Shown here one piece after another: positions 1 through 64,000 of a DNA stretch of 64,000 bases (position 1 is its first letter; every line of letters starts with the position of its first letter). The DNA is from Serinicoccus sediminis (lineage in GTDB: Bacteria; Actinomycetota; Actinomycetes; Actinomycetales; Dermatophilaceae). Location: assembly GCF_004153545.1 (NCBI RefSeq), contig NZ_SDVA01000003.1, forward strand, positions 1 to 64,000, in the 5' to 3' direction. The position numbers and the translations under genes were made by a program. A model generated the notes under the pieces. The model had not been told where the DNA came from. It saw only the letters and a list, made by a program, of their open reading frames with translations, and did no database searches.

Positions 1-2
1 GC

Positions 3-113
3 CCGGTCCGTGCCGCCCGGGTCGACCGCCCCGCGGTCGGGCCCCGTCGCAGCCGCAGCCGGCCCGTCCGGCGCCCGCGCTCGCTCGTGGGCGCGGTCGC
101 CGCGCTGCTCTGA
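3..113 (+). CDS. Possible C-terminal end of an unidentified protein (cut by window edge)
   Basis: One forward frame stays open from the window edge to a TGA at 111-113. It would encode an arginine-rich tail ending in a short hydrophobic stretch (SLVGAVAALL). It would be convergent with the TagF-like gene whose stop lies at 129. Only about 36 codons are visible and no domain can be recognised, so in this GC-rich DNA the open frame may be chance. The call rests only on position and on the neat stop just before the convergent gene. Confidence 0.3.
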   Translation, partial: PVRAARVDRPAVGPRRSRSRPVRRPRSLVGAVAALL

Positions 114-128
114 GACCGCCGGGCCGGG

Positions 129-2819
129 TCAGCCCTCGGCGAAGAGGCGCCGCACGACGCGTTCGGCGCTGTGCCCGTCGTCGAGGTGGTTGAACCGCTC
201 GACCCAGTCGTCGTAGCGCTGCGCGTACCGCTCGGTGTCGTCCATCGCCCGGATCGCGCGGACCACGTCGGCCTGCGTGCTCACGACCGGGCCCGGTGCC
301 TCCTGCTCCAGGTCGAAGTAGACGCCGCGCACGTCGTCGCGGTACTCGTCGAGGTCGGGGACGTAGAAGATCATCGGCCTGCGCGTGACCGAGAAGTCGA
401 ACATCACCGAGGAGTAGTCGGTGATCATCGCGTCCGCGGCGAGGAAGAGCTCGGTGATGCTCGGGTACGTGGTGACGTCGACCACGCCCGGCAGCTCCAC
501 GCTGCGACCGTGCCCGACGGTGCGCGAGTGTCCCCGCAGCAGGACGACGTAGCCCTCACCCAGCTCGGCGGTGAGCCGCTCCAGGTCGAGGAAGAGCACC
601 ATGCCCGCGGCGTTGTCCCGCCAGGTCGGGGCGTAGAGGACCGCCTTCTGGTCCGGGCGGATGCCCAGCCGCTCGCGGACCTCCTCGCCCGACCCGTCCA
701 CGAGCGCGTCGTTGCGGGGATATCCCTCCTCGTAGAACGTCCCCTCCCAGGCGTAGGCGCTGCGGAAGATCTCCGTGCTGTGGTGGTTCTGGCTGAGCAG
801 GATGTCCCACTTGTCCCGCTCGACCACGAGCGCGGCGCGGGTGGATGCCCCGGCCGTGGGGCGGTCCAGGCCGATCCGCTTGAACATCGACCCGTGCCAG
901 GTCTGGAGGACGGTCTGGAACGGCTGGGGGACGAACCTGCTGCGCAGCCAGTCGTTGGCGATGACGTAGCGCGAGCGGGCCCGGGCGTCGAACCACGCCT
1001 GCGTCCCCTCCACGACGGGGACCGCGCCCTCGGGCACCGGCACCGACAGGTCGGTCACCCCCCAGTAGCGCACCCAGTCCGGGTGCTCGCGGGCGATGAC
1101 GGCGTCGAGCGCGAAGGGGTTGCAGGTGGCGAGCCGGCCGTAGAAGGACTCCAGGTAGACCGAGCGCTGCGGCTCGTGCGGACCCAGGAGGTATGCCGCG
1201 TCCATCCGCCGCTGGTGGAAGGACCCGAGCTCGTCGGGCCCACGGGTGAGGCCCACGCGCAGCCGGAACGACCGGCCGCGGCCGGTCTCCCAGCGCAGCC
1301 GGGCCTCCTCCAGCGGGAGCTTCTCCGGCGTCCGGGCGACCAGGGCCGGCGCGGCCGCCACCCGCACCGTGCCACCGGCGGGATCGACCCCGCGCAGCAC
1401 GTAGCTGCCGACCCGGGGGAGCCGGGCCGGCCCGCCCCACTGTCCCTGCAGCAGGTCGGCCGAGGCGGACCAGGTGCCGTCCGGGGCGAGGTCCGCCTGG
1501 ACGGACAGGGTCTGCCGACGGCCGACGAGGCCGAGGGTCAGCCCGTCCGCCGTGCCGCCCCAGGTGCCGGTGAACCGCAGCCGCGGGTCGGGACCGGCAT
1601 CCAGGGTCGCGGTGGTCACCACCAGCGCGGTGCCGGTCTCCCCGACCAGCAGGCTGCCCCCGTCGCCGGAGTAGGCGAGCAGCCCGGAGCGGACGTCCTG
1701 CACCGGGGGCGCCTGGTCCAGCGGCGTGGCCACCACGTGCTCGGCCCCCTGCTCGTCGACCACCACGACGCGGTAGGTCTGCGCCACCAGCCGCTGGCCC
1801 TCGTGCACGTCACCCAAGGGGGCCGGCCGGGTGACGTCCGCCTGCTCGGCAGAGACCTCCTCGAGGTCGAGGTCGGTCGTGCGATCGAGGGCCCCCTGCG
1901 TGGCCGACTCGTCGGTCTCCAGCCCCACCAGGTCGTTCTCCAGCCCGGTCGTCGTCCACGTCTCGGGCACCTCGGCGGTCACCAGGACGCGACCCACGCG
2001 CTCCTGCACCGGCTCGGCCGTCATGGGACGGCGGGCGTCGCGCGACACCAGCTCGACCCGGGCGGCGCGCACCCCCCGCAGCTCGAGCTCGGCCCGGACC
2101 TGCCGGCCGTCGATCTCGACGCCGGTGGCCATGACCCGCGGACGGATCCGCTCGACGGACAGCCCGCGCCGACGGACCCAGCGGGGGACGAGCTGCGTCC
2201 CGTCCTCGACGGTGCGCGCGCCCAGGATGCGCGCCGACCCCGAGCGGTGACGCGACTTCAGGGTGCCGGAGGAGGCTCTCCCGTCGGCGTCCGTCACGCG
2301 CACGTGCACCCACCAGGGGCGCGGGTCCGTCCCGGCCAGGAGCGGGGTCAGGTCGAGGCGGGCGACGAAGCCGGTGTTGGCGTAGTCGAACTCGGCACGC
2401 CGGGCCAGCCCGTTGATCTCCATCTCGGTGACCGGGCGCACCTGCGCGCGGATCGGGTCGGGGTCGCCGCGACGCCGCAGCTCCACCTCGATCCGCGGCG
2501 CCTGCGGATGGCCGTAGCCCCGCTCGTAGGCCCAGCCGCTGATCTCGTAGGTCGCGCCCTCGCACCACCGCGCCGCCCACAGGGTGGCCACCCAGCCGAC
2601 CTGGCGCCGGGTCACCGTGTTGAGGGCGCGCCGGGTGGTCTGCCGACCCAGCACGTAGGCGCGCTGGAGCAGCACGTTGTCCGAGGAGCGGGCGGCCGTC
2701 AGCCGGCGGCGCAGCACCCGGCGCGCGCGGCGGCCGAGGTGGTAGCGCCCGTCGCGCACGGCGGCCCGCACCCGTGCCACGCCCGACGGCGGCGGTGCTG
2801 CAGGCAGCGGCGCCGCCAT
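129..2819 (-). CDS. CDP-glycerol:poly(glycerophosphate) glycerophosphotransferase family protein (TagF-like)
   Basis: About 896 residues. The last 370 form a CDP-glycerol glycerophosphotransferase domain (TagF/TagB type), which transfers polyol phosphate from CDP-polyol to a growing teichoic-acid-like chain at the inner membrane face. Visible family motifs are QTWHGS near residue 640, YAPTWRDN near 730 and TDYSSVMFDF near 800. The first 520 residues are probably a beta-rich region with repeated immunoglobulin-like blocks, often found in front of actinobacterial polymerases; its role is not clear from sequence. I chose the ATG at 2819 because it overlaps the TGA of the upstream gene (TGATG), giving translational coupling. 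A longer reading from 3041 would run inside that upstream gene. The exact polymer (glycerol, ribitol or other polyol phosphate) cannot be told. Confidence 0.85.
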   Translation of the reverse strand: MAAPLPAAPPPSGVARVRAAVRDGRYHLGRRARRVLRRRLTAARSSDNVLLQRAYVLGRQTTRRALNTVTRRQVGWVATLWAARWCEGATYEISGWAYERGYGHPQAPRIEVELRRRGDPDPIRAQVRPVTEMEINGLARRAEFDYANTGFVARLDLTPLLAGTDPRPWWVHVRVTDADGRASSGTLKSRHRSGSARILGARTVEDGTQLVPRWVRRRGLSVERIRPRVMATGVEIDGRQVRAELELRGVRAARVELVSRDARRPMTAEPVQERVGRVLVTAEVPETWTTTGLENDLVGLETDESATQGALDRTTDLDLEEVSAEQADVTRPAPLGDVHEGQRLVAQTYRVVVVDEQGAEHVVATPLDQAPPVQDVRSGLLAYSGDGGSLLVGETGTALVVTTATLDAGPDPRLRFTGTWGGTADGLTLGLVGRRQTLSVQADLAPDGTWSASADLLQGQWGGPARLPRVGSYVLRGVDPAGGTVRVAAAPALVARTPEKLPLEEARLRWETGRGRSFRLRVGLTRGPDELGSFHQRRMDAAYLLGPHEPQRSVYLESFYGRLATCNPFALDAVIAREHPDWVRYWGVTDLSVPVPEGAVPVVEGTQAWFDARARSRYVIANDWLRSRFVPQPFQTVLQTWHGSMFKRIGLDRPTAGASTRAALVVERDKWDILLSQNHHSTEIFRSAYAWEGTFYEEGYPRNDALVDGSGEEVRERLGIRPDQKAVLYAPTWRDNAAGMVLFLDLERLTAELGEGYVVLLRGHSRTVGHGRSVELPGVVDVTTYPSITELFLAADAMITDYSSVMFDFSVTRRPMIFYVPDLDEYRDDVRGVYFDLEQEAPGPVVSTQADVVRAIRAMDDTERYAQRYDDWVERFNHLDDGHSAERVVRRLFAEG

Positions 2820-4153
2820 CAGGAGATGACCCGGGCGTCCGCCCGCGCGCGCTCGATGACGTCGGCGATGGCGACCGACTCCGCGGCCCGCAGCTTGTAC
2901 GACTCGGCCGTCTCGTTGCGGATCAGCCAGGCGAACTCCGCCAGCTCGTAGCGCAACCCGTCGCCGTCGAACTTGTAGTAGTACTTCTTGTTCTCCCGGC
3001 TGTCCTCGAAGCGGGCCTCGAAGTACTCCGTCTTCCACCACGGGGCCGGGACGTAGAGGTATCCCGCGCTGCCGCCCACGACGAGGTCGCCCTCGGCCTT
3101 GACGCCCAGGCCGGTCCGGGCCGTGGCCTCGCCGTGCCGGAAGGTCAGGTCGATCTTGGAGTACACCTCGACGGCCGACCCCTCGGGGCGCAGCGAGGTC
3201 GTCCGGACGTCCGTGACCTCGGTGCCCAGCAGCTTGACCACCGCCACCAGGGGGTAGCTCGCCAGCTCCGAGACGCTCCCGCCCGCCGGCGCCTCCAGCT
3301 CGCGTCCCTCGTCCACCAGCTTGGTGAAGGTGGCGTCGACCGAGCGGACCTGGCCGATCGCGCCGCTGCGGGCGAGGGCCACCATGCGCTGGAACCCCGG
3401 CGCGAAGGCGGTCTTGATGGCCTCGACCAGGACCAGCCCCCGCTCCCGGGCCTGGGCGAAGAGACGCTCGGTGTCCTCCCGGGTCAGCGTCATGGGCTTC
3501 TCGCAGAGCACGTGGACCCCGGCGTCGAGCGCGCGGCGGGTGAAGTCGGCGTGCGTGTCGTGCGGGGTGGCGACGTAGACCGCGTCGACGGCCGCGAGCA
3601 GGTCGTCGTAGTCCTCGAACGCTTGGTTCAGCTCGTGCTCCGCCGCGAAGGCCTCGGCGGTGCGGTGCGTGCGGTTGTGCACCCCCTCGACGCTGATGCC
3701 GCTGACGAAGCGGGCCTCCTGCACGAGCCGGTGCGCGATCCGCCCGGCACCGACCACCCCGAGCTTGATGACGCCCGCCTCGTTGCGCAGCTGGGTGCTG
3801 GACACGCCCTTGGTCCGCTCGAGGTAGACGACGTCGCAGTAGTCCTTGAGGTAGTCGAACCGGCCGAGCCAGTCGGACCCGATCGCGAAGACGTCCACCT
3901 GGTGCCTCTGGATGTCCTGGACCTTCTGGCCCTCGTACTCCTCGATGATGATCTTGTCCGCCAGACCGCTGTCCTCGACGTTCTTGATCCGGGTCATGAG
4001 GCTCTGCTGCACGTTGAGCTTGCCCCGGGCGTCGTCGTAGTTCTCCGTCGTCACCCCCACGATGAGGTAGTCGCCCAACGCCTTGGCGCGCTCCAGGAGG
4101 CGGCGGTGGCCCTCGTGGAACAGGTCGTAGGTGCCGTAGGTGATGACGCGCAC
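2819..4153 (-). CDS. Fusion: TagD-like cytidylyltransferase plus Gfo/Idh/MocA oxidoreductase
   Basis: About 444 residues in one uninterrupted frame. Residues 1-122 are a nucleotidyltransferase of the glycerol-3-phosphate cytidylyltransferase type: GTYDLFHEGH carries the HxGH site and RTKGVSSTQLR near residue 113 matches the C-terminal signature. From about residue 126 a Rossmann-fold oxidoreductase starts (GVVGAGRIA), with the family EKP motif in VLCEKPMT near residue 218. Separate proteins normally do these jobs. One chain could reduce a sugar phosphate and activate the polyol with CTP, as TarI/TarJ or Bcs1 do for CDP-ribitol; this is inference. The GTG start at 4153 is preceded by GAGGAGG at good spacing. 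The stop overlaps the start of the polymerase gene, which would use the CDP-polyol. A divergent glycosyltransferase starts only 27 bp away. Confidence 0.85.
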   Translation of the reverse strand: MRVITYGTYDLFHEGHRRLLERAKALGDYLIVGVTTENYDDARGKLNVQQSLMTRIKNVEDSGLADKIIIEEYEGQKVQDIQRHQVDVFAIGSDWLGRFDYLKDYCDVVYLERTKGVSSTQLRNEAGVIKLGVVGAGRIAHRLVQEARFVSGISVEGVHNRTHRTAEAFAAEHELNQAFEDYDDLLAAVDAVYVATPHDTHADFTRRALDAGVHVLCEKPMTLTREDTERLFAQARERGLVLVEAIKTAFAPGFQRMVALARSGAIGQVRSVDATFTKLVDEGRELEAPAGGSVSELASYPLVAVVKLLGTEVTDVRTTSLRPEGSAVEVYSKIDLTFRHGEATARTGLGVKAEGDLVVGGSAGYLYVPAPWWKTEYFEARFEDSRENKKYYYKFDGDGLRYELAEFAWLIRNETAESYKLRAAESVAIADVIERARADARVIS

Positions 4154-4180
4154 TCTCGGTAGCCTCCTCGTGATGGACTC

Positions 4181-5911
4181 ATGCGAGTATGCCTGCTGAT
4201 GGTACGGACACCGAGATCCACGCCGCGCCGCCTCTTGGACCGGCTGCGGCGCTCGCTGCGCCCGCGCGAGGCCCGCCCCGCCCCGCCGGCGCCCACCCCG
4301 ACCCCCCCGACGGCGCCACCGCTGCCGGTGAAGCGCCGGGACCCGGTCCCGGAGCTGCTGCCCCCGCCCGACGTCCTGCACGTCGTCGTGGTGGAGGGGA
4401 TCCCCATGGAGTTCGGGGGGCGCACCGCCTCCATCCTCGCCAAGTGCCGCACCCTGCACGAGCTGGGCGGCATCCGGTCGGTCGTCCTGGTGCGCAACCA
4501 CGCGCACACCCTGCCGCGGGCCGTCGAGGGCATGCGGCGACGTGGACAGCTGGGTGACGGGGTGGAGGTCCGCTGGCTCATGGACGCCTACCCGGACGCC
4601 ACCGAGCCGGTCGACCCGCCGGCACCGACCCGGGAGACCGAGCACGACCTGGAGGCCAGGGGGTGGACCCGGCAGGGTCGCAACCTCGTGCACCGGGTCG
4701 ACGGCGTCCCGCAGGAGCTGCGTCGCTTCCGGGACGGCGCCCTCGAGCACGTGGACGACTTCGACGCCGAGGGCCGACGGGTGCGGCGCGACGAGTACGA
4801 CGTGACCGGGCGGCTGCGCCGCACGCTGCGGTGGGACGCCGGCGACGGGACGGTCCTGGAGCAGGTCTTCTACCGGCGCAACGGGGCCCCGATGTATGCC
4901 GTGACGCTGGCCCCGCCCGGGCGACCCGGCGGGCGGCCGCGCGAGGTGTCGGTGACCTTCTTCGACGAGTCCGGCGAGGTGGAGGAGACCCACGAGGGGT
5001 CGATGGCGCCGGTGGTCCACCGCGCCCTCGACGCGCTGACCGCGGGCCGCCCGACCGTCCTCGCCGTGGAGGCGCGGCAGGCGGACCAGGACCTCGTCGG
5101 CTACCGCCGCGACCACGTGCGCACCTGCTTCGTCGCCCACAACTCCCACCTGCAGACCGCCGACAGCGAGCTGGACGACCTGCGCGGCTCCTTCCGGCGG
5201 CTCTTCCGGCACCTGGACACGATGGGCGCGATGGTGTTCCTCACGGACAGCCAGCGCGCCGACGCCGAGGCGCTGCTGGGGCGGCGCGACACCTTCTGGG
5301 TGATGCCGCACGCCGCGCCGGGCACGGCCACGCACACCGAGGTCGAGCGCGACCCCCGGCTGGTCATCATGATGGGCCGCCTGGCGGGGCAGAAGCGCAC
5401 CGACCACGGCATCCGCGCCTTCGCGAAGGTGCTCGAGCAGGTCCCCGACGCCCGGCTGGAGATCTACGGCGAGGGCGTCCGCCGGGCCGAGCTGCAGCAG
5501 CTCATCGACGACCTGGGGGTCGCCGGCTCGGTGACCCTGCAGGGCTTCACCCAGCAACCCGGGCGGGAGTACCGGCGGGCCACCCTGTGCCTGCAGTCGT
5601 CCAGGTTCGAGGGCGCGCCCATGGTCTTCGTCGAGGCGCTGCGCCAGGCGTGCCCCATCGTCAGCTACGACATCCGCTACGGCCCGGCGGACATCATCGA
5701 CCACGGGGTCAACGGCTTCCTGGTCCCCGACGGCGACATCGAGGGGCTGGCGGCCCGGACCGTGCAGGTGCTGCGCGACCCGGGGCTGGCGAGCAGGCTC
5801 AGCGACGGGTGCGCGGGGGTGGACGAGAGGTTCGGGCAGGAGGCCTTCGCCGCCCGCTGGTTCCACCTCTTCCGGACCCTCTACGAGGACATGCCGGCCT
5901 CGGTCAGATGA
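4181..5911 (+). CDS. Glycosyltransferase, family 4 / TagE-like
   Basis: About 576 residues. The C-terminal half is a GT-B retaining glycosyltransferase domain: LVIMMGRLAGQKRTDHGIRAF, then EIYGEGVRR, VTLQGFTQQP and SRFEGAPMVFVEALRQACPIVSYD, where the E-x7-E type site for the sugar nucleotide lies. The middle (about residues 130-280) holds an inserted region rich in charged beta-type repeats, as in TagE-like poly(glycerol-phosphate) glucosyltransferases, so it probably glycosylates the teichoic-acid-like polymer made by the divergent genes. A proline-rich stretch follows the basic N-terminus. The start is uncertain: ATG at 4181 and ATG at 4199 are both possible and neither has a strong ribosome site. 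The gene ends 8 bp inside the convergent family-2 glycosyltransferase. Confidence 0.75.
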   Translation: MRVCLLMVRTPRSTPRRLLDRLRRSLRPREARPAPPAPTPTPPTAPPLPVKRRDPVPELLPPPDVLHVVVVEGIPMEFGGRTASILAKCRTLHELGGIRSVVLVRNHAHTLPRAVEGMRRRGQLGDGVEVRWLMDAYPDATEPVDPPAPTRETEHDLEARGWTRQGRNLVHRVDGVPQELRRFRDGALEHVDDFDAEGRRVRRDEYDVTGRLRRTLRWDAGDGTVLEQVFYRRNGAPMYAVTLAPPGRPGGRPREVSVTFFDESGEVEETHEGSMAPVVHRALDALTAGRPTVLAVEARQADQDLVGYRRDHVRTCFVAHNSHLQTADSELDDLRGSFRRLFRHLDTMGAMVFLTDSQRADAEALLGRRDTFWVMPHAAPGTATHTEVERDPRLVIMMGRLAGQKRTDHGIRAFAKVLEQVPDARLEIYGEGVRRAELQQLIDDLGVAGSVTLQGFTQQPGREYRRATLCLQSSRFEGAPMVFVEALRQACPIVSYDIRYGPADIIDHGVNGFLVPDGDIEGLAARTVQVLRDPGLASRLSDGCAGVDERFGQEAFAARWFHLFRTLYEDMPASVR

Positions 5912-6791
5912 CGAGGAAGCGGCCGTGGCGCGCCATCCGGGCCACGTCGCGCCAGCGCAGCCGGCGCCGGTCCTCGCCGGGCTCGAACGGGTCCTCCCGC
6001 CACCCGTCGCGCCAGCCCGCCCACCACGACTCCAGGCCGTCCCGCTGGGTCGTCCAGCGCACCAGCTGGATGCCGGTCCAGCTGGTGACGTAGGCCAAGG
6101 CCAGCGGCCGGGGGAGGTTGCGGCGGGCCAGCCAGACCCGGTTGCGGGCGTTCTTGTAGAAGTAGTCGGAGTGCCGACGCGGGTCGACGACGGGGTGCCC
6201 GGTGCGGAGGGAGGGGACGTAGCGCACCCGGTAGCCGGCCGCCCAGACCCGCCACGCCAGCTCGATGCCCTCGTGCGCGTAGAAGAAGATCCCCGGCCAG
6301 CCACCGGTCGCCTCGAACGCCTCGCGGCGCATGGCCACGGTCATCTCGACGACGCTGAAGACGTCGGCCTCGGTATGCCGCTCGCGCGCGCCCAGGCGTG
6401 GGATCCACCGCCCCGGCTGGGCCGCCTCCGCGGCGTCCGGGTCCTCGATGAGCGGCTGTACGAGACCGACGTCGGGGTGCTCCTCGAGGTACCGGGCGGT
6501 GCGCAGCAGCACGTCCTCGTCGATGAGCCAGGCGTCGTCGTCGAGGAAGAACAGGACCTCTCCCTCGACGTGCGGCACTCCGGCGTTGCGCCCGGCGGGG
6601 ATGCCCACGTTGGTGGGCAGGGCCAGGGTCTTGACCTGGTCCGGCAGCCCGGAGGGGTTCCAGGCGTTGCCCACCACGACGATGTCGAGCTCGACGCCGC
6701 GCTGGCGGAGCAGGGAGTCCAGGCCGCGGCGCAGCTCCTGCGGACGGCGGCCCTGGGTGAGCACCACGACGGCGAACCGGGGCGCGCTCAT
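5904..6791 (-). CDS. Glycosyltransferase family 2 protein
   Basis: About 295 residues. The N-terminus (FAVVVLTQGRRPQELRRGLDSL) and the FFLDDDAWL motif (DxD-like, metal and sugar-nucleotide binding) show an inverting GT-A fold of family 2, near the rhamnosyl/galactofuranosyl transferase type. GRNAGV and GGWPGIFFYAHEGIELAWRVW are typical acceptor-side motifs. It probably adds a sugar to a lipid-linked or wall polymer on the cytoplasmic face. The ATG at 6791 overlaps the stop of the upstream CDP-alcohol phosphotransferase gene (ATGA), so the two are translationally coupled. The 3' end overlaps the convergent TagE-like gene by 8 bp. Acceptor and donor cannot be named. Confidence 0.8.
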   Translation of the reverse strand: MSAPRFAVVVLTQGRRPQELRRGLDSLLRQRGVELDIVVVGNAWNPSGLPDQVKTLALPTNVGIPAGRNAGVPHVEGEVLFFLDDDAWLIDEDVLLRTARYLEEHPDVGLVQPLIEDPDAAEAAQPGRWIPRLGARERHTEADVFSVVEMTVAMRREAFEATGGWPGIFFYAHEGIELAWRVWAAGYRVRYVPSLRTGHPVVDPRRHSDYFYKNARNRVWLARRNLPRPLALAYVTSWTGIQLVRWTTQRDGLESWWAGWRDGWREDPFEPGEDRRRLRWRDVARMARHGRFLVI

Positions 6792-7639
6792 GCCGCCGCC
6801 TCCCGGCGCAGCCGTCCCGAGGCCAGGATCGCGGCCGCGTGCCCGGCCGTGACCGGGACGACGACCGCTGCCATGACGACGACCTGGACGCGCGCGGCGG
6901 CGAGGTCCTCGCCCAGGAGCGCCCCCACCAGCGCCACGGCGAGCGTCACGAGGGTCATCTCGATGGAGTGGAACATCCGGTGCACCGGCAGCAGCCGGGC
7001 CGCCCGGCGCAGGGTGCCCAGGACCGTGCGGGCGGGCACCGCCCGGGCCGCCGCGCTGTCCGGCAACGGCCCCAGCCCTGCCGCGGCGCGGGACGCGTGG
7101 ACCATCTCGTTCAACGCCTTGTTCAGCACGAGGAAGGTCGCGAGGAGGGCACCGGCGAAGGCATATCCGAACCACTGGGCCGGGTCCTGCTCCTGCCCAC
7201 CCACGAGGCCGGCGGCCCGCCACCCCAGGGCCAGCGCGATCGCGGCCTCGACGGTGTAGTGGCCGACCTTGTCGAGGAAGATCCCGACCGGGCCGGACAG
7301 CCCCTTCCACCGGGCGATCTCGCCGTCCGAGCAGTCCAGCAGCATCTGCAGCTGGGCCAGCAGCGCACCGAGCAGCGCGCCGGGCAGGCCCGGGACGAGC
7401 AAGGCCCCGGCGGCCGCCCAGCCGGCGACCATCATCAGCGCGGTCACGCCGTTGGCGCTGAGCGGGGTCGGGATGAGCGCCCGGGTCAGGTGCGGCGACA
7501 GGCGACGGAGGTAGAGGTCGCCCGTCCAGTGCTCGGCGTTCCCGCGGGCGAGGACCTCCGGCGGCTGGGCGACCGCCCGGACCTGCTCGAGGGTGGGCCG
7601 GGCAGGTCGCAGGCCGTCGGCGGCCGACGGGTCAGCCAT
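6788..7639 (-). CDS. CDP-alcohol phosphatidyltransferase family protein with altered motif
   Basis: About 283 residues with several hydrophobic segments, as expected of a membrane enzyme that joins a CDP-activated alcohol to an acceptor with loss of CMP. The family signature D-x2-DG-x2-AR-x8-G-x3-D-x3-D is present near residues 101-128 as LDCSDGEIARWKG... and GIFLDKVGH, but the last Asp is His (codon CAC). In characterised members that last Asp is the proposed catalytic base, so either the chemistry differs or this is a distinct subfamily. The start at 7639 follows GAGGGAGA; an AGTCTA (TAGACT on the coding strand) -10-like box lies about 40 nt upstream. It overlaps the glycosyltransferase gene downstream and probably belongs to the same surface-polymer pathway. 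Confidence 0.8.
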   Translation of the reverse strand: MADPSAADGLRPARPTLEQVRAVAQPPEVLARGNAEHWTGDLYLRRLSPHLTRALIPTPLSANGVTALMMVAGWAAAGALLVPGLPGALLGALLAQLQMLLDCSDGEIARWKGLSGPVGIFLDKVGHYTVEAAIALALGWRAAGLVGGQEQDPAQWFGYAFAGALLATFLVLNKALNEMVHASRAAAGLGPLPDSAAARAVPARTVLGTLRRAARLLPVHRMFHSIEMTLVTLAVALVGALLGEDLAAARVQVVVMAAVVVPVTAGHAAAILASGRLRREAAA

Positions 7640-7735
7640 GGACCATCTCCCTCGCTCGACCGGGACCTCGGACGCGCAGGAGTCTAGACGGTGAACGCCA
7701 GATGTCCTCCGGCGCGAGGTGCCCGGACGCCGGGG

Positions 7736-8407
7736 TCAGTCGGGCGGCGCGATGGAGGTCTGTGCGGGCAGCTCGTCCTGGGGGACCAGGCCGACGGGGC
7801 AGGTGTAGCCGTTGGGGCCGTGGTTGCAGTAGCCGCCGGGGTTCTTGTGGAGGTACTGCTGGTGCGCCTCCTCGGCGTAGTAGAAGGGCCCCGCCTCCTC
7901 GGCCGGCCGCATCTCGGTGACGATCGGCCCGTGCCCGGCCCGGGCCAGCACCTCGCCGAACGCCGCGGCGGTCGCGCGGGCGGCCCGCTCCTGCTCCGGC
8001 GTGGTCCAGTAGATGGCCGAGCGGTACTGCGTGCCGATGTCGTTGCCCTGCCGGTCGGCCGTGGTCGGGTCGTGGTTCTCCCAGAACGCCTTGAGCAGCC
8101 GCTCGGGGTCGGTGCGGGTGGGGTCGTAGGCGACGAGCACCGACTCGGTGTGCCCGGTGCGGCCCGTGCACACCTCGCGGTAGGTGGGGTTGGGTGTCGT
8201 CCCGCCCTGGTAGCCGGCAGCGGTCGACACGACCCCGGGAAGCTGCCAGAAGATGCGCTCCGCGCCCCAGAAGCATCCCATCGCGACGGTCATCACCTCG
8301 GTGCCCTCCGGCCACGGCCCGTGCAGGGACGTGTCGAGCACCACGTGGCGCTCGGGGATGTCGGGGAGGGGGGTGGGACGGCCGGGGAGCGTGCTGTCGC
8401 GGAACAT
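7736..8407 (-). CDS. msrA: Peptide-methionine (S)-S-oxide reductase
   Basis: About 223 residues. MsrA reduces methionine-S-sulfoxide in proteins with electrons from thioredoxin or a mycothiol-linked system. The catalytic Cys45 sits in the diagnostic GCFWG motif, and the conserved blocks [34 protein letters not shown] and [11 protein letters not shown] follow. Two C-terminal cysteines ([14 protein letters not shown]) are suitably placed as resolving residues. The ATG at 8407 follows GAAGG on the coding strand. The gene is divergent from greA, with about 230 bp between them, and has no operon partner. Confidence 0.95.
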
Positions 8408-8482
8408 CCTTCGAGTGTCGCACCGACCCCGCGGCGGTGCCAGCGGACCCCGCGCGGGGTCGACTCCTGGGCGCCCGAGGGC

Positions 8483-8488
8483 TAGACT
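8483..8488 (+). promoter_or_regulatory. Candidate greA -10 element (TAGACT)
   Basis: TAGACT fits the actinobacterial housekeeping -10 pattern TAnnnT. Transcription would begin near 8495, giving greA a 5' leader of about 145 nt, unusually long for this compact window. No clear -35 is seen. Confidence 0.45.
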
Positions 8489-8503
8489 GGGCGGTCGATC
8501 CAC

Positions 8504-8530
8504 GGTCCGGGCCCTTCGGTGGCCCGGACC
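8504..8530 (+). terminator. Terminator-like hairpin in the greA leader (candidate attenuator)
   Basis: GGTCCGGGCC (8504-8513) and GGCCCGGACC (8521-8530) form a perfect 10-bp stem with a 7-nt loop, followed by TTGTGTTT, the most T-rich run nearby. It lies about 10 nt after the probable transcription start and 110 nt before the greA start codon, so it is placed to stop transcription early. Confidence 0.6.
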
Positions 8531-8639
8531 TTGTGTTTGGGGCGAGCCGCGGTGCGCGCGGCTGTTCGAGACGCACGACCCGCCGGACGTGGCCGCACCA
8601 TGCTGCGGCCACGCACGCGAGACGACACGAGGAGAAGAA

Positions 8640-9131
8640 GTGACCGACACCGCAGCAGCCAGCTACCTGACGCAGGAGGCCTACGACCGCCTCGAGACCG
8701 AGCTCACCCAGCTCAAGGAGGAGGGGCGCTCGGAGATCAGCAAGCGCATCGAGGCGGCGCGCGAGGAGGGTGACCTCAAGGAGAACGGCGGCTACCACGC
8801 CGCCAAGGAGGAGCAGGGCAAGATGGAGGCCCGCATCCGCCAGCTCGAGCACCTGCTGCAGAACGCCGTGGTCGGTGCCGCCCCGACCGAGAAGGGCGTC
8901 GTGCAGCCCGGCAGCGTCGTCACCGTCGAGATGTTCGGCGACACCGAGACCTTCCTGCTCGGGTCCCGCGAGATCATCGGCGACGACAGCGACCTCGACG
9001 TCTACAGCGAGCAGTCGCCGCTGGGGGCGGCCCTGCTGGGCGCCCGGTCCGGCGAGACGGTGAGCTACGAGGCCCCCAACGGCAAGACCGTCGAGGTCAA
9101 GATCGTGGAGGCCGCGCCCTTCCAGTCCTGA
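8640..9131 (+). CDS. greA: Transcription elongation factor GreA
   Basis: About 163 residues, the usual length. GreA rescues arrested RNA polymerase by stimulating cleavage of backtracked RNA through the secondary channel. Residues 1-80 form the coiled-coil domain; the tip bears the acidic [17 protein letters not shown] motif whose Asp and Glu hold the catalytic Mg. The C-terminal FKBP-like domain follows, with the typical [18 protein letters not shown]. The GTG at 8640 is preceded by GAGGAGAAGAA and is the only start giving a normal N-terminus. It is followed by a convergent DUF4307 gene. A terminator-like stem in its leader suggests control by attenuation. Confidence 0.95.
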
Positions 9132-9161
9132 CCCGGGCCGCGCTGGGCGCGCGACCGGTGC

Positions 9162-9632
9162 TCACCCCTCGCGCGGTGCCTCGTCGGCGTACCAGCACTG
9201 GTCGACGTAGCCGGTGATGGCCGGGGAGGCCGTGGCGACGCCCTCGACGTGCCGGCTCGGGGACGCGGGAGCCGGGGCGACCCTCACCTCGGTCCGACCG
9301 ACGACGACGTGCGCCTCGGACTGCGCCTCCAGGCTGCAGACGACCTCACGGTCGGGATCGCGCCGCAGGTCGAAGCGCACGTCGACCCGGCCGTCCGAGA
9401 CCACCTCGAAGCCGGTGTTGACCCAGTGCGCCCGGCCCTGCGTCGCCTGGACCCCCCAGACGACGGCCACCAGGCTCATGAGTGCGACGGCGACGAGACC
9501 GACCACCCACCAGCGGCGGTCGCGCGGCCGCGAGCGTTCCTCGGCCTCCGCCTGCTCCTCCACCCGGTCCCAGTCCACCCCACCGTCGGTGGCGGGTCGC
9601 GGCTCGGGCGGCTCGGGGCTGCGGGCGGTCAC
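9162..9632 (-). CDS. DUF4307 domain membrane protein
   Basis: About 156 residues: an acidic/proline-rich cytoplasmic N-terminus, one transmembrane segment ([20 protein letters not shown], near residues 40-60) and an extracytoplasmic domain of about 95 residues with two Cys (VVCSLEAQ and DQCWYADE) that could pair. This matches the DUF4307 family found between greA and mca in mycobacteria (Rv1081c). Its function is unknown. The GTG at 9632 is preceded by GGAAGG; an ATG at 9695 in frame lacks a ribosome site. It is divergent from mca with a 128-bp gap. Confidence 0.75.
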
Positions 9633-9760
9633 GTGCGGCTGCCTTCCGGGGTGGTGAGAAGATGTCCTGGTGCCGCGCAGCGGCACCTCCACCATTGTCC
9701 GCCACCCGCGGGTCGACCCTGACGTCGACCCCGGCGGACCCGACGCGGAAAGGACCGCCG

Positions 9761-10816
9761 ATGCCCAGCAACGGACCGGGGCTACGCCTCATGGCCGTGC
9801 ACGCCCACCCCGACGACGAGTCGAGCAAGGGCGCCGCCACGGTGGCGCACTACGTGGCGCAGGGGGTCGACGTCCGCGTGGTCTCGTGCACGGGCGGGGA
9901 GCGCGGCGACGTCCTCAACGAGAAGCTCAAGGACGACCCGCACATCATGCGCGACATCAGCCAGGTGCGCAGGGACGAGATGGCGCGAGCGGCCGAGATC
10001 CTCGGCGTGAGCCACACGTGGCTCGGCTTCGTCGACAGCGGGCTGCCCGAGGGGGACCCGCTCCCGCCGCTGCCGCAGGGCTGCTTCGCCCTGGAGCCGC
10101 TCGAGGTCACCACCGAGGCGCTGGTCCGGGTCATCCGGGAGTTCCGTCCGCACGTGCTCACGACGTACGACGAGAACGGCGGCTACCCGCATCCCGACCA
10201 CATCATGACCCACACCGTCACGATGGCGGCCTTCGAGGCCGCCGGTGACCCCGACGCATACCCGCACGCGGGGGAGCCGTGGCAGCCGCTCAAGGTCTAC
10301 TACAGCGGATGGGACCCCCAGCGGATGGTCCGGCTGGACGAGGCGATGGTCGAGGCGGGCCACGAGCCGCCGTTCGCCGACTGGCGCAAGCACCTGGGCA
10401 GCCGGCCGCGCCGCGTCCTCACCACCCGGGTGCCGTGCGGCGACCAGTTCTCGGTCCGCGACGACGCGCTGCGCGCCCACGCGACGCAGGTGGACCCGGA
10501 CGGGCACTGGTTCCGGGTGCCGCTGGAGATCCAGCAGCGGGTGTGGCCCACGGAGGACTACGAGCTGGCCCGCTCGCTGGTGGAGGTGGACCTGCCCGAG
10601 GACGACCTGTTCGGCGGCCTGCGCGACCGGGCGGAGGAGGAGCTGGACCGGCTGTGCCGCCAGGTGCACGACCGTGACGCCGACGGGTCCCTGACGCTGG
10701 TGCACCGGGGCGAAGAACCGCTGCCGCCCCTGGACCACGAGCCCCCCGGCGAGGACGGTGACGCCGACGGCGACGGCAAGGACGACGTACGCCGCGAGGA
10801 GGGGCACGAGCAGTGA
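9761..10816 (+). CDS. mca: Mycothiol S-conjugate amidase
   Basis: About 351 residues. Mca cleaves mycothiol S-conjugates to a mercapturic acid and GlcN-inositol, detoxifying electrophiles; its presence shows that the organism makes mycothiol. The zinc site is visible as HAHPDDE near residue 14 and HPDH in [13 protein letters not shown]. The LmbE-like fold shares these with MshB, but the long C-terminal half ([26 protein letters not shown]) fits Mca better. The last 40 residues are an acidic tail. GGAAAGGA precedes the ATG at 9761. The stop overlaps the start of a small membrane protein gene (GTGA), an arrangement kept in mycobacteria (Rv1082-Rv1083). Confidence 0.93.
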
Positions 10817-11037
10817 ACACCACCGGCGTCCAGATCACCGCTGGTCTGGGAGGGTTCCTCGTCCTGTTCGGCCTGTGCCTGGCCGTCTGGTTCCTGGGGC
10901 GCGACCTCACGCGGCGGCTGCGCCGGATGCGCCGCGCCGAGGACGCCCGGCTGGAGCAGGAACGACTGCAGCGTGAGCGCGCGGCTGCGCCGCAGGACCC
11001 CGAGGGGCGGGACGAGGACGAGGACCCCATCGGCTGA
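10813..11037 (+). CDS. Small single-pass membrane protein, mca-linked
   Basis: 74 residues: a short N-terminus, one transmembrane helix ([19 protein letters not shown], about residues 11-29), then a highly charged cytoplasmic tail ([20 protein letters not shown]) likely to form a coiled coil, ending acidic. The GTG start overlaps the mca stop, so expression depends on mca translation. A small membrane protein in this place is known in other actinobacteria; its function is not established. A scaffold for Mca at the membrane is possible but only inferred. Confidence 0.75.
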
Positions 11038-11081
11038 CGGCGGCCGCAGGCCGGACCGCCGGTGCCGGGCGGGGGGCCGCC

Positions 11082-11786
11082 TCAGGCGGTGGGCACGGTG
11101 CCGACGGTGAGGCTGAGGTAGGCGGCCGCCCAGTGCGCGGCGAAGGCGGCCACGGTGAAGGCGTGGAAGACCTCGTGGAAGCCGAACCACCGCGGCGAGG
11201 GGTTCGGCCGGCGCAGGCCGTAGACGACCGCACCCAGGGTGTAGCACAGGCCGCCCAGGGCGATGAGGCCGACGACGAGCGGACCGCCCGTGCGCCACAT
11301 CGGCACCAGGAAGAAGACCGCCACCCAGCCCAGCGCGATGTAGACCCCCGTGTAGAGCCAGCGTGGTGCGCCGACCCAGAACACCCGGAAGAACACCCCG
11401 GCGACCGCCCCGGACCACACCACCCAGAGCAGGACCTGCCCCTGACCGGGCGGCAGGAGCATCACCGCGAACGGCGTGTAGGTGCCGGCGATGATGAGGA
11501 AGATGTTGGCGTGGTCCCAGCGCTTGAGGACCTGGGCGGTGCGGGGGCTCCAGCGGCCACGGTGGTAGAGCGCGGAGGTCCCGAAGAGCAGGACCCCGGT
11601 GACGGCGAACACCAGGGCGGCCAGCCGCGCGGCGGGCGTCGGTGCGAGGGCGACGAGGACGGCCCCGGCGGCCAGCGCGACCGGCACCATCCCCAGGTGC
11701 AGCCACCCGCGCAGGTGCGGCTTGACCTGGTCGACGACGGAGCCGAGCGCACCGTGGGTGGCGCTCGTGCGGGCGGGAAAGGGCAT
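11082..11786 (-). CDS. Hemolysin III / PAQR family membrane protein
   Basis: 234 residues with seven predicted transmembrane segments. The PAQR/HlyIII zinc-site histidines are visible: SALYHRGRW in the N-terminal half and FHEVFHAFTV plus HWAAAY near the C-terminus. The family includes eukaryotic progestin/adiponectin receptors and bacterial proteins linked to membrane lipid homeostasis; the substrate here is unknown. Its ATG at 11786 is preceded by GGAGG. A palindrome with flanking half-site overlaps its likely -10 (TAGGTT), pointing to a TetR-type repressor. It is divergent from the isoprenyl diphosphate synthase gene, as in mycobacteria (Rv1085c-Rv1086). Confidence 0.85.
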   Translation of the reverse strand: MPFPARTSATHGALGSVVDQVKPHLRGWLHLGMVPVALAAGAVLVALAPTPAARLAALVFAVTGVLLFGTSALYHRGRWSPRTAQVLKRWDHANIFLIIAGTYTPFAVMLLPPGQGQVLLWVVWSGAVAGVFFRVFWVGAPRWLYTGVYIALGWVAVFFLVPMWRTGGPLVVGLIALGGLCYTLGAVVYGLRRPNPSPRWFGFHEVFHAFTVAAFAAHWAAAYLSLTVGTVPTA

Positions 11787-11797
11787 ACCCTCCAGGC

Positions 11798-11834
11798 TAA
11801 CCTACGCAACCGTAGGTTACGAAACCGTAGGTTG
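11798..11834. promoter_or_regulatory. Palindromic operator plus extra half-site between hlyIII-like gene and uppS
   Basis: TAACCTACG (11798-11806) and CGTAGGTTA (11811-11819) form a perfect 9-bp inverted repeat with a 4-nt spacer. A second right half-site, CGTAGGTTG, follows at 11826-11834, 15 bp downstream. On the minus strand the TAGGTT of the palindrome can act as -10 for the hemolysin III gene, so a bound dimer would block it. The shape suits a TetR-family repressor. Confidence 0.6.
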
Positions 11835-11891
11835 ACGATCCGTCGCCGACCGGGCGCTCCCACGGTGCAGCCGTCGCCCAGGGCCGGCGGG

Positions 11892-11897
11892 TAGGTT
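11892..11897 (+). promoter_or_regulatory. Leaderless promoter -10 of the isoprenyl transferase gene
   Basis: TAGGTT ends 6 nt before the ATG at 11904, so transcription should start at or next to the start codon. No Shine-Dalgarno sequence precedes the ATG. Confidence 0.55.
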
Positions 11898-11903
11898 GGG
11901 CGC

Positions 11904-12668
11904 ATGCCGACGCCGAGGGACCTGGTCTACCGGGCCTACAACTCCTCGTTGCGCCGACACCTGCCCACCGACCGGCTGCCCCGGCACATCGGCGTGATGC
12001 TGGACGGCAACCGGCGCTGGGCCCGGCTGCGGGGGGCCGAGACCGCCGACGGCCACCGTGCCGGCGCGGAGAACATCGCCCCCTTCCTCGGGTGGTGCGA
12101 GGAGGCCGGCGTCGAGGTGGTCACCCTCTGGCTGCTCTCCACGGACAACCTCAACCGCCCCACCCAGGAGCTGGACCCGCTGCTCGCCATCATCGAGGGG
12201 GTGGTCGAGCAGCTCGCCGCGACCGGGCGCTGGCCGGTCCGGGTCGTGGGGGCGCTCGACCTGCTGCCGGGTCCGACGGCCGAGCGGCTGACCGGCGCGG
12301 TGGTGGGCACCGAGCAGGTGGACGGCATGCTCGTCAACGTCGCCATCGGCTACGGCGGCCGGCGGGAGATCGCCGACGCGGTGCGCTCGCTGCTGCGGGA
12401 CGCCGCCGCCTCGGGGACGTCCCTGGAGGAGCTGGCCGCCACCGTGACCGTGGAGGACATCGCCGGCCACCTCTACACCCGGGGCCTCCCCGACCCCGAC
12501 CTGGTCATCCGGACCTCGGGCGAGCAACGGCTGGGGGGCTTCCTGCTGTGGCAGAGCGCGCACAGCGAGTTCTACTTCTGCGAGGCCTTCTGGCCGGACT
12601 TCCGCAAGGTGGACTTCCTGCGCGCGCTGCGGGCCTACGCCGAGCGGGAGCGCCGGTTCGGGAGCTGA
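11904..12668 (+). CDS. uppS: Isoprenyl transferase (cis-prenyltransferase)
   Basis: 254 residues. It condenses isopentenyl diphosphate in Z configuration to make a polyprenyl carrier or its short precursor. Motifs of the family are [11 protein letters not shown] (catalytic Asp and phosphate binding), [26 protein letters not shown] and the C-terminal [23 protein letters not shown]. Neighbours (hemolysin III, PhoH2, coaA) match those of M. tuberculosis Rv1086, a short-chain Z,E-farnesyl diphosphate synthase, so a short product is as likely as undecaprenyl diphosphate; sequence alone does not settle it. The transcript looks leaderless. Confidence 0.88.
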
Positions 12669-12767
12669 GCGACACGCCGCGCGCGCATGCGTGTGCGGCG
12701 CGGTCCCCGGCATACCGTCGGAGCAGACGCGGGGCACGCCCGCCCCGTCTCTCGGGAGGCCCACCAC

Positions 12768-12890
12768 ATGGAGCTCTGGCTCTGGCGGGGGGCCGGTTCC
12801 GGTTCACGCCGTGGCGTGGCCCGGTCCCGGACCGCCCATCGCCTGCGACGCGCTGCCGGCCGGCGCGTGTCGCCGAAGGAGCCCGCATGA
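12768..12890 (+). CDS. Small basic ORF coupled to phoH2 (candidate PhoAT-like antitoxin)
   Basis: 40 codons from the ATG at 12768 to a TGA that overlaps the phoH2 start by four bases (ATGA). GGGAGG lies 8 nt before the ATG, a good ribosome site. The peptide begins MELWLW and is rich in Arg. In mycobacteria phoH2 is preceded by an overlapping antitoxin gene, phoAT, so position and coupling fit; I cannot claim sequence similarity. The same frame is open from an ATG at 12687, which lacks a clear ribosome site. In such GC-rich DNA a 40-codon frame may also be chance. Confidence 0.4.
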
Positions 12891-14254
12891 GTCAGCACCA
12901 CGGCACCGCCGACGTCCTCGACACCGACGTCACTCCCTTCGACGCCCTCCCCGAGGTCGGCCGCAAGACCTACGTCCTGGACACCTCGGTGCTCCTGTCC
13001 GACCCACGGGCGCTGCTGCGCTTCGCCGAGCACGAGGTCGTGCTGCCGGTGGTCGTCGTCACCGAGCTCGAGGGCAAGCGGCACCACCCCGAGCTCGGCT
13101 ACTTCGCCCGCCAGGCGCTGCGGATGCTCGACGACCTGCGGGTGGCGCACGGGACCCTGAGCGAGCCGCTCCCGGTCGGCGGGGCCGGTGGCAGCCTGCG
13201 CGTCGAGCTCAACCATACCGACCCCGCCGCCCTGCCGGCCGGCTTCCGTCTCGGTGACAACGACACGCGCATCCTCGCGGTGGCCGCCAACCTCTCCGCC
13301 GAGGGTCACGACGTGACCGTGGTGAGCAAGGACCTCCCCATGCGGGTGAAGGCCTCGGCCGTCGGGCTGGACGCGCAGGAGTACCGCGCCGAGCTGGCGG
13401 TGGACAGCGGCTGGACCGGGATGGCCGAGATCGAGGTCGACGACGAGCAGATGCGTCAGCTCTACGACGTTGGTCGGCTGCAGCACCCGGAGGCCGCCGA
13501 CCTGCGCGTGCACACCGGCCTCACCATCCTGGGCGCCTCGGGGAGCGCGCTCGGACGGGTCGCGCCGGACCGCTCGGTCAAGCTGGTGCGGGGCGACCGT
13601 GACGCCTTCGGACTGCACGGCCGGTCGGCCGAGCAGCGCATCGCGCTCGACCTGCTGCTGGACCCCGACGTGGGCATCGTCAGCCTGGGCGGTCGGGCGG
13701 GCACGGGCAAGAGCGCGCTGGCCCTGTGCGCCGGCCTGGAGGCGGTGATGGAGCGACGTCAGCACCGCAAGGTCATCGTCTTCCGGCCGCTCTACGCCGT
13801 GGGTGGCCAGGAGCTGGGGTACCTCCCGGGCAGCGAGAACGACAAGATGGGCCCGTGGGCGCAGGCGGTGTTCGACACCCTGGGGGCGGTGGTCTCCACG
13901 GAGGTCGTCGAGGAGATCCTGGACCGCGACATGCTGGAGGTGCTGCCGCTCACCCACATCCGTGGACGGTCCCTGCACGACGCCTTCGTCATCGTGGACG
14001 AGGCCCAGAGCCTGGAGCGCAACGTCCTGCTCACGGTCCTGTCCCGGATCGGTCAGAGCTCGCGGGTCGTGCTGACCCACGACGTCGCGCAGCGCGACAA
14101 CCTCCGGGTGGGGCGGCACGACGGCGTGGCGGCGGTCATCGAGGCGCTCAAGGGGCACCCGCTCTTCGCCCACATCACGCTGCACCGCAGCGAGCGCAGC
14201 CCGATCGCCGCGTTGGTGACCGAGATGCTGGAGGGGCCAGACGCGCTGCTGTGA
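12887..14254 (+). CDS. phoH2: PhoH family protein with PIN domain (PhoH2)
   Basis: About 455 residues in two domains. Residues 20-155 are a PIN ribonuclease domain (acidic sites [35 protein letters not shown]). Residues 235-455 are a PhoH ATPase with Walker A ([12 protein letters not shown]), Walker B (FVIVDEAQS) and the [11 protein letters not shown]-type sensor (here [11 protein letters not shown]). In mycobacteria PhoH2 is an RNA helicase/RNase that acts as the toxin of a type II pair with PhoAT. CGAAGGAG precedes the ATG at 12887. The gene follows uppS as in Rv1086-Rv1095. A 10-bp-stem inverted repeat lies 30 bp beyond its stop. Confidence 0.92.
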
Positions 14255-14283
14255 CAGGGCTGACGTAGCGTAGTGGTCCCAGG

Positions 14284-14312
14284 CGTCACACCGGTCCCAG
14301 GTCGGTGTGACG
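14284..14312. promoter_or_regulatory. Inverted repeat between phoH2 and the transglycosylase gene
   Basis: CGTCACACCG (14284-14293) and CGGTGTGACG (14303-14312) form a perfect 10-bp stem around GTCCCAGGT. It lies 30 bp after the phoH2 stop with no T-tract behind it, so it may be a weak terminator or an operator. The remaining 170 bp up to 14485 is less GC-rich and should hold the promoter of the next gene; I see no convincing -35/-10 pair. Confidence 0.5.
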
Positions 14313-14485
14313 TTGACCACGTCTGCCGGTCAGGGTTTGACGACACGCCCGTCCACCCGGCACCGTAGAGGCACATCACGTTTTGGTAACGCCGTCGAGC
14401 CCTGGATCACCGTCGATCATTCCTGCGGGGCTCGTCCCGTCGTGACGACAGCGACGGCGCCATCCCGACCGAGGAAGTTGTGCCC

Positions 14486-15454
14486 ATGCCCCATGCCCCC
14501 ATGACCGACGACCAGCACGCCCGTCACGCGCGTGGCCGCCGGATGAGCCCGGCCGCCATCGCGGTGACCGCGTCGATCGCCGCCGGCTCGCTCGGCCTGG
14601 CGACCTACGCCGCCACGGCCGGTGCCGGCACCTCGCAGGCCGAGGCCCCGGAGGAGGCGCTGCGCGCCTCGGTGGGACAGTTCTCCCCGACGGTGGCCGC
14701 GGACGCGGTCGCCGCGCTGAGCGACACCGCCGCGAGCGAGTCCACGGGCATGTTCGCCGAGATGAAGCAGATGCGGGCGGACCAGGCAGCCGCGCTCGGC
14801 GTGTCCACCGGGGTCCGCGACGAGAGCCTCGCGACCGTGCAGGACCAGGCCGAGCGCATCTCGCAGGAGCGCGCGGAGAAGAAGCGCGCCGCCGCCGAGA
14901 AGGCTGCCCGCGAGGCCGCCGAGAAGGCGGCCGCGGAGCAGGCGGCCGCGGAGGCCGCCGCTGCCGGGCGGGCTGCTGCCGAGCAGGCTGCGGCGGAGCA
15001 GGCCGCCGCGGAGCAGGCTGCCGCCGAGGCCGCCGCCGCCGAGCGGGCCGAGCAGGAGCAGGCCGCCTCCCGCAGCCAGGAGCGTGCCGCGCAGCCGCAG
15101 CCCGCGGCCCAGCCGGAGCCGCAGCCGGAGCCCGAGCCGCAGCCGGTCTACAGCGGTGACGCCCGCGGTATCGCCCAGTCGATGCTCGGCAGCTACGGCT
15201 GGGGCATGGACCAGTGGGGCTGCCTCGACTCCCTGTGGCAGAAGGAGTCCGGCTGGAACCACACCGCCAGCAACCCCAGCTCCGGCGCCTACGGCATCCC
15301 GCAGTCGCTGCCCGGCAGCAAGATGGCCACCGCCGGCGCGGACTGGCAGACCAACCCGGCCACCCAGATCGAGTGGGGCCTGGGCTACATCTCCGGTCGC
15401 TACGGCTCCCCGTGCGCCGCGTGGGCCCACTCCCAGGCCGTGAACTGGTACTGA
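14486..15454 (+). CDS. Secreted/membrane-anchored lytic transglycosylase-like protein
   Basis: About 322 residues. A basic N-terminus precedes a hydrophobic signal or anchor segment (AAIAVTASIAAGSLGLATYA, near residues 22-42). A long Ala/Glu/Gln-rich coiled coil of repeated AAAEQ units spans about 125-195, followed by a Pro/Gln/Glu linker. The last 95 residues resemble the goose-lysozyme/SLT-like domain of aggregation-promoting factors: LDSLWQKESGWNHTASNPSSGAYGIPQSLPGSKM contains the catalytic-type Glu in the ESGW motif. It probably cleaves peptidoglycan outside the membrane. I chose the ATG at 14486, 8 nt after GAGGAAG; a GTG at 14480 is too close to it. A hairpin after the stop should end transcription. 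Confidence 0.82.
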   Translation: MPHAPMTDDQHARHARGRRMSPAAIAVTASIAAGSLGLATYAATAGAGTSQAEAPEEALRASVGQFSPTVAADAVAALSDTAASESTGMFAEMKQMRADQAAALGVSTGVRDESLATVQDQAERISQERAEKKRAAAEKAAREAAEKAAAEQAAAEAAAAGRAAAEQAAAEQAAAEQAAAEAAAAERAEQEQAASRSQERAAQPQPAAQPEPQPEPEPQPVYSGDARGIAQSMLGSYGWGMDQWGCLDSLWQKESGWNHTASNPSSGAYGIPQSLPGSKMATAGADWQTNPATQIEWGLGYISGRYGSPCAAWAHSQAVNWY

Positions 15455-15484
15455 TCCGCCCGCCGCACCCACGGCATACCTGAG

Positions 15485-15517
15485 AGCACCCCCGGTCGCG
15501 CTGCGGCCGGGGGTGCT
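15485..15517 (+). terminator. Hairpin after the transglycosylase gene
   Basis: AGCACCCCCGG (15485-15495) pairs with CCGGGGGTGCT (15507-15517) around an 11-nt loop. It lies 30 bp beyond the stop and has no U-tract. Its 3' arm also touches the ribosome-binding region of the next gene, so it could in addition mask that start. Confidence 0.6.
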
Positions 15518-15520
15518 GTC

Positions 15521-16342
15521 ATGCTCGCCTGCGTGAGCAACGACATCGTGGACGAGGGGTCACGCCGGGCGCGTCAGGTCGCGGACCATCCCTGGCTGGA
15601 GACGCTGGCGCGGGTGGGCTTCGCGGCCAGCGGGCTGATCCACCTGGCGCTGGGGTGGATCGCCGGCCGGGTGGCCCTGGGCGGCGGCGGGGAGGCCGAC
15701 ACCAGCGGGGCGATCGCGACCGTGCGGGAGGCCCCGGCGGGTCCGGTGCTCCTGTGGTTCTGCGTGGCCGGGTTCCTCGCGCTCGCGGTCTTCCAGGTGC
15801 TCGAGGGGGTCGTCGGGGGCGGGGAGGCCGCCGACCGGGTCAAGGCGGTCGGCAAGGGTGTCCTGTATGCCGCTCTCGGGGTGGTCTCGCTGCGTTTCGC
15901 CATGGGGGGTGGCAGCTCGGGCGGCGGGGAGTCCAGCGCGGACCTGACCCAACGCCTCATGGAGATGCCCGGGGGTCGGATCCTCGTGGGGCTCGTCGCG
16001 CTCGGCGTCCTCGGGGTGGGCGGCTACCACGTCTACAAGGGCGTCACCCAGAAGTTCCTCGAGGACCTGGCGGCCACCGGTGGTGGGCACCTCGGCCAGG
16101 GGGTGAAGGTCGCGGGCACCGTCGGCTACACCGCCAAGGGCGTCGCCCTGCTCATCGTCGGCGGGCTCTTCGGGCTGGCCGCCTGGCAGGCCGACCCGGA
16201 GGAGGCGCAGGGCATGGACGGCGCCCTCAAGACGCTCGCCGGTCAGCCCCTCGGCACGGCGCTGCTCCTGGCCGTCGCCGTGGGCCTGGCCCTCTACGGC
16301 GTCTACAGCTTCGCCCGCGCCCGCTACGCCCGCATGGACTGA
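15521..16342 (+). CDS. DUF1206 family membrane protein
   Basis: About 270 residues with six hydrophobic segments in three similar blocks of about 75 residues, each starting with a Gly-rich helix (FAASGLIHLALGW, AVGKGVLYAALGVV, YTAKGVALLIVGG). This internal threefold pattern is the DUF1206 signature. The function is unknown; no catalytic motif is visible. The start may be the ATG at 15521, whose ribosome site lies in the 3' arm of the upstream hairpin, or the GTG at 15533, which would give the N-terminus SNDIVDEGS. It faces coaA tail to tail. Confidence 0.78.
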   Translation: MLACVSNDIVDEGSRRARQVADHPWLETLARVGFAASGLIHLALGWIAGRVALGGGGEADTSGAIATVREAPAGPVLLWFCVAGFLALAVFQVLEGVVGGGEAADRVKAVGKGVLYAALGVVSLRFAMGGGSSGGGESSADLTQRLMEMPGGRILVGLVALGVLGVGGYHVYKGVTQKFLEDLAATGGGHLGQGVKVAGTVGYTAKGVALLIVGGLFGLAAWQADPEEAQGMDGALKTLAGQPLGTALLLAVAVGLALYGVYSFARARYARMD

Positions 16343-16371
16343 TCCGCCGCCGGCCGGGGTGTGCGTACGGG

Positions 16372-16427
16372 CGGGCACCACGCCTCGCCGTCGCGACGCC
16401 GTGCGACAGGTATGCCCGTGGTGCCCG
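16372..16427. terminator. Inverted repeat between convergent DUF1206 gene and coaA
   Basis: CGGGCACCACG (16372-16382) and CGTGGTGCCCG (16417-16427) are perfect 11-bp arms with a 34-nt loop, in the gap between two convergent genes. This suits a bidirectional terminator, though the loop is long and no T-run is present. Confidence 0.45.
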
Positions 16428-16463
16428 TCCCACGTGACGTCATGGGGGCAGGGGCGACGCGGG

Positions 16464-17420
16464 TCAGAGACGGCGCAGCCGCACCCGGTCGACGCTGTGG
16501 TCGGCGCCCTTGAGCAGCACGAGCCGGGCGCGGCTGCGGGTGGGCAGGATGTTGTCGACGAGGTTGGGGGCGTTGATGGTGTCCCAGATGTTCTCGGCGA
16601 TGTCCACCGCCGCGTCGTCGCTGAGCGTGGCGTAACGGTGGAAGTGGGAGTCCGGGTCGGCGAAGGCGGTCCGGCGCAGCTCGAGGAAGCGGTCGACGTA
16701 CCACCGCTTGATGTCGCCGACGTGCGCGTCGACATACACCGAGAAATCGAAGAAGTCGCTCACCGCGAGACCGGCGCGGCCGTTGTCGTGCGAGCGTGGC
16801 GGCTGCAGCACGTTGAGCCCCTCCACGATGAGCACGTCCGGGCGGCGGACGACGGTGCGCTCGCCGGGGACGATGTCGTAGACGAGGTGGCTGTAGACCG
16901 GCGCGCTCACCTCGGCCTTCCCGGCCTTGACCTCGCTGACGAAGCGCAGCAGGGCGCGACGGTCGTAGGACTCCGGGAAGCCCTTGCGCGGCATGAGGTT
17001 GCGCCGGGCCAGGACGTCGTTGGGGAAGAGGAAGCCGTCGGTCGTCACCAGGTCGACCTGGGGCCGGGAGTCCCACCGGGAGATGAGCTCCTTGAGGATG
17101 CGGGCCGTCGTCGACTTGCCGACGGCGACCGAGCCGGCCACCCCGATGACGAACGGGGTGCGCTCGTGACCCTCGTCGAGGAAGTCGCTGGTGACCTGGT
17201 GCAGCCGGCCGGTGGCGCGCTCGTAGAAGGACAGCAGCCGGCTGATCGGCAGGTAGACCTGCTCGATCTCGGCCAGGTCCAGCCGCTCGCCGAGACCCCG
17301 CAGGCGCTCGACGTCGGCCGCGTCGAGCTGCATGGGGTGCTCCTCCCGGAGCCGGGCCCAGTCGTCGCGGTCGAGCTCCACGTAGGGAGAGGGGATGGCG
17401 GTGCTGCCCGGCGAACCCAT
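16464..17420 (-). CDS. coaA: Type I pantothenate kinase
   Basis: 318 residues, normal for the bacterial type I enzyme (PanK-I), which phosphorylates pantothenate in the first step of coenzyme A synthesis. The P-loop is [17 protein letters not shown] near residue 90. Further PanK-I blocks are [47 protein letters not shown] and the C-terminal [23 protein letters not shown]. The ATG at 17420 lies 6 nt after a CACAAT box on the coding strand and may be leaderless. It is divergent from glmS with 87 bp between, and sits in the same neighbourhood as M. tuberculosis Rv1092c. Confidence 0.95.
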
Positions 17421-17494
17421 GGGGGCATTGTGCCAAGGCGTCCGGGTGTGACGTGCCGGAGCCCGAGGATGCCGTCAGCGGCGTCCTCGCCACG

Positions 17495-17500
17495 TAGGCT
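17495..17500 (+). promoter_or_regulatory. Leaderless promoter -10 of glmS
   Basis: TAGGCT ends 7 nt before the ATG at 17508 and no ribosome site is present, so the mRNA should begin at the start codon. There is also no room for a glmS ribozyme leader of the Firmicutes type. Confidence 0.55.
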
Positions 17501-17507
17501 TGAGCCC

Positions 17508-19367
17508 ATGTGCGGAATCGTCGGATACGTCGGGCCACGGACCAGCGACAAGGCTCTGGGCGTCGTCATGGAGGGGCTCGGGCGGCTCGAGTACCGCGGC
17601 TACGACTCAGCCGGTGTGGCCGTCGTCGAGGGCGGCGGCGTGCAGACCCGCAAGCGGGCCGGCAAGCTCGCCAACCTGGAGCAGGCGCTGACCGACGCGC
17701 CGCTGCCGCAGACGGCCACCGCCATCGGCCACACCCGGTGGGCCACCCACGGCGGCCCGACGGACGCCAACGCGCACCCGCACCGCGGGGGCGCCGACGG
17801 CAAGCTCGCGCTGGTCCACAACGGCATCATCGAGAACTTCCACGCCCTCAAGAGCGGCCTGCTCGCCGACGGGGTGGACTTCACCTCCGAGACCGACACC
17901 GAGGTCGTGGCGCACCTGGTCGAGCAGGCCTTCGGCCGCACCAGCGACCTCACCGACGCGATGCGCGAGGTCGTGGGCACCCTCGAGGGGGCCTTCACCC
18001 TGCTGGCCGTGCACGCCGACCAGCCCGAGGTCGTCGTCGGGGCCCGGCGCAACAGCCCGCTCGTCGTCGGTCTGGGCGAGGGCGAGAACTACCTCGGCTC
18101 GGACGTGGCCGCCTTCATCGGGCACACCCGGCAGGCGCTCGAGCTGGGGCAGGACCAGATCGTCACCATCTCCCCGGACACCTACACGGTCATCAACTTC
18201 GACGGCTCGCCCAGCGACGGCAAGACCTACGAGGTGACCTGGGACGCCGCCGCCGCGGAGAAGGGCGGCTACGACACCTTCATGGAGAAGGAGATCCACG
18301 AGCAGCCGCACGCCGTGGCCGACACCCTGCTGGGCCGGACCGACGCCGACGGCAACCTCATGCTCGACGAGCTGCACATCCCCGTCGACGACCTGCGAGC
18401 CGTGACCAAGATCGTCATCGTCGCCTGCGGGACGGCGTCCTACGCCGGCATGGTCGCGAAGTACGCCATCGAGCGGTGGACCCGGATCCCGGTCGAGGTC
18501 GAGCTGGCCCACGAGTTCCGCTACCGCGACCCCGTGGTGGACGAGCGGACGCTGGTCGTGTCCATCTCGCAGTCCGGCGAGACGATGGACACCCTCATGG
18601 CCGTCCGGCACGCCAAGGAGCTGGGCGCCAAGACCGTCTCGATCTGCAACACCCACGGCTCGACCATCCCCCGCGAGTCCGACGCCGTCCTCTACACGCA
18701 CGCCGGGCCCGAGATCGCGGTCGCCTCCACCAAGGCCTTCCTGGCCCAGATCACCGCGTCCTACATCCTCGGTCTCTACCTCACCGCGCTGCGCGGCGAG
18801 TCCTACGGCCGCAGCGCCGCGGAGGTCATGGCCGAGCTGCAGGGCATCCCGGCCCACATCGAGGCGCTGCTGGGCACGATGGACCGGGTCGAGGAGATCG
18901 CCCACTTCATGGCCGACTCCCGCTCGGTCCTCTTCCTCGGCCGCCACGTCGGCTACCCCATCGCGATGGAGGGGGCCCTCAAGCTCAAGGAGCTGGCCTA
19001 CATCCACGCCGAGGGCTTCGCGGCGGGCGAGCTCAAGCACGGCCCGATCGCCCTCATCGAGCCGGGCCAGCCGGTCTTCATCGTCGTGCCGTCCCCGGAC
19101 AGCGAGCACGGGTTGCACGGCAAGGTCGTCTCCAACATCCAGGAGATCCGGGCCCGCGGCGCCCGCACCCTCGTCATCGCCGAGGAGGGGGACGAAGACG
19201 TCGTGCCCTTCGCCGACGAGGTCATCCGGGTCCCGCGCACGTCTCCGCTGCTCGCGCCGCTGCTCACGGTGGTGCCGTTGCAGGTCTTCGCGCTGCACCT
19301 GTCGACGGCCAAGGGTCTCGACGTGGACCAGCCGCGCAACCTCGCCAAGTCGGTCACGGTCGAGTAG
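17508..19367 (+). CDS. glmS: Glutamine--fructose-6-phosphate aminotransferase (isomerizing)
   Basis: 619 residues. GlmS makes glucosamine-6-phosphate from fructose-6-phosphate and glutamine, feeding UDP-GlcNAc for peptidoglycan and mycothiol. The N-terminal class II glutaminase starts MCGIVGYVG with nucleophile Cys2 (exposed after Met removal) and shows GHTRWATHG and HNGIIEN. Two SIS domains follow (VACGTASYAG, SISQSGETMDT, RHVGYPIAMEGALKLKELAYIHA split over motifs), and the C-terminus ends with DVDQPRNLAKSVTVE, carrying the active-site Lys. It heads a plus-strand run with acpS and nnr. Confidence 0.97.
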   Translation: MCGIVGYVGPRTSDKALGVVMEGLGRLEYRGYDSAGVAVVEGGGVQTRKRAGKLANLEQALTDAPLPQTATAIGHTRWATHGGPTDANAHPHRGGADGKLALVHNGIIENFHALKSGLLADGVDFTSETDTEVVAHLVEQAFGRTSDLTDAMREVVGTLEGAFTLLAVHADQPEVVVGARRNSPLVVGLGEGENYLGSDVAAFIGHTRQALELGQDQIVTISPDTYTVINFDGSPSDGKTYEVTWDAAAAEKGGYDTFMEKEIHEQPHAVADTLLGRTDADGNLMLDELHIPVDDLRAVTKIVIVACGTASYAGMVAKYAIERWTRIPVEVELAHEFRYRDPVVDERTLVVSISQSGETMDTLMAVRHAKELGAKTVSICNTHGSTIPRESDAVLYTHAGPEIAVASTKAFLAQITASYILGLYLTALRGESYGRSAAEVMAELQGIPAHIEALLGTMDRVEEIAHFMADSRSVLFLGRHVGYPIAMEGALKLKELAYIHAEGFAAGELKHGPIALIEPGQPVFIVVPSPDSEHGLHGKVVSNIQEIRARGARTLVIAEEGDEDVVPFADEVIRVPRTSPLLAPLLTVVPLQVFALHLSTAKGLDVDQPRNLAKSVTVE

Positions 19368-19409
19368 GTCGGTGACGGGCGTGCCGGAGCGTGCCGCACG
19401 AGGTGCCCG

Positions 19410-19787
19410 GTGATCGTCGGGGTCGGGATCGACGTCGTCGACATCGCGCGCTTCGCCGCCCGGATCGAGGCCAACGCGCGCCTCGGGGAGCGGCTCTTCA
19501 CCCCTGACGAGCTCGGGCTGCGGCCGGAGTCGCTGGCTGCGCGGTTCGCCGCGAAGGAGGCCCTGGCCAAGGCCCTCGGCGCACCCGTCGGGCTGCGCTG
19601 GACCGACGCCTGGGTCGAGCGGGACGGCACCGGCCGTCCGCACCTGCGCACCCAGGGGACCGTCCGGGCCCGGATGGACGGGCTCGGCATCACCCACCTA
19701 CACGTCTCGCTGTCGCACGACGCCGGGGTCGCCTCGGCCGTGGTGGTCGCCGAGGCGCACCCGCCCACGACCCCGGGAGGGGACTGA
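19410..19787 (+). CDS. acpS: Holo-[acyl-carrier-protein] synthase
   Basis: 125 residues, typical of AcpS, which transfers 4'-phosphopantetheine from CoA to the Ser of acyl carrier protein. The Mg-binding signatures are GIDVVDIARF near residue 6 and RFAAKEALAKALG near residue 46; HVSLSHDAG is the third conserved block. The GTG at 19410 gives the normal IVGVGID N-terminus. It lies 42 bp after glmS and one base before the nnr start, so the three are probably co-transcribed; placement near coaA groups CoA synthesis with CoA use. Confidence 0.95.
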   Translation: MIVGVGIDVVDIARFAARIEANARLGERLFTPDELGLRPESLAARFAAKEALAKALGAPVGLRWTDAWVERDGTGRPHLRTQGTVRARMDGLGITHLHVSLSHDAGVASAVVVAEAHPPTTPGGD

Positions 19788-19788
19788 C

Positions 19789-21285
19789 ATGCTCCAGGCG
19801 TATGCCGTGCCCGACGTCCGCGCGGCCGAGGAGGAGGTGCGGGCCGGGCTGCCGGACGGCGAGCTCATGCGGCGCGCGGCGCGCGGCCTGGCCGAGGTGG
19901 TGGCGTCCCGCCACGACCAGCGCGGCGGGACGGTCGTGGTCCTGGCGGGGCCGGGCGACAACGGCGGCGACGCCCTGCACGCCGCGGCGCTGCTCGCCGA
20001 CGGCGGTTCGCGCGACGTGCGCGTCGTCGGCGTGGCCGACCGGCTGCACGCCGGTGGCCTGGAGGCGGCGCAGCAGGCCGGCCTGGTGGTCCACGACGTC
20101 GCGCCGGACGCGCCCGAGCTGCCCCCGGAGGTGGAGGAGCTGCTCGCCGGCGCCGCCCTCGTCGTCGACGGCCTGCTGGGCATCGGCGGGCGGCCCGGGC
20201 TGCGGGGCGCCATGCGGGCCGCCGCGCGAGCGGTGCCGGGCACGGCATACGTCGTCGCGGTCGACCTCCCCAGCGGAGCGGACCCGGAGGGCGTCGTCCT
20301 CCCGGAGGACTGCGTGGTCGCCGACGAGACGGTGACCTTCGGGGTGCTCAAGCCGGTGCACCTCATGCCGGCCACCTCCCCGGTCGTCGGAGACGTGAGG
20401 CTGGTCGACATCGGGGTCGGGGTGGAGGCCGCTCCCGTGGTGGAGCGGCTGGAGCCCGCTGACGTAGCCGGCCTCTGGCCGGTCCCGGGGGCGGGGGACG
20501 ACAAGTACCGCCGCGGCGTGCTCGGTGTCATCGCCGGCAGCGCGGACTACCCCGGCGCCGCCGTGCTCTGCACCACCGCGGCCCTGGAGACGGGTGTGGG
20601 GATGGTGCGCTACCTCGGCCCGGAGCGCGCCGAGGACCTCGTCCTCGCCGCCTGCCCGGAGGTCGTGCCCGGCCAGGGGCGGATCCAGGCGATGGTCATG
20701 GGTCCCGGCGTGCCGCTGCAGGACGGGGAGACCTCGGACCGGCGCCAGGTCCAGTGGTTCCGGCAGGCGCTCGCCAGCGACGTGCCGCTCGTGGTGGACG
20801 CCGGCGCGCTGCAGCTGCTGGCCCACTGGCAGCGGACCGGCCACCTGCGCTGCGAGGCGCCGACCCTGCTCACCCCGCACGCCGGCGAGCTGGCCACCCT
20901 GCTCACCGAGCTGGGCGGGGACACGGTCGAGCGGGAGCAGGTCGAGGCCGACCCGGTGCGCCACGCGCGCCGCGCCGCGCGGGCGACCGGCGCCGCGGTG
21001 CTGCTCAAGGGGGCGACCACGGTGGTCGCCGACCCGGACCCGCGGGTGCCTGTGCGGACCCAGGCCGACGCCCCGACCTGGCTCGCGACCGCGGGAGCGG
21101 GCGACGTGCTGGCCGGGATCTGCGGCGCCCTGCTCGCCACCGGGATGGAACCGCGCGACGCTGGCGCGGTCGGTGCCCTGGTGCACGGGCTGGCTGCCCG
21201 GCACGCCAACCCCGGCGGACCGGTCCGCGCGACCTCGGTCGCCGGTGCGGTGGCGTCGGTGGTCGCCGGGCTGCTGACGCTCTAG
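19789..21285 (+). CDS. nnr: Bifunctional NAD(P)H-hydrate repair enzyme (epimerase and dehydratase)
   Basis: 498 residues. It repairs hydrated NADH/NADPH: the N-terminal YjeF_N domain (about 1-215) epimerises R/S forms and the C-terminal carbohydrate-kinase-like domain (about 225-498) dehydrates the S form using ADP or ATP. Signatures: VLAGPGDNGGDALHAAALLAD, VDGLLGIGG, ALDLPSG-like AVDLPSGADPEG; then KYRRGVLGVIAGSADYPGAAVL, LLTPHAGELATLL and the catalytic ATAGAGDVLAGI. The ATG at 19789 is one base after the acpS stop. The TAG stop overlaps the stop of the convergent Fur-family gene by three bases. Confidence 0.95.
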   Translation: MLQAYAVPDVRAAEEEVRAGLPDGELMRRAARGLAEVVASRHDQRGGTVVVLAGPGDNGGDALHAAALLADGGSRDVRVVGVADRLHAGGLEAAQQAGLVVHDVAPDAPELPPEVEELLAGAALVVDGLLGIGGRPGLRGAMRAAARAVPGTAYVVAVDLPSGADPEGVVLPEDCVVADETVTFGVLKPVHLMPATSPVVGDVRLVDIGVGVEAAPVVERLEPADVAGLWPVPGAGDDKYRRGVLGVIAGSADYPGAAVLCTTAALETGVGMVRYLGPERAEDLVLAACPEVVPGQGRIQAMVMGPGVPLQDGETSDRRQVQWFRQALASDVPLVVDAGALQLLAHWQRTGHLRCEAPTLLTPHAGELATLLTELGGDTVEREQVEADPVRHARRAARATGAAVLLKGATTVVADPDPRVPVRTQADAPTWLATAGAGDVLAGICGALLATGMEPRDAGAVGALVHGLAARHANPGGPVRATSVAGAVASVVAGLLTL

Positions 21286-21878
21286 CCCCGGGCGCGGTCG
21301 GGGGAGGTGCCCTGGCCCGGGGCGCAGTCCGGGCAGGTGACGGACAGCGCGGTATGCCCGAGGTGCGGCTCGTACCCCCGCGCCGCGAGGTGCTCGCGCA
21401 CCGGTGACAGCACCTCCACCGGCAGGTCGAGGACGGCCCCGCAGCCGCGGCAGGCCGCGTGCGCGTGCTCGGGCCCCGCACCGGTGACCTCGGCGGAGAA
21501 GTGGTAGCGCGCCGGGGCGTGATCCAGGTGCACGTGGGTGAGGATGCCGGCGGCGCACAGGTGCTCCAGCGCGCGGTAGGTCGTCGCCAGGTGCGTGGCG
21601 CCCAGCTCCTGGACGGCGGCGTGTACCTCGGTGACGTCAGGGTGACCCTCCAGCCGCCCCACCGCCTCCAGCACCCGGCGCCGGGGCGCGGTCACCCGGT
21701 GCCCCCGGCCCCGGAGCAGGGCCAGCGCGGCCTGCACGTGCTGGGGAGGCGGGGCCGGAGCGGACTCGGGCGACGTGGCCCGCGCGGGCTCAGGAGGCGA
21801 CGTGGCCTGCGAGGGCTCGGGCGACCTCCCCTGCGCGGGCTGCGGCGACGTGGCCTGCGCGGGCTGGGGAGGCGGCAT
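21282..21878 (-). CDS. Fur family transcriptional regulator
   Basis: About 198 residues. The Fur core begins near residue 48 with VQAALALLRGRGHRVTAPRRRVLEAV (winged helix), then HLATTYRALEHL as recognition helix and the metal-dimer domain with HVHLDHAPARYHFS, HAHAACRGCGAV and a C-terminal CPDC pair (structural zinc). It may be a Zur or peroxide/iron sensor; the gene it controls is not obvious here. The first 47 residues are a low-complexity Pro/Ser/Gln/Ala stretch with repeated ATSP and PARATSPE-like units, unusual for Fur, so the true start could be inside. The ATG at 21878 follows GGGGG, and a CAGACT box lies 6 nt before it. Confidence 0.82.
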   Translation of the reverse strand: MPPPQPAQATSPQPAQGRSPEPSQATSPPEPARATSPESAPAPPPQHVQAALALLRGRGHRVTAPRRRVLEAVGRLEGHPDVTEVHAAVQELGATHLATTYRALEHLCAAGILTHVHLDHAPARYHFSAEVTGAGPEHAHAACRGCGAVLDLPVEVLSPVREHLAARGYEPHLGHTALSVTCPDCAPGQGTSPDRARG

Positions 21879-21929
21879 ACCCCCAGTCTGCCCGACCGGG
21901 GGCTGCCGTCCCCTCGGCGCCGGCGTTGC

Positions 21930-21935
21930 TAGGTT
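21930..21935 (+). promoter_or_regulatory. Leaderless promoter -10 of the VOC protein gene
   Basis: TAGGTT ends 6 nt before the ATG at 21942 and no ribosome site is visible, as at uppS and glmS. Confidence 0.55.
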
Positions 21936-21941
21936 GAGCCC

Positions 21942-22400
21942 ATGGATCAGCGTGTGTCCCTCGTCACCCTGGGGGTGAGCGACCTCGAGCGCGCTCGCGC
22001 CTTCTACCAGGCCCTGGGCTGGGCGCCCGGGCCCTCGCCCGAGCACATCACCTTCTTCCAGGCCGGGGGCATGGTCGTCGCGCTGTGGGAGCGGGCGGCT
22101 CTCGCCGTGGACTCCGGCATCGACATCGACTCCGACACCGAGGACACGCCGGGCAGCGGCGACTCCTGGGGCGGGAAGGTCGTGGGGGTCAACCTGCCCA
22201 GCGCCGCCGACGTCGACGAGCAGATGAAGGACGCGGAGGCCGCGGGTGCCACGGTGCTGCGCCCGGCGAGCACCCGTTTCTGGGGCGGCTACTCCGGCGT
22301 CTTCACCGACCTGGACGGGCACGTGTGGGAGATCGCCCACAACCCGTTCTGGACGGTCACCGAGGACGGTCAGACCCTCCTGGGCGACGGGCGCGGCTGA
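21942..22400 (+). CDS. VOC family (glyoxalase/bleomycin-resistance fold) protein
   Basis: 152 residues, a single-chain pair of beta-alpha-beta-beta-beta units. Signatures are VSLVTLGVSDLERARAFYQALGW at the start and FTDLDGHVWEIAHNPFW at the end, where the Glu before IAHNP is the usual metal ligand. VOC proteins handle metal-assisted chemistry such as isomerisation, ring cleavage or drug binding; the substrate cannot be predicted. It has its own leaderless promoter, is divergent from the Fur-family gene and convergent with leuA. No partner gene suggests a pathway. Confidence 0.82.
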   Translation: MDQRVSLVTLGVSDLERARAFYQALGWAPGPSPEHITFFQAGGMVVALWERAALAVDSGIDIDSDTEDTPGSGDSWGGKVVGVNLPSAADVDEQMKDAEAAGATVLRPASTRFWGGYSGVFTDLDGHVWEIAHNPFWTVTEDGQTLLGDGRG

Positions 22401-22449
22401 GGCCCGTCCCGGAGGTCACTGCTGGGCCAGGGGGCTCGCCGCCCAGGAC

Positions 22450-22490
22450 CGTGCGCAGGTATGGCCCTCTGGGGGCCACGGCCGCGCACG
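22450..22490. terminator. Hairpin between convergent VOC gene and leuA
   Basis: CGTGCGC (22450-22456) pairs with GCGCACG (22484-22490), enclosing a second stem TGGCCC/GGGCCA (22462-22467, 22473-22478). It lies in the 147-bp gap between two converging genes and can act in both directions. Confidence 0.5.
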
Positions 22491-22547
22491 ACGGACCGGT
22501 CGGGCCGACGACCGTGCGCGAGCTGGGCCGTCACCCCCTGCGAGCCC

Positions 22548-24362
<1,815 letters not shown>

Positions 24363-24407
24363 CTAGGAGGTCTCGCTGCGGCAGCCGAGGAGGAGCAGGT
24401 GAGTCAT
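24363..24407 (-). CDS. leuL: leuA leader peptide
   Basis: 14 residues, MTHLLLLGCRSETS, with four consecutive leucine codons (CTG CTC CTC CTC). It lies between the likely leuA promoter and leuA, and its second half overlaps one arm of the alternative RNA helices. Ribosome stalling at the Leu codons when leucyl-tRNA is scarce would free the arm at 24372-24381 to form the antiterminator. Leucine leader peptides before leuA are known in actinobacteria. GGAGG is not evident; GCAGGCG precedes the ATG. Confidence 0.75.
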   Translation of the reverse strand: MTHLLLLGCRSETS

Positions 24408-24415
24408 CGCCTGCG

Positions 24416-24446
24416 ACTCTAGCTCATGACGATGACGTCGCGTCAA
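24416..24446 (-). promoter_or_regulatory. Candidate leuA promoter
   Basis: On the minus strand TTGACG (24446-24441) and TAGAGT (24421-24416) are separated by 19 bp. Transcription would start close to the leader peptide ATG at 24407. The promoter overlaps the last codons of terC. Confidence 0.5.
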
Positions 24447-25440
24447 CCCGGGACCGCGCGTCGCGCCGCTCGGCGACCACGCTGGTGAGGACGGTGACCG
24501 CGAGGATGCCGACGATGACCAGCAGCGAGGCCAGGGTGGGGACGGTCGGCACGCCCTCCCAGACGCCGTGCGCCCAGTGCAGCACGAGCTTGACGCCGAT
24601 GAAGGCCAGGATGAGCGACAGGCCGTAGCCCAGGTGGCGCAGCTGCCCCAGCGCCCCCTCCAGCACGAAGTAGAGGGCGCGCAGACCGAGCAGGGCGAAG
24701 GCGTTGGTGGCGAAGACCAGGTAGGGGTCACCGGTGATGCCGTAGACCGCGGGCACGGAGTCGACGGCGAAGACGACGTCGGTGCCGAGGATCGCCAGGG
24801 CCACCAGCGCGAAGGGGGTGAGCGCCCGGCGGCCGCCCTCGCGCACGGTGAAGCGGGTGCCGCGGTAGTCGTCGGTGACGGCGAAGAAGCGACGGGTGAG
24901 GCGGACGGCAGGCAGCTTGGCCACCTCCACGTGGCTGTCCGTCCGGGCGTCCTTGAGCACCTTCCAGGCGGTCGCCAGCAGGATGAGGCCGAAGACGAGG
25001 AAGGTGACGGCGAAGTTGGCGATGAGGGCCGCGCCCAGGGCGATGAAGATGCCGCGCAGGACCAGCGCGCCGATGATGCCGATGAGCAGCACCCGCTGCT
25101 GCAGCTCGCGGGGCACGGCGAAGGCGCTGAGGATGAGGATGAAGACGAAGAGGTTGTCGACCGACAGCGACTTCTCGACGAGGTAGCCGGTGTAGTACTC
25201 CAGCCCGGTCTGGCTGCCGAAACGCTGCCAGATCCAGAGCCCGAAGAGCAGCGGCAGCGCGAGGTAGAAGGCCGACCAGGCCAGTGCCTCCTTCATCGAC
25301 ACCGCGTGCGGCCGCCGGGTCAGGACCATGTCGAAGGCCAGCAGCAGGACCACCCCGCCGAGGGTGATGGCCCACAGCATCGGGTCGGCGATGCTGCTGG
25401 TGGAGGTGGTCTCGGCCGGGGCCAGGGGCAGGAACGTCAC
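24424..25440 (-). CDS. TerC/Alx family metal-ion export membrane protein
   Basis: 338 residues with about nine hydrophobic segments. TerC-family signatures are FWAFYLALPLLFGL-type helix (here SAFYLALPLLFGLW), YYTGYLVEKSLSVDNLFVFILI with the acidic membrane pair, and FALVALAILGTDVVFAVDSVPAVYGITGDPYLVFATNAFALLGLRALYF in pieces, including DVVFAVDSVPA. Members such as E. coli Alx export or buffer Mn2+, sometimes with secreted-protein metalation. The GTG at 25440 follows GAGAGGA. The upstream leader looks like a yybP-ykoY Mn2+ riboswitch, which supports a manganese role. It lies inside the leucine gene block without obvious link to it. Confidence 0.9.
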   Translation of the reverse strand: MTFLPLAPAETTSTSSIADPMLWAITLGGVVLLLAFDMVLTRRPHAVSMKEALAWSAFYLALPLLFGLWIWQRFGSQTGLEYYTGYLVEKSLSVDNLFVFILILSAFAVPRELQQRVLLIGIIGALVLRGIFIALGAALIANFAVTFLVFGLILLATAWKVLKDARTDSHVEVAKLPAVRLTRRFFAVTDDYRGTRFTVREGGRRALTPFALVALAILGTDVVFAVDSVPAVYGITGDPYLVFATNAFALLGLRALYFVLEGALGQLRHLGYGLSLILAFIGVKLVLHWAHGVWEGVPTVPTLASLLVIVGILAVTVLTSVVAERRDARSRVDATSSS

Positions 25441-25450
25441 GAAGGGTCCT

Positions 25451-25474
25451 CTCGATCACGACACGCGGATCGAG
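25451..25474 (-). promoter_or_regulatory. Riboswitch expression platform of terC (ribosome-site sequestering stem)
   Basis: On the minus strand CTCGATC (25474-25468) can pair with GATCGAG (25457-25451), which runs into the ribosome site GAGAGGA. CTCGA of the first arm is also the 3' strand of aptamer stem P1. The two pairings exclude each other, so a formed aptamer would free the ribosome site and turn translation on. Confidence 0.6.
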
Positions 25475-25565
25475 GTCTCTTTCACCCTGGCACCAGGGCG
25501 CGCGCCGAGCGGGGCTCGGGCCCCGCGTAGTGACCGACGCGACGTTCGGGAAATACTCCCCTCGA
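25470..25565 (-). ncRNA. Probable yybP-ykoY Mn2+ riboswitch aptamer
   Basis: The minus-strand RNA starts TCGAGGGGAGTA and ends GGTGAAAGAGACCTCGA, 96 nt apart. TCGAGG and CCTCGA form stem P1, and GGGGAGUA and GAGACC are, as I recall them, the conserved 5' and 3' segments of the yybP-ykoY family. A strong GC hairpin (GCGGGGC/GCCCCGC) fills part of the middle. It precedes a TerC/Alx gene, the classic target in E. coli. The call rests on motif memory and stem logic, not on a covariance-model search. Confidence 0.75.
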
Positions 25566-25572
25566 AGGGCCC

Positions 25573-25602
25573 ACGATAGGAACGGCCGGGGCCGGGTGTC
25601 AA
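25573..25602 (-). promoter_or_regulatory. terC promoter
   Basis: On the minus strand TTGACA (25602-25597) and TATCGT (25578-25573) are 18 bp apart, a near-consensus promoter. The predicted start near 25566 coincides with the first base of the riboswitch stem P1. Confidence 0.7.
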
Positions 25603-25669
25603 TGTGGCGCCTGGTATGCCGCCTGCCGCCTGCGTCTGCCGCGCACCGCGCCGGCCCTGCCGCTCGGTG

Positions 25670-26269
25670 TCAGTCCACGGCCGAGGTGACCGTCGGCTTC
25701 CAGGAGGGTCGGCCGCGCTCGAAGGCCGCGATGTCGTCCTCGTGGCCCAGGGTCAGGGAGATGTCGTCCAGGCCGTTCTCCAGCCGCCAGGCGACGTAGT
25801 CGTCGACCTCGAAGGTGGTGACGAGGTCGCCGCAGGTGACGGACCGGGCGGGCAGGTCGACGGTGATCTCGGTGCCCGGCTCTGCCTCCAGCATCTTCCA
25901 GATGAGCTCGATGTCGCCCTGGTCGAGCTGGGCGGTGAGCAGCCCCTGCTTGCCGGAGTTGCCGCGGAAGATGTCGGCGAACCTGCTCGAGAGCACGGCC
26001 CGGAAGCCGTACTGCTGCAGCGCCCACACCGCGTGCTCCCGGCTGGATCCGGTGCCGAAGTCGGGGCCGGCGACGAGGACCGAGCCCCGCGCGTACGGCT
26101 CGGTGTTGAGGACGAAGGAGGGGTCCTCGCGCCAGCGCGAGAACAGCCCGCGGTCGAAGCCGGTCCGGGAGACCTGCTTGAGCCAGTGCGCCGGGATGAT
26201 CTGGTCGGTGTCGACGTCGGACCGGCGCAGCGGCACGCCGATCCCGGTATGCGTGGTGAACGCGTCCAT
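25670..26269 (-). CDS. leuD: 3-isopropylmalate dehydratase small subunit
   Basis: 199 residues, the usual size. With LeuC it isomerises 2-isopropylmalate to 3-isopropylmalate. Signatures are [16 protein letters not shown] at the N-terminus, [25 protein letters not shown] (substrate-binding swivelling domain) and [17 protein letters not shown]. The ATG at 26269 overlaps the leuC stop (TGATG), assuring coupled synthesis of the two subunits. The gap of about 230 bp behind it holds the terC promoter and riboswitch, which read in the same direction. Confidence 0.97.
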
Positions 26270-27705
26270 CAGACCGTCACCTCCTGTCGGGCGTCGGCGG
26301 GTTCGAGGTCGGCCGGGGAGGACAGGGTGCCGCGGACCGCGGTCGCCGCCGCCACCGCGGGAGACACCAGGTGGGTGCGCCCACGCGCCCCCTGGCGGCC
26401 CTCGAAGTTGCGGTTGGAGGTCGAGGCGCACCGCTCCTCGGGCGCCAGCTGGTCGGGGTTCATGCCCAGGCACATGGAGCACCCGGCGAGGCGCCAGTCC
26501 GCCCCGGCGTCCGTGAAGACCTCGTCCAGACCCTCCTCCTCGGCCTGCTGGCGCACGGCGTGCGAGCCGGGCACGACCAGCATCCGCACCCCGTCGGCGA
26601 CCTGCCGGCCGCGCAGGACGTCGGCCGCCAGCCGCAGGTCCTCGATGCGCCCGTTGGTGCAGGAGCCGAGGAACACGACGTCCACGGCGATCTCGCGCAT
26701 GGGGGTGCCGGCCTCGAGACCCATGTAGTCCAGGGCGCGACGGGCGGTGTCCTGCGCGTCGTCGTCCCCGGCCGCGGTCGGGTCGGGCACGGCCTCGCCG
26801 AGCTGCACGGACTGGCCGGGGTTGGTCCCCCAGGTGACGTAGGGGGAGAGCGTCGCCGCGTCGATGACCACCTCGGCGTCGAAGACGGCGTCGTCGTCGG
26901 TGGGCAGCTCCCGCCAGGCGGCCACGGCGGCGTCCCAGTCGGCGCCCGAGGGGGCGTGCGGGCGCCCGCGCAGGTAGGCGAAGGTCGTCTCGTCCGGCGC
27001 CACCATGCCCGCCCGGGCCCCGGCCTCGATGGACATGTTGCAGATCGTCATGCGGCCCTCCATCGAGAGCGCCTCGATGGCGGACCCGCGGTACTCCAGC
27101 ACGTAGCCCTGGCCACCGCCCGTCCCGATCCGGTGGATGACGGCCAGGATGATGTCCTTGGCCCCCACGCCCTCGGGCAACGGCCCGTCCACGGTGATCG
27201 CCATGGTGCGGAACGGCCGCAGCGGCAGGGTCTGCGTGGCGAGCACGTGCTCGACCTCGGAGGTGCCGATGCCGAAGGCGAGCGCACCGAACGCGCCGTG
27301 CGTGGAGGTGTGGCTGTCGCCGCACACGATGGTCATGCCGGGCTGGGTGAGCCCGAGCTCGGGGCCGATGACGTGGACGATGCCCTGCCCCCGCCGCCCC
27401 CGCTCGTGGTGGACGATCCCGAACTCCGCGCAGTTGGTCCGCAGCGCCTCGAGCTGGGTGCGCGAGGTCAGGTCGGTGACCGGGCCGAGCGTGGTCGGCA
27501 CGTTGTGGTCCTCGGTGGCCAGGGTGAGGTCGGGGCGGCGCACCGGGCGCCCCTTCTCCCGGAGCCCGTCGAAGGCCTGCGGGCTGGTGACCTCGTGGAC
27601 CAGGTGCAGGTCGATGTAGAGCAGGTCGGGCTCTCCGTCGACGGAGCGCACGACGTGCTGGGCCCAGAGCTTCTCGGCCATCGTCAGCCCGGATGACTCG
27701 GACAT
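26269..27705 (-). CDS. leuC: 3-isopropylmalate dehydratase large subunit
   Basis: 478 residues, an aconitase-family enzyme with a [4Fe-4S] cluster. Cluster ligands appear as [14 protein letters not shown] and [14 protein letters not shown]. Other signatures are [43 protein letters not shown] (in shorter motifs) and [15 protein letters not shown]. The ATG at 27705 follows GGAAGG. It is divergent from leuB; a 13-bp palindrome lies between them where a leucine-pathway regulator could bind both promoters. It forms an operon with leuD. Confidence 0.97.
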
Positions 27706-27741
27706 GGGGCGACCCTTCCGTCTCGCTGGTGGGGGTGGTGC

Positions 27742-27754
27742 GCGACAATGTCGC
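27742..27754. promoter_or_regulatory. Palindrome in the leuC-leuB divergent promoter region
   Basis: GCGACA (27742-27747), one base, TGTCGC (27749-27754): a perfect odd palindrome. On the minus strand a TACAGT box lies just upstream of it, so a bound protein would sit at the start of leuC transcription. An IclR-type leucine regulator (LtbR/NdgR) is a plausible binder by context only. Confidence 0.4.
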
Positions 27755-27802
27755 CACTGTAAGCCCATCCCTTGACGTGACGTCACGGAGGTCCCACGAC
27801 TC

Positions 27803-28921
27803 ATGCGCTCCCACTCCATCGCAGTGCTGCCCGGTGACGGCGTCGGTCCGGAGGTGACCGCGGCGGCCCTGGAGGTCCTCGACGCAGCGCAGGAGGTCTT
27901 CGGCTTCAGCACCGAGCGCACCGACGTCCCCCTCGGCGCCGACCACTACCTGGAGACCGGCGACCTGCTCACCGACGACATGGTCGAGCGGCTGCGCGCG
28001 CACGACGCCATCCTCTTCGGCGCGATCGGCAGCCCCCGGGTACGCCCGGGGGTGCTGGAGCGCGGCATCATCCTCGCGCTGCGGGGGGCCATGCGGCAGG
28101 CGATCAACCTGCGCCCGGTGCGGCTCTACCCCGGGGTGCCGACGCCGGTCGACGGGCTCACGCCGCAGCGCTGCGACCTCGTCGTCGTCCGGGAGAACAC
28201 CGAGGGCTCCTACGTCGCCGAGGGCAGCGCGGTCCACCGCGGGACACCGGCCTGGACGGCGGTGCAGGAGTCGGTCAACACCTGGTATGCCGTGGAGCGG
28301 GCCGTCGACTTCGCCTACCGGCTCGCGTCGGTCCGCCGGAAGCGGCTGACGCTGTGCCACAAGACCAACGTGCTGGTCGAGGCCGGTGCCCTGTGGTCGG
28401 CGGTCGTCGAGGAGGTGGGCCAGCGCTACCCGGACGTCGAGACCGACTACGTCCACGTCGACGCCATGTGCATGCACCTGCCGGTGAGCCCGGAACGCTT
28501 CGACGTGGTCGTGACCGACAACCTCTTCGGCGACATCGTCACCGACCTGGGGGCGGTGCTGCAGGGCGGGCTGGGGGTGGCCGCCAGCGGCAACCTGCAC
28601 CTGGGCGGCGAGGCGCCCAGCATGTTCGAGCCCGTCCACGGCTCGGCCCCCGACATCGCCGGGCGCGGCTGGGCCAACCCGGCCGGTGCCTGCCTCTCGC
28701 TGGCACTCATGCTGGGCCACCTGGGCGAGGGTGAGGCGGCGGCGTCGGTCGAGGCGGCCACGGCGCGGGTCCTCGCCGACCTGCCGGCGCTCGCCGGTGA
28801 AGGCATGGGGGCGAGCACGGCCGAGCTGGGCCAGCGGGTCGCGGCCCTCGTGCGGGACGGTTCCACGCCGGCGGTCGAGGGCAGCCTCATGAGCCAGCTC
28901 GCCCGGGTGATGTCGCCGTGA
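27803..28921 (+). CDS. leuB: 3-isopropylmalate dehydrogenase
   Basis: 372 residues. It oxidises and decarboxylates 3-isopropylmalate with NAD+, the third leucine step. Signatures: [12 protein letters not shown] at the N-terminus, [23 protein letters not shown], and the metal/NAD region [20 protein letters not shown] and [24 protein letters not shown] stands before the ATG at 27803. The final codons contain the start of alr (GTGA overlap), so leuB, alr, tsaE and a phosphatase gene form one overlapping run. Confidence 0.97.
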
Positions 28922-30099
28922 GCGACCCGGACCCGGGCCCCTGGCCGGCACAGGTCACCGTCGACCTGGACGCCATCGCCCACAACGTGGGCGTGCTCCG
29001 CGAGCGCGCCGGATCCGCCGAGGTGATGGCCGTGGTCAAGGCGGACGCCTACGGCCACGGGCTGGTGCCCAGCGCCCGCGCCGCGCTCGCCGGCGGCGCG
29101 GCGGCGCTCGGGGTCGCCCAGCCGGCGGAGGCGCTGGCCCTGCGGCAGGCGGGGGTGCAGGCGCCGGTCCTCTGCTGGCTGCTGACGCCCGCGGTCGACG
29201 CGGACGCGCTGCTCGCGGCCGACGTCCAGGTGGCGGCCTCGGCGCCCTGGGCGCTGGACCTGCTCGCGGCCGCGGCCCGGCGGTCGGGTCGTCCCGCGCA
29301 GGTGCAGCTCAAGGCGGACACCGGCCTGGCCCGCGGTGGCGCCTTCGCGCTGCCGGTGACGGACGGCGACCCGCGCACCGACTTCGAGGCCCTCGTCCGG
29401 CACGCCGCCGTGCTGGCCGCCGAGGGGGCGGTCCGGGTCGTCGGGGTGTTCTCCCACTTCGCCTACGCCGACGCCCCGGGCCACCCCACCGTCCGGGCGC
29501 AGCGGGAGGCCTTCGCCGACGCGGTACGCCTCGCCGAGGGGGCGGGCCTGCACCTCGAGGTGCGTCACCTCAGCAACTCGGCCGCCACCCTCACCACGCC
29601 GGGTGCCGCGTGGGACATGGTCCGGCCGGGGCTGGCGGTCTACGGTCTCTCTCCGGTCCCCGACGTCGCCTCGGCCGCCGACCTCGGCCTGCGTCCGGCC
29701 ATGACCGTGAGCGCGCAGGTCGCCGTGGCCAAGCGGGTCCCGGCGGGGCAGGGGGTCTCCTACGGTCACACCTACGCCCCCGAGCGGGCCACCACGGTCG
29801 TCGACGTCCCGGTCGGGTATGCCGACGGGGTGCCCCGCCACGCGTCCAACGTCGGCCCGGTGCAGGTGGGTGGGCGGAGGTTCCGGGTGTCGGGCCGCGT
29901 CTGCATGGACCAGTTCGTGGTCGACGTCGGCGACCTGCCGGTGCAGGCGGGCGACGAGGTGGTCCTCTTCGGCACGGGGGCCGACGGGGCACCGACGGCC
30001 CAGGACTGGGCCGAGGCGGCCGGCACCATCAGCTACGAGATCGTCAGCAGGTTCGGGCCACGGCTGCCCCGCCGCCACGTCGGGCAGGCGGGACGGTGA
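28918..30099 (+). CDS. alr: Alanine racemase
   Basis: 393 residues. It makes D-alanine for peptidoglycan with pyridoxal phosphate. The N-terminal barrel carries the PLP lysine in [18 protein letters not shown]; the C-terminal beta domain has [11 protein letters not shown] and the catalytic Tyr region [19 protein letters not shown] and SNSAATLT are further family blocks. The GTG at 28918 overlaps the leuB stop. Its own stop overlaps the tsaE start. In many actinobacteria alr follows nnr directly; here the leucine block is inserted between them. Confidence 0.96.
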
Positions 30100-30575
30100 A
30101 CGGCCCCGTGGAGCTGCCCACCGCCGACGACACCCGTGCCCTGGGCCGGCGCCTCGGGTCGCGGCTCCGGGCCGGCGACCTCGTGGTCCTCACCGGCGAC
30201 CTGGGTGCGGGCAAGACCACCTTCACCCAGGGCCTGGGGGAGGGGCTGGGGGTCCGGGGGCCGGTGACCTCGCCGACCTTCGTCATCGCCCGCGTGCACC
30301 CCTCGACGGTCGGGGGCCCGGACCTGGTCCACGTCGACGCCTACCGCCTGGGGGACGGTGCCGAGCTCGACGACCTCGACCTCGACACCTCCCTCGAGGA
30401 GTCCGTGACCGTGGTCGAGTGGGGGGAGGGGCTCGCCGAGGTGCTCGCGCAGGACCGGCTGGAGGTCCTGCTGCAGCGCTCGGGCAGCGACGCCGCCGAC
30501 GACCAGACCCGCACCGCCGTGCTGCGGGGCCAGGGCCCGAGGTGGGCGCAGGCCGTGCTGGAGGAGGAGCGGTGA
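30096..30575 (+). CDS. tsaE: tRNA (N6-threonylcarbamoyladenosine37) ATPase subunit TsaE
   Basis: 159 residues. TsaE is the P-loop ATPase that resets the TsaB-TsaD complex during t6A37 synthesis. The Walker A motif is LTGDLGAGKTTFTQGLG near residue 32, followed by TSPTFVIARVH, LVHVDAYRLGD and VTVVEWGEGLAEVL. Its GTG overlaps the alr stop and its stop overlaps the next GTG. The usual next genes tsaB, rimI and tsaD are not in this window; tsaC, the other t6A gene, lies 25 kb away. Confidence 0.93.
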   Translation: MNGPVELPTADDTRALGRRLGSRLRAGDLVVLTGDLGAGKTTFTQGLGEGLGVRGPVTSPTFVIARVHPSTVGGPDLVHVDAYRLGDGAELDDLDLDTSLEESVTVVEWGEGLAEVLAQDRLEVLLQRSGSDAADDQTRTAVLRGQGPRWAQAVLEEER

Positions 30576-31147
30576 GCGGGACCCCGACCATCCTCGTCGT
30601 CTGCACCGGCAACGTCTGCCGGTCCCCGATGCTCGAGCGGCTGCTCCAGCGCGAGGTCGACGCCGCGCACGGGTCCGGTGTCGTCTCGGTCCGCTCGGCC
30701 GGCACCAGGGCCCTGGTGGGCTCGCCCATGGACGAGCGCTCCGCGCAGCTGCTCGAGCGGCTGGGCGGCGACCCGGAGGGCTTCGCGGCCCGGGCGCTGA
30801 GCGAGCAGGTCGTGGCGGGGGCCGACCTGGTCCTCACCGCGACGCCGGAGCACCGGTCCGCCGTGGTCAGCCTGGACCCCCGCGCGCTGCGGCGCACCTT
30901 CACGGTGCACGAGCTCGCCGCCCTGTGCAGCGCCGTCCCGGACGACCGGCTGCCCCGCTGGGAGGAGCCGGCGGGGGCGCTCGCGGCGCTGGCCGAGGCC
31001 GCGCGGGCCCGGCGTGGTGAGGTCGGGAGGCCACCGACGACCGGTCTGGTCGACCCGTTCCGCCGGTCCGACGAGGTGTATGCCGAGCTCGAGCAGCAGG
31101 TGCGCGAGGTCCTGCCCGACCTGGCCCGGGCCCTGCGTCAGCGCTGA
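30572..31147 (+). CDS. Low-molecular-weight protein tyrosine phosphatase
   Basis: 191 residues. The P-loop CTGNVCRSP (C-x5-R-S) is at the N-terminus and the general-acid Asp appears in the C-terminal LVDPFRRSDEVY. LMW phosphatases of the Wzb/PtpA type dephosphorylate tyrosine kinases that control exopolysaccharide export. The polyprenyl-phosphate sugar transferase 0.6 kb downstream supports an exopolysaccharide role (inference). It is coupled to tsaE through a GTGA overlap. The middle (Ala/Arg-rich, about 125-150) is longer than in short LMW-PTPs. It overlaps the convergent S26 peptidase by 10 bp. Confidence 0.88.
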   Translation: MSGTPTILVVCTGNVCRSPMLERLLQREVDAAHGSGVVSVRSAGTRALVGSPMDERSAQLLERLGGDPEGFAARALSEQVVAGADLVLTATPEHRSAVVSLDPRALRRTFTVHELAALCSAVPDDRLPRWEEPAGALAALAEAARARRGEVGRPPTTGLVDPFRRSDEVYAELEQQVREVLPDLARALRQR

Positions 31148-31515
31148 GCGGCGCGGGCCGCCCGGCGTAGGCGACGTGGCCCCCGGAGGGGCCGGAGGCG
31201 GGGCAGGCGGAGCAGGGCCACCGCCACCAGCGCGTCCGGCGCCAGGTGGCCGAGCTGTCGGGAGTCCGTGCCGGCACCGTCGGAGCGCACCCAGAGCGCA
31301 CCATCACCGCGCAGGGACGTGAGCCTCTTGACGGCCACCGGCCGAGGGGCGCCGGCCCGGTCGGGTGGCAGCGTGACGACGACGACCGCACCGACCCTGG
31401 GCGACCCCCCGTGCAGGACGAGCACCGTGTCCCCGGCCCGGAGGGTGGGTTCCATGGACGAGCCCACGACCCTGGCGAGGCCGAGCCGGCGGGGTCGGTT
31501 CCGGGGAGGAGGCAC
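31138..31515 (-). CDS. S26 family signal-peptidase-like protein
   Basis: About 125 residues. The short S24/S26 core has the catalytic Ser in VVGSSMEPTLRAGD and the general-base Lys in PVAVKRLTSL, with the expected spacing; SDGAGTDSRQLGHL fits the substrate-binding end. No transmembrane anchor is seen with the chosen start, so it differs from housekeeping LepB; it resembles the small proteases that process nickel superoxide dismutase or similar single substrates. GTG at 31515 is chosen because a TACGGT box stands 7 nt before it (leaderless type). A longer frame upstream to 31602 has no start signal. Confidence 0.75.
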   Translation of the reverse strand: MPPPRNRPRRLGLARVVGSSMEPTLRAGDTVLVLHGGSPRVGAVVVVTLPPDRAGAPRPVAVKRLTSLRGDGALWVRSDGAGTDSRQLGHLAPDALVAVALLRLPRLRPLRGPRRLRRAARAAQR

Positions 31516-31522
31516 GAGCGCT

Positions 31523-31528
31523 ACCGTA
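31523..31528 (-). promoter_or_regulatory. Leaderless promoter -10 of the S26 peptidase gene
   Basis: On the minus strand TACGGT ends 7 nt before the GTG at 31515, with no ribosome site between. Confidence 0.45.
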
Positions 31529-31633
31529 GGGCACGCAGGGTGAGCGCCGGACGACCACTGGGCAGACCGGGGGGAAGCAGCAGAGGTCCGGCAGGGAAAC
31601 ACCGGGGGCGATCGGGGTAGACGTACCCGACGG

Positions 31634-31663
31634 TTGAGTGGTTAACTGAGAAGTAGGTAAAGA
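31634..31663 (+). promoter_or_regulatory. AT-rich promoter region of the sugar transferase gene
   Basis: TTGAGT (31634-31639) and TAAAGA (31658-31663) are 18 bp apart in the most AT-rich 80 bp of the window (about 31610-31690), which contrasts sharply with its surroundings. AAGGAG at 31670 follows. Confidence 0.45.
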
Positions 31664-31725
31664 TTTGGCAAGGAGATTTGCTCTGGGGAGAGCATTCTTC
31701 GCGCAGGGACAGGCAGGCAACTCCC

Positions 31726-33285
31726 GTGACCGTGATCACAGGCACAGCACCAGGAACCGTACTCAGAGACACGCAGGACACCAGCGTGTCCCGCGTCTTC
31801 GACGCACGACCCTTCGTCATGCCCGACGCGCTGCGGCCGTCGGAAGGCTTCCCGCACGGTGGCCGCAAGGCGCCGCACCGGGCCCGTCGCTACCTCAGCG
31901 GCTACCTCACCACGCTCAAGATGCTGGACCTGGTCCTGGTGACCGTGGCGGTCCTCGTCGCCTACTTCGCCCGGTTCGGGCCGGACGAGCGGACGGTGAG
32001 CGGGGCCGGCATCGGCTACGGCTACGTCGCCCTGGCCCTGGTGGTGGCCTGGATCCTCTCGTTGAACATTCAACGTGCCTACGACGGGCGCACCGTCGGG
32101 CACGGCGCCCAGGAGTACCGCCAGGTCTTCCAGGGCTCGACCTGGGTCTTCGCCGCGCTGGCGATCCTCGGGTTCGCCTTCCAGATCGAGTTCGCGCGCG
32201 GGTTCGTCCTGCTGGCCTACCCGATCGGCACGTTGCTCCTGCTGACGGGTCGCTGGGGCGCCCGACGGTGGCTGGTCAGCCGACGCAAGAGCGGTGAGCT
32301 GTCCGACCGGGTCATCCTCGTCGGCGACGCCGACCACGTGGCCGGCCTCGTCGGGGCGCTGCGACGCGCCCCGGACGCCGGCTACCAGGTCCTCGGCGCC
32401 TGTGTGGACGACGCCAGCGGCGAGGTCGCCGGGGTGCCGGTGCTGGGGCCGGAGTCCGATGTGCTCCTCATGGCCTTCGAGCACCACGTCGACGTCGTCG
32501 CGGTCTCCTCCTCGGCGGGTCTGGGCACCACGGGCCTGCGTCAGCTCGGCTGGGCCCTCGAGGCCACCGACATCGACCTCGTGGTCGCGCCCGGGATCAT
32601 GGACGTGGCCGGCCCGCGGGTGCTGACGCGACCGGTGCAGGGGCTACCGCTCATCCACGTCGAGGCCCCCCGCTTCGTCGGCCCGGCGCGGGTCCTCAAG
32701 AACGTCATGGACCGCCTCGCCGCCGTGGCCGTCACCCTGCTCCTCGGCCCGGTCATGCTGGCCGTGGCCCTCGCCGTGAAGCTGGAGGACCGGGGGCCGG
32801 TGCTCTTCCGGCAGGAGCGCGTGGGCCAGGACGGCCGCACCTTCTCGATGTTCAAGTTCCGCAGCATGGTGCTCGACGCGGAGGCCCGCCTGGCCGACCT
32901 GGCGGCCGCCAACGAGGGGTCCGGTCCGCTGTTCAAGATGCACCACGACCCCAGGGTCACCAAGGTGGGTGCCTTCATCCGGCGGTACTCCCTCGACGAG
33001 CTGCCGCAGCTGCTCAACGTGCTCCGGGGCGAGATGAGCCTCGTCGGGCCCCGGCCGCCGCTGCCCCGCGAGGTGGCGGAGTACGCCGAGGACACCCACC
33101 GCAGGCTCCTCGTGCGACCCGGGATGACGGGGCTGTGGCAGATCAGCGGACGCAGCGACCTGTCCTGGGACGAGGCGGTCCGTCTGGACCTCTACTACGT
33201 GGAGAACTGGAACCCCATCCTCGACCTCATGATCATGTGGCGCACGGCGCGCGTGGTGGTGAGCACCGAGAGCGGGGCCTACTGA
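31726..33285 (+). CDS. Polyprenyl-phosphate hexose-1-phosphate transferase (WbaP/CpsE type)
   Basis: About 519 residues. The N-terminal half has four transmembrane helices and a CoA-binding-like domain (DRVILVGDADHVAGLVGAL). The last 200 residues are the bacterial sugar transferase domain: MDRLAAVAVTLLLGPVMLAVALAVK helix, GPVLFRQERVGQDGRTFSMFKFRSMV, KVGAFIRRYSLDELPQLLNVLRGEMSLVGPRPPLP (in parts) and PGMTGLWQISGRSDLSWDEAV. It loads a sugar-1-phosphate on undecaprenyl phosphate to begin exopolysaccharide or glycan synthesis. The start is unsure: GTG at 31726, or TTG at 31678 two bases after AAGGAG, or the later ATG at 31820. Confidence 0.88.
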   Translation: MTVITGTAPGTVLRDTQDTSVSRVFDARPFVMPDALRPSEGFPHGGRKAPHRARRYLSGYLTTLKMLDLVLVTVAVLVAYFARFGPDERTVSGAGIGYGYVALALVVAWILSLNIQRAYDGRTVGHGAQEYRQVFQGSTWVFAALAILGFAFQIEFARGFVLLAYPIGTLLLLTGRWGARRWLVSRRKSGELSDRVILVGDADHVAGLVGALRRAPDAGYQVLGACVDDASGEVAGVPVLGPESDVLLMAFEHHVDVVAVSSSAGLGTTGLRQLGWALEATDIDLVVAPGIMDVAGPRVLTRPVQGLPLIHVEAPRFVGPARVLKNVMDRLAAVAVTLLLGPVMLAVALAVKLEDRGPVLFRQERVGQDGRTFSMFKFRSMVLDAEARLADLAAANEGSGPLFKMHHDPRVTKVGAFIRRYSLDELPQLLNVLRGEMSLVGPRPPLPREVAEYAEDTHRRLLVRPGMTGLWQISGRSDLSWDEAVRLDLYYVENWNPILDLMIMWRTARVVVSTESGAY

Positions 33286-33298
33286 CCGGGTGCTCGGC

Positions 33299-33304
33299 TA
33301 GGGT
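33299..33304 (+). promoter_or_regulatory. Leaderless promoter -10 of pheA
   Basis: TAGGGT ends 6 nt before the GTG at 33311; no ribosome site precedes the start. Confidence 0.5.
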
Positions 33305-33310
33305 GCCGGG

Positions 33311-34219
33311 GTGACCTCGCGCATCGCCTACCTCGGTCCCCCCGGCACCTTCACCGAGCAGGCGGTGCGGCAGTGGGACACCGCGGCGGAGCACGAGGCG
33401 ACGCCCGTGCCGACCGTGGCCGAGGCCGTCCAGCGGTTGGTGTCGGGGGAGGCCGACGCCGCCGTCGTCCCGTTCGAGAACTCGGTCGAGGGGTCGGTCC
33501 CCGCGACCCTGCAGGCCCTGCTCGACCAGGACCGCGTGCGCGTCGTGGAGGAGATCCTCGTCGAGGTGCAGTTCGACCTGCTGGCCCGCCCGGGGACGGG
33601 CCTGGACGACGTGCGGGTGGTGGCCACCCACCCCCACGCGGCGGCCCAGACGCGTGGCTGGTCGGCCCGGCACCTCCCGGACGCGCAGCTGGTGCCGGAG
33701 TCGTCCACGGCGCGGGCCGCGCAGGCGGTCGCCGAGGGGACCTACGACGCCGCCATCGCCTCCACCGAGGCCGCGAGGTCCTACGGCCTGGACCGGCTGG
33801 CCGAGCGCATCGCCGACCGGGCCGGCGCCCTCACCCGCTTCGTCGTGCTGCGGCACGGCACCCCGCTGGGGGCACCGACCGGCGCCGACCGCACGACCCT
33901 AGTGGCCCTCATCTGGCAGAACCGGCCCGGCGCGCTGCTGGAGCTGCTCGAGCAGTTCGCGGTCCGAGGGATCGACCTCACCCGGCTGGAGTCCCGCCCG
34001 ACGGGCGAGGGTCTGGGGGAGTACTGCTTCTGGATCGACGCCGACGGCCACGCCTCCGAACCACGGATGAGCGAGGCGCTGCTGGGGCTGCGCCGCACCT
34101 GCCGGGACGTGCGGTTCCTCGGCTCCTACCCGCGGGCCGACAAGAAGGTCGGGCCGGTGCCCGTGCACGCCGACGAGCAGGCCTACGCCGAGGCCCGCTC
34201 CTGGCTCGAGGGGCTGTGA
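33311..34219 (+). CDS. pheA: Prephenate dehydratase
   Basis: 302 residues. It converts prephenate to phenylpyruvate for phenylalanine. The catalytic domain shows AYLGPPGTFTEQA, VPFENSVEGSV, ATHPHAAAQ and the diagnostic LTRFVVL (TRF) motif. The C-terminal ACT domain has GALLELLEQFAVRGIDLTRLESRPT, the phenylalanine-sensing ESRP motif, so feedback inhibition is expected. It is monofunctional, with no chorismate mutase domain. The GTG at 33311 is 25 bp after the sugar transferase and seems to be read from its own leaderless promoter. Confidence 0.95.
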   Translation: MTSRIAYLGPPGTFTEQAVRQWDTAAEHEATPVPTVAEAVQRLVSGEADAAVVPFENSVEGSVPATLQALLDQDRVRVVEEILVEVQFDLLARPGTGLDDVRVVATHPHAAAQTRGWSARHLPDAQLVPESSTARAAQAVAEGTYDAAIASTEAARSYGLDRLAERIADRAGALTRFVVLRHGTPLGAPTGADRTTLVALIWQNRPGALLELLEQFAVRGIDLTRLESRPTGEGLGEYCFWIDADGHASEPRMSEALLGLRRTCRDVRFLGSYPRADKKVGPVPVHADEQAYAEARSWLEGL

Positions 34220-34225
34220 CGCGGG

Positions 34226-34246
34226 GGCCCTGCGACGAGCAGGGCC
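34226..34246. terminator. Bidirectional hairpin between pheA and the SGNH gene
   Basis: GGCCCTGC (34226-34233) pairs with GCAGGGCC (34239-34246) around GACGA, in the 52-bp gap between two convergent genes. Confidence 0.6.
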
Positions 34247-34271
34247 GCCGCTGCCGGGATGCGCAGGAGGC

Positions 34272-34943
34272 TCAGCCCTCCAGCCGGAGCCAGCCGGCCC
34301 ACCCGCCGTTGAGCACGAGCCAGGCCATCAGCCCGTAACCGGCCTGCCCCGGGTGCACGGTGTCCCCGGCGGCGAGGTCGGACTGCCACTGGTCGTGGCC
34401 CAGCAACGGGGTGAAGCAGTCGACGAAGGGGACCCCCCGCCGCGCGCACACGTCGGCGAGCGCGTCAGCCAGCGCCTGCAGCCTGGCGTTGACCTCGGCG
34501 TCGAGGGTGGGGGTGGGGCCCACGACGAAGGTGGCGATGCCCGTCGAGCTGGCCTCGTCGAGGACGTTGGCGAGGTTGAGCCGGGACCGGGCGGTGGTGA
34601 TGCCCTGGGCGACGTCCTCGGCGCCGACCCCGACGACGAGACGACGCTCGCCGCGCCCCTGCCAGCGGGGCGGGCACTCGGACCGCCAACGGTTCATCAC
34701 GTCGGCCGAGCTGGCGCCGCGGACCCCCAGGTTGTAGCTCGTGACGTCCGTGTCGGTGCCCCCGCGGTCGGTGCGGCCGACGACGCGGTTGACCCAGCCG
34801 AGGGCCTTGGGGTCGCCGTAGCCGGCGACGAACCCGTCGCCGACGAAGCACAGCCCGATGTCCCGCGGCCCGTCCGCGACCTGGAAGTCGGCGCTGGGGG
34901 TGTACTCCAGCTCGACCCGGCCGCCCTGGTCGGCCACGCTCAC
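34272..34943 (-). CDS. SGNH/GDSL-fold protein lacking the catalytic Ser (probable pseudoenzyme)
   Basis: About 223 residues. The fold is recognisable: block I CFVGDGFVAGYGDPKALGW, block II VTSYNLGVRGASS, block V DTVHPGQAGYGLMAW with the Asp and His of the triad. But in block I the nucleophile of GDS is Gly (GDG, codon GGG), and in block III the GxND Asn is replaced (GVGAEDV). Esterase activity is therefore unlikely by the usual mechanism; it may bind ligand or partner. The GTG at 34943 overlaps the stop of the tandem GNAT gene, so it is the third gene of the kgd operon. Confidence 0.8.
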   Translation of the reverse strand: MSVADQGGRVELEYTPSADFQVADGPRDIGLCFVGDGFVAGYGDPKALGWVNRVVGRTDRGGTDTDVTSYNLGVRGASSADVMNRWRSECPPRWQGRGERRLVVGVGAEDVAQGITTARSRLNLANVLDEASSTGIATFVVGPTPTLDAEVNARLQALADALADVCARRGVPFVDCFTPLLGHDQWQSDLAAGDTVHPGQAGYGLMAWLVLNGGWAGWLRLEG

Positions 34944-35992
34944 CGCGCGTCCTCCGGGTCGAGGCTCACCTGTCGGTGCCAGGACTGGGTGACGTAGCGG
35001 GTGTCCCAGCCCAGCGAGCGGTATAACCCGTCGGCACCGGTCGGGGAGTCGGCGTCCACCTCCAGCCCGACCGAGGCCCGGCCCCGGGCCGCGGCGTCGG
35101 CGATGACGGTGCGCAGCAGGCCCTTGGCGACGCCACGACCCCGTGCCCGGCGGTGCACCCCGATGTAGTCGATGTAGGAGCTGTCCGGCGAGGCCGTCCC
35201 GTCCTCGCCGATGCTGCCGCGGCTGATAGACGCCACGACCGCGCCGGCGGGCTCGCCGTCCACGGTGGCCAGCCACCAGTGGTCCCACCGGTGACCCGGG
35301 TCCTCGCGCAGGCGGGAGACGAACTCGTCGAAGGTCTCGCGGTAGGAGTTGAAGTGGTCGGCGAAGGACTCCTCCAGGACGAGGTGGACGGCCCGCAGGT
35401 CCTCCTCGTCCGGCATACCCACGCCGTCGTCCTGGCGCACCCGGAAGATCTCGACGCCTTCGCGCAGCTCAGGCGTCCCCGCGTCGACCGTGCGGTCGAC
35501 CGGCCGGGTCATCTGCCACCAGTCGCGCACGTGCTCGTAGCCGGCGGCCCGGAGCCAGCGCTGCTGGCGCTCGTCGTCGGCGAAGGCGCCGGAGTCGAGC
35601 TGGGTGCGCTCCATGCCGCGCTCGTCGAGCAGCTCGCGGCCCAGCTCCTGGACCCGGTCGAAGGCCCACGCGGCCAGCGGGTCGGCCTGCTCGTCCGGCA
35701 GGTCGGGGTCGATGGTCACGCCGACCAGCACGCGACCGGCCGCCCGGTCGTGCAGGCTCAACCAGGCTCGCGCCGTGCCGTCGGCGTCGCGCACCATCTC
35801 GTGGCGGTGCGTGCTGGCGCCCCGACCGCTCACCTCGGCGCGGACCGCGTCACTCTGCGCGCCGGGCCACCCGCGGGCCTCGTGCTCGTGCCGCCGCAGC
35901 AGTCGGACCAGGTCGTCCAGGTCCGAGTCCTGCGGGCTGTACGCCGACATGCCCTCCGGGAGGGGTGCCGGGGCGTGCGTCGCGGCGCTCAT
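34940..35992 (-). CDS. Tandem GNAT acetyltransferase
   Basis: About 350 residues built from two GNAT domains. The first (about 15-175) is degenerate; the second (about 190-350) has the acetyl-CoA site in YIDYIGVHRRARGRGVAKGLLRTVIADAAARG (split: RRARGRGVAKGLL is the R/Q-x2-G-x-G/A loop) and ends GLYRSLGWDTRYVTQSW. Two-domain GNATs of this length include mycothiol synthase MshD, but the substrate here is unknown and the linkage to kgd does not suggest mycothiol. The ATG at 35992 overlaps the kgd stop (ATGA). A second Met 14 codons in could be the start. Confidence 0.8.
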   Translation of the reverse strand: MSAATHAPAPLPEGMSAYSPQDSDLDDLVRLLRRHEHEARGWPGAQSDAVRAEVSGRGASTHRHEMVRDADGTARAWLSLHDRAAGRVLVGVTIDPDLPDEQADPLAAWAFDRVQELGRELLDERGMERTQLDSGAFADDERQQRWLRAAGYEHVRDWWQMTRPVDRTVDAGTPELREGVEIFRVRQDDGVGMPDEEDLRAVHLVLEESFADHFNSYRETFDEFVSRLREDPGHRWDHWWLATVDGEPAGAVVASISRGSIGEDGTASPDSSYIDYIGVHRRARGRGVAKGLLRTVIADAAARGRASVGLEVDADSPTGADGLYRSLGWDTRYVTQSWHRQVSLDPEDAR

Positions 35993-38900
35993 GCGCGCCG
36001 GGAGAAGGCCTCGTCGTGCAGGGCCTCCTGCTCGACGGCGTGGACCTTGGCCGACCCCGTCGCCGGGGAGGCCGAGGCAGGCCGGCTGACCACCCGCAAC
36101 GGGCGTTCCTCGCCGTGCTGCCGGAGCGCGTCCGGCAGGTTGAGGGCCATGAACGGCCAGGCTCCCTGGTTCTTCGGCTCGTTCTGCACCCAGACCAGCT
36201 CGGCGTCCGGGTACTGCGCGGTGAGGGCGGCGAGCTGCCGGCCCGGGACGGGGTAGAGCTGCTCGACCCGCAGGATCGCCGTCCGCTCGTCCTCGCGCTT
36301 GCGGCGCTCGTCCTCCAGGTCGTAGACCAGCTTGCTGGAGGCGATGAGCACCCGGTCCACGGACCCGGCGTCGAGCTCGACGCGGTCCGGGAGCACCGGC
36401 TCGAAGGTGCCGCCGGTGAAGTCCTCCACCGCGCTGGCCGCGGCCTTGAGGCGCAGCATCGCCTTCGGGGTGAACACGACGAGAGGACGACGCGGGCGGG
36501 CGGCCGCGTGCGCCCGCAGCAGGTGGAAGTAGGAGGCCGGCGTGGACGGGTAGGCCACCCGCATGTTGTCCTCGGCGCACTGCTGCAGGAAGCGCTCGAT
36601 GCGGGCGGAGGAGTGGTCCGGGCCCTGCCCCTCGTAGCCGTGCGGCAGCAGCAGCACCACCGAGCTGCGCTGGTCCCACTTCTGCTCCGAGGAGCTGATG
36701 AACTCGTCGATGACCGTCTGAGCGCCGTTGGCGAAGTCGCCGAACTGCGCCTCCCACAGCACGAGCGCGTCGGTCTTCTCCACCGAGTAGCCGTACTCGA
36801 AGCCCATGGCGGCGAACTCCGACAGCAGCGAGTCGTAGACCTCGAAGGGGGCCTGGTCGTCGCTCAGGTGGTGCAGCGGGGTCCAGTTCGCGGCCGTGCC
36901 GTTGTCGGTGAGCACGGCGTGCCGCTGCACGAAGGTGCCCCGCCGGCTGTCCTGGCCCACGAGGCGCACCGGGGTGCCCTCCATGACCAGGGAGCCGAAG
37001 GCGATGAGCTCGGCCATCGCCCAGTCCACGCCGCCCTTCCGGGTCATCTCCTGTCGGGAGGTAAGGAGCTTGCCGAGCTTGGTGTGGACGGTGAAGCCCT
37101 CCGGCGGGGAGCCGAAAGCGTCGCCGACGGCGTGGAGCGTCTGCTCGGACACGGCCGTGCGCCGTGGCTGCCCGGACGAGCTGCCGTCGTCGTGCGAGTG
37201 CGGTCGGTCCAGCCCGCCGCCGTCGTCGTCGCTCTCGCCCTTGAGGGCCTTCTTGGTCTCGGTGAAGACGTTCTCCAGCTGGCGCTGGTAGTCGCGCAGC
37301 GCCGCCTCGGCGTCCTCGACCGAGATGTCGCCGCGGCCGATGAGGGACTCGGTGTAGAGCTTGCGGACCGAGCGCTTGGCCTCGATGAGGTCGTACATCA
37401 GCGGCTGCGTCATCGAGGGGTCGTCGCCCTCGTTGTGCCCGCGGCGGCGGTAGCACACGAGGTCGATGACGACGTCCTTGCCGAACTTCTGCCGGAACTC
37501 GTAGGCGAGCTCGCCCACCCGGACGACCGCCTCGGGGTCGTCCCCGTTGACGTGGAAGATCGGTGCCTGCACGGTGCGGGCCAGGTCGGTGCAGTAGACG
37601 GAGGAGCGCGAGTGCTGCGGTGCGGTGGTGAACCCGACCTGGTTGTTGATGACGATGTGCAGCGTGCCGCCGGTGCGGTATGCCGGCAGCTCGGACATCT
37701 GCATGGTCTCCAGCACGACGCCCTGGCCGGCGAAGGCCGCGTCGCCGTGCATCAGCACCGGCATGACGGTGCTGAGGTCGGCGTCGGTCTCGCGGACCAG
37801 CTGGTCCTGCTTGGCCCGGGTGATGCCCTCCAGGACGGGGTTCACCGCCTCCAGGTGCGAGGGGTTCGCCGCGAGGTAGACCCGGGTGGTCTTGCCGTCC
37901 TCGGTGGTGAACTCGCCCTCGGTGCCGAGGTGGTACTTCACGTCGCCGGAGCCCTGCACCGAGCCGGGGGCCTGCTTGCCCTCGAACTCGCGGAAGATCT
38001 GACCGTAGGACTTGCCCGCGAGGTTGGCGAGGACGTTGAGCCGCCCGCGGTGCGGCATACCGATCGTCACCTCGGTGAGGCCGTCGTCCGCCGCGCGGTT
38101 GAGCACCTTGTCCAGCAGCGCGATGACCGACTCGCCGCCCTCCAGGCTGAACCTCTTCTGCCCGACGAACTTGGTCTGCAGGAAGGTCTCGAAGGCCTCG
38201 GCCGCGTTCAGCCGCCGCAGGATGCGTAGCTGCTCCGCGGGTGCCGGCTTCTCGAAAGGCACCTCGAGCTTGTCCTGGAACCACTCGCGCTGCTCGGGGT
38301 CCTGGATGTGCATGTACTCGATGCCGACGGTGCGGCAGTAGGTGTCTCGCAGGATCCCCAGGATGCGGCGCAGGCTCAGCCGGGGCTTGCCGCCGAAGCC
38401 GCCGGTCGGCACCTCGCGGTCGAGGTCCCACAGCGTCAGGCCGTGGTTCTCGATGGCCAGGTCGGGGTGGCGACGCTGGCGGTACTCCAGCGGGTCGGTG
38501 TCGGCCATGAGGTGTCCACGGACCCGGTAGGCGTGGATGAGCTCCTGGATCCGGCTCGGCTTGGAGATGTCGTCGTCGTGGGTGGCCGCGATGTCCGGGT
38601 TCCACCGGATCGGCTCGTACGGGATGCGCAGCGAGGTGAAGATGTCGTCGTAGAAGCCCTCCTGCCCCAGCAGCAGCTGGTGCATGATCTTGAGGAACTC
38701 GCCCGACTGGGCACCCTGGATGATGCGGTGGTCGTAGGTGGAGGTCAGCGTGAGGATCTTGCTCACCCCGTTGGCGAGGATGCGCTCGGTCGAGGCGCCC
38801 TGCCACTCGGCCGGGTAGTCGAGGGACCCGACGCCGATGATCGTGCCCTGACCCTTCATGAGGCGGGGCACCGAGTGCAGGGTGCCGATCCCGCCGGGGT

Positions 38901-39936
38901 TGGTGAGGCTGATCGTGGTGCCCTGGAAGTCCTCGAGGGTGAGCTTGCCGTCCCGCGCCTTGCGGACGACCTTCTCGTAGGCGCTCCAGAACTCGTAGAA
39001 GCTCATGTCCTCGGCGCTCTTGATGCTGGGCACGAGGAGCTGCCGGGTGCCGTCCGGCTTGGGCACGTCGATGGCCAGGCCGAGGTTGATGTGGGCCGGC
39101 TCGACGAGGTTCGGCTTGCCGTTCTCCTCCGCGAAGCCGTTGTTCATGGCCGGCATCGCCCGCAGCGCGCGGACCATGGCGTAGCCGATGATGTGGGTGA
39201 AGCTCACCTTGCCACCGCGGCTGCGGGCCAGGTGGTTGTTGATGACCGTGCGGTTGTCGATGAGCAGCTTGGCCGGCAGGTTGCGGGCGCTGGTGGCGGT
39301 CGGCACCTCCAGCGAGCTGTCCATGTTGGAGACGACCCGGGCCGCCGCCCCGCGCAGCGGGGTCAGGGTGACCTCCTCCTGGGGGCCGGTCTTCTTGGGG
39401 GCGGGGGCCTCGCGGGACATCGGTGCCTTCGTGGTCGTGCTCGAGCTCTGCTGCGTGGTGGCCTTGGCGGAGGACTCGCGCGGGGCCTCCTCGACGGTGG
39501 TCTTGGCGGCGTCCCCGTCCTGGGCGGCGGCCTCGCGGGCGGCGCCGTCCTTGGCGTCGGAGCCGGAGGACCCACCCGCGGGGGCGCTCCTCCCGGCCGG
39601 ACCGCTCGTGCTGCCCTGGCCGGAGGTCTCGCGCGGGGGCGCCGGGGCCACCCGGGGCCCGGAGGCCGGGGCCGGTCGCGTGGTGGCGGACTGCTGACGC
39701 GGGCCGGAGCCGTTGCTCGCGGCCTCGCGGCCGCCTCCCGTCTCCCCACCCTCGGAGCGTGCGGACGGTGCCGAACCGTTGCTTCCCGTGCGGGACGGGT
39801 CCCCCTTCTCGAAGTATCGTCGCCAGGACGGGTCGACCGACCCGGGGTCCTGGTCGAACTGCTCACGCATCTCCTCCACGAGCCACTCGTTGGCTCCGAA
39901 GTCGGTGGTGGTGTCGCTGCTCGGCGGGTTGGCCAC
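35989..39936 (-). CDS. kgd: Multifunctional 2-oxoglutarate metabolism enzyme (E1o with fused acyltransferase domain)
   Basis: 1315 residues, the actinobacterial SucA/Kgd architecture. Residues 1-40 (NEWLVEEMREQFDQDPGSVD) are the N-terminal segment; 41-190 an Ala/Ser/Pro/Glu-rich linker; about 190-425 a 2-oxoacid dehydrogenase acyltransferase domain with TSTYDHRIIQGAQSGEFL (catalytic His); from 440 the thiamine-diphosphate E1o with HRGRLNVLANL, VYLAANPSHLEAV and YRRRGHNEGDDPS. It decarboxylates 2-oxoglutarate to succinic semialdehyde, 2-hydroxy-3-oxoadipate or, with partners, succinyl-CoA; activity is tuned by acetyl-CoA and GarA in mycobacteria. It leads an operon with the GNAT and SGNH genes, all joined by 4-bp overlaps. 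Confidence 0.96.
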   Translation of the reverse strand: MANPPSSDTTTDFGANEWLVEEMREQFDQDPGSVDPSWRRYFEKGDPSRTGSNGSAPSARSEGGETGGGREAASNGSGPRQQSATTRPAPASGPRVAPAPPRETSGQGSTSGPAGRSAPAGGSSGSDAKDGAAREAAAQDGDAAKTTVEEAPRESSAKATTQQSSSTTTKAPMSREAPAPKKTGPQEEVTLTPLRGAAARVVSNMDSSLEVPTATSARNLPAKLLIDNRTVINNHLARSRGGKVSFTHIIGYAMVRALRAMPAMNNGFAEENGKPNLVEPAHINLGLAIDVPKPDGTRQLLVPSIKSAEDMSFYEFWSAYEKVVRKARDGKLTLEDFQGTTISLTNPGGIGTLHSVPRLMKGQGTIIGVGSLDYPAEWQGASTERILANGVSKILTLTSTYDHRIIQGAQSGEFLKIMHQLLLGQEGFYDDIFTSLRIPYEPIRWNPDIAATHDDDISKPSRIQELIHAYRVRGHLMADTDPLEYRQRRHPDLAIENHGLTLWDLDREVPTGGFGGKPRLSLRRILGILRDTYCRTVGIEYMHIQDPEQREWFQDKLEVPFEKPAPAEQLRILRRLNAAEAFETFLQTKFVGQKRFSLEGGESVIALLDKVLNRAADDGLTEVTIGMPHRGRLNVLANLAGKSYGQIFREFEGKQAPGSVQGSGDVKYHLGTEGEFTTEDGKTTRVYLAANPSHLEAVNPVLEGITRAKQDQLVRETDADLSTVMPVLMHGDAAFAGQGVVLETMQMSELPAYRTGGTLHIVINNQVGFTTAPQHSRSSVYCTDLARTVQAPIFHVNGDDPEAVVRVGELAYEFRQKFGKDVVIDLVCYRRRGHNEGDDPSMTQPLMYDLIEAKRSVRKLYTESLIGRGDISVEDAEAALRDYQRQLENVFTETKKALKGESDDDGGGLDRPHSHDDGSSSGQPRRTAVSEQTLHAVGDAFGSPPEGFTVHTKLGKLLTSRQEMTRKGGVDWAMAELIAFGSLVMEGTPVRLVGQDSRRGTFVQRHAVLTDNGTAANWTPLHHLSDDQAPFEVYDSLLSEFAAMGFEYGYSVEKTDALVLWEAQFGDFANGAQTVIDEFISSSEQKWDQRSSVVLLLPHGYEGQGPDHSSARIERFLQQCAEDNMRVAYPSTPASYFHLLRAHAAARPRRPLVVFTPKAMLRLKAAASAVEDFTGGTFEPVLPDRVELDAGSVDRVLIASSKLVYDLEDERRKREDERTAILRVEQLYPVPGRQLAALTAQYPDAELVWVQNEPKNQGAWPFMALNLPDALRQHGEERPLRVVSRPASASPATGSAKVHAVEQEALHDEAFSRRA

Positions 39937-40043
39937 GGTGTTAGCGCCTCATCTCACGTCCGGTGACTACCAGCATGCGTCCGCTGCATGTGCGCCGCCC
40001 AGCCTATCCCCCCGCCCCAGGGGTCGCAGGAGGAGGGGCGAGG

Positions 40044-40882
40044 TCAGGCGACGTCGCGGCGGGCCGTGAGCACCCAGCCGAGCGTGGCCATCACGGCCGC
40101 GTAGCCCAGCAGCACCAGCGTGGCCCACCCCCAGGAGAGCGCGTCCTGCGCCGCGCCCAACGTCTGCGCCGCGCCCGCGTCGACCCCGGCGAAGAGGTCG
40201 AGCGCGCTCATGCTGGCCTGGCTGGGGAAGAACTTCGAGGCGTCCGCCAGCTGCTCGACGAAGGTGAGGCCGAGGCCCAGCAGCGGCTCGACCAGGAGGG
40301 TCACCCCGACGCCGACGAAGAGGGCCACCACCTGGTTCGTGATGAGGACGCCCAGGCCGAAGCCCATGAGCCCCCACAGGACGAGCACGAGGATCATCCG
40401 CGCGAAGGTGGCGAGCAGCCCGGCGGGGTCGGGGAAGAGCGCCAGGTCACCGATGGCCAGGGTGATGGCGCCGCCCGCGACGCTGCCGACGGTGAACGCC
40501 ACGGCGTTCAGGGCGACGACGACCGCGACCGAGACGACCTTGGCCGCGATGAGCCGGCCGCGTCGCGGGGCCGCGAGGAGGGTGGCGGTGATGGTCTTGT
40601 GCCGGAACTCACCGCTCATCGACAGGATGCCGAGCACCAGCGCGAGGAGGTAGCCGATCTGCACGGCGCCGGTATAGACCAGCCGGGCCACGACCTCCTC
40701 GCCGAACAGCTCGGCCGGGACGATCATCGACCCGTCCGGGGCGGGGAACTCGCCGATGACGGCCAGGAAGAGCCCCTGCAGGGCCGCGAAGAGCCCGCCC
40801 AGGACCGCCATCGCGAGCGGCATCGACCACGACAGCCGGGTGGTCACGTACTTGCGCAGCTCGGCGCGCACGAGCGAGATCA

Positions 40883-40883
<1 letters not shown>
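40044..40883 (-). CDS. ABC transporter permease (ABC-2 type)
   Basis: 279 residues with six transmembrane helices in the pattern of ABC-2/YhfP-like permeases that work with a separate ATPase: a short N-terminus (MISLVRAELRKYVTTRLSW), a first helix, a large outer loop, and a late helix pair (LGVLITNQVVALFVGVGVTL). SGEFRHKTITATLLAAPRR is the characteristic coupling segment of bacitracin-type or lantibiotic-immunity exporters. The ATG at 40883 overlaps the stop of the ATPase gene (TGATG). The substrate is not known. The gap of about 107 bp to kgd holds the kgd promoter region on the same strand upstream of kgd only. Confidence 0.85.
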
Positions 40884-41836
<953 letters not shown>

Positions 41837-41904
41837 GGCGCTCAGTCAACCAGCCCGGTCGACCCCGGACATCCACCGGTGGAGGGATCCGCGGGGCAGG
41901 CCGG

Positions 41905-41922
41905 CTCCCCCCTGAGGGGGAG
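41905..41922 (-). terminator. Terminator of the aldehyde dehydrogenase gene
   Basis: CTCCCCC (41905-41911), loop CTGA, GGGGGAG (41916-41922). On the minus strand it begins five bases after the dehydrogenase stop. No T-run follows, as is common for this genome. Confidence 0.6.
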
Positions 41923-41926
41923 GGGC

Positions 41927-43360
41927 TCAGCTCAGCCGGACGACCACCGTCTTGGTCCGGGTGAAGCCGGCCAGGGCCTCGACGCCCTTCTCCCGGCCGT
42001 AGCCCGAGGCCTTGACGCCGCCGAAGGGCAGCTCGACCCCGCCGCCCGCACCGAAGGTGTTGACGAAGACCTGCCCGGCCTCCAGCGACCCCGCCAGCCG
42101 GTGCGCCCGGGACAGGTCGCGGGTCCACAGCGCGGCGATGAGCCCGTATGCCGTGCCGTTGGCGAGGGCGAGCGCCTCCGCCTCGTCCTGGAAGGGCAGG
42201 GTCACCAGCACCGGGCCGAAGACCTCCTCCTGGGCGATGGGGTCCTGCGGGTCGACCCCGTCGATGAGGGTCGGCAGCCAGAACGCGCCCCCGGCGAGGG
42301 TGCTGTCCTCGGGCGGGGCGCTGCCGCCGACGACGAGGTCACCGCTGGACACGCCCTCGACGTAGCCGCGCACCCGCTCCTGCTGGCGACGGGAGACCAG
42401 CGGCCCGAGGTCGGGGTCGTCCAGCCCCGCGCCGAGGGTGGTCGCCCGGAACCGGTCGGCGACGGCGGCGACCAGCTCCGCCCGGACGTCCTCGTGCACG
42501 ACGAGCCGGGACCCGGCGGAGCAGGTCTGCCCCGCGTTCTGCAGGATGCTGCGGGTGACGGCCTCGGCGGCGGCCTCCAGGTCGGCGTCGGGGAAGACGA
42601 CGTGGGCGGACTTGCCGCCCAGCTCGAGCACGGCGGGGACCACGCGCTCGGCGGCCGCGTGGGCGACCAGCCGCCCCGTCTCCGTGGACCCCACGAAGCC
42701 GAGGTGGGCGACCTGCGGGTGCGCCGTCAGCGCTGCGCCCGCCTCGGCGCCGAGCCCGGGCACCACGTTGACGACACCCTCCGGGAGCCCGGCCTCCAGC
42801 GCGAGGGCGGCCAGCGCCACCGCCGTCCGCGGCGTCTCGTCGGCCGGCTTGAGCACGACCGCGTTGCCGGTGGCGGTCGCGGCGGCGATCGACCGGGAGG
42901 CGAGCTGGAGGGGGTAGTTCCACGCCACGATGCAGCCGACGACGCCGTAGGGCTCGTGCCGGGTGTAGACGTGGGTGTCCGGGCCGAGCGGGATGGTGTC
43001 GCCGTAGGCGGCCTCCACGACCCGGCCGTAGTAGCGGAAGTAGCGCGCGGCGACGGTGGCGTCGGCCCGGGCCTGGGACAGCGGCTTGCCGGTGTCCTGG
43101 GACTCGGTACGGGCCAGCTGCTCGCGGTCCCGGTCGACGAGGGCGGCCAGCCGGGTGAGCGCGTCCGCCCGCTGCTCGGTCGGCGTGGCGGCCCACGCCG
43201 GCTGGGCGTGCGCGGCCGCCCGGACGGCCTGGTCCACCTCGGCGGCGCCCGCGCGGGCGACCTGCCCGATGACCGCACCGTCGGCCGGGTCCACGTTGTC
43301 GTAGGTCTGCGCGACCGGGAGGGAGGAGCCGGCGACGAGGGGGAGGGTGAGCTCGGGCAT
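41927..43360 (-). CDS. NAD(P)-dependent aldehyde dehydrogenase
   Basis: 477 residues, ALDH superfamily, betaine-aldehyde/gamma-aminobutyraldehyde-like. Signatures are GVVGCIVAWNYPLQLASRSIAAA, KPADETPRTA, GFVGSTETGRLVA (cofactor Gly loop), the catalytic Glu in VLELGGKSAHVVF and the nucleophile Cys in LQNAGQTCSAGSRLVV. The C-terminus (PFGGVKASGYGREKGVEAL) is typical. ATG at 43360 lies 6 nt behind a TACGGT box, so the mRNA may be leaderless, though GGGGG also precedes the ATG. It stands alone; the substrate cannot be named. Confidence 0.9.
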   Translation of the reverse strand: MPELTLPLVAGSSLPVAQTYDNVDPADGAVIGQVARAGAAEVDQAVRAAAHAQPAWAATPTEQRADALTRLAALVDRDREQLARTESQDTGKPLSQARADATVAARYFRYYGRVVEAAYGDTIPLGPDTHVYTRHEPYGVVGCIVAWNYPLQLASRSIAAATATGNAVVLKPADETPRTAVALAALALEAGLPEGVVNVVPGLGAEAGAALTAHPQVAHLGFVGSTETGRLVAHAAAERVVPAVLELGGKSAHVVFPDADLEAAAEAVTRSILQNAGQTCSAGSRLVVHEDVRAELVAAVADRFRATTLGAGLDDPDLGPLVSRRQQERVRGYVEGVSSGDLVVGGSAPPEDSTLAGGAFWLPTLIDGVDPQDPIAQEEVFGPVLVTLPFQDEAEALALANGTAYGLIAALWTRDLSRAHRLAGSLEAGQVFVNTFGAGGGVELPFGGVKASGYGREKGVEALAGFTRTKTVVVRLS

Positions 43361-43366
43361 ACCCCC

Positions 43367-43372
43367 ACCGTA
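43367..43372 (-). promoter_or_regulatory. Leaderless promoter -10 of the aldehyde dehydrogenase gene
   Basis: On the minus strand TACGGT ends 6 nt before the ATG at 43360. Confidence 0.4.
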
Positions 43373-43481
43373 GATCGCGGTCGCGGGCGCGGCGGGGGAA
43401 GGGCTCGGCGCAGGGTGACGGTCAGCCGTGGCGAGGCGAGGGCGCGGCACGCGTGTCGGTGCGTCGGCGTGACGCCGGTGG

Positions 43482-44492
43482 TCAGCGCAGGGTGAGCATC
43501 GGGCGGGGCGAGGGCAGGGTGCGGCCGACGACGGTGCCGACCCCGGGCGGGAGCTCGCCGACCAGCAGCAGCCCGCCGCTGGTCTGGGCGTCGGAGAGCA
43601 GCAGCAGGTCGTCCTCGCCCACGCCGGGACCCACCTCCAGGTGCGGGCGCACCCAGTCGAGGTTGCGGCGGCTGCCCCCGGGCAGGTAGCCGGCGGCGAG
43701 GCTCTCGCGGGCGCCCTCGATCGTCGGGACCGCGGCCACCTCGAGCTCGGCGCCGACGCCGGAGGCGCGGCACAGCTTCCACAGGTGGCCGAGCAGGCCG
43801 AAGCCGGTGACGTCGGTCCCGGCCCGGACGCCGGCGGCCACCGCGGCCTCGGAGGCCGCGCGGTTGAGGGCGGTCATGGTGGCCACCGCCTCGGCGTGCA
43901 CCTCGCCGGTGCGGCCGTGCCGGTTGTTGAGGATGCCGGTGCCCAGCGGCTTGGTGAGGGTGATGGGCAGCCCGGGGGCCGCCGCGTCGTTGCTGATGAG
44001 CGCGTCGACGCGGGCGGTGCCGGTGACGGCCAGGCCGTAGGTCGGCTCGGGGGCGGTGATGGAGTGGCCGCCGGCGAGCGGGCAGCCCGCCTCCCCGGCG
44101 ACGGCAGCGCCGCCGCGGAGCACCTCCCGGGCCAGGTCGTCGTCGAGCCCGGACGGCCAGCCGAGCAGGTTGATCGCGAGGACCGGCCGGCCGCCCATGG
44201 CGTAGATGTCGGACAGCGCGTTGGCGGCCGCGATGCGACCCCAGTCGAAGGGGTCGTCCACGACCGGGGTGAAGAAGTCGGCGGTGGACAGCAGGGCGAG
44301 GCCGGACACCTCGTCGAGGCGCACCGCGGCGGCGTCGTCACCGTGCTCCAGCCCGACGACGAGGGACTCGTCGGTCGGCGCCTCCAGACCCGCGACCAGC
44401 CGCTCGAGCCGCTCCGCCGGGATCTTGCACGCGCAGCCCCCGCCGGCGGCCAGGGTGGTGAGGCGCGGCCGCGCCGGGCTGCTCCCCGTCAT
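43482..44492 (-). CDS. selD: Selenide, water dikinase (selenophosphate synthetase), Cys form
   Basis: 336 residues. SelD makes monoselenophosphate from selenide and ATP for SelA. The N-terminal active-site loop is GGGCACKI: the position that is Sec in many SelD proteins is Cys here (codon TGC), followed by the essential Lys. The ATP-binding parts DDAAAVRL and STADFFTPVVDDPFDWGRIAAANALSDIYAMGG (in motifs) and the C-terminal TDVTGFGLLGHL are clear. It reads with selB and selA but appears to have its own leaderless promoter: TAGGCT stands 6 nt before the ATG. Confidence 0.96.
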   Translation of the reverse strand: MTGSSPARPRLTTLAAGGGCACKIPAERLERLVAGLEAPTDESLVVGLEHGDDAAAVRLDEVSGLALLSTADFFTPVVDDPFDWGRIAAANALSDIYAMGGRPVLAINLLGWPSGLDDDLAREVLRGGAAVAGEAGCPLAGGHSITAPEPTYGLAVTGTARVDALISNDAAAPGLPITLTKPLGTGILNNRHGRTGEVHAEAVATMTALNRAASEAAVAAGVRAGTDVTGFGLLGHLWKLCRASGVGAELEVAAVPTIEGARESLAAGYLPGGSRRNLDWVRPHLEVGPGVGEDDLLLLSDAQTSGGLLLVGELPPGVGTVVGRTLPSPRPMLTLR

Positions 44493-44498
44493 CCCGTC

Positions 44499-44504
44499 AG
44501 CCTA
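44499..44504 (-). promoter_or_regulatory. Leaderless promoter -10 of selD
   Basis: On the minus strand TAGGCT ends 6 nt before the ATG at 44492. It lies in the 37-bp gap between selB and selD. Confidence 0.5.
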
Positions 44505-44529
44505 GCCAGTGACCCGTCGCCGGCCCGGG

Positions 44530-46230
44530 TCACCCGTCGGCCCCGTCGAGGCCCGTGACCCGTCTGCGGCCGTCGGGCTCCCGGTGGGTGAGGCCACGGC
44601 CGTCGAGGTGCTCCAGCAGCGGGACCAGCACCCGGCGGCTGGTGCCGAGGAGGGCCCGGGCCTGCGCCGTGGTGAAGGGCTGCGGCAGCGACCGCAGCTG
44701 TCGCACCGTCCGGTCGACGGCGCCGGCCCCGAGGAGCACGTCACCGGGCAGCCGCAGCACGCCCGGTGCGCGCGCGGCGGCGGCGACCTCGCGCGGGCCG
44801 AGCGACAGCGCGGCCAGCTCGGGGCGGGAGGGGGAGTCCAGCGGGTCCGCGCGCAGGCGGCGCAGCAGGGCGGTCAGCCCTGGGGGCTCCTCCGTCGAGC
44901 CCTCGCGCACCAGGCGGCCGCCCTCCGGCGTCAACCCCGCCTCTGCCGCGGCGGCGCGCAGGGTGGCGAGGTCGGGCACACCCACCCGGCGGCGCAGCTC
45001 GGCGAGCGCCGGCTCCTCGCCCACCCACGGGGTGAGCGGGTCACGGGTGGCCCGCCGGGCCACCAGGCCGTCGACGGCCGCGCGCCACGCGTCGGCCGTC
45101 GCCGTCGAGACCTGCCGGCCCGCGACGACGGCGGTCCGACCCGCCGCCGCCTCGAGGGCCGAGGCCCGGAGGCGAGCGGCGCCGGTACGGCGCAGCGGTG
45201 GTGTCACGGCGTCCAGGACGAGGGCGCCGACCAACGAGCCCTCGCGGCCGGGCTCGCGCAGGATGAGCCGGTCACCCGGACCCAGCGGCAGCTCCGGCCC
45301 CCACGTGACGCGGGCGTAGGCCCCGCCCAGCGGACGCAGCCGGGCGGGGACCGCCGCGGTGCCGACGTGCGCGGTCACCTCCGCCGGCAACGTGTCCTCG
45401 TCGAGGAGCACGTCCACCGCGGTGCTCAGCCACCAGGGGTGGCCGGGGGAGAGCAGCGCCTGACCACGGCCGACCTCCGCCACGTCCACGCCGCGCAGGT
45501 TGAGCGCGACCCTGGCCGGGCCCGCGGCCTCCTCCACCGCACGGTCCCTGCTGTGCACCCCGCGCACACCCACCGACCGGGGCCGCCCGCCGGGGGTGGG
45601 GGTCAGCGTGAGCGTGTCGCCGGCGCGCACCCGCCCCGCGGGCAGCGTGCCGGTGACCACGGTCCCGGCCCCGCGCACGCTGAAGCTGCGGTCGACCCAC
45701 AGCCGGACGGGGGCGTCGGCGGGAGGCGGCGGCATGTGCCGGACGAGGTCGGCGATCTCGGTCCGCAGGAGGTCGATCCCCTCGCCGGTCCGCGCCGACA
45801 CCGCCACGGCCGGTATGCCGTCCAGGCTCGTCCCCCGCAGGTGCCCCCGGGCGCGGGCCAGGGTCGGTGCCGGGTCGGCGAGGTCGCTGCGGGTGACGAC
45901 GAGCACGCCGTGCCGCAGCCGCAGGGCGTGCACCGCCCGCAGGTGCTCCTCCGACTGGGCGCTCCACCCGCCGTCCGCGGCCACCACGAGCAGGACCCCG
46001 GCCGCGGGGCCGATGCCGCTGAGCATGTTGCCGATGAACCGTCGGTGCCCCGGGACGTCGACGAAGGCCACCGGACCGACCTCGGGGAGGGTGGTCCAGG
46101 CATACCCCAGGTCGAGGGTCAGACCACGGCGGCGCTCGGCCTCCCAGCGGTCCGGCTCCATGCCGGTGAGCGCCCGGACCAGCGCCGACTTGCCGTGGTC
46201 GACGTGGCCCGCGGTGGCGACGACGCTCAT
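44530..46230 (-). CDS. selB: Selenocysteine-specific elongation factor
   Basis: 566 residues. SelB carries Sec-tRNA to UGA codons marked by a SECIS hairpin. The GTPase begins ATAGHVDHGKSALVRALTG (G1), with GLTLDLGYAW (switch I), FVDVPGHRRFIGNML (G3) and VTRSDLADP in place of the NKxD of G4. Domains II and III follow, then C-terminal winged-helix repeats (for example QPFTTAQARALLGTSRRVLVPLLEHLDGRGL in motifs) that bind SECIS RNA. It is shorter than E. coli SelB (614). The ATG overlaps the selA stop (ATGA), so SelA and SelB are co-translated. Confidence 0.95.
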   Translation of the reverse strand: MSVVATAGHVDHGKSALVRALTGMEPDRWEAERRRGLTLDLGYAWTTLPEVGPVAFVDVPGHRRFIGNMLSGIGPAAGVLLVVAADGGWSAQSEEHLRAVHALRLRHGVLVVTRSDLADPAPTLARARGHLRGTSLDGIPAVAVSARTGEGIDLLRTEIADLVRHMPPPPADAPVRLWVDRSFSVRGAGTVVTGTLPAGRVRAGDTLTLTPTPGGRPRSVGVRGVHSRDRAVEEAAGPARVALNLRGVDVAEVGRGQALLSPGHPWWLSTAVDVLLDEDTLPAEVTAHVGTAAVPARLRPLGGAYARVTWGPELPLGPGDRLILREPGREGSLVGALVLDAVTPPLRRTGAARLRASALEAAAGRTAVVAGRQVSTATADAWRAAVDGLVARRATRDPLTPWVGEEPALAELRRRVGVPDLATLRAAAAEAGLTPEGGRLVREGSTEEPPGLTALLRRLRADPLDSPSRPELAALSLGPREVAAAARAPGVLRLPGDVLLGAGAVDRTVRQLRSLPQPFTTAQARALLGTSRRVLVPLLEHLDGRGLTHREPDGRRRVTGLDGADG

Positions 46231-47687
46231 CCCGCCGGGTGCCCGCCCGCCGCCGGTGACCCGCCCTCGCCGCCGAGGCCGACGCGGGCGGCCGCGGCGA
46301 GGACCGCTGCGAGCAGGAGGCCGTCCTGCGCGGGCGGCACGCAGCGCGGGTCCAGCAGGCAGCGCCCGTCGTGCACCCGGGCCAGGACAGCGGGGTCGCC
46401 GAGGCGCAGCGGACCGGCCAGGTCCTCCGGCAGCGCCACCGCCCACCCGGGCAGCGGCACACCCGGGGCGCCGCCACCACCGACCCGGCCGTCGTGCGGC
46501 ACGACCGTCGCCGCCAGGCCGTGCCGGGCCAGCACCCCCTCCAGCGCGTCGGCCCGCGCGCGCAGCCCGGCGGCCGGTGCCCGCCGGGCCACCGTGACCG
46601 GTACCGACCCCGGGTCGCGCAGGGTCGCTCCCAGGGCGGCCAGGGTGAGCTTGTCGACCCGCAGGGCCCGCGCCACCGGGTGTCGCCGCAGACGCTCCAC
46701 GAGGTCTGCGTCACCCAGCACGAGACCGGCCTGCGGGCCACCGAGCAGCTTGTCGGCGCTCGCGACGACCAGGTCGGCCCCGTCGCGCAGGGCGGAGCGG
46801 GCGTCCGGCTCGTCGGGCAGCGCCGGGTCCGGCGCGAGCAACCCGCTGCCGGTGTCGACGACCAGCGGCAGGCCCGCGCCCCGGGACACCTCGGCCAGCT
46901 CGGCGACCGGCACGTCGGAGGTGAAGCCGGTCACCCGGTAGTTGCCCGGGTGCACCTTGAGCAGGGCTGCCACGTCGGGTCCGTCGGCCGGTGCCGGGGC
47001 AGGCGACGCGCCGGCCGAGCCCGGGGCGGCCCGTCCGGCGAGGGCGCGCTCGTAGTCGGCCCGGTGCGTCCGGTTCGTGGTGCCGACCTCGTGCAGCCGG
47101 GCGCCGCTGGACTCCACGAGCTCGGTCAGCCGGAAGCCGTCGCCGATCTCGACGAGCTCGCCGCGGCTCACCACCACCTCGCGCCCCGCCGCCAGCGCGG
47201 TCATCGCGAGGAGCAGGGCGGCCGCCCCGTTGTTGACGACGAGGGCGGCCCCGGCCTCGGGCACCGCCTGCAGGAGCGCGTCCTGCACCGCGGCACCCCG
47301 GGGTCCGCGGCGGCCGGTCACCAGGTCCAGCTCGACGTCGGCGTAGCCGGCGGCGTCCAGGAGCGCGGCGGTGGCGGCCTCCCCCAGCGGGGCCCGGCCC
47401 AGGTTGGTGTGGACGACGACACCGGTGGCGTTGAGGACCGGCCGGGTGCACCCGGGGACGGTGCGGGCGCGCAGACGCGCGGCGAGGTCGTCGACGACCT
47501 GCGTCGGGGAGAGGTGGCCTCCGCGGGCCTGCCGCAGGACCTCCTGCGCGAGCGGCAGGGCGCGGGCGCGACCGAGCCGGGCGACGTCGTCGGCCACCGC
47601 GGGATGGGCGAGCACGACGTCGACGGGGGGTATGCCGCGGCGCGGGTCGGGGGGACCGGGTGCGGGTCGGGGAGGGGGATGGGCCAC
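46227..47687 (-). CDS. selA: L-seryl-tRNA(Sec) selenium transferase
   Basis: About 486 residues. SelA, a PLP enzyme, turns Ser-tRNA(Sec) into Sec-tRNA(Sec) with selenophosphate. Signatures: NATGVVVHTNLGRAPLG, YADVELDLVTGRRGPRG, VNNGAAALLLAM, GELVEIGDGFRL, EVGTTNRTHRADYE, and the PLP lysine in VVASADKLLGGPQAGLVLG. The GTG at 47687 is chosen because GGGGAGG lies 6 nt upstream and because the upstream tRNA-Sec gene ends 51 bp away. The N-terminal 30 residues are proline-rich. An Ala/Pro insertion (AGASPAPAPADG) lies near residue 225. Confidence 0.95.
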   Translation of the reverse strand: MAHPPPRPAPGPPDPRRGIPPVDVVLAHPAVADDVARLGRARALPLAQEVLRQARGGHLSPTQVVDDLAARLRARTVPGCTRPVLNATGVVVHTNLGRAPLGEAATAALLDAAGYADVELDLVTGRRGPRGAAVQDALLQAVPEAGAALVVNNGAAALLLAMTALAAGREVVVSRGELVEIGDGFRLTELVESSGARLHEVGTTNRTHRADYERALAGRAAPGSAGASPAPAPADGPDVAALLKVHPGNYRVTGFTSDVPVAELAEVSRGAGLPLVVDTGSGLLAPDPALPDEPDARSALRDGADLVVASADKLLGGPQAGLVLGDADLVERLRRHPVARALRVDKLTLAALGATLRDPGSVPVTVARRAPAAGLRARADALEGVLARHGLAATVVPHDGRVGGGGAPGVPLPGWAVALPEDLAGPLRLGDPAVLARVHDGRCLLDPRCVPPAQDGLLLAAVLAAAARVGLGGEGGSPAAGGHPAG

Positions 47688-47738
47688 GGTGCGCCTCCCC
47701 TGTCGTCCCGGAGGTGGGGCCCGTCGCGGGCCGGTCGG

Positions 47739-47832
47739 CGGAGGCGGACAGGAATCGAACCTGCCAACGACGACGCGTCGCCGTTCCGCGGGTTTGAAAC
47801 CCGGGGGGCCCACCAGGAACCCTGACACCTCC
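47739..47832 (-). tRNA. selC: tRNA-Sec (anticodon UCA)
   Basis: 94 nt on the minus strand, starting GGAGGTGTCAGG. The anticodon TCA is centred in GGGTTTCAAACCC. The variable arm is long, AACGGCGAC/GTCGTCGTT with nine pairs, as in tRNA-Sec and unlike most tRNAs. The T arm is GCAGGTTCGATTCCTGT, with the G-U closing pair also seen in E. coli tRNA-Sec. Acceptor GGAGGTG pairs with CGCCTCC, discriminator G, and the eighth pair is mismatched. CCA is not encoded. It lies just upstream of selA on the same strand. Confidence 0.88.
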
Positions 47833-47852
47833 CCGCAGGACGTCGCCTGCGC

Positions 47853-47870
47853 CCCCTCCCGAAGGAGGGG
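47853..47870 (-). terminator. UUCG-capped hairpin between the two tRNA genes
   Basis: CCCCTCC (47853-47859), CGAA, GGAGGGG (47864-47870). In minus-strand RNA this is a 7-bp stem closed by a very stable C(UUCG)G loop just after tRNA-Arg, so it may terminate transcription or guide 3' processing. Confidence 0.6.
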
Positions 47871-47872
47871 AG

Positions 47873-47944
47873 CGCCCCCGGCAGGATTCGAACCTGCGCA
47901 CCCGCCTCCGGAGGGCGGTGCTCTATCCCCTGAGCTACGGGGGC
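47873..47944 (-). tRNA. tRNA-Arg (anticodon CCG)
   Basis: 72 nt on the minus strand without encoded CCA. Acceptor GCCCCCG/CGGGGGC, D arm GCTC-AGGGGATA-GAGC, anticodon arm CCGCC-CTCCGGA-GGCGG with CCG at 34-36, T arm GCAGG-TTCGAAT-CCTGC, discriminator G. All stems are fully paired. It stands 85 bp from the divergent argS gene, which encodes the enzyme that charges it. Confidence 0.97.
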
Positions 47945-48016
47945 AACGACGAGCAACTCTAGCAGCGTCGCGCGGGGTGGCCGAAATCCCCGTGCGGGCG
48001 CGGCTCACGGCGGCCC

Positions 48017-48022
48017 TAGACT
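48017..48022 (+). promoter_or_regulatory. Leaderless promoter -10 of argS
   Basis: TAGACT ends 7 nt before the GTG at 48030; no ribosome site lies between. Confidence 0.5.
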
Positions 48023-48029
48023 GGAGCGG

Positions 48030-49691
48030 GTGACCCCAGAACAGCTCGCTGCAGCCATCCATGCCGTGCTCACCGAGGCCGTCCGGGCCGGTGACCTGCC
48101 CCTGGCCGAGGGCGACCTGCCGGCCGCCGAGGCGCTGCGCGTGGAGCGGCCGCGGAGCCGCGACCACGGGGACTGGGCGAGCAACGTGGCGCTGCAGCTG
48201 GCCAAGCGCGCGGGTATGCCGCCGCGCGGGCTGGCCGAGGTCGTCGCCGCCGGTCTGGGCCGGGTCGACGGCGTGGCCGCGGTCGAGGTCGCCGGGCCGG
48301 GCTTCCTCAACATCACCCTGGACGCCGCGAGCGCCGGCGAGCTCGCCCGCACGGTCGTCGAGGGGGGCGCGGCCTACGGCCGCAACGACACCATGGCCGG
48401 GCGCACCATCAACCTGGAGTTCGTGTCGGCCAACCCCACCGGGCCGCTGCACATCGGGCACACCCGGTGGGCGGCCCTCGGGGACGCGCTGCACCGGCTG
48501 CTCGCCGCCAGCGGGGCCGACGTCACCGCGGAGCACTACACCAACGACGCCGGTGCGCAGACGATGCGCCTGGCCGGCTCGATCCTGGCCCGCGCCCGCG
48601 GCGAGCAGGTCCCCGAGGGCGGCTACGCCGGGGACTACGTCGACGCCCTGGCCGAGCAGGTGCTGCGGGCCCGCCCGGACCTGCTCTCGCTGCCCGAGCC
48701 GGAGGCCCTCGAGGTGTGCCGGGACACCGGCATGGCGCTGCAGGTCGCGGCGAACGAGCGGACGCTCACCGCCTTCCACGTGACCTTCGACGTGTGGTTC
48801 AGCGAGAAGAGCCTGCACGACGCGGGGGCGGTCGAGCAGGCCGTGGACCGGCTGCGCGGGCAGGGCCACGTCTTCGACGCCGACGGCGCGGTGTGGCTGC
48901 GCACGACCGACTTCGGTGACGACAAGGACCGGGTCCTCATCCGGGCCAACGGCGAGCCGACCTACTTCGCCGCCGACTGCGCCTACTACCTGTCCAAGAA
49001 GGACCGCGGGTTCACCGAGAAGGTCTACATGCTCGGGGCCGACCATCACGGCTACGTCGGGCGCCTCAAGGCCATCGCGGCCTGCGCCGGGGACGACCCG
49101 GAGACCAACATCGAGGTGCTCATCGGCCAGCTCATCAACATCAGCGGGGAGCGGATGGGCCGGCGCCGCGGCAACGCGGTCTACCTCTCCGACCTGCTGG
49201 AGTGGATCGGGGCGGACCCGATCCGCTACAGCCTGGGACGGTTCCCGGCGGACACCCCGCTGGACCTGGACGGCGAGGAGCTGCGCCGGCGCAGCAACGA
49301 CAACCCGGTCTTCTACGTCCAGTACGCCCACGCCCGCACCTGCAACGTCGCCCGGCTCGCCGGCGAGGACGGCGTGTGCCGCGAGGACGGCTTCGAGCCG
49401 GGGCTGCTGGAGCACCCCACCGAGTCGACGCTGCTCGCCGCCCTCGGCGACTTCCCCCGGGTCGTGGCCCAGGCCGCGCAGCTGCGGGAGCCGCACCGCG
49501 TCGCCCGCTACCTCGAGGGCCTGGCCAGCCACTTCCACAAGTGGTACGACGAGTGCCGGGTCCGGCCGATGAGCGCCGACGAGGAGATCACCGACCTGCA
49601 CCGCTCCCGGCTCTGGCTCAACGACGCCACCCGCCAGGTGCTGGCCAACGGCCTGGGCCTGCTCGGCGTGACCGCACCCGAGCGCATGTGA
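48030..49691 (+). CDS. argS: Arginyl-tRNA synthetase
   Basis: 553 residues, class I synthetase. An N-terminal additional domain (DHGDWASNVALQLAKRAG) recognises the tRNA D-loop. The ATP site is VSANPTGPLHIGHTRWAALGD (HIGH motif). The second class I motif is degenerate as usual in ArgRS: SGERMGRRRGN. The anticodon-binding DALR-type domain ends the protein (LANGLGLLGVTAPERM). Its GTG at 48030 is 7 nt from a TAGACT box and has no ribosome site. argS-hom-rho follows the actinobacterial order except that lysA is absent between argS and hom. Confidence 0.97.
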   Translation: MTPEQLAAAIHAVLTEAVRAGDLPLAEGDLPAAEALRVERPRSRDHGDWASNVALQLAKRAGMPPRGLAEVVAAGLGRVDGVAAVEVAGPGFLNITLDAASAGELARTVVEGGAAYGRNDTMAGRTINLEFVSANPTGPLHIGHTRWAALGDALHRLLAASGADVTAEHYTNDAGAQTMRLAGSILARARGEQVPEGGYAGDYVDALAEQVLRARPDLLSLPEPEALEVCRDTGMALQVAANERTLTAFHVTFDVWFSEKSLHDAGAVEQAVDRLRGQGHVFDADGAVWLRTTDFGDDKDRVLIRANGEPTYFAADCAYYLSKKDRGFTEKVYMLGADHHGYVGRLKAIAACAGDDPETNIEVLIGQLINISGERMGRRRGNAVYLSDLLEWIGADPIRYSLGRFPADTPLDLDGEELRRRSNDNPVFYVQYAHARTCNVARLAGEDGVCREDGFEPGLLEHPTESTLLAALGDFPRVVAQAAQLREPHRVARYLEGLASHFHKWYDECRVRPMSADEEITDLHRSRLWLNDATRQVLANGLGLLGVTAPERM

Positions 49692-49750
49692 GCGCCGGGG
49701 CACCCCGACCCCGCCCGGCACCTCCCCGCCCCGACCCCCTGGAGCCGCCC

Positions 49751-50734
49751 GTGTCCTCTCCCGCCGCCTCGTCCGTCCTGCGCGTCGCCCTGCTCGGCGG
49801 CGGCACCGTGGGGGCCGCCGTCGCCCGCCGGCTGCTGCAGCACGCCGACCGGTATGCCGACCAGCTGGGTCGTCGCCCCGAGCTCACCGGCGTGGCGGTG
49901 CGCGACACCACCCGGGCGCGGGACGGCATACCCCCCGCGCTGCTCACCACCGACGCCGCCGCGCTCGTCGGCGACCCGGCGACCGACGTGGTCGTCGAGG
50001 TCATGGGCGGGCTCGAGCCCGCCGGGTCCCTCGTCGAGACGGCCCTGCGGCGCGGGGCCCAGGTGGTCACGGCCAACAAGCAGCTCGTCGCGCGGCGCGG
50101 CGAGGAGCTGCACGCGATCGCCCGCGAGCACGGGGCGGGCCTGCACTACGAGGCGGCCGTCATGGCGGCGGTGCCGGTCCTCGCCGTGGTCCGTGAGTCG
50201 ATGGCCGGTGACGAGATCACCGCTCTCCGGGGGATCGTCAACGGGTCCACCAACTACGTGCTGGACCTCGTGGCCCGCGAGGGAGTGCCGTTCGCCGACG
50301 CGGTGCGCCAGGCGGGCGAGCTGGGCTACCTCGAGGCGGATCCCACCGAGGACCTCGAGGGGGTGGACGCCGCCGCGAAGGTCGCGATCCTGGCCCGGAC
50401 GGCCTGGGGCACCTCGGTGCCGCTCGACGCGGTCGAGACCCAGGGCATCTCCGGCCTCACCGACGCCGACTTCGCGGCCGCCGCCGGCAGGGGCGAGGTG
50501 CTCAAGCTCGTGGCGGAGGCACGACGCGGTGGCGACGGCCGGGTCCACGCCCGGGTGGCGCCCACCGCCCTCCCGGCCACCGACCCGTTGGCCCAGGCCC
50601 GGGGCGGCACCAACGTGGTGGAGATCGACGCGGTGCTCGCGGGCACGGTGCGGCTGGTCGGCGCCGGCGCCGGCGGCGACGAGACGGCCTCGGCCGTCCT
50701 CGGGGACGTGGTCCGGGCGGCCCGCCCCAGGTGA
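49751..50734 (+). CDS. hom: Homoserine dehydrogenase without C-terminal ACT domain
   Basis: 327 residues. It reduces aspartate semialdehyde to homoserine for threonine and methionine. Signatures: LRVALLGGGTVGAAVAR (NAD(P) loop), VVEVMGGLEPA, VVTANKQLVAR, IVNGSTNYVLD, and EADPTEDLEGVDAAAKVAILA with the catalytic Lys/Asp. The chain ends at GAGAGGDETASAVLGDVVRAA, the end of the catalytic domain; the regulatory ACT domain of about 100 residues found in corynebacterial Hom is missing. GTG at 49751 follows GGAG. thrC and thrB, which usually follow hom, are also absent here; rho comes next. Confidence 0.93.
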   Translation: MSSPAASSVLRVALLGGGTVGAAVARRLLQHADRYADQLGRRPELTGVAVRDTTRARDGIPPALLTTDAAALVGDPATDVVVEVMGGLEPAGSLVETALRRGAQVVTANKQLVARRGEELHAIAREHGAGLHYEAAVMAAVPVLAVVRESMAGDEITALRGIVNGSTNYVLDLVAREGVPFADAVRQAGELGYLEADPTEDLEGVDAAAKVAILARTAWGTSVPLDAVETQGISGLTDADFAAAAGRGEVLKLVAEARRGGDGRVHARVAPTALPATDPLAQARGGTNVVEIDAVLAGTVRLVGAGAGGDETASAVLGDVVRAARPR

Positions 50735-50977
50735 GGAGTGGTGGACGGTATGGTCCGGGGCTGCCCGCGTGTTATCGTGAGGGCGCCTCGTGACAAGGCC
50801 GGACACAACGGTGAACGGCTCCGAGGCACTCCACGCACGGGCCGTCGGCTTCGCGACGTGTCCTGATATCGAGGCCGCCCTGGTCGTCCCCGTGCTGAGT
50901 CCGACAGCGGTGGCACTCTGTGCGCCGCGACACCCTAGGCCCCGAACCGGTTTCGACCGAGGGGGAAGGAATCCCAC

Positions 50978-52990
50978 GTGACCGAGATCACCGACGCCGG
51001 CGCGACCCGTACGGGCGCGCTGAGCACCCTCCGTCTGGCCGAGCTCCAGGAGCTCGCGTCGGGCATGGGCATCACCGTGAACAACAAGATGCGCAAGGCC
51101 GACCTGGTCTCCGCCATCCGGGAGCGTCGCGGGGGCGCTGCCAGCACCAACGGCTCCGCCGACCGCCAGGACGCCATCGAGGCCGCCCTCGACCGTGCCC
51201 AGGCCGAGCGGGAGGACACCACCGGCACCGGCGGCGGGTCGCGCACCCGCCGCAGCCGCCGCGGCGGGTCCGGCGCGGGCGCGCCCCGCAGCGAGCAGGA
51301 GCGCCAGGCGGACGAGACCGTTGACCGCACCGGGGGCGAGACCGCCGCCGGGGGCGAGGGGACGCAGCCCCAGGACCGCCGGGACGGCGGCCAGCAGGGC
51401 CGGGACGGCCAGCGCCAGGACGAGCAGCGTGAAGGCGGCCAGCAGGGCCGCGACGGCCAGCGCCAGGACGAGCAGCGTGAGGGCGGCCAGCAGGGCCGCG
51501 ACGGCCAGCGCCAGGACGAGCAGCGTGAGCGCGGCCAGCAGGGCCGCGACGGCCAGCGCCAGGACGACCGCCGCCAGGACGACCGCCGCCAGGACGACCG
51601 CCGTCAGGGCGAGCGCGACGGGCAGCAGGGTGACCAGCAGCGCCGTGACGGGGACGGGTACGACGACGACGAGGGCGGTCGTCGCGGTCGTCGCCGCAAC
51701 CGCAACCGCAACCGGGACCGCAAGCGCGGTCGTGGCGTCCAGCAGGGCGGCCCGGGCCAGCAGGGCGGTGGCAGCCAGCAGGAGGCCGAGAGCTACTCGG
51801 AGGAGGACGTGCTCGTCCCCGTGGGCGGTGTCGTGGACCTGCTCGACAGCTACGCCTTCATCCGCACCACCGGCTACCTCCCCGGCCCGACCGACGTCTA
51901 CGTCCCCATGGGCCTGGTCAAGAAGTACGGCCTGCGCAAGGGTGACGCGGTCGCGGGGGCCATCAAGGCCCCGCAGGACGGCAGCGACGTGGGGCAGCAC
52001 ACCGTGTCCTCCACCGGCAACAAGCGGGACAAGGGCAAGTTCAGCGCCCTGGTGCGGCTGGACAGCATCAACGGCCAGGAGCCCGACCAGGGTCGCCGGC
52101 GCCCCGCCTTCTCCAGCCTGACCCCGCTCTACCCCCAGCAGCGGCTGCGGCTGGAGACCGACCAGAAGAACCTCACCACCCGGGTCATCGACCTGGTGAC
52201 CCCGATCGGCAAGGGTCAGCGCGGTCTCATCGTCAGCCCGCCCAAGGCGGGCAAGACGATGGTCATGCAGGCCATCGCCAACGCGATCACCACGAACAAC
52301 CCCGAGGTGCACCTGATGATCGTCCTGGTGGACGAGCGTCCGGAGGAGGTCACCGACTTCCAGCGCAACGTCAAGGGCGAGGTCATCTCGTCCACCTTCG
52401 ACCGCCCGGCGAGCGACCACACGATGGTCGCCGAGCTGGCCATCGAGCGCGCCAAGCGGCTCGTCGAGCTGGGGCAGGACGTGGTCGTCCTGCTCGACGG
52501 CATCACCCGCCTGGGCCGCGCCTACAACCTGGCGGCCCCGGCCTCGGGCCGGATCCTGTCCGGTGGTGTCGACTCCGCCGCGCTCTACCCGCCGAAGAAG
52601 TTCTTCGGCGCCGCCCGCAACATCGAGGAGGGCGGCTCCCTGACCATCCTCGCGACGGCGCTGGTGGAGACCGGCTCCAAGATGGACGAGGTCATCTTCG
52701 AGGAGTTCAAGGGCACCGGCAACATGGAGCTCAAGCTCTCCCGCCACCTGGCCGACCGCCGGACCTTCCCGGCCGTGGACGTCAACGCCTCGAGCACCCG
52801 GCGTGAGGAGATCCTCATGTCCTCCGAGGAGCTCAAGATCATGTGGAAGCTGCGCCGCGTGCTGTCCGCGCTGGACCAGCAGCAGGGAATCGAGCTGCTC
52901 CTCGACCGGTTGAAGAAGACGAAGCACAACTACGAGTTCCTCACCCAGGTCCAGCAGACCAGCTCGGTCCGGCTGGACGACGACGACTGA
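50978..52990 (+). CDS. rho: Transcription termination factor Rho with repeat-containing N-terminal insert
   Basis: 670 residues against about 420 in E. coli. Residues 1-60 have the Rho N-terminal SAP-like helices ([31 protein letters not shown]). Residues 65-270 are an actinobacterial insert rich in Gly, Arg, Gln and Asp, built partly of 16-residue tandem repeats ([16 protein letters not shown]), likely to bind RNA. The RNA-binding domain ([18 protein letters not shown]) and the ATPase follow, with P-loop [21 protein letters not shown] and [13 protein letters not shown]. The GTG at 50978 follows GGGGGAAGGAA. A 243-bp upstream region with a TATCGT box at 50773 gives a leader of about 190 nt, long enough for autoregulation. 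Confidence 0.95.
51386..51568 (+). repeat. 48-bp tandem repeats inside rho
   Basis: Units start at 51386, 51434, 51482 and 51530 (the last is 39 bp). They differ at very few bases even at synonymous sites, which points to recent duplication rather than only protein-level selection. Each encodes 16 residues rich in Gln, Arg, Gly and Asp. Confidence 0.9.
51569..51613 (+). repeat. 15-bp tandem repeats inside rho
   Basis: CGCCGCCAGGACGAC occurs at 51569 and 51584, with a third diverged copy from 51599. They extend the end of the 48-bp array, whose last unit also ends in CGCCAGGACGAC, and encode RRQDD units. Confidence 0.85.
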
Positions 52991-53021
52991 GGACGACGAC
53001 CTGCGCGCCCCACCGGTCGCG

Positions 53022-53027
53022 TAGAAT
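53022..53027 (+). promoter_or_regulatory. Candidate rpmE -10 element (TAGAAT)
   Basis: TAGAAT lies 64 bp before the rpmE ATG in the gap after rho. It would give a leader of about 58 nt ending in the GAGGAGAG ribosome site. Confidence 0.45.
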
Positions 53028-53091
53028 GATCCGCCGGCCCACCGGTTCCCGCACGGGCGACCCGGGGACACCACGCCACCCGAGGAGAGAC

Positions 53092-53307
53092 ATGCAGAAG
53101 GACATCCACCCGAACTACGTCGAGACCCAGGTCACCTGCACCTGCGGCGCGTCGTTCACCACCCGTAGCACCGCGTCGTCGGGGCGCATCAGCGCCGACG
53201 TCTGCTCGCAGTGCCACCCCTTCTACACCGGCAAGCAGAAGATCCTGGACACCGGTGGGCGCGTCGCCCGCTTCCAGGAGCGCTACGGCAAGAAGGCCGC
53301 CAACTAG
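53092..53307 (+). CDS. rpmE: 50S ribosomal protein L31, zinc-binding (C+) form
   Basis: 71 residues. L31 bridges the two ribosomal subunits. The four-Cys zinc site of the C+ paralogue is present: CTCG near residue 16 and CSQCH near residue 38. In actinobacteria a C- form is used under zinc starvation by Zur control, so this copy is the zinc-replete one. The ATG at 53092 follows GAGGAGAG. A very strong palindromic terminator begins 12 bp after the stop, separating it from prfA. Confidence 0.96.
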
Positions 53308-53318
53308 CATCAGCGCAC

Positions 53319-53350
53319 CGCCGGCCCCGCGAGATCTCGCGGGGCCGGCG
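53319..53350 (+). terminator. Perfect 32-bp palindrome after rpmE
   Basis: CGCCGGCCCCGCGAGA (53319-53334) is followed directly by its exact reverse complement (53335-53350). In RNA it makes a stem of about 14 bp with a minimal loop. No T-tract follows. It is the strongest hairpin of the window. Confidence 0.8.
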
Positions 53351-53430
53351 TCGTCGTCCCGGCCCCCGGTGTCCTCGCCGCGGGGGCTCCACCGCCACCG
53401 AGCCGCGGCTCGTGACCCCAGGAGGACAGG

Positions 53431-54510
53431 GTGTTCGACTCCGCCCGGCCCCTGCTCGAGGAGCACGCCGACATCGAGCAGCGGCTCGCCGACCCCGCGG
53501 TGCACGGCGACCCGGCGGCCCTGCGCAGGCTCAACACGAGGTATGCCGCGCTCACGCCCACCGTGACGGCGTACCGGCGGTGGGAGACGGCCGCGGGGGA
53601 CCTGGAGGCGGCGCGCGAGCTCGCCGCCGAGGACGAGGGCTTCGCGCAGGAGCTCCCGGGCCTGCAGGCCACGGTCGAGGAGGCCGCCGCGCACCTGCGT
53701 CGCCAGCTCGTGCCCCGCGACCCCGACGACGACCGCGACGTCATCCTCGAGGTCAAGGCCGGTGAGGGGGGCGAGGAGTCCGCGCTCTTCGCGGGTGACC
53801 TCCTGCGGATGTACGTCCGCTACGCCGAGCGGCGCGGGTGGCGCACCGAGCTGCTCGACGCCACCCCCTCCGACCTCGGCGGCTACAAGGAGGCCCGGGT
53901 GTCGGTCACGGCCACCGGCACGCCGGCGGCGGGAGAGGCCCCGTGGGCGCGGCTGAAGTACGAGGGCGGCGTCCACCGGGTGCAGCGGGTGCCCGTCACC
54001 GAGAGCCAGGGCCGGGTCCACACCTCGGCGGCCGGCGTCCTCGTCATGCCGGACATCGACGACCCGGCCGAGGTCGAGCTGGACCCGAACGACCTCAAGG
54101 TCGACGTCTTCCGCTCCTCCGGTCCCGGCGGTCAGTCGGTCAACACCACCGACTCCGCCGTGCGCATCACGCACCTGCCGACCGGCCTCGTCGTCTCCTG
54201 CCAGAACGAGAAGAGCCAGCTGCAGAACAAGGAGTCGGCGCTGCGGGTGCTGCGGGCGCGGCTGCACCAGATCGCGGTGGAGGAGGCCGAGGAGGCCGCC
54301 AGCGCGGCCCGGCGCAGCCAGATCCGCACGGTGGACCGCAGCGAGCGGATCCGCACCTACAACTTCGGTGAGAACCGCGTCGCCGACCACCGCACCGGCT
54401 TCAAGGCCTACAACCTGGACCAGGTCCTGGACGGCGACCTCGACCCGGTGGTGCAGTCGGCGGTGGACGCCGACGAGGCCGCTCGGCTGGCCTCGGCCGG
54501 GGAGCGATGA
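53431..54510 (+). CDS. prfA: Peptide chain release factor 1
   Basis: 359 residues. RF1 reads UAA and UAG stops and triggers peptide release. The catalytic GGQ is in [44 protein letters not shown] and the domain-2 region [20 protein letters not shown] hold the stop-recognition part. The GTG at 53431 follows AGGAGGA. prmC, whose product methylates the Gln of GGQ, begins 80 bp downstream, a functional pairing widely conserved. Confidence 0.97.
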
Positions 54511-54589
54511 CGACCGTCCCGGGCACCGTGGCGGCTCGGGGTCGCCGGGACGACCCGCACCCACCATGCCGCGGGCACGCGGGGATGTC

Positions 54590-55441
54590 GTGAGCGTCGA
54601 CGAGCTGGTCCGCGCGGCGGCCCGTCGCCTGCGCGAGGCGGGGGTGCTCAGCCCGGAGGTGGACGCCGAGCTGCTGCTCGCGCACGCCATGGGTCTGGAC
54701 CGGGCAGGCCTGCGCCGTGCCCGGGTCCTGCGCGAGCAGGTGGGCCCGGCCGTCCACGGCGCCTTCCTCGAGCTGGTGGTGCGCCGCGCCGACCGGGTGC
54801 CGCTGCAGCACCTCACCGGCACCGCGTGGTTCGCCGGGCTGGAGCTGGCCGTCGGCCCCGGGGTCTTCGTGCCGCGCCCGGAGACCGAGACGCTCGTACG
54901 CCTGGCCCTGGCGACGCTGCAGGACCTCACCTCACCCACGGTGGTGGACCTGTGCACGGGCAGCGGGGCCATCGCCCTGGCGCTGTCGCACCAGCGGCCG
55001 GACGCCCGGGTCGGCGCGGTCGAGCTGTCGCAGGAGGCCTACCGGTATGCCGTGGCCAACCGCGCGCGCACCGGGCTCGAGGTCGACCTGCGGCTCGGCG
55101 CGGCCCAGGAGTCCTTCGAGGACTGGCGCGGTCGGGTGGACCTGGTCGTGAGCAACCCTCCCTACATCCCGCCCGACGCCGTGCCCGTGGACCCCGAGGT
55201 CCGCGACCACGACCCGGGGCTGGCGCTCTACGGCGGCGGCACCGACGGGCTGGAGCTGCCGGGCCTGCTCGCCAGCCGGGCGGGGCAGCTGCTGCGCCCC
55301 GGCGGGGCCCTGCTCATGGAGCACGCGGACTCCCAGTCGGCCTCCGTGGTCGGGCTGCTCGAGCACACCGGCTGGCGGGACGTCCGGGACCACGAGGACC
55401 TCGCCGGCCGGCCGCGGGTGGTGGCCGCGACCCGCGCCTGA
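54590..55441 (+). CDS. prmC: Release factor glutamine N5-methyltransferase
   Basis: About 283 residues. PrmC methylates the GGQ glutamine of RF1 and RF2 with S-adenosylmethionine. The N-terminal helical domain is followed by the Rossmann methyltransferase: [26 protein letters not shown] (SAM motif I) and the catalytic [11 protein letters not shown] (NPPY). The GTG at 54590 gives the start [13 protein letters not shown]; an in-frame ATG at 54566 has no ribosome site. A strong hairpin follows the stop. Confidence 0.94.
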
Positions 55442-55445
55442 CAGC

Positions 55446-55478
55446 AGGAGCCCCGGCGCCGTCGGCGCCGGGGCTCCT
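55446..55478. terminator. Strong hairpin after prmC
   Basis: AGGAGCCCCGGCGCC (55446-55460), loop GTC, GGCGCCGGGGCTCCT (55464-55478): a perfect 15-bp stem. It begins 4 bp after the prmC stop and can also terminate the small convergent gene from the other side. Confidence 0.8.
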
Positions 55479-55530
55479 CGTGCTCGTCGGACAGCACCCC
55501 CGAGGGGCGACCGACGTCAGGTCGGGATGG

Positions 55531-55605
55531 TCAGAAGATGAAGATCAGCAGGGCGATGATGAGCAGGACGCCCACGATGGTCCAGATCAGTCCGCTACCA
55601 CGCAT
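55531..55605 (-). CDS. 24-residue hydrophobic membrane peptide
   Basis: A minus-strand gene of 25 codons. It begins MRGSGLIWTIVGV and continues with Leu, Ile and Phe only apart from one Ala, ending IFIF: one transmembrane helix and no soluble part. AAGGAGAG lies at ideal distance before the ATG at 55605, and AGGAGCCCC hairpin sequence lies beyond its stop, so it has ribosome site and terminator of its own. It sits between prmC and tsaC on the opposite strand. The function is unknown; small membrane peptides often modulate larger membrane proteins or act as type I toxins. Confidence 0.6.
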   Translation of the reverse strand: MRGSGLIWTIVGVLLIIALLIFIF

Positions 55606-55764
55606 ACGGGTCACTCTCCTTGGGTTCGAGGCAGGCACGTCGGGTGCGCCCGCCGTGCGCAACACCCCACCCAACTCGCTCGCGCTGCCGCATGCAAGTC
55701 GAATCGCCGCCGGTCTGACATGCGAAGATCTGATCGACCACGACCACGCCCCCAGGGAGGCCTG

Positions 55765-56631
55765 ATGTCCGGCACCGCGCCGCTGCACGACCGCCTGCTC
55801 GACTGCGTCGACGACGAGCAGCGCGCCGAGTCCCTGGCGCGGGCGGCCGCCGTGGTGCGTGAGGGCAAGGTGGTCGTGCTCCCGACCGACACGGTCTACG
55901 GGGTGGGTGCCGACGCCTTCGACGTCGTCGCGGTGGCGATGGTCCTGGCCGCCAAGCACCGGGGCCGGGAGATGCCGCCACCGGTGCTCGTCCCCAACCC
56001 CAGGACGGTCGACGGGCTGGCGACGGACGTGCCGATGTACGCCCGCATCCTCATGCGGCAGTTCTGGCCGGGACCGCTCACCCTCGTGGTGCGGGCCCAG
56101 CCCTCGCTGCAGTGGGACCTGGGCGAGACCAACGGGACGGTCGCGCTGCGGATGCCGGACGACGAGCTCGCGCTGGAGCTGCTGGGTGAGGTCGGCCCGA
56201 TGGCGGTGACCAGCGCCAACCTCACCGGTCGGCCGGCGGCGACCACCGCCCAGGAGGCGCTGGACCAGCTGGGAGGAGCGGTCGCCGCCTACCTGGACGG
56301 TGGTCCGCGGACGGGCGGCCAGCCGTCGACGATCCTGGACTGCACGGGGGAGGAGCCGGTCGTCCTGCGGCTCGGCGCGCTCTCGGCGGAGGAGGTCCGC
56401 GGCGTGCTCGGCACGACCCCTCTGCACGACTCCCCGGAGGCAGCGGCCGCCGCCGCGCAACCTCCGTCCGAGCCGGAGGAGGAGCAGGCGGGGGAGCGGC
56501 CCCGGGACGGGGCGGACGGTGAGCGGGCGAGCCTCGTCGGCTCGGTGACCCCCAGCGGGGTGCGGGTCCCGGCCGACGCCCTCCGCACGGTCGCCGCGCC
56601 ACGCTCCGCCGGGACCGGCACGACCCCATAG
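55765..56631 (+). CDS. tsaC: L-threonylcarbamoyladenylate synthase (TsaC/Sua5 family) with C-terminal extension
   Basis: About 288 residues. It makes threonylcarbamoyl-AMP for t6A37 in tRNAs reading ANN codons. Signatures of the YrdC fold: GKVVVLPTDTVYGVGADAFD, FWPGPLTLVVRA, VALRMPDDELA and AVTSANLTGRPAATT; STILDCTG ends the domain near residue 200. The remaining 80 residues are acidic and low-complexity (PPSEPEEEQAGERPRDG) and do not look like the Sua5 C-terminal domain. GGGAGG precedes the ATG at 55765. Its usual neighbour prmC is upstream; glyA follows 10 bp behind. Confidence 0.93.
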   Translation: MSGTAPLHDRLLDCVDDEQRAESLARAAAVVREGKVVVLPTDTVYGVGADAFDVVAVAMVLAAKHRGREMPPPVLVPNPRTVDGLATDVPMYARILMRQFWPGPLTLVVRAQPSLQWDLGETNGTVALRMPDDELALELLGEVGPMAVTSANLTGRPAATTAQEALDQLGGAVAAYLDGGPRTGGQPSTILDCTGEEPVVLRLGALSAEEVRGVLGTTPLHDSPEAAAAAAQPPSEPEEEQAGERPRDGADGERASLVGSVTPSGVRVPADALRTVAAPRSAGTGTTP

Positions 56632-56634
56632 AGT
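56629..56634 (+). promoter_or_regulatory. Leaderless promoter -10 of glyA
   Basis: TAGAGT overlaps the tsaC stop codon (TAG) and ends 6 nt before the glyA ATG at 56641. glyA can therefore be read both from upstream and from this internal start. Confidence 0.5.
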
Positions 56635-56640
56635 GGGCGC

Positions 56641-57942
56641 ATGACGACGCGCGTGACCCCGGACACCTACTACGGCCCCTCCTTCGGTGCCCTGGTCGAC
56701 CAGGACCCCCAGGTGGCCGAGCTGCTCGTCGCCGAGCTGGACCGGCAGCGGTCCGGCATCCAGCTCATCGCCAGCGAGAACCAGACGAGCCCGGCCGTGC
56801 TGGCCGCCCTGGGGTCGACGCTGTCCAACAAGTACGCCGAGGGATACCCCGACGCCCGTTACTACGGCGGCTGCTCCGAGGTCGACAAGGTCGAGACGCT
56901 GGCGATCGAGCGGGCCAAGGAGCTCTTCGGCGCCGACCACGCCAACGTGCAGGCGCACTCGGGCGCCAGCGCCAACCAGGCCGTCTACGGCGCCTTCGCC
57001 TCACCCGGCGACACCATCCTGGCGATGTCGCTCGACCACGGCGGGCACCTCACCCACGGGTTCAAGGTGAGCTTCTCCGGCAAGTGGTTCAACGCCGTCC
57101 ACTACGGCGTCTCGGCCGAGACCGAGGACATCGACTACGACCAGGTCGAGGCGCTCGCCAAGGAGCACCGGCCGAAGATCATCCTGGCGGGCGGGTCGGC
57201 CATCCCGCGGCTCATCGACTTCGAGCGCTTCCGGGCGATCGCCGACGAGGTGGGCGCGATCTTCTGGGTCGACGCCGCCCACTTCATCGGGCTGGTGGCC
57301 GGCCAGGCCATCCCGTCGCCGGTCCCGCACGCCGACGTGGTCTCCTTCACCACCCACAAGGTGCTGCGCGGTCCCCGCGGGGGCGCCATCGTGTGCAAGG
57401 AGGAGTTCGCCCGCAAGATCGACCGTGCCGTCTTCCCGATGATGCAGGGCGGGCCGCTCATGCACGGCGTCGCCGCCAAGGCGGTCAACTTCGCCGAGTG
57501 CATGACCCCTGCCTACCGCGACTACGCCCGGCAGGTCGTCGCCAACGCGGCCGCCCTGGCCGGGTCGCTGGACGAGCGGGGGATCCGCCCCATCACCGGG
57601 GGCACCGACACCCACCTGTCGCTGCACGACCTGCGCGGCGTCGGGGTGACCGGCGCGGACGCCGAGGCCCGCTGCGAGGCGGCCGGCATCGTGCTGAACA
57701 AGAACGCCATCCCGTTCGACCCGGAGAAGCCCAACGTCGCCTCCGGCATCCGCGTGGGCAGCCCCTCGGTGACGACCCAGGGGATGGGCACCGAGCAGAT
57801 GTCCGTCGTCGCCGATCTCATCCACCGGGCCGTCACCGAGACCGACGGCAGCCCGGACCACCCGGTCGCCCGCGAGGTCCGGGCCGCGGCCGCCGAGCTG
57901 CTCGGCGCCTACCCCGCCTACCCCGAGCCCACGGCCGGCTGA
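56641..57942 (+). CDS. glyA: Serine hydroxymethyltransferase
   Basis: 433 residues. It interconverts serine and glycine with tetrahydrofolate, the main one-carbon source. Signatures: GIQLIASENQTSPAVLAALGS, NKYAEGYPDARYYGG, VQAHSGASANQAVY, and the PLP lysine in VVSFTTHKVLRGPRGG. GSAIPRLIDFERF and NKNAIPFD are further blocks. No glycine riboswitch is present; the start is 10 bp behind tsaC. In some relatives glyA lies elsewhere, so its place between tsaC and wecA is a local feature. Confidence 0.97.
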   Translation: MTTRVTPDTYYGPSFGALVDQDPQVAELLVAELDRQRSGIQLIASENQTSPAVLAALGSTLSNKYAEGYPDARYYGGCSEVDKVETLAIERAKELFGADHANVQAHSGASANQAVYGAFASPGDTILAMSLDHGGHLTHGFKVSFSGKWFNAVHYGVSAETEDIDYDQVEALAKEHRPKIILAGGSAIPRLIDFERFRAIADEVGAIFWVDAAHFIGLVAGQAIPSPVPHADVVSFTTHKVLRGPRGGAIVCKEEFARKIDRAVFPMMQGGPLMHGVAAKAVNFAECMTPAYRDYARQVVANAAALAGSLDERGIRPITGGTDTHLSLHDLRGVGVTGADAEARCEAAGIVLNKNAIPFDPEKPNVASGIRVGSPSVTTQGMGTEQMSVVADLIHRAVTETDGSPDHPVAREVRAAAAELLGAYPAYPEPTAG

Positions 57943-58009
57943 CCGACCACAGGGCCGGGCGGCGGCATACCCGACCGCGACCGACCGCCGGGAGGGGTGA
58001 CACAGACCA

Positions 58010-59116
58010 GTGCGCGAGTTCCTCATGGTGCTGCTGACCGCGGCGGTGGTCACCTACCTCGCGACCCCGCTGGTCCGGCGCCTCGCGCTGCGGCTGGGGG
58101 CCATCACGGCCGTGCGCGACCGCGACGTTCACTCCGTCCCCATCCCCCGGCTGGGCGGCGTCGCGATGCTCGCCGGCTTCACCGCCGCGGTGGTGCTGGG
58201 CTCGCAGCTGCCCTACCACGGGCAGCTCTTCGACGCGACGCCCCGGCTCTACGGGGTGCTGGCCGCGGCGGCCCTCATCACCGCCCTCGGTGCGGTCGAC
58301 GACGTCCGTGAGCTGGACTGGATGACCAAGCTGGCGGGGCAGATCCTGGCCGGCGGCATCATGGCGTTCTACGGCGTCCGGCTGCTCTCCCTGCCCATCC
58401 TGGGCGTGACCTACCTGCCCGAGCCGGTCATGGTCACCCTCACCATCCTCGTCGTCGTCATCTCGACCAACGCGGTGAACTTCATCGACGGCCTGGACGG
58501 GCTGGCGGCGGGCGTCGTGCTCATCGCCGCCGGGGCGTTCTTCAGCTGGACCTATCTCGTCAGCCGCAGCTTCGACCCGCCGAACGTCTTCTCCGAGGCG
58601 ACCTTCATCAGCGCCGCGATCGTGGGGGTGTGCCTGGGGTTCCTCCCGCACAACTTCCACCCCGCCCGGCTGTTCATGGGCGACGCGGGGGCGCTGCTGC
58701 TCGGGCTGCTCCTGGCCGCGGCGACGATCTCCATGACCGGGTCGGTGGACCCGAGCTCGTCGGTCGCCAGTGCGTCGGCCGTGACCGCCATCCTGCTGCC
58801 CGTCGTCATCCCGATGGCCATCCTGGCGCTGCCCTTCCTCGACATGCTGCTGGCCGTCCTGCGGCGCACGCGCGCGGGCCAGCTGCCCTGGAAACCGGAC
58901 CGGGGCCACCTGCACCACCGGCTGCTCGACATCGGGCACAGCCACCGCCGGGCGGTCGTCTTGCTCTACCTGTGGTCGCTGCTCATCGCCGCGGGCAGCG
59001 TGTCCTTCGCCTACCTGCCCGCCTGGGTGTCGATCACCGGTATCGCCGGGCTGCTCGCCCTGGCCGTGGCGCTGACGCTGCGGGCGGCACCTGACCTGGC
59101 CGCCCCGCGGCGGTAG
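58010..59116 (+). CDS. wecA: UDP-GlcNAc:decaprenyl/undecaprenyl-phosphate GlcNAc-1-phosphate transferase (WecA type)
   Basis: 368 residues with about eleven transmembrane helices. It begins lipid-linked glycan synthesis, in mycobacteria the arabinogalactan linker, by moving GlcNAc-1-P to polyprenyl phosphate. PNPT-family motifs: IPRLGGVAML, LGAVDDVRELDWMTKLAGQ (DDxx Mg site), NAVNFIDGLDGLAAG, ARLFMGDAGALLLGLLL and the C-terminal HLHHRLLDIGHSHRRAV, which distinguishes WecA from MraY. GGGAGGGG lies before the GTG at 58010. The order tsaC-(glyA)-wecA-atp matches M. tuberculosis Rv1301-Rv1304. Confidence 0.93.
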   Translation: MREFLMVLLTAAVVTYLATPLVRRLALRLGAITAVRDRDVHSVPIPRLGGVAMLAGFTAAVVLGSQLPYHGQLFDATPRLYGVLAAAALITALGAVDDVRELDWMTKLAGQILAGGIMAFYGVRLLSLPILGVTYLPEPVMVTLTILVVVISTNAVNFIDGLDGLAAGVVLIAAGAFFSWTYLVSRSFDPPNVFSEATFISAAIVGVCLGFLPHNFHPARLFMGDAGALLLGLLLAAATISMTGSVDPSSSVASASAVTAILLPVVIPMAILALPFLDMLLAVLRRTRAGQLPWKPDRGHLHHRLLDIGHSHRRAVVLLYLWSLLIAAGSVSFAYLPAWVSITGIAGLLALAVALTLRAAPDLAAPRR

Positions 59117-59167
59117 CGTAGGGGGCGGCGGGCCGCCGGGCCGTCCTGTCGGATTGGTCCGGTCGCA

Positions 59168-59193
59168 GCGCTTGTGATAACTTTCACAAGCGC
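59168..59193 (+). promoter_or_regulatory. CRP/GlxR-type site in the ATP synthase promoter
   Basis: GCGCTTGTGA (59168-59177), TAACTT, TCACAAGCGC (59184-59193): a perfect palindrome containing TGTGA-N6-TCACA, the consensus of cAMP receptor proteins including GlxR. TTGGTC at 59155-59160 lies 17 bp before the central TAACTT, so the site may overlap the -10 of the operon. The first gene starts 35 bp downstream. Confidence 0.75.
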
Positions 59194-59228
59194 CCTGACC
59201 CCACCACCCGCCCCGGAGCCACGACGCC

Positions 59229-59666
59229 ATGACCCCCACCGTGACCCCCGCAGCCGCCCGCCCGGCGGCGCGCACCATGATGCTGGGCGCGCTCGCGGGC
59301 GGGGTGCCGGTGGCCGTGCTGGTGCCCCTGCTGACGTGGGCCGCGGTCGGCGCCTGGGGTGCGCTCTCCGCCCTCGTGGGGAGCGCCCTGTCGCTCGTCG
59401 TCTTCGCGCTGGGCGTGGTCGGCATCCGCGGCGTCCTGGCCGGCCCCACCGCGACCACCATGGCCGGCGCCTTCGGCGTCTTCGTGCTGCAGATGGCGGC
59501 CCTGGGGGCGGTCATCTGGGCCCTCGGCCAGACGACCTGGCTGCAGATCGTGCCGCTGGTCGTCGCCTTCGTGCTCGTGGGGCTGGTCTTCCAGGCCGGG
59601 CTGGTCATCGGCTACCTGCGCTCGCGGTCGCCGCTGGACCTGCCGTCCGGCGGGGGTGGGGTATGA
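59229..59666 (+). CDS. ATP synthase subunit I-like membrane protein (AtpI-like)
   Basis: 145 residues with four transmembrane helices (GALAGGVPVAVLVPLLTWAAV; ALSALVGSALSLVVFALGVV; AGAFGVFVLQMAALGAVIWAL; WLQIVPLVVAFVLVGLVFQAG). The position at the head of the atp operon and the four-helix plan match the subunit I-like proteins (M. tuberculosis Rv1303) thought to help assemble the c-ring or import Mg2+. No ribosome site of note precedes the ATG at 59229 (GGAGCC). It overlaps the next gene by ATGA. Confidence 0.75.
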   Translation: MTPTVTPAAARPAARTMMLGALAGGVPVAVLVPLLTWAAVGAWGALSALVGSALSLVVFALGVVGIRGVLAGPTATTMAGAFGVFVLQMAALGAVIWALGQTTWLQIVPLVVAFVLVGLVFQAGLVIGYLRSRSPLDLPSGGGGV

Positions 59667-59896
59667 AGATCCCGTCGCCGCACGGCGGCCACGAGCCCGA
59701 GGTCGAGGGCATGAGCGCCCAGACCGACCTGGCCACCGGGGCCCTGGCCTACCTCCTGGCGGGCCCTGCCGGCTTCGGGCTGGTGGGGTTCGTGCTGGAC
59801 CTCTGGTGGGGGACGGTGTTCGCGCTCCCCGTCGGGGTCGTGGCCGGGATGGTGGCGTCGATGTACGTCATCTGGCTCAGGTACGGTAGGTCATGA
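59663..59896 (+). CDS. AtpZ-like small membrane protein
   Basis: 77 residues with two transmembrane helices. The motif GLVGFVLDLWWGTVFALPVGVVAGM matches AtpZ/AtpI (G-x3-D-x3-GT ... G-x3-G). AtpZ partners AtpI in an assembly or Ca/Mg channel of F-type ATPases. The ATG overlaps the upstream stop (ATGA). A Met 16 codons in (MSAQTDLATG) could be the real start, with no better ribosome site. Order here is AtpI-like then AtpZ-like, the reverse of Firmicutes. Confidence 0.75.
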   Translation: MKIPSPHGGHEPEVEGMSAQTDLATGALAYLLAGPAGFGLVGFVLDLWWGTVFALPVGVVAGMVASMYVIWLRYGRS

Positions 59897-59969
59897 CCTT
59901 GGAGCCGGGCCCTGTCCCCGCCTGCCCGGAGGCTTCGATGTCCGACAGACACTGTGTGGAGGAGAACGC

Positions 59970-60788
59970 GTGAACGCGACCATGACGGCCGCCGGCCTGG
60001 TCCTGCCGATGGCGGAGGGCGAGAGCCACTTCCCCCCCACCCCCGGCGACTTCTGGCAGCCGCTCTTCGCGATCCCCGGGACGGAGTACTACTTCACCCG
60101 GCCCATGCTGCTCATGGCCATCGCGACGGGCCTGCTCATGGTGGTCCTGTTCCTCACCACCCGTCGGGCCGCGATCGTCCCCGGCAAGGGGCAGTGGCTG
60201 ACCGAGCAGGTCTACAACTTCGCCCGCAACGGGATCGCCCGCGACATGATCGGCAGCAAGGACTTCATGCCGTTCGTGCCGTTCCTCTTCTCGCTGTTCG
60301 TCTTCATCCTGCTCAACAACGCCTTCGGCATCATCCCGCCCTTCCAGAACCCCACGATGGCGCGGATCGGCTTCCCGATCGGCCTCACCCTCATCGTCTA
60401 CGTGGTCTACCACTGGGTGGGCCTGCGCAAGGCCGGAGGGGTGGGCCGCTACATCGGCGGCATGCTGCCCTCGGGTCTGCCGGGCTGGATCAAGCCGTTC
60501 ATCCTCTTCCTCGAGCTCATCACCTTCTTCATCACCCGCCCGCTCACGCTGGCGCTGCGGCTCTTCGGCAACATGTTCGCCGGCCACATGCTCCTCGTGG
60601 TCTTCATCGTCGGCGGCTGGTACCTCTTCAAGACCTTCGAGCCCGGCCTCATGCTGGTCGCGCTGCCGGCCTGGATCCTCGGCGCGCTGCTCACCGTCTT
60701 CGAGGCGCTGATCCAGTTCCTGCAGGCCTACGTCTTCACCCTCCTCGCCGCCTCCTACATCGGTGGCGCGCTGGCGGACGAGCACTGA
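59970..60788 (+). CDS. atpB: ATP synthase F0 subunit a
   Basis: 272 residues with five to six transmembrane helices. Subunit a forms the proton half-channels; the essential Arg is in LALRLFGNMFAGHMLL. The C-terminal helix (ALIQFLQAYVFTLLAASYIGGAL) is the family end signature. The GTG at 59970 follows GGAGGAG at six bases. It belongs to the operon atpI-atpZ-like-atpB-E-F-H-A. Confidence 0.97.
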   Translation: MNATMTAAGLVLPMAEGESHFPPTPGDFWQPLFAIPGTEYYFTRPMLLMAIATGLLMVVLFLTTRRAAIVPGKGQWLTEQVYNFARNGIARDMIGSKDFMPFVPFLFSLFVFILLNNAFGIIPPFQNPTMARIGFPIGLTLIVYVVYHWVGLRKAGGVGRYIGGMLPSGLPGWIKPFILFLELITFFITRPLTLALRLFGNMFAGHMLLVVFIVGGWYLFKTFEPGLMLVALPAWILGALLTVFEALIQFLQAYVFTLLAASYIGGALADEH

Positions 60789-60822
60789 CCCCCGACCACA
60801 ACTGAATACGCACTAGAAGCCT

Positions 60823-60843
60823 CCGGCGCCCGACGGGCGCCGG
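60823..60843 (+). promoter_or_regulatory. Intercistronic hairpin atpB-atpE
   Basis: CCGGCGCCC (60823-60831), loop GAC, GGGCGCCGG (60835-60843): a perfect 9-bp stem 25 nt before the atpE start. Subunit c is needed in about ten copies; such a stem can protect the atpE mRNA end or shape its translation start. Confidence 0.6.
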
Positions 60844-60867
60844 GACCTCAACAGAAAGAGAACTGAC

Positions 60868-61083
60868 GTGTCTGGTGACATCACCCTCCTCGGCTACGGC
60901 GTGTCCACCATCGGCCCCGCGATCGCCGTGGGTCTGATCTTCGCGGCCTACATCAACGGCGTCGCCCGCCAGCCCGAGGCGCAGGGCAAGCTGCAGCCGA
61001 TCGCCATCCTCGGCTTCGCGCTCGCGGAGGCGCTGGCCATCTTCGGCCTGGTGCTCTTCTTCATCGCGTTCTTCGTCGGCTGA
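60868..61083 (+). CDS. atpE: ATP synthase F0 subunit c
   Basis: 71 residues, two helices joined by the polar loop ARQPEAQGK. The proton-carrying acid is Glu in [15 protein letters not shown]. The first helix has the Gly/Ala-rich packing face ([17 protein letters not shown]). As in mycobacteria this is the target site class of diarylquinolines; no judgement on sensitivity is possible here. The GTG at 60868 follows AAAGAGAA. A hairpin precedes the gene. Confidence 0.97.
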
Positions 61084-61160
61084 CCTGCCCTGCCCTTCCC
61101 CAGACCCGTCCGCTGCACCGGTCCCACCGGTGACGGACACGCACACGTGAGGAGCCGCTC

Positions 61161-61781
61161 GTGGACTACACCACGATCGTTGCGGGCGCGCTGAAGGCCG
61201 CGACCGAGGAGGACCACTCCGAGCCCATCGGGGCCGGTGAGGGAGCCATCCCGATCCTGCCGTACATGCCGGAGCTCATCTTCGGTCTGATCGTCTTCGG
61301 CATCTTCTACTGGTTCGTCAAGCGCAACATCGTCCCCAACCTCGAGAAGGCCTACGCCGACCGCACGTCGGCCATCGAGGGTGGCATGGAGCGCGCCGAG
61401 AAGGCCGAGGCCGAGGCAGCAGCAGCCAAGAAGAAGTACGAGGACCAGCTCGGTGAGGCGCGCGCCGAGGCCGCGCAGATCCGCGAGCGGGCCAAGGAGC
61501 AGGGAGCGCAGATCATCGCCGAGATGCGCGAGCAGGCCCAGGTCGAGGCCAACCGCATCACCGAGACCGCCCACAAGCAGGTCGAGGCCGAGCGGCAGCA
61601 GGCGTTCGTCCAGCTGCGCGGCGAGGTGGGTCAGATCTCCACCGCCCTGGCCAGCAAGATCGTCGGGGAGTCGCTCGAGGACGAGGCCCGGCAGCGCGGC
61701 ATCGTCGACCGCTTCCTGGCCGACCTGGAGTCGGGCGCCATCACCCCGGAGCAGCTCGGCGCGCGCGACGAGGTCCGCTGA
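61161..61781 (+). CDS. atpF: ATP synthase F0 subunit b
   Basis: 206 residues. One transmembrane helix (LPYMPELIFGLIVFGIFYWFV, residues 32-52) is followed by a long charged coiled coil (EKAEAEAAAAKKKYEDQLGEARAEAAQIRER in shorter runs) forming the peripheral stalk. A 30-residue N-terminal extension precedes the helix, as in other actinobacteria. The GTG at 61161 follows GTGAGGAG. Its stop overlaps the atpH start (TGATG). Confidence 0.96.
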   Translation: MDYTTIVAGALKAATEEDHSEPIGAGEGAIPILPYMPELIFGLIVFGIFYWFVKRNIVPNLEKAYADRTSAIEGGMERAEKAEAEAAAAKKKYEDQLGEARAEAAQIRERAKEQGAQIIAEMREQAQVEANRITETAHKQVEAERQQAFVQLRGEVGQISTALASKIVGESLEDEARQRGIVDRFLADLESGAITPEQLGARDEVR

Positions 61782-62602
61782 TGGACAGCGCCTTCCGCCG
61801 GTCCTACCACGGGGCCCGTGAGGGTCTGGAGCAGGTGCTCGAGCACGAGGGCGGCTCCGTCGACCCGGCCCGGCTCGGCGACCAGGTCTGGGCCGTGGCC
61901 CGCCTCGTGGACGGCAACAAGGTGCTCGCCCGCACCCTCGCCGACCCCTCGCGCGAGGGCGAGGAGCGGGCGGCCGTCGCCGAGCGCCTGCTCACCGGAA
62001 AGATCGGGGACGGGGCGCTGCACGTCGTCAAGGCCGTCGTGGCGCAGCGCTGGTCCGAGACCGGCGACGTCGCCACCGCCCTGGAGCGGCTGGCGGTCGA
62101 GGCGCAGCTCGTGCACGCGCACCGGCACGACCGGCTGGGCCAGGTGGAGGACGAGCTGTTCCGGTTCTCCCGGATCATCCGGTCCGCCCCCGAGCTGCAG
62201 GCCGCCCTGGCCGACCGCCGTGCGCCGGCCTCGGCCAAGCGCTCGCTCGTCGAGCGCCTGCTGGCGGTCAAGTCGGCGCCCGAGACGGTGACCCTGGCCG
62301 CCCAGGCGGCCGTGGGGGTCCGCGGCAGCCGCGTCGAGCGGACGCTCGCGGCATACCTGGAGCAGGCCGCCGAGGTCCAGGACCAGGTCACCGCGGTCGT
62401 CACCACCGCCGTGCCGCTGTCCGAGGAGCAGGAGCAGACCCTGCGCGACACGCTCAGCCGGCAGTACTCCCGCACCGTCCACACCAACGTGGTCGTCGAC
62501 CCCGACGTCGTCGGCGGCATCCGGGTCGAGATCGGCGACGAGGTCATCGACGGCACCGTCAGCCACCGCCTCGACCAGGCCCGCCGCCTCATGGCCGGCT
62601 GA
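61781..62602 (+). CDS. atpH: ATP synthase F1 subunit delta
   Basis: 273 residues. Delta links the peripheral stalk to the top of the alpha3-beta3 head. The C-terminal OSCP signature is VVDPDVVGGIRVEIGDEVIDGTVSHRLDQARR in parts; the N-terminal six-helix domain shows VARLVDGNKVLARTLADPSREG. Length is typical of actinobacterial delta without the b-fusion seen in mycobacteria (where atpH carries an extra b domain). The ATG overlaps the atpF stop. Confidence 0.95.
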   Translation: MDSAFRRSYHGAREGLEQVLEHEGGSVDPARLGDQVWAVARLVDGNKVLARTLADPSREGEERAAVAERLLTGKIGDGALHVVKAVVAQRWSETGDVATALERLAVEAQLVHAHRHDRLGQVEDELFRFSRIIRSAPELQAALADRRAPASAKRSLVERLLAVKSAPETVTLAAQAAVGVRGSRVERTLAAYLEQAAEVQDQVTAVVTTAVPLSEEQEQTLRDTLSRQYSRTVHTNVVVDPDVVGGIRVEIGDEVIDGTVSHRLDQARRLMAG

Positions 62603-62673
62603 CCAGAGCCCACCCCTACACCCCACAGCACCGGCCCGACCACTAGCCCAGGGCCACGACGAGGAGAAGAATC

Positions 62674-64000
<1,327 letters not shown>

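Follow-up and report, generated by a model that had tools for sequence, protein, structure and literature searches.

An over-represented octamer with dialects in Actinobacteria, and its candidate function as a DNA-uptake-sequence-like self tag

The window, the whole 64-kb stretch of DNA that was analyzed, contains 28 exact copies of the octamer GGTATGCC. The plus-strand copies number 16, and lie at 1190..1197, 6372..6379, 16409..16416, 21351..21358, 22965..22972, 24203..24210, 25613..25620, 28284..28291, 29816..29823, 37677..37684, 45812..45819, 47629..47636, 48213..48220, 49851..49858, 53540..53547 and 55044..55051. The 12 copies on the minus strand are found at 11782..11789, 12709..12716, 15473..15480, 21874..21881, 35412..35419, 38054..38061, 41603..41610, 43356..43363, 46099..46106, 49925..49932, 57964..57971 and 62350..62357. 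These numbers agree exactly with the original prediction, which had also put the GC content at 72%; the window is slightly richer, at 73.5%. Frame analysis places two of the copies in the same long gene (35989-39936), where that beginning at 37677 is antisense and that beginning at 38054 is read in the sense direction as the codons GGT-ATG-CC. The copies beginning at 49851 and 49925 are separated by 74 bases and have opposite orientations. Genes were predicted using a simple GC-frame picker written for this analysis. In the form used for the codon control it places 24 of the 28 sites fully within genes, and a stricter picker places 17 there. All six frame and orientation classes are used by GGTATGCC.

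Markov models of orders 1, 2 and 3 predict 0.75, 1.05 and 0.94 copies respectively on both strands of the window. At orders 4, 5 and 6 the expectation becomes 14.3, 27.9 and 27.7. These orders are blind to the excess because in 64 kb most occurrences of the sub-words come from the motif, and the maximum-order model, which shows no excess, was dropped as a test of the window. The genome as a whole (3.55 Mb) has 1363 copies (698 and 665 on the two strands), compared with 18 (10 and 8) for the reversed word used as a control. A 424-kb sample, drawn from this genome with the prophage excluded, has 146 copies, where an order-3 model with the sites masked gives 2.7, i.e. an excess of about 50-fold. 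The genome-wide count is thus well removed from expectation, and GGTATGCC is far commoner than chance in this genome.

The word might nevertheless be generated by chance, codon usage or amino acid composition, and as a control we shuffled synonymous codons inside the predicted genes, using 100 shuffles. The window has 24 copies in this analysis against 2.5 ± 1.4 after shuffling (maximum 6). The corresponding values are 133 against 10.4 ± 3.0 (maximum 17) for 464 kb of the same genome, and 230 against 19.7 ± 3.8 (maximum 32) for 460 kb of a congener, G007. Codon usage does make a contribution to the related word GGATGCCG, the raw count of which is partly codon-driven in Microbacterium aoyamense (shuffled expectation 7.8 of 36). 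There is no such support for GGTATGCC, where shuffling explains only the small fractions given above and the reversed word is rare genome-wide. Synonymous shuffling therefore refutes chance or codon usage as the source of the word, and we give that explanation essentially no credence. The original prediction held that selection acts on the DNA and not on the protein; the excess that persists in codon and amino acid context, together with the use of all six frames, supports selection or drive at the level of DNA. The density of sites is 0.65 per kb outside predicted genes and 0.31 inside them in the genome of the window, and 0.95 and 0.54 per kb respectively in G007.

The fuller form of the word is GGTATGCCG(T/C). 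At sites in the genome of the window there is G at +8 in 125 of 157 cases and T at +9 in 70 of 157, so that the ends are graded, and enrichment of single-mismatch forms occurs mainly at the end positions. The word differs from its own reverse complement, and is therefore not palindromic. Beyond the two 3′ bases the flanks exhibit weak single-position biases within ±30 bases, with no shared long flanks of the kind expected for a REP-type mobile repeat and no evident AT-rich tracts. Neighboring sites fall within 60 bases of each other in 1 of 150 pairs in the genome of the window and 8 of 242 in G007, and not all of these are inverted. Frequent close inverted, terminator-like pairs are therefore not seen in either genome. 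Their rarity counts against an uptake sequence; such pairs are a common form of DUS and USS elements, though not a defining one.

Relatives carry dialects of GGTATGCC that differ in one or two bases. GTATGCCG, GGATGCCG and GTACGCCG are enriched in other genera of the family of the window and in a second, Microbacteriaceae-like family, and the first two of these reach up to thousands of copies. GGATGCCG is present in 3816 and 3838 copies in genomes of genus g34, in 4480, 3619, 2195 and 2099 copies in g40 and in 3949 copies in g73, where the controls lie in the range 200-439. After codon shuffling of 20-kb samples there remains an excess of GGATGCCG (16 against 2.5 expected in G201, and 12 against 3.9 in G073) and of GTACGCCG (17 against 3.8 in G059). 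Both dialects are robust, and share an inner core with GGTATGCC. GGTAGACC is tentatively a dialect in G065, with 590 copies against 173 genome-wide, and 7 against 2.6 after codon shuffling. GTAGGCCG was unconvincing in G071, with 12 of its 13 copies in one frame and repeats in the locus. In L164 the top words are explained by tandem repeats, and the GTAGGCCG dialect derived from it was therefore withdrawn. In the Microbacteriaceae-like family f19, GKATGCCG is at least four times as frequent as its reversed control in 31 of 33 genomes, with a maximum of 4927 against 296, and it is also enriched in named Microbacteriaceae. Genus g52 has only 15-40 copies of GGTATGCC in all 16 of its genomes. Both loss and switching of dialect occur inside one family.

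Strand symmetry was analyzed in 460 kb of G007, with replication arcs inferred only from the GC skew. There are 128 copies of GGTATGCC on the G-rich strand and 137 on the C-rich strand (p = 0.62; 95% interval for the G-rich share 0.42-0.54), and so no leading-strand bias in this sample. This bears on two roles suggested in the original prediction. The first is a Chi-like signal, modulating a RecBCD/AddAB-type nuclease at DNA ends with a recognition that drifts between genera. Chi sites are likewise short, frequent, species-specific octamer-type words, and GGTATGCC is short, non-palindromic, very frequent and lineage-specific. However, known Chi sites are biased toward the leading strand, and GGTATGCC is not. 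Of five phages that infect Microbacteriaceae, two contain more GGATGCCG than codon use explains. The excess in two Microbacterium phages would fit the protection of linear DNA, but left/right polarity of the sites is not seen in the two enriched phages. In addition, some genera, g52 and g2 among them, lack the original word on the scale of the genome. Over-representation as such is shared with Chi of Escherichia coli, for which 1008 copies are given against 151 expected at zero order (PMC1939737, in part). Given the lack of strand bias a Chi-like role is disfavored, and we regard it as improbable. The second role, that of a nucleoid or segregation site, is disfavored by the same symmetry, provided that such a site were polar.

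The word is conserved. In three congeners of about 86% identity the GGTATGCC sites are intact in 22 of 31, 24 of 31 and 24 of 30 cases, compared with 31 of 102, 37 of 105 and 37 of 99 for composition-matched octamers. Across species, GGTATGCC therefore stays intact about twice as often as matched words (Fisher p from 1e-4 to 5e-5). Acquired DNA behaves differently. A 40.4-kb prophage has 2 sites where 15.5 are expected (P = 2.5e-5), and the word is also scarce in part of a second prophage. A small accessory part outside the prophage has none in 6.9 kb, which alone is not significant (P = 0.10). The core genome is rich in GGTATGCC, and acquired DNA is poor in it.

Two further explanations must be weighed against these data. 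The word could be a self mark read in the cytoplasm, recognized there by an orphan methyltransferase, by a nucleoid-associated protein or by a nuclease that distinguishes self from non-self. It would then be comparable to HIP1, and kept by intracellular selection. This would account for the strand symmetry, the chromosome-wide spread and the enrichment in some phages. HIP1 of cyanobacteria, a palindromic octamer, can be extremely abundant, with 5648 copies (PMC1939737, in part). Like GGTATGCC, it is a short word that is over-represented to an extreme degree and whose role is debated; the difference is that GGTATGCC is non-palindromic and has dialects. Moreover a non-palindromic word of 9-10 bases with graded ends is long for a methyltransferase site, and for a maintenance function it is less expected that a single family should show both losses and changes of dialect. 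We consider a cytoplasmic mark unlikely. Alternatively, a mutation or repair bias such as context-dependent mismatch repair might create the word without selection, and this would affect every DNA molecule in the cell, that of some phages included. Yet it is hard to obtain in this way a 9-10-base context with an excess of about 50-fold, and equally hard to obtain the dialects, the scarcity in prophage and a conservation above that of matched words. We judge such a bias very improbable.

Among the four roles offered in the original prediction, that of a DNA-uptake-type sequence gives the best fit, because of the dialects, the strand symmetry, the conservation, the scarcity in prophage and the presence of competence genes. 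On balance GGTATGCC probably serves natural competence (ComEA/ComEC and Tad-type pili) as a self tag resembling a DNA uptake sequence, one that exists in several dialects among Actinobacteria. Sequence-specific DNA uptake is documented in Neisseriaceae and Pasteurellaceae (parts of PMC3630211, PMC2397512, PMC12616744 and PMC6776037). The Neisseriaceae DUS is a short non-palindromic word that occurs thousands of times, in either orientation and in genic and intergenic DNA; it is conserved, rare in recently acquired genes, and has dialects that follow lineage with a common inner core (PMC3630211, PMC2397512). The actinobacterial word resembles the DUS, for which ComP is the receptor, in abundance, use of both orientations, occurrence in genes and between them, conservation, scarcity in acquired DNA and dialects. 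It differs in sequence, in phylum, in the association with Tad/Flp-type genes without a type IVa marker, and in having few inverted pairs. The Pasteurellaceae USS has two dialects, and there are USS-rich and USS-poor phages (PMC12616744, PMC6776037, in part). Here too the statistical picture is similar, including dialects and word-rich and word-poor phages, but the sequence, phylum and pilus type are different and the AT-rich flanking tracts are not evident.

The closest model for the machinery is an actinobacterium, Micrococcus luteus, which undergoes natural transformation through ComEA/ComEC and tad genes in a manner dependent on the Flp/Tad pilus; the portions of its transformation literature that we drew upon contain no report of an uptake sequence (PMC4322843, PMC6370729). 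The family of the window carries the same kinds of genes. ComEA and ComEC matches occur in 20 of 20 genomes sampled, and the Tad ATPase in 184 of 186 family genomes. PilM, a marker of type IVa pili, is found in only 7 of 186, and type IVa pili were therefore rejected as the machinery. Competent cells of the lineage would preferentially bind and import word-carrying DNA. Judging from M. luteus and the genes present, they would probably do so by means of a putative surface receptor of Tad/Flp-type pili and ComEA, with entry of the strand via ComEC. Since the imported fragments would recombine with the chromosome, word-carrying alleles would spread, and the word would accumulate wherever coding tolerates it.

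Some observations on these genes are mixed or run against the uptake reading. Being nearly universal, the TadA-type ATPase was rejected as a presence/absence marker of the receptor, and no gene that tracks the word was found among four T2SSE ATPase groups or the tad neighborhoods, where clusters were compared by eye. The congener with fewest copies (G022, with 38) has a frameshifted comEC, but G018 and G010 have low counts with comEC apparently intact, so that comEC integrity as the sole cause of copy number holds only in part. Word-poor genomes such as those of genus g52 retain tad, and G032 has a full-length comEC match although no word was found. Conversely, comEC is split by an insert of about 40 kb in the genome of the window, where the insert is the prophage, and in G002, yet both are word-rich; the uptake reading therefore needs such insertions to be recent or reversible. 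The GGATGCCG-enriched phages also weigh on this side.

Taken jointly, we see an even balance for and against the larger proposition that Actinobacteria have, apparently independently of Neisseriaceae and Pasteurellaceae, evolved a dialect-bearing, sequence-tagged uptake of self DNA in at least two families, that of the window and the Microbacteriaceae-like one, in which Tad-type pili together with ComEA/ComEC take the place of type IVa pili. Among the papers listed from the open-licence PubMed Central literature without preprints we found no report of this word, or of an actinobacterial or Microbacteriaceae uptake sequence, which leaves its absence in print unproven. If true, there would be an independent origin in Gram-positive Actinobacteria with a different pilus, and a new receptor to seek, for which the natural dialects would serve as a built-in mutational series. 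A large group of soil and plant bacteria would then count as capable of natural transformation, and DNA acceptable to them could be designed by a simple rule. Changes of dialect would partly impede the passage of genes from one genus to another, and the system would be relevant to the question of whether drive, or selection for sex with kin, gives rise to uptake sequences. Should the octamer prove to be a self mark of another kind, its thousands of copies and its dialects in two families would still call for explanation. Words of the form GTACG(A/C/G)CG are in excess in 20-kb samples of Nocardioidaceae/Kribbella, and the putative uptake system may perhaps extend to this group.

The octamer GGTATGCC is present exactly 28 times in the window, 16 copies on the forward strand and 12 on the reverse, in agreement with the original prediction. 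About one copy is expected there on both strands summed (Markov order 1–3). The window lies on contig C36 of the source genome G000 (3.55 Mb, 97 contigs), where the word occurs 698 + 665 times genome-wide, compared with 10 + 8 for the reversed word used as control. A Kgd-like protein of G000 shares 56–68% identity, over the best segments, with named actinobacteria of other families, and the genome may belong to the Dermatophilaceae/Intrasporangiaceae. We have also permuted synonymous codons within predicted genes, leaving proteins and codon usage unchanged. This reduced the number of copies from 24 to 2.5 ± 1.4 in the window, from 133 to 10.4 ± 3.0 in a 464-kb sample of G000, and from 230 to 19.7 ± 3.8 in 460 kb of G007, a word-rich single-contig congener. 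From the genome-wide counts and the shuffling results, the abundance is therefore far from a Markov-corrected expectation and is not lost when codon context is taken into account, so that the predicted enrichment stands.

Of 157 sites in G000, 125 have G directly after the octamer; at the position after that, 70 have T and 49 have C. For G007 (263 sites) the corresponding figures are 147 with G and 77 with T. The working form of the word is GGTATGCCG(T/C). Beyond +9 the significant signal consists of weak single-position biases, many spaced three bases apart as expected of coding DNA, and in forms with one mismatch the enrichment is chiefly at the end positions. The flanks have no long shared sequence; the sites are therefore not copies of a mobile repeat. 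All six classes of frame and orientation are occupied, the rarest being that encoding Val-Cys (10/133 sites in G000, 12/230 in G007). Site density per kb is about twofold higher outside predicted genes than within them (G000, 0.65 vs 0.31; G007, 0.95 vs 0.54), although the gene calls are our own simple ones and the coding status of any single site is provisional. Neighboring pairs less than 60 bases apart are rare (1/150 in G000, 8/242 in G007). Strand preference was analyzed in 23 pieces (460 kb) of G007, with replication arcs and origin position inferred from GC skew. None was found: the G-rich strand carries 128 sites and the C-rich strand 137 (p = 0.62; 95% interval of the G-rich fraction, 0.42–0.54). 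A role as a Chi-like signal ranks third among the readings considered, and we think it distinctly unlikely.

The sites are strongly conserved. In the region around comEC, aligned between G000 and three congeners at 86–87% identity with gapped windows left out, 22/31, 24/31 and 24/30 of the alignable word sites are intact. For control octamers of the same strong/weak pattern the corresponding values are 31/102, 37/105 and 37/99 (Fisher p = 1e-4, 6e-5 and 5e-5). Where a site exists in one genome only, the other differs by a single base in 37 of 50 cases (summed over three overlapping comparisons), and thus point changes create and destroy sites. Of the 99.6 kb of contig C46 outside the prophage described below, 92.7 kb align with one or more relatives and carry 32 sites; the remaining 6.9 kb carry none (P = 0.10 taken alone). 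Two 20-kb stretches of G007, the richest congener as described, at C1:2300001-2320000 (L216) and C1:2900001-2920000 (L220), have one and two copies where ~12 are expected from its average. They are candidates for recently acquired islands.

We have surveyed 186 genomes of 53 genera in the family of the window, f1. Copies of GGTATGCC range from 6 (G124, G149) to 2228 (G176, with 14 for the reversed control); other rich genomes are G007 (2180), G166 (2106) and G105 (1877). All 12 genomes of genus g2 have 13–30 copies and all 16 of g52 have 15–40. Among the 31 genomes of the window's genus the minimum is 38 copies in G022, corresponding to 11.5 per Mb, and the next lowest is 70 per Mb. In 22 genomes of other families we counted 3 to 111 copies.

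Samples of 6–100 kb from further genera were scanned for enriched neighbors of the word, and several of the word-poor genera sampled use a related word instead. GGATGCCG occurs 3816 and 3838 times in genomes of genus g34, 4480, 3619, 2195 and 2099 times in g40 and 3949 times in g73, as well as 1336 times in G031 and 1210 in G178; the reversed controls are 200–439. Two of the g40 genomes have both words (G092 with 523 GGTATGCC and 2195 GGATGCCG, G093 with 508 and 2099), whereas G090 and G091 of the same genus are rich chiefly in GGATGCCG, possibly a switch of dialect under way. After codon shuffling GGATGCCG remains in excess in G201 (16 vs 2.5) and G073 (12 vs 3.9), as does GTACGCCG in G059 (17 vs 3.8). 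GGTAGACC is tentatively a dialect of G065, with 590 copies vs 173 reversed, 117–196 in four congeners, and 7 vs 2.6 against shuffled codons. A dialect GTAGGCCG in G071 was withdrawn, since 12 of its 13 genic copies have a common frame, in a repetitive locus. A further form, C/AGTATGCCG, is also in use in G010 and G015 and escapes the octamer count. Samples of G022, G058, G108, G124, G125, G137, G140 and G205 yielded no word, but at 20–85 kb each they are too small to prove its absence.

In 396 genomes sampled from the order we used GKATGCCG, which covers both main dialects. In a second family, f19, its ratio to the reversed control is 4 or higher in 31 of 33 genomes, with a maximum of 4927 vs 296 (G276); the exceptions are G250 (2.5) and G416 (3.6). 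Outside f1 and f19 a single ratio above 4 was seen (G249, 5.3). Named loci suggest that f19 is the Microbacteriaceae. On codon shuffling GGATGCCG is in excess in Microbacterium aoyamense (36 vs 7.8), a Microbacteriaceae MAG (23 vs 5.7) and Agromyces (14 vs 5.7), as are GGATGCC in a Rhodoglobus MAG (33 vs 9.8) and GGATGCTG in Microbacterium sp. AG1240 (11 vs 1.6). GGATGCCG has no Markov enrichment in M. stercoris (5/2.8), Galbitalea (3/2.3) and two Leucobacter loci (4/2.9, 3/2.4), and in Pseudarthrobacter it is at the shuffled expectation (3 vs 3.3). When all octamers were scanned without bias in loci of at least 13 kb, the motif family ranks top in L061, L027, L028, L133, L134, L161, L179, L206 and phage Lesiram, and also in L013 of Nocardioides glacieisoli. 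It is likewise top in the Kribbella loci L043 and L047, in the forms GTACGGCG (21 vs 2.4) and GTACGCCG. In some loci (Leucobacter L025 and L030, phage Warren) words from outside this family reach comparable scores. Synonymous shuffling is exceeded by GTACGGCG, GTACGACG and GTACGCCG in L043 (Kribbella antibiotica), L047 (Kribbella sandramycini) and L013; the Kribbella and Nocardioides words may be further dialects outside the order, or residual codon-pair effects. Among AT-containing octamers in L025 and L030, the highest scores over shuffled codons belong to words around GATCCGGCG and GCGGGATC.

The word content of phages cuts both ways. The prophage of G000 has 2 copies where 15.5 are predicted from the genome average (P = 2.5e-5), and ~20 kb sampled from an insert in G002 has 1 where ~5 are expected. 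We compared GGATGCCG with the codon expectation in five phages that infect Microbacteriaceae. Three are at this level, Cicada (10 vs 7.1), Min1 (4 vs 5.7) and Parvaparticeps (4 vs 6.2), but the Microbacterium phages Warren (L249, 21 vs 8.0 ± 2.1) and Lesiram (L250, 21 vs 6.2 ± 1.7), whose host is M. foliorum, exceed it. This excess, ~3x codon expectation, is possibly the signature of a long stay in word-rich hosts. The second-ranked reading, that the word is a mark of self within the cell, seems to us rather unlikely.

Matches to ComEA and ComEC were found in all 20 genomes sampled, and ComEC (PF03772) in 55 of 58 relatives, the exceptions being G019, G023 and G045. Of the 186 family genomes, 184 have a Tad-type ATPase and 7 have PilM, a marker of type IVa pili. 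In the tad cluster of G000 (contig C66) a short DUF4244 protein is encoded where the Flp pilin would be. Transformation of the actinobacterium Micrococcus luteus is described as requiring tad genes (PMC4322843). Comparison of T2SSE ATPase groups and tad clusters revealed no gene whose presence tracks the word; such a comparison is blind to a universal pilin of altered specificity. The comEC gene of G000 is interrupted by the 40.4-kb prophage (C46:68531-108976, loci L107-L109), which encodes a large serine integrase, SPP1-type portal, capsid and terminase. Placed on the intact gene of G012, the two junctions of this prophage come to within two bases of each other. An insert of ~40 kb splits comEC of G002 at the same place (C1, about 1161200-1201300). 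ComEC of G015 has an in-frame gap of ~148 residues, and that of G022, the poorest congener, is frameshifted near a contig end, where an assembly error is possible. When the 31 genomes of the genus are ordered by word density (1 = poorest), those with defective or missing comEC, G022, G023, G015 and G019, take places 1, 3, 5 and 6, species not being independent data. Yet ComEC matches are present in G018 and G010 (places 2 and 4), and G000 and G002, with their split gene, are at 25 and 21. The pattern agrees with slow decay of the word after loss and recent insertion of the prophages, without proving it. Prophages and transformation are known to be in conflict, and a phage that integrates where it silences DNA uptake would be in line with this.

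We consider that the word is most likely a self tag for DNA uptake, and hold this with moderate confidence. We prefer this reading because the combination of features matches reports on the DNA uptake sequence (DUS) of Neisseria and the uptake signal sequence (USS) of Pasteurellaceae. The features that match (PMC2397512, PMC3630211, PMC12616744) are strand symmetry, a 9-10-base word with graded ends, permissive placement, strong conservation of the sites, a low frequency in newly arrived DNA, dialects built on a common core, and competence genes. The word probably works like DUS and USS, to which it is likened but not assigned. Sequence-specific uptake is described, in the parts of the literature seen, for Neisseriaceae and Pasteurellaceae; for Actinobacteria or Microbacteriaceae no report on point was found in open-licence PubMed Central papers. 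The last five bases of the window motif GGTATGCCGT are the first five of the Neisseria DUS GCCGTCTGAA. The longer AT-form of the latter overlaps the motif by seven bases. The Neisseria core CTG is not common to both, and the overlap is therefore probably a coincidence.
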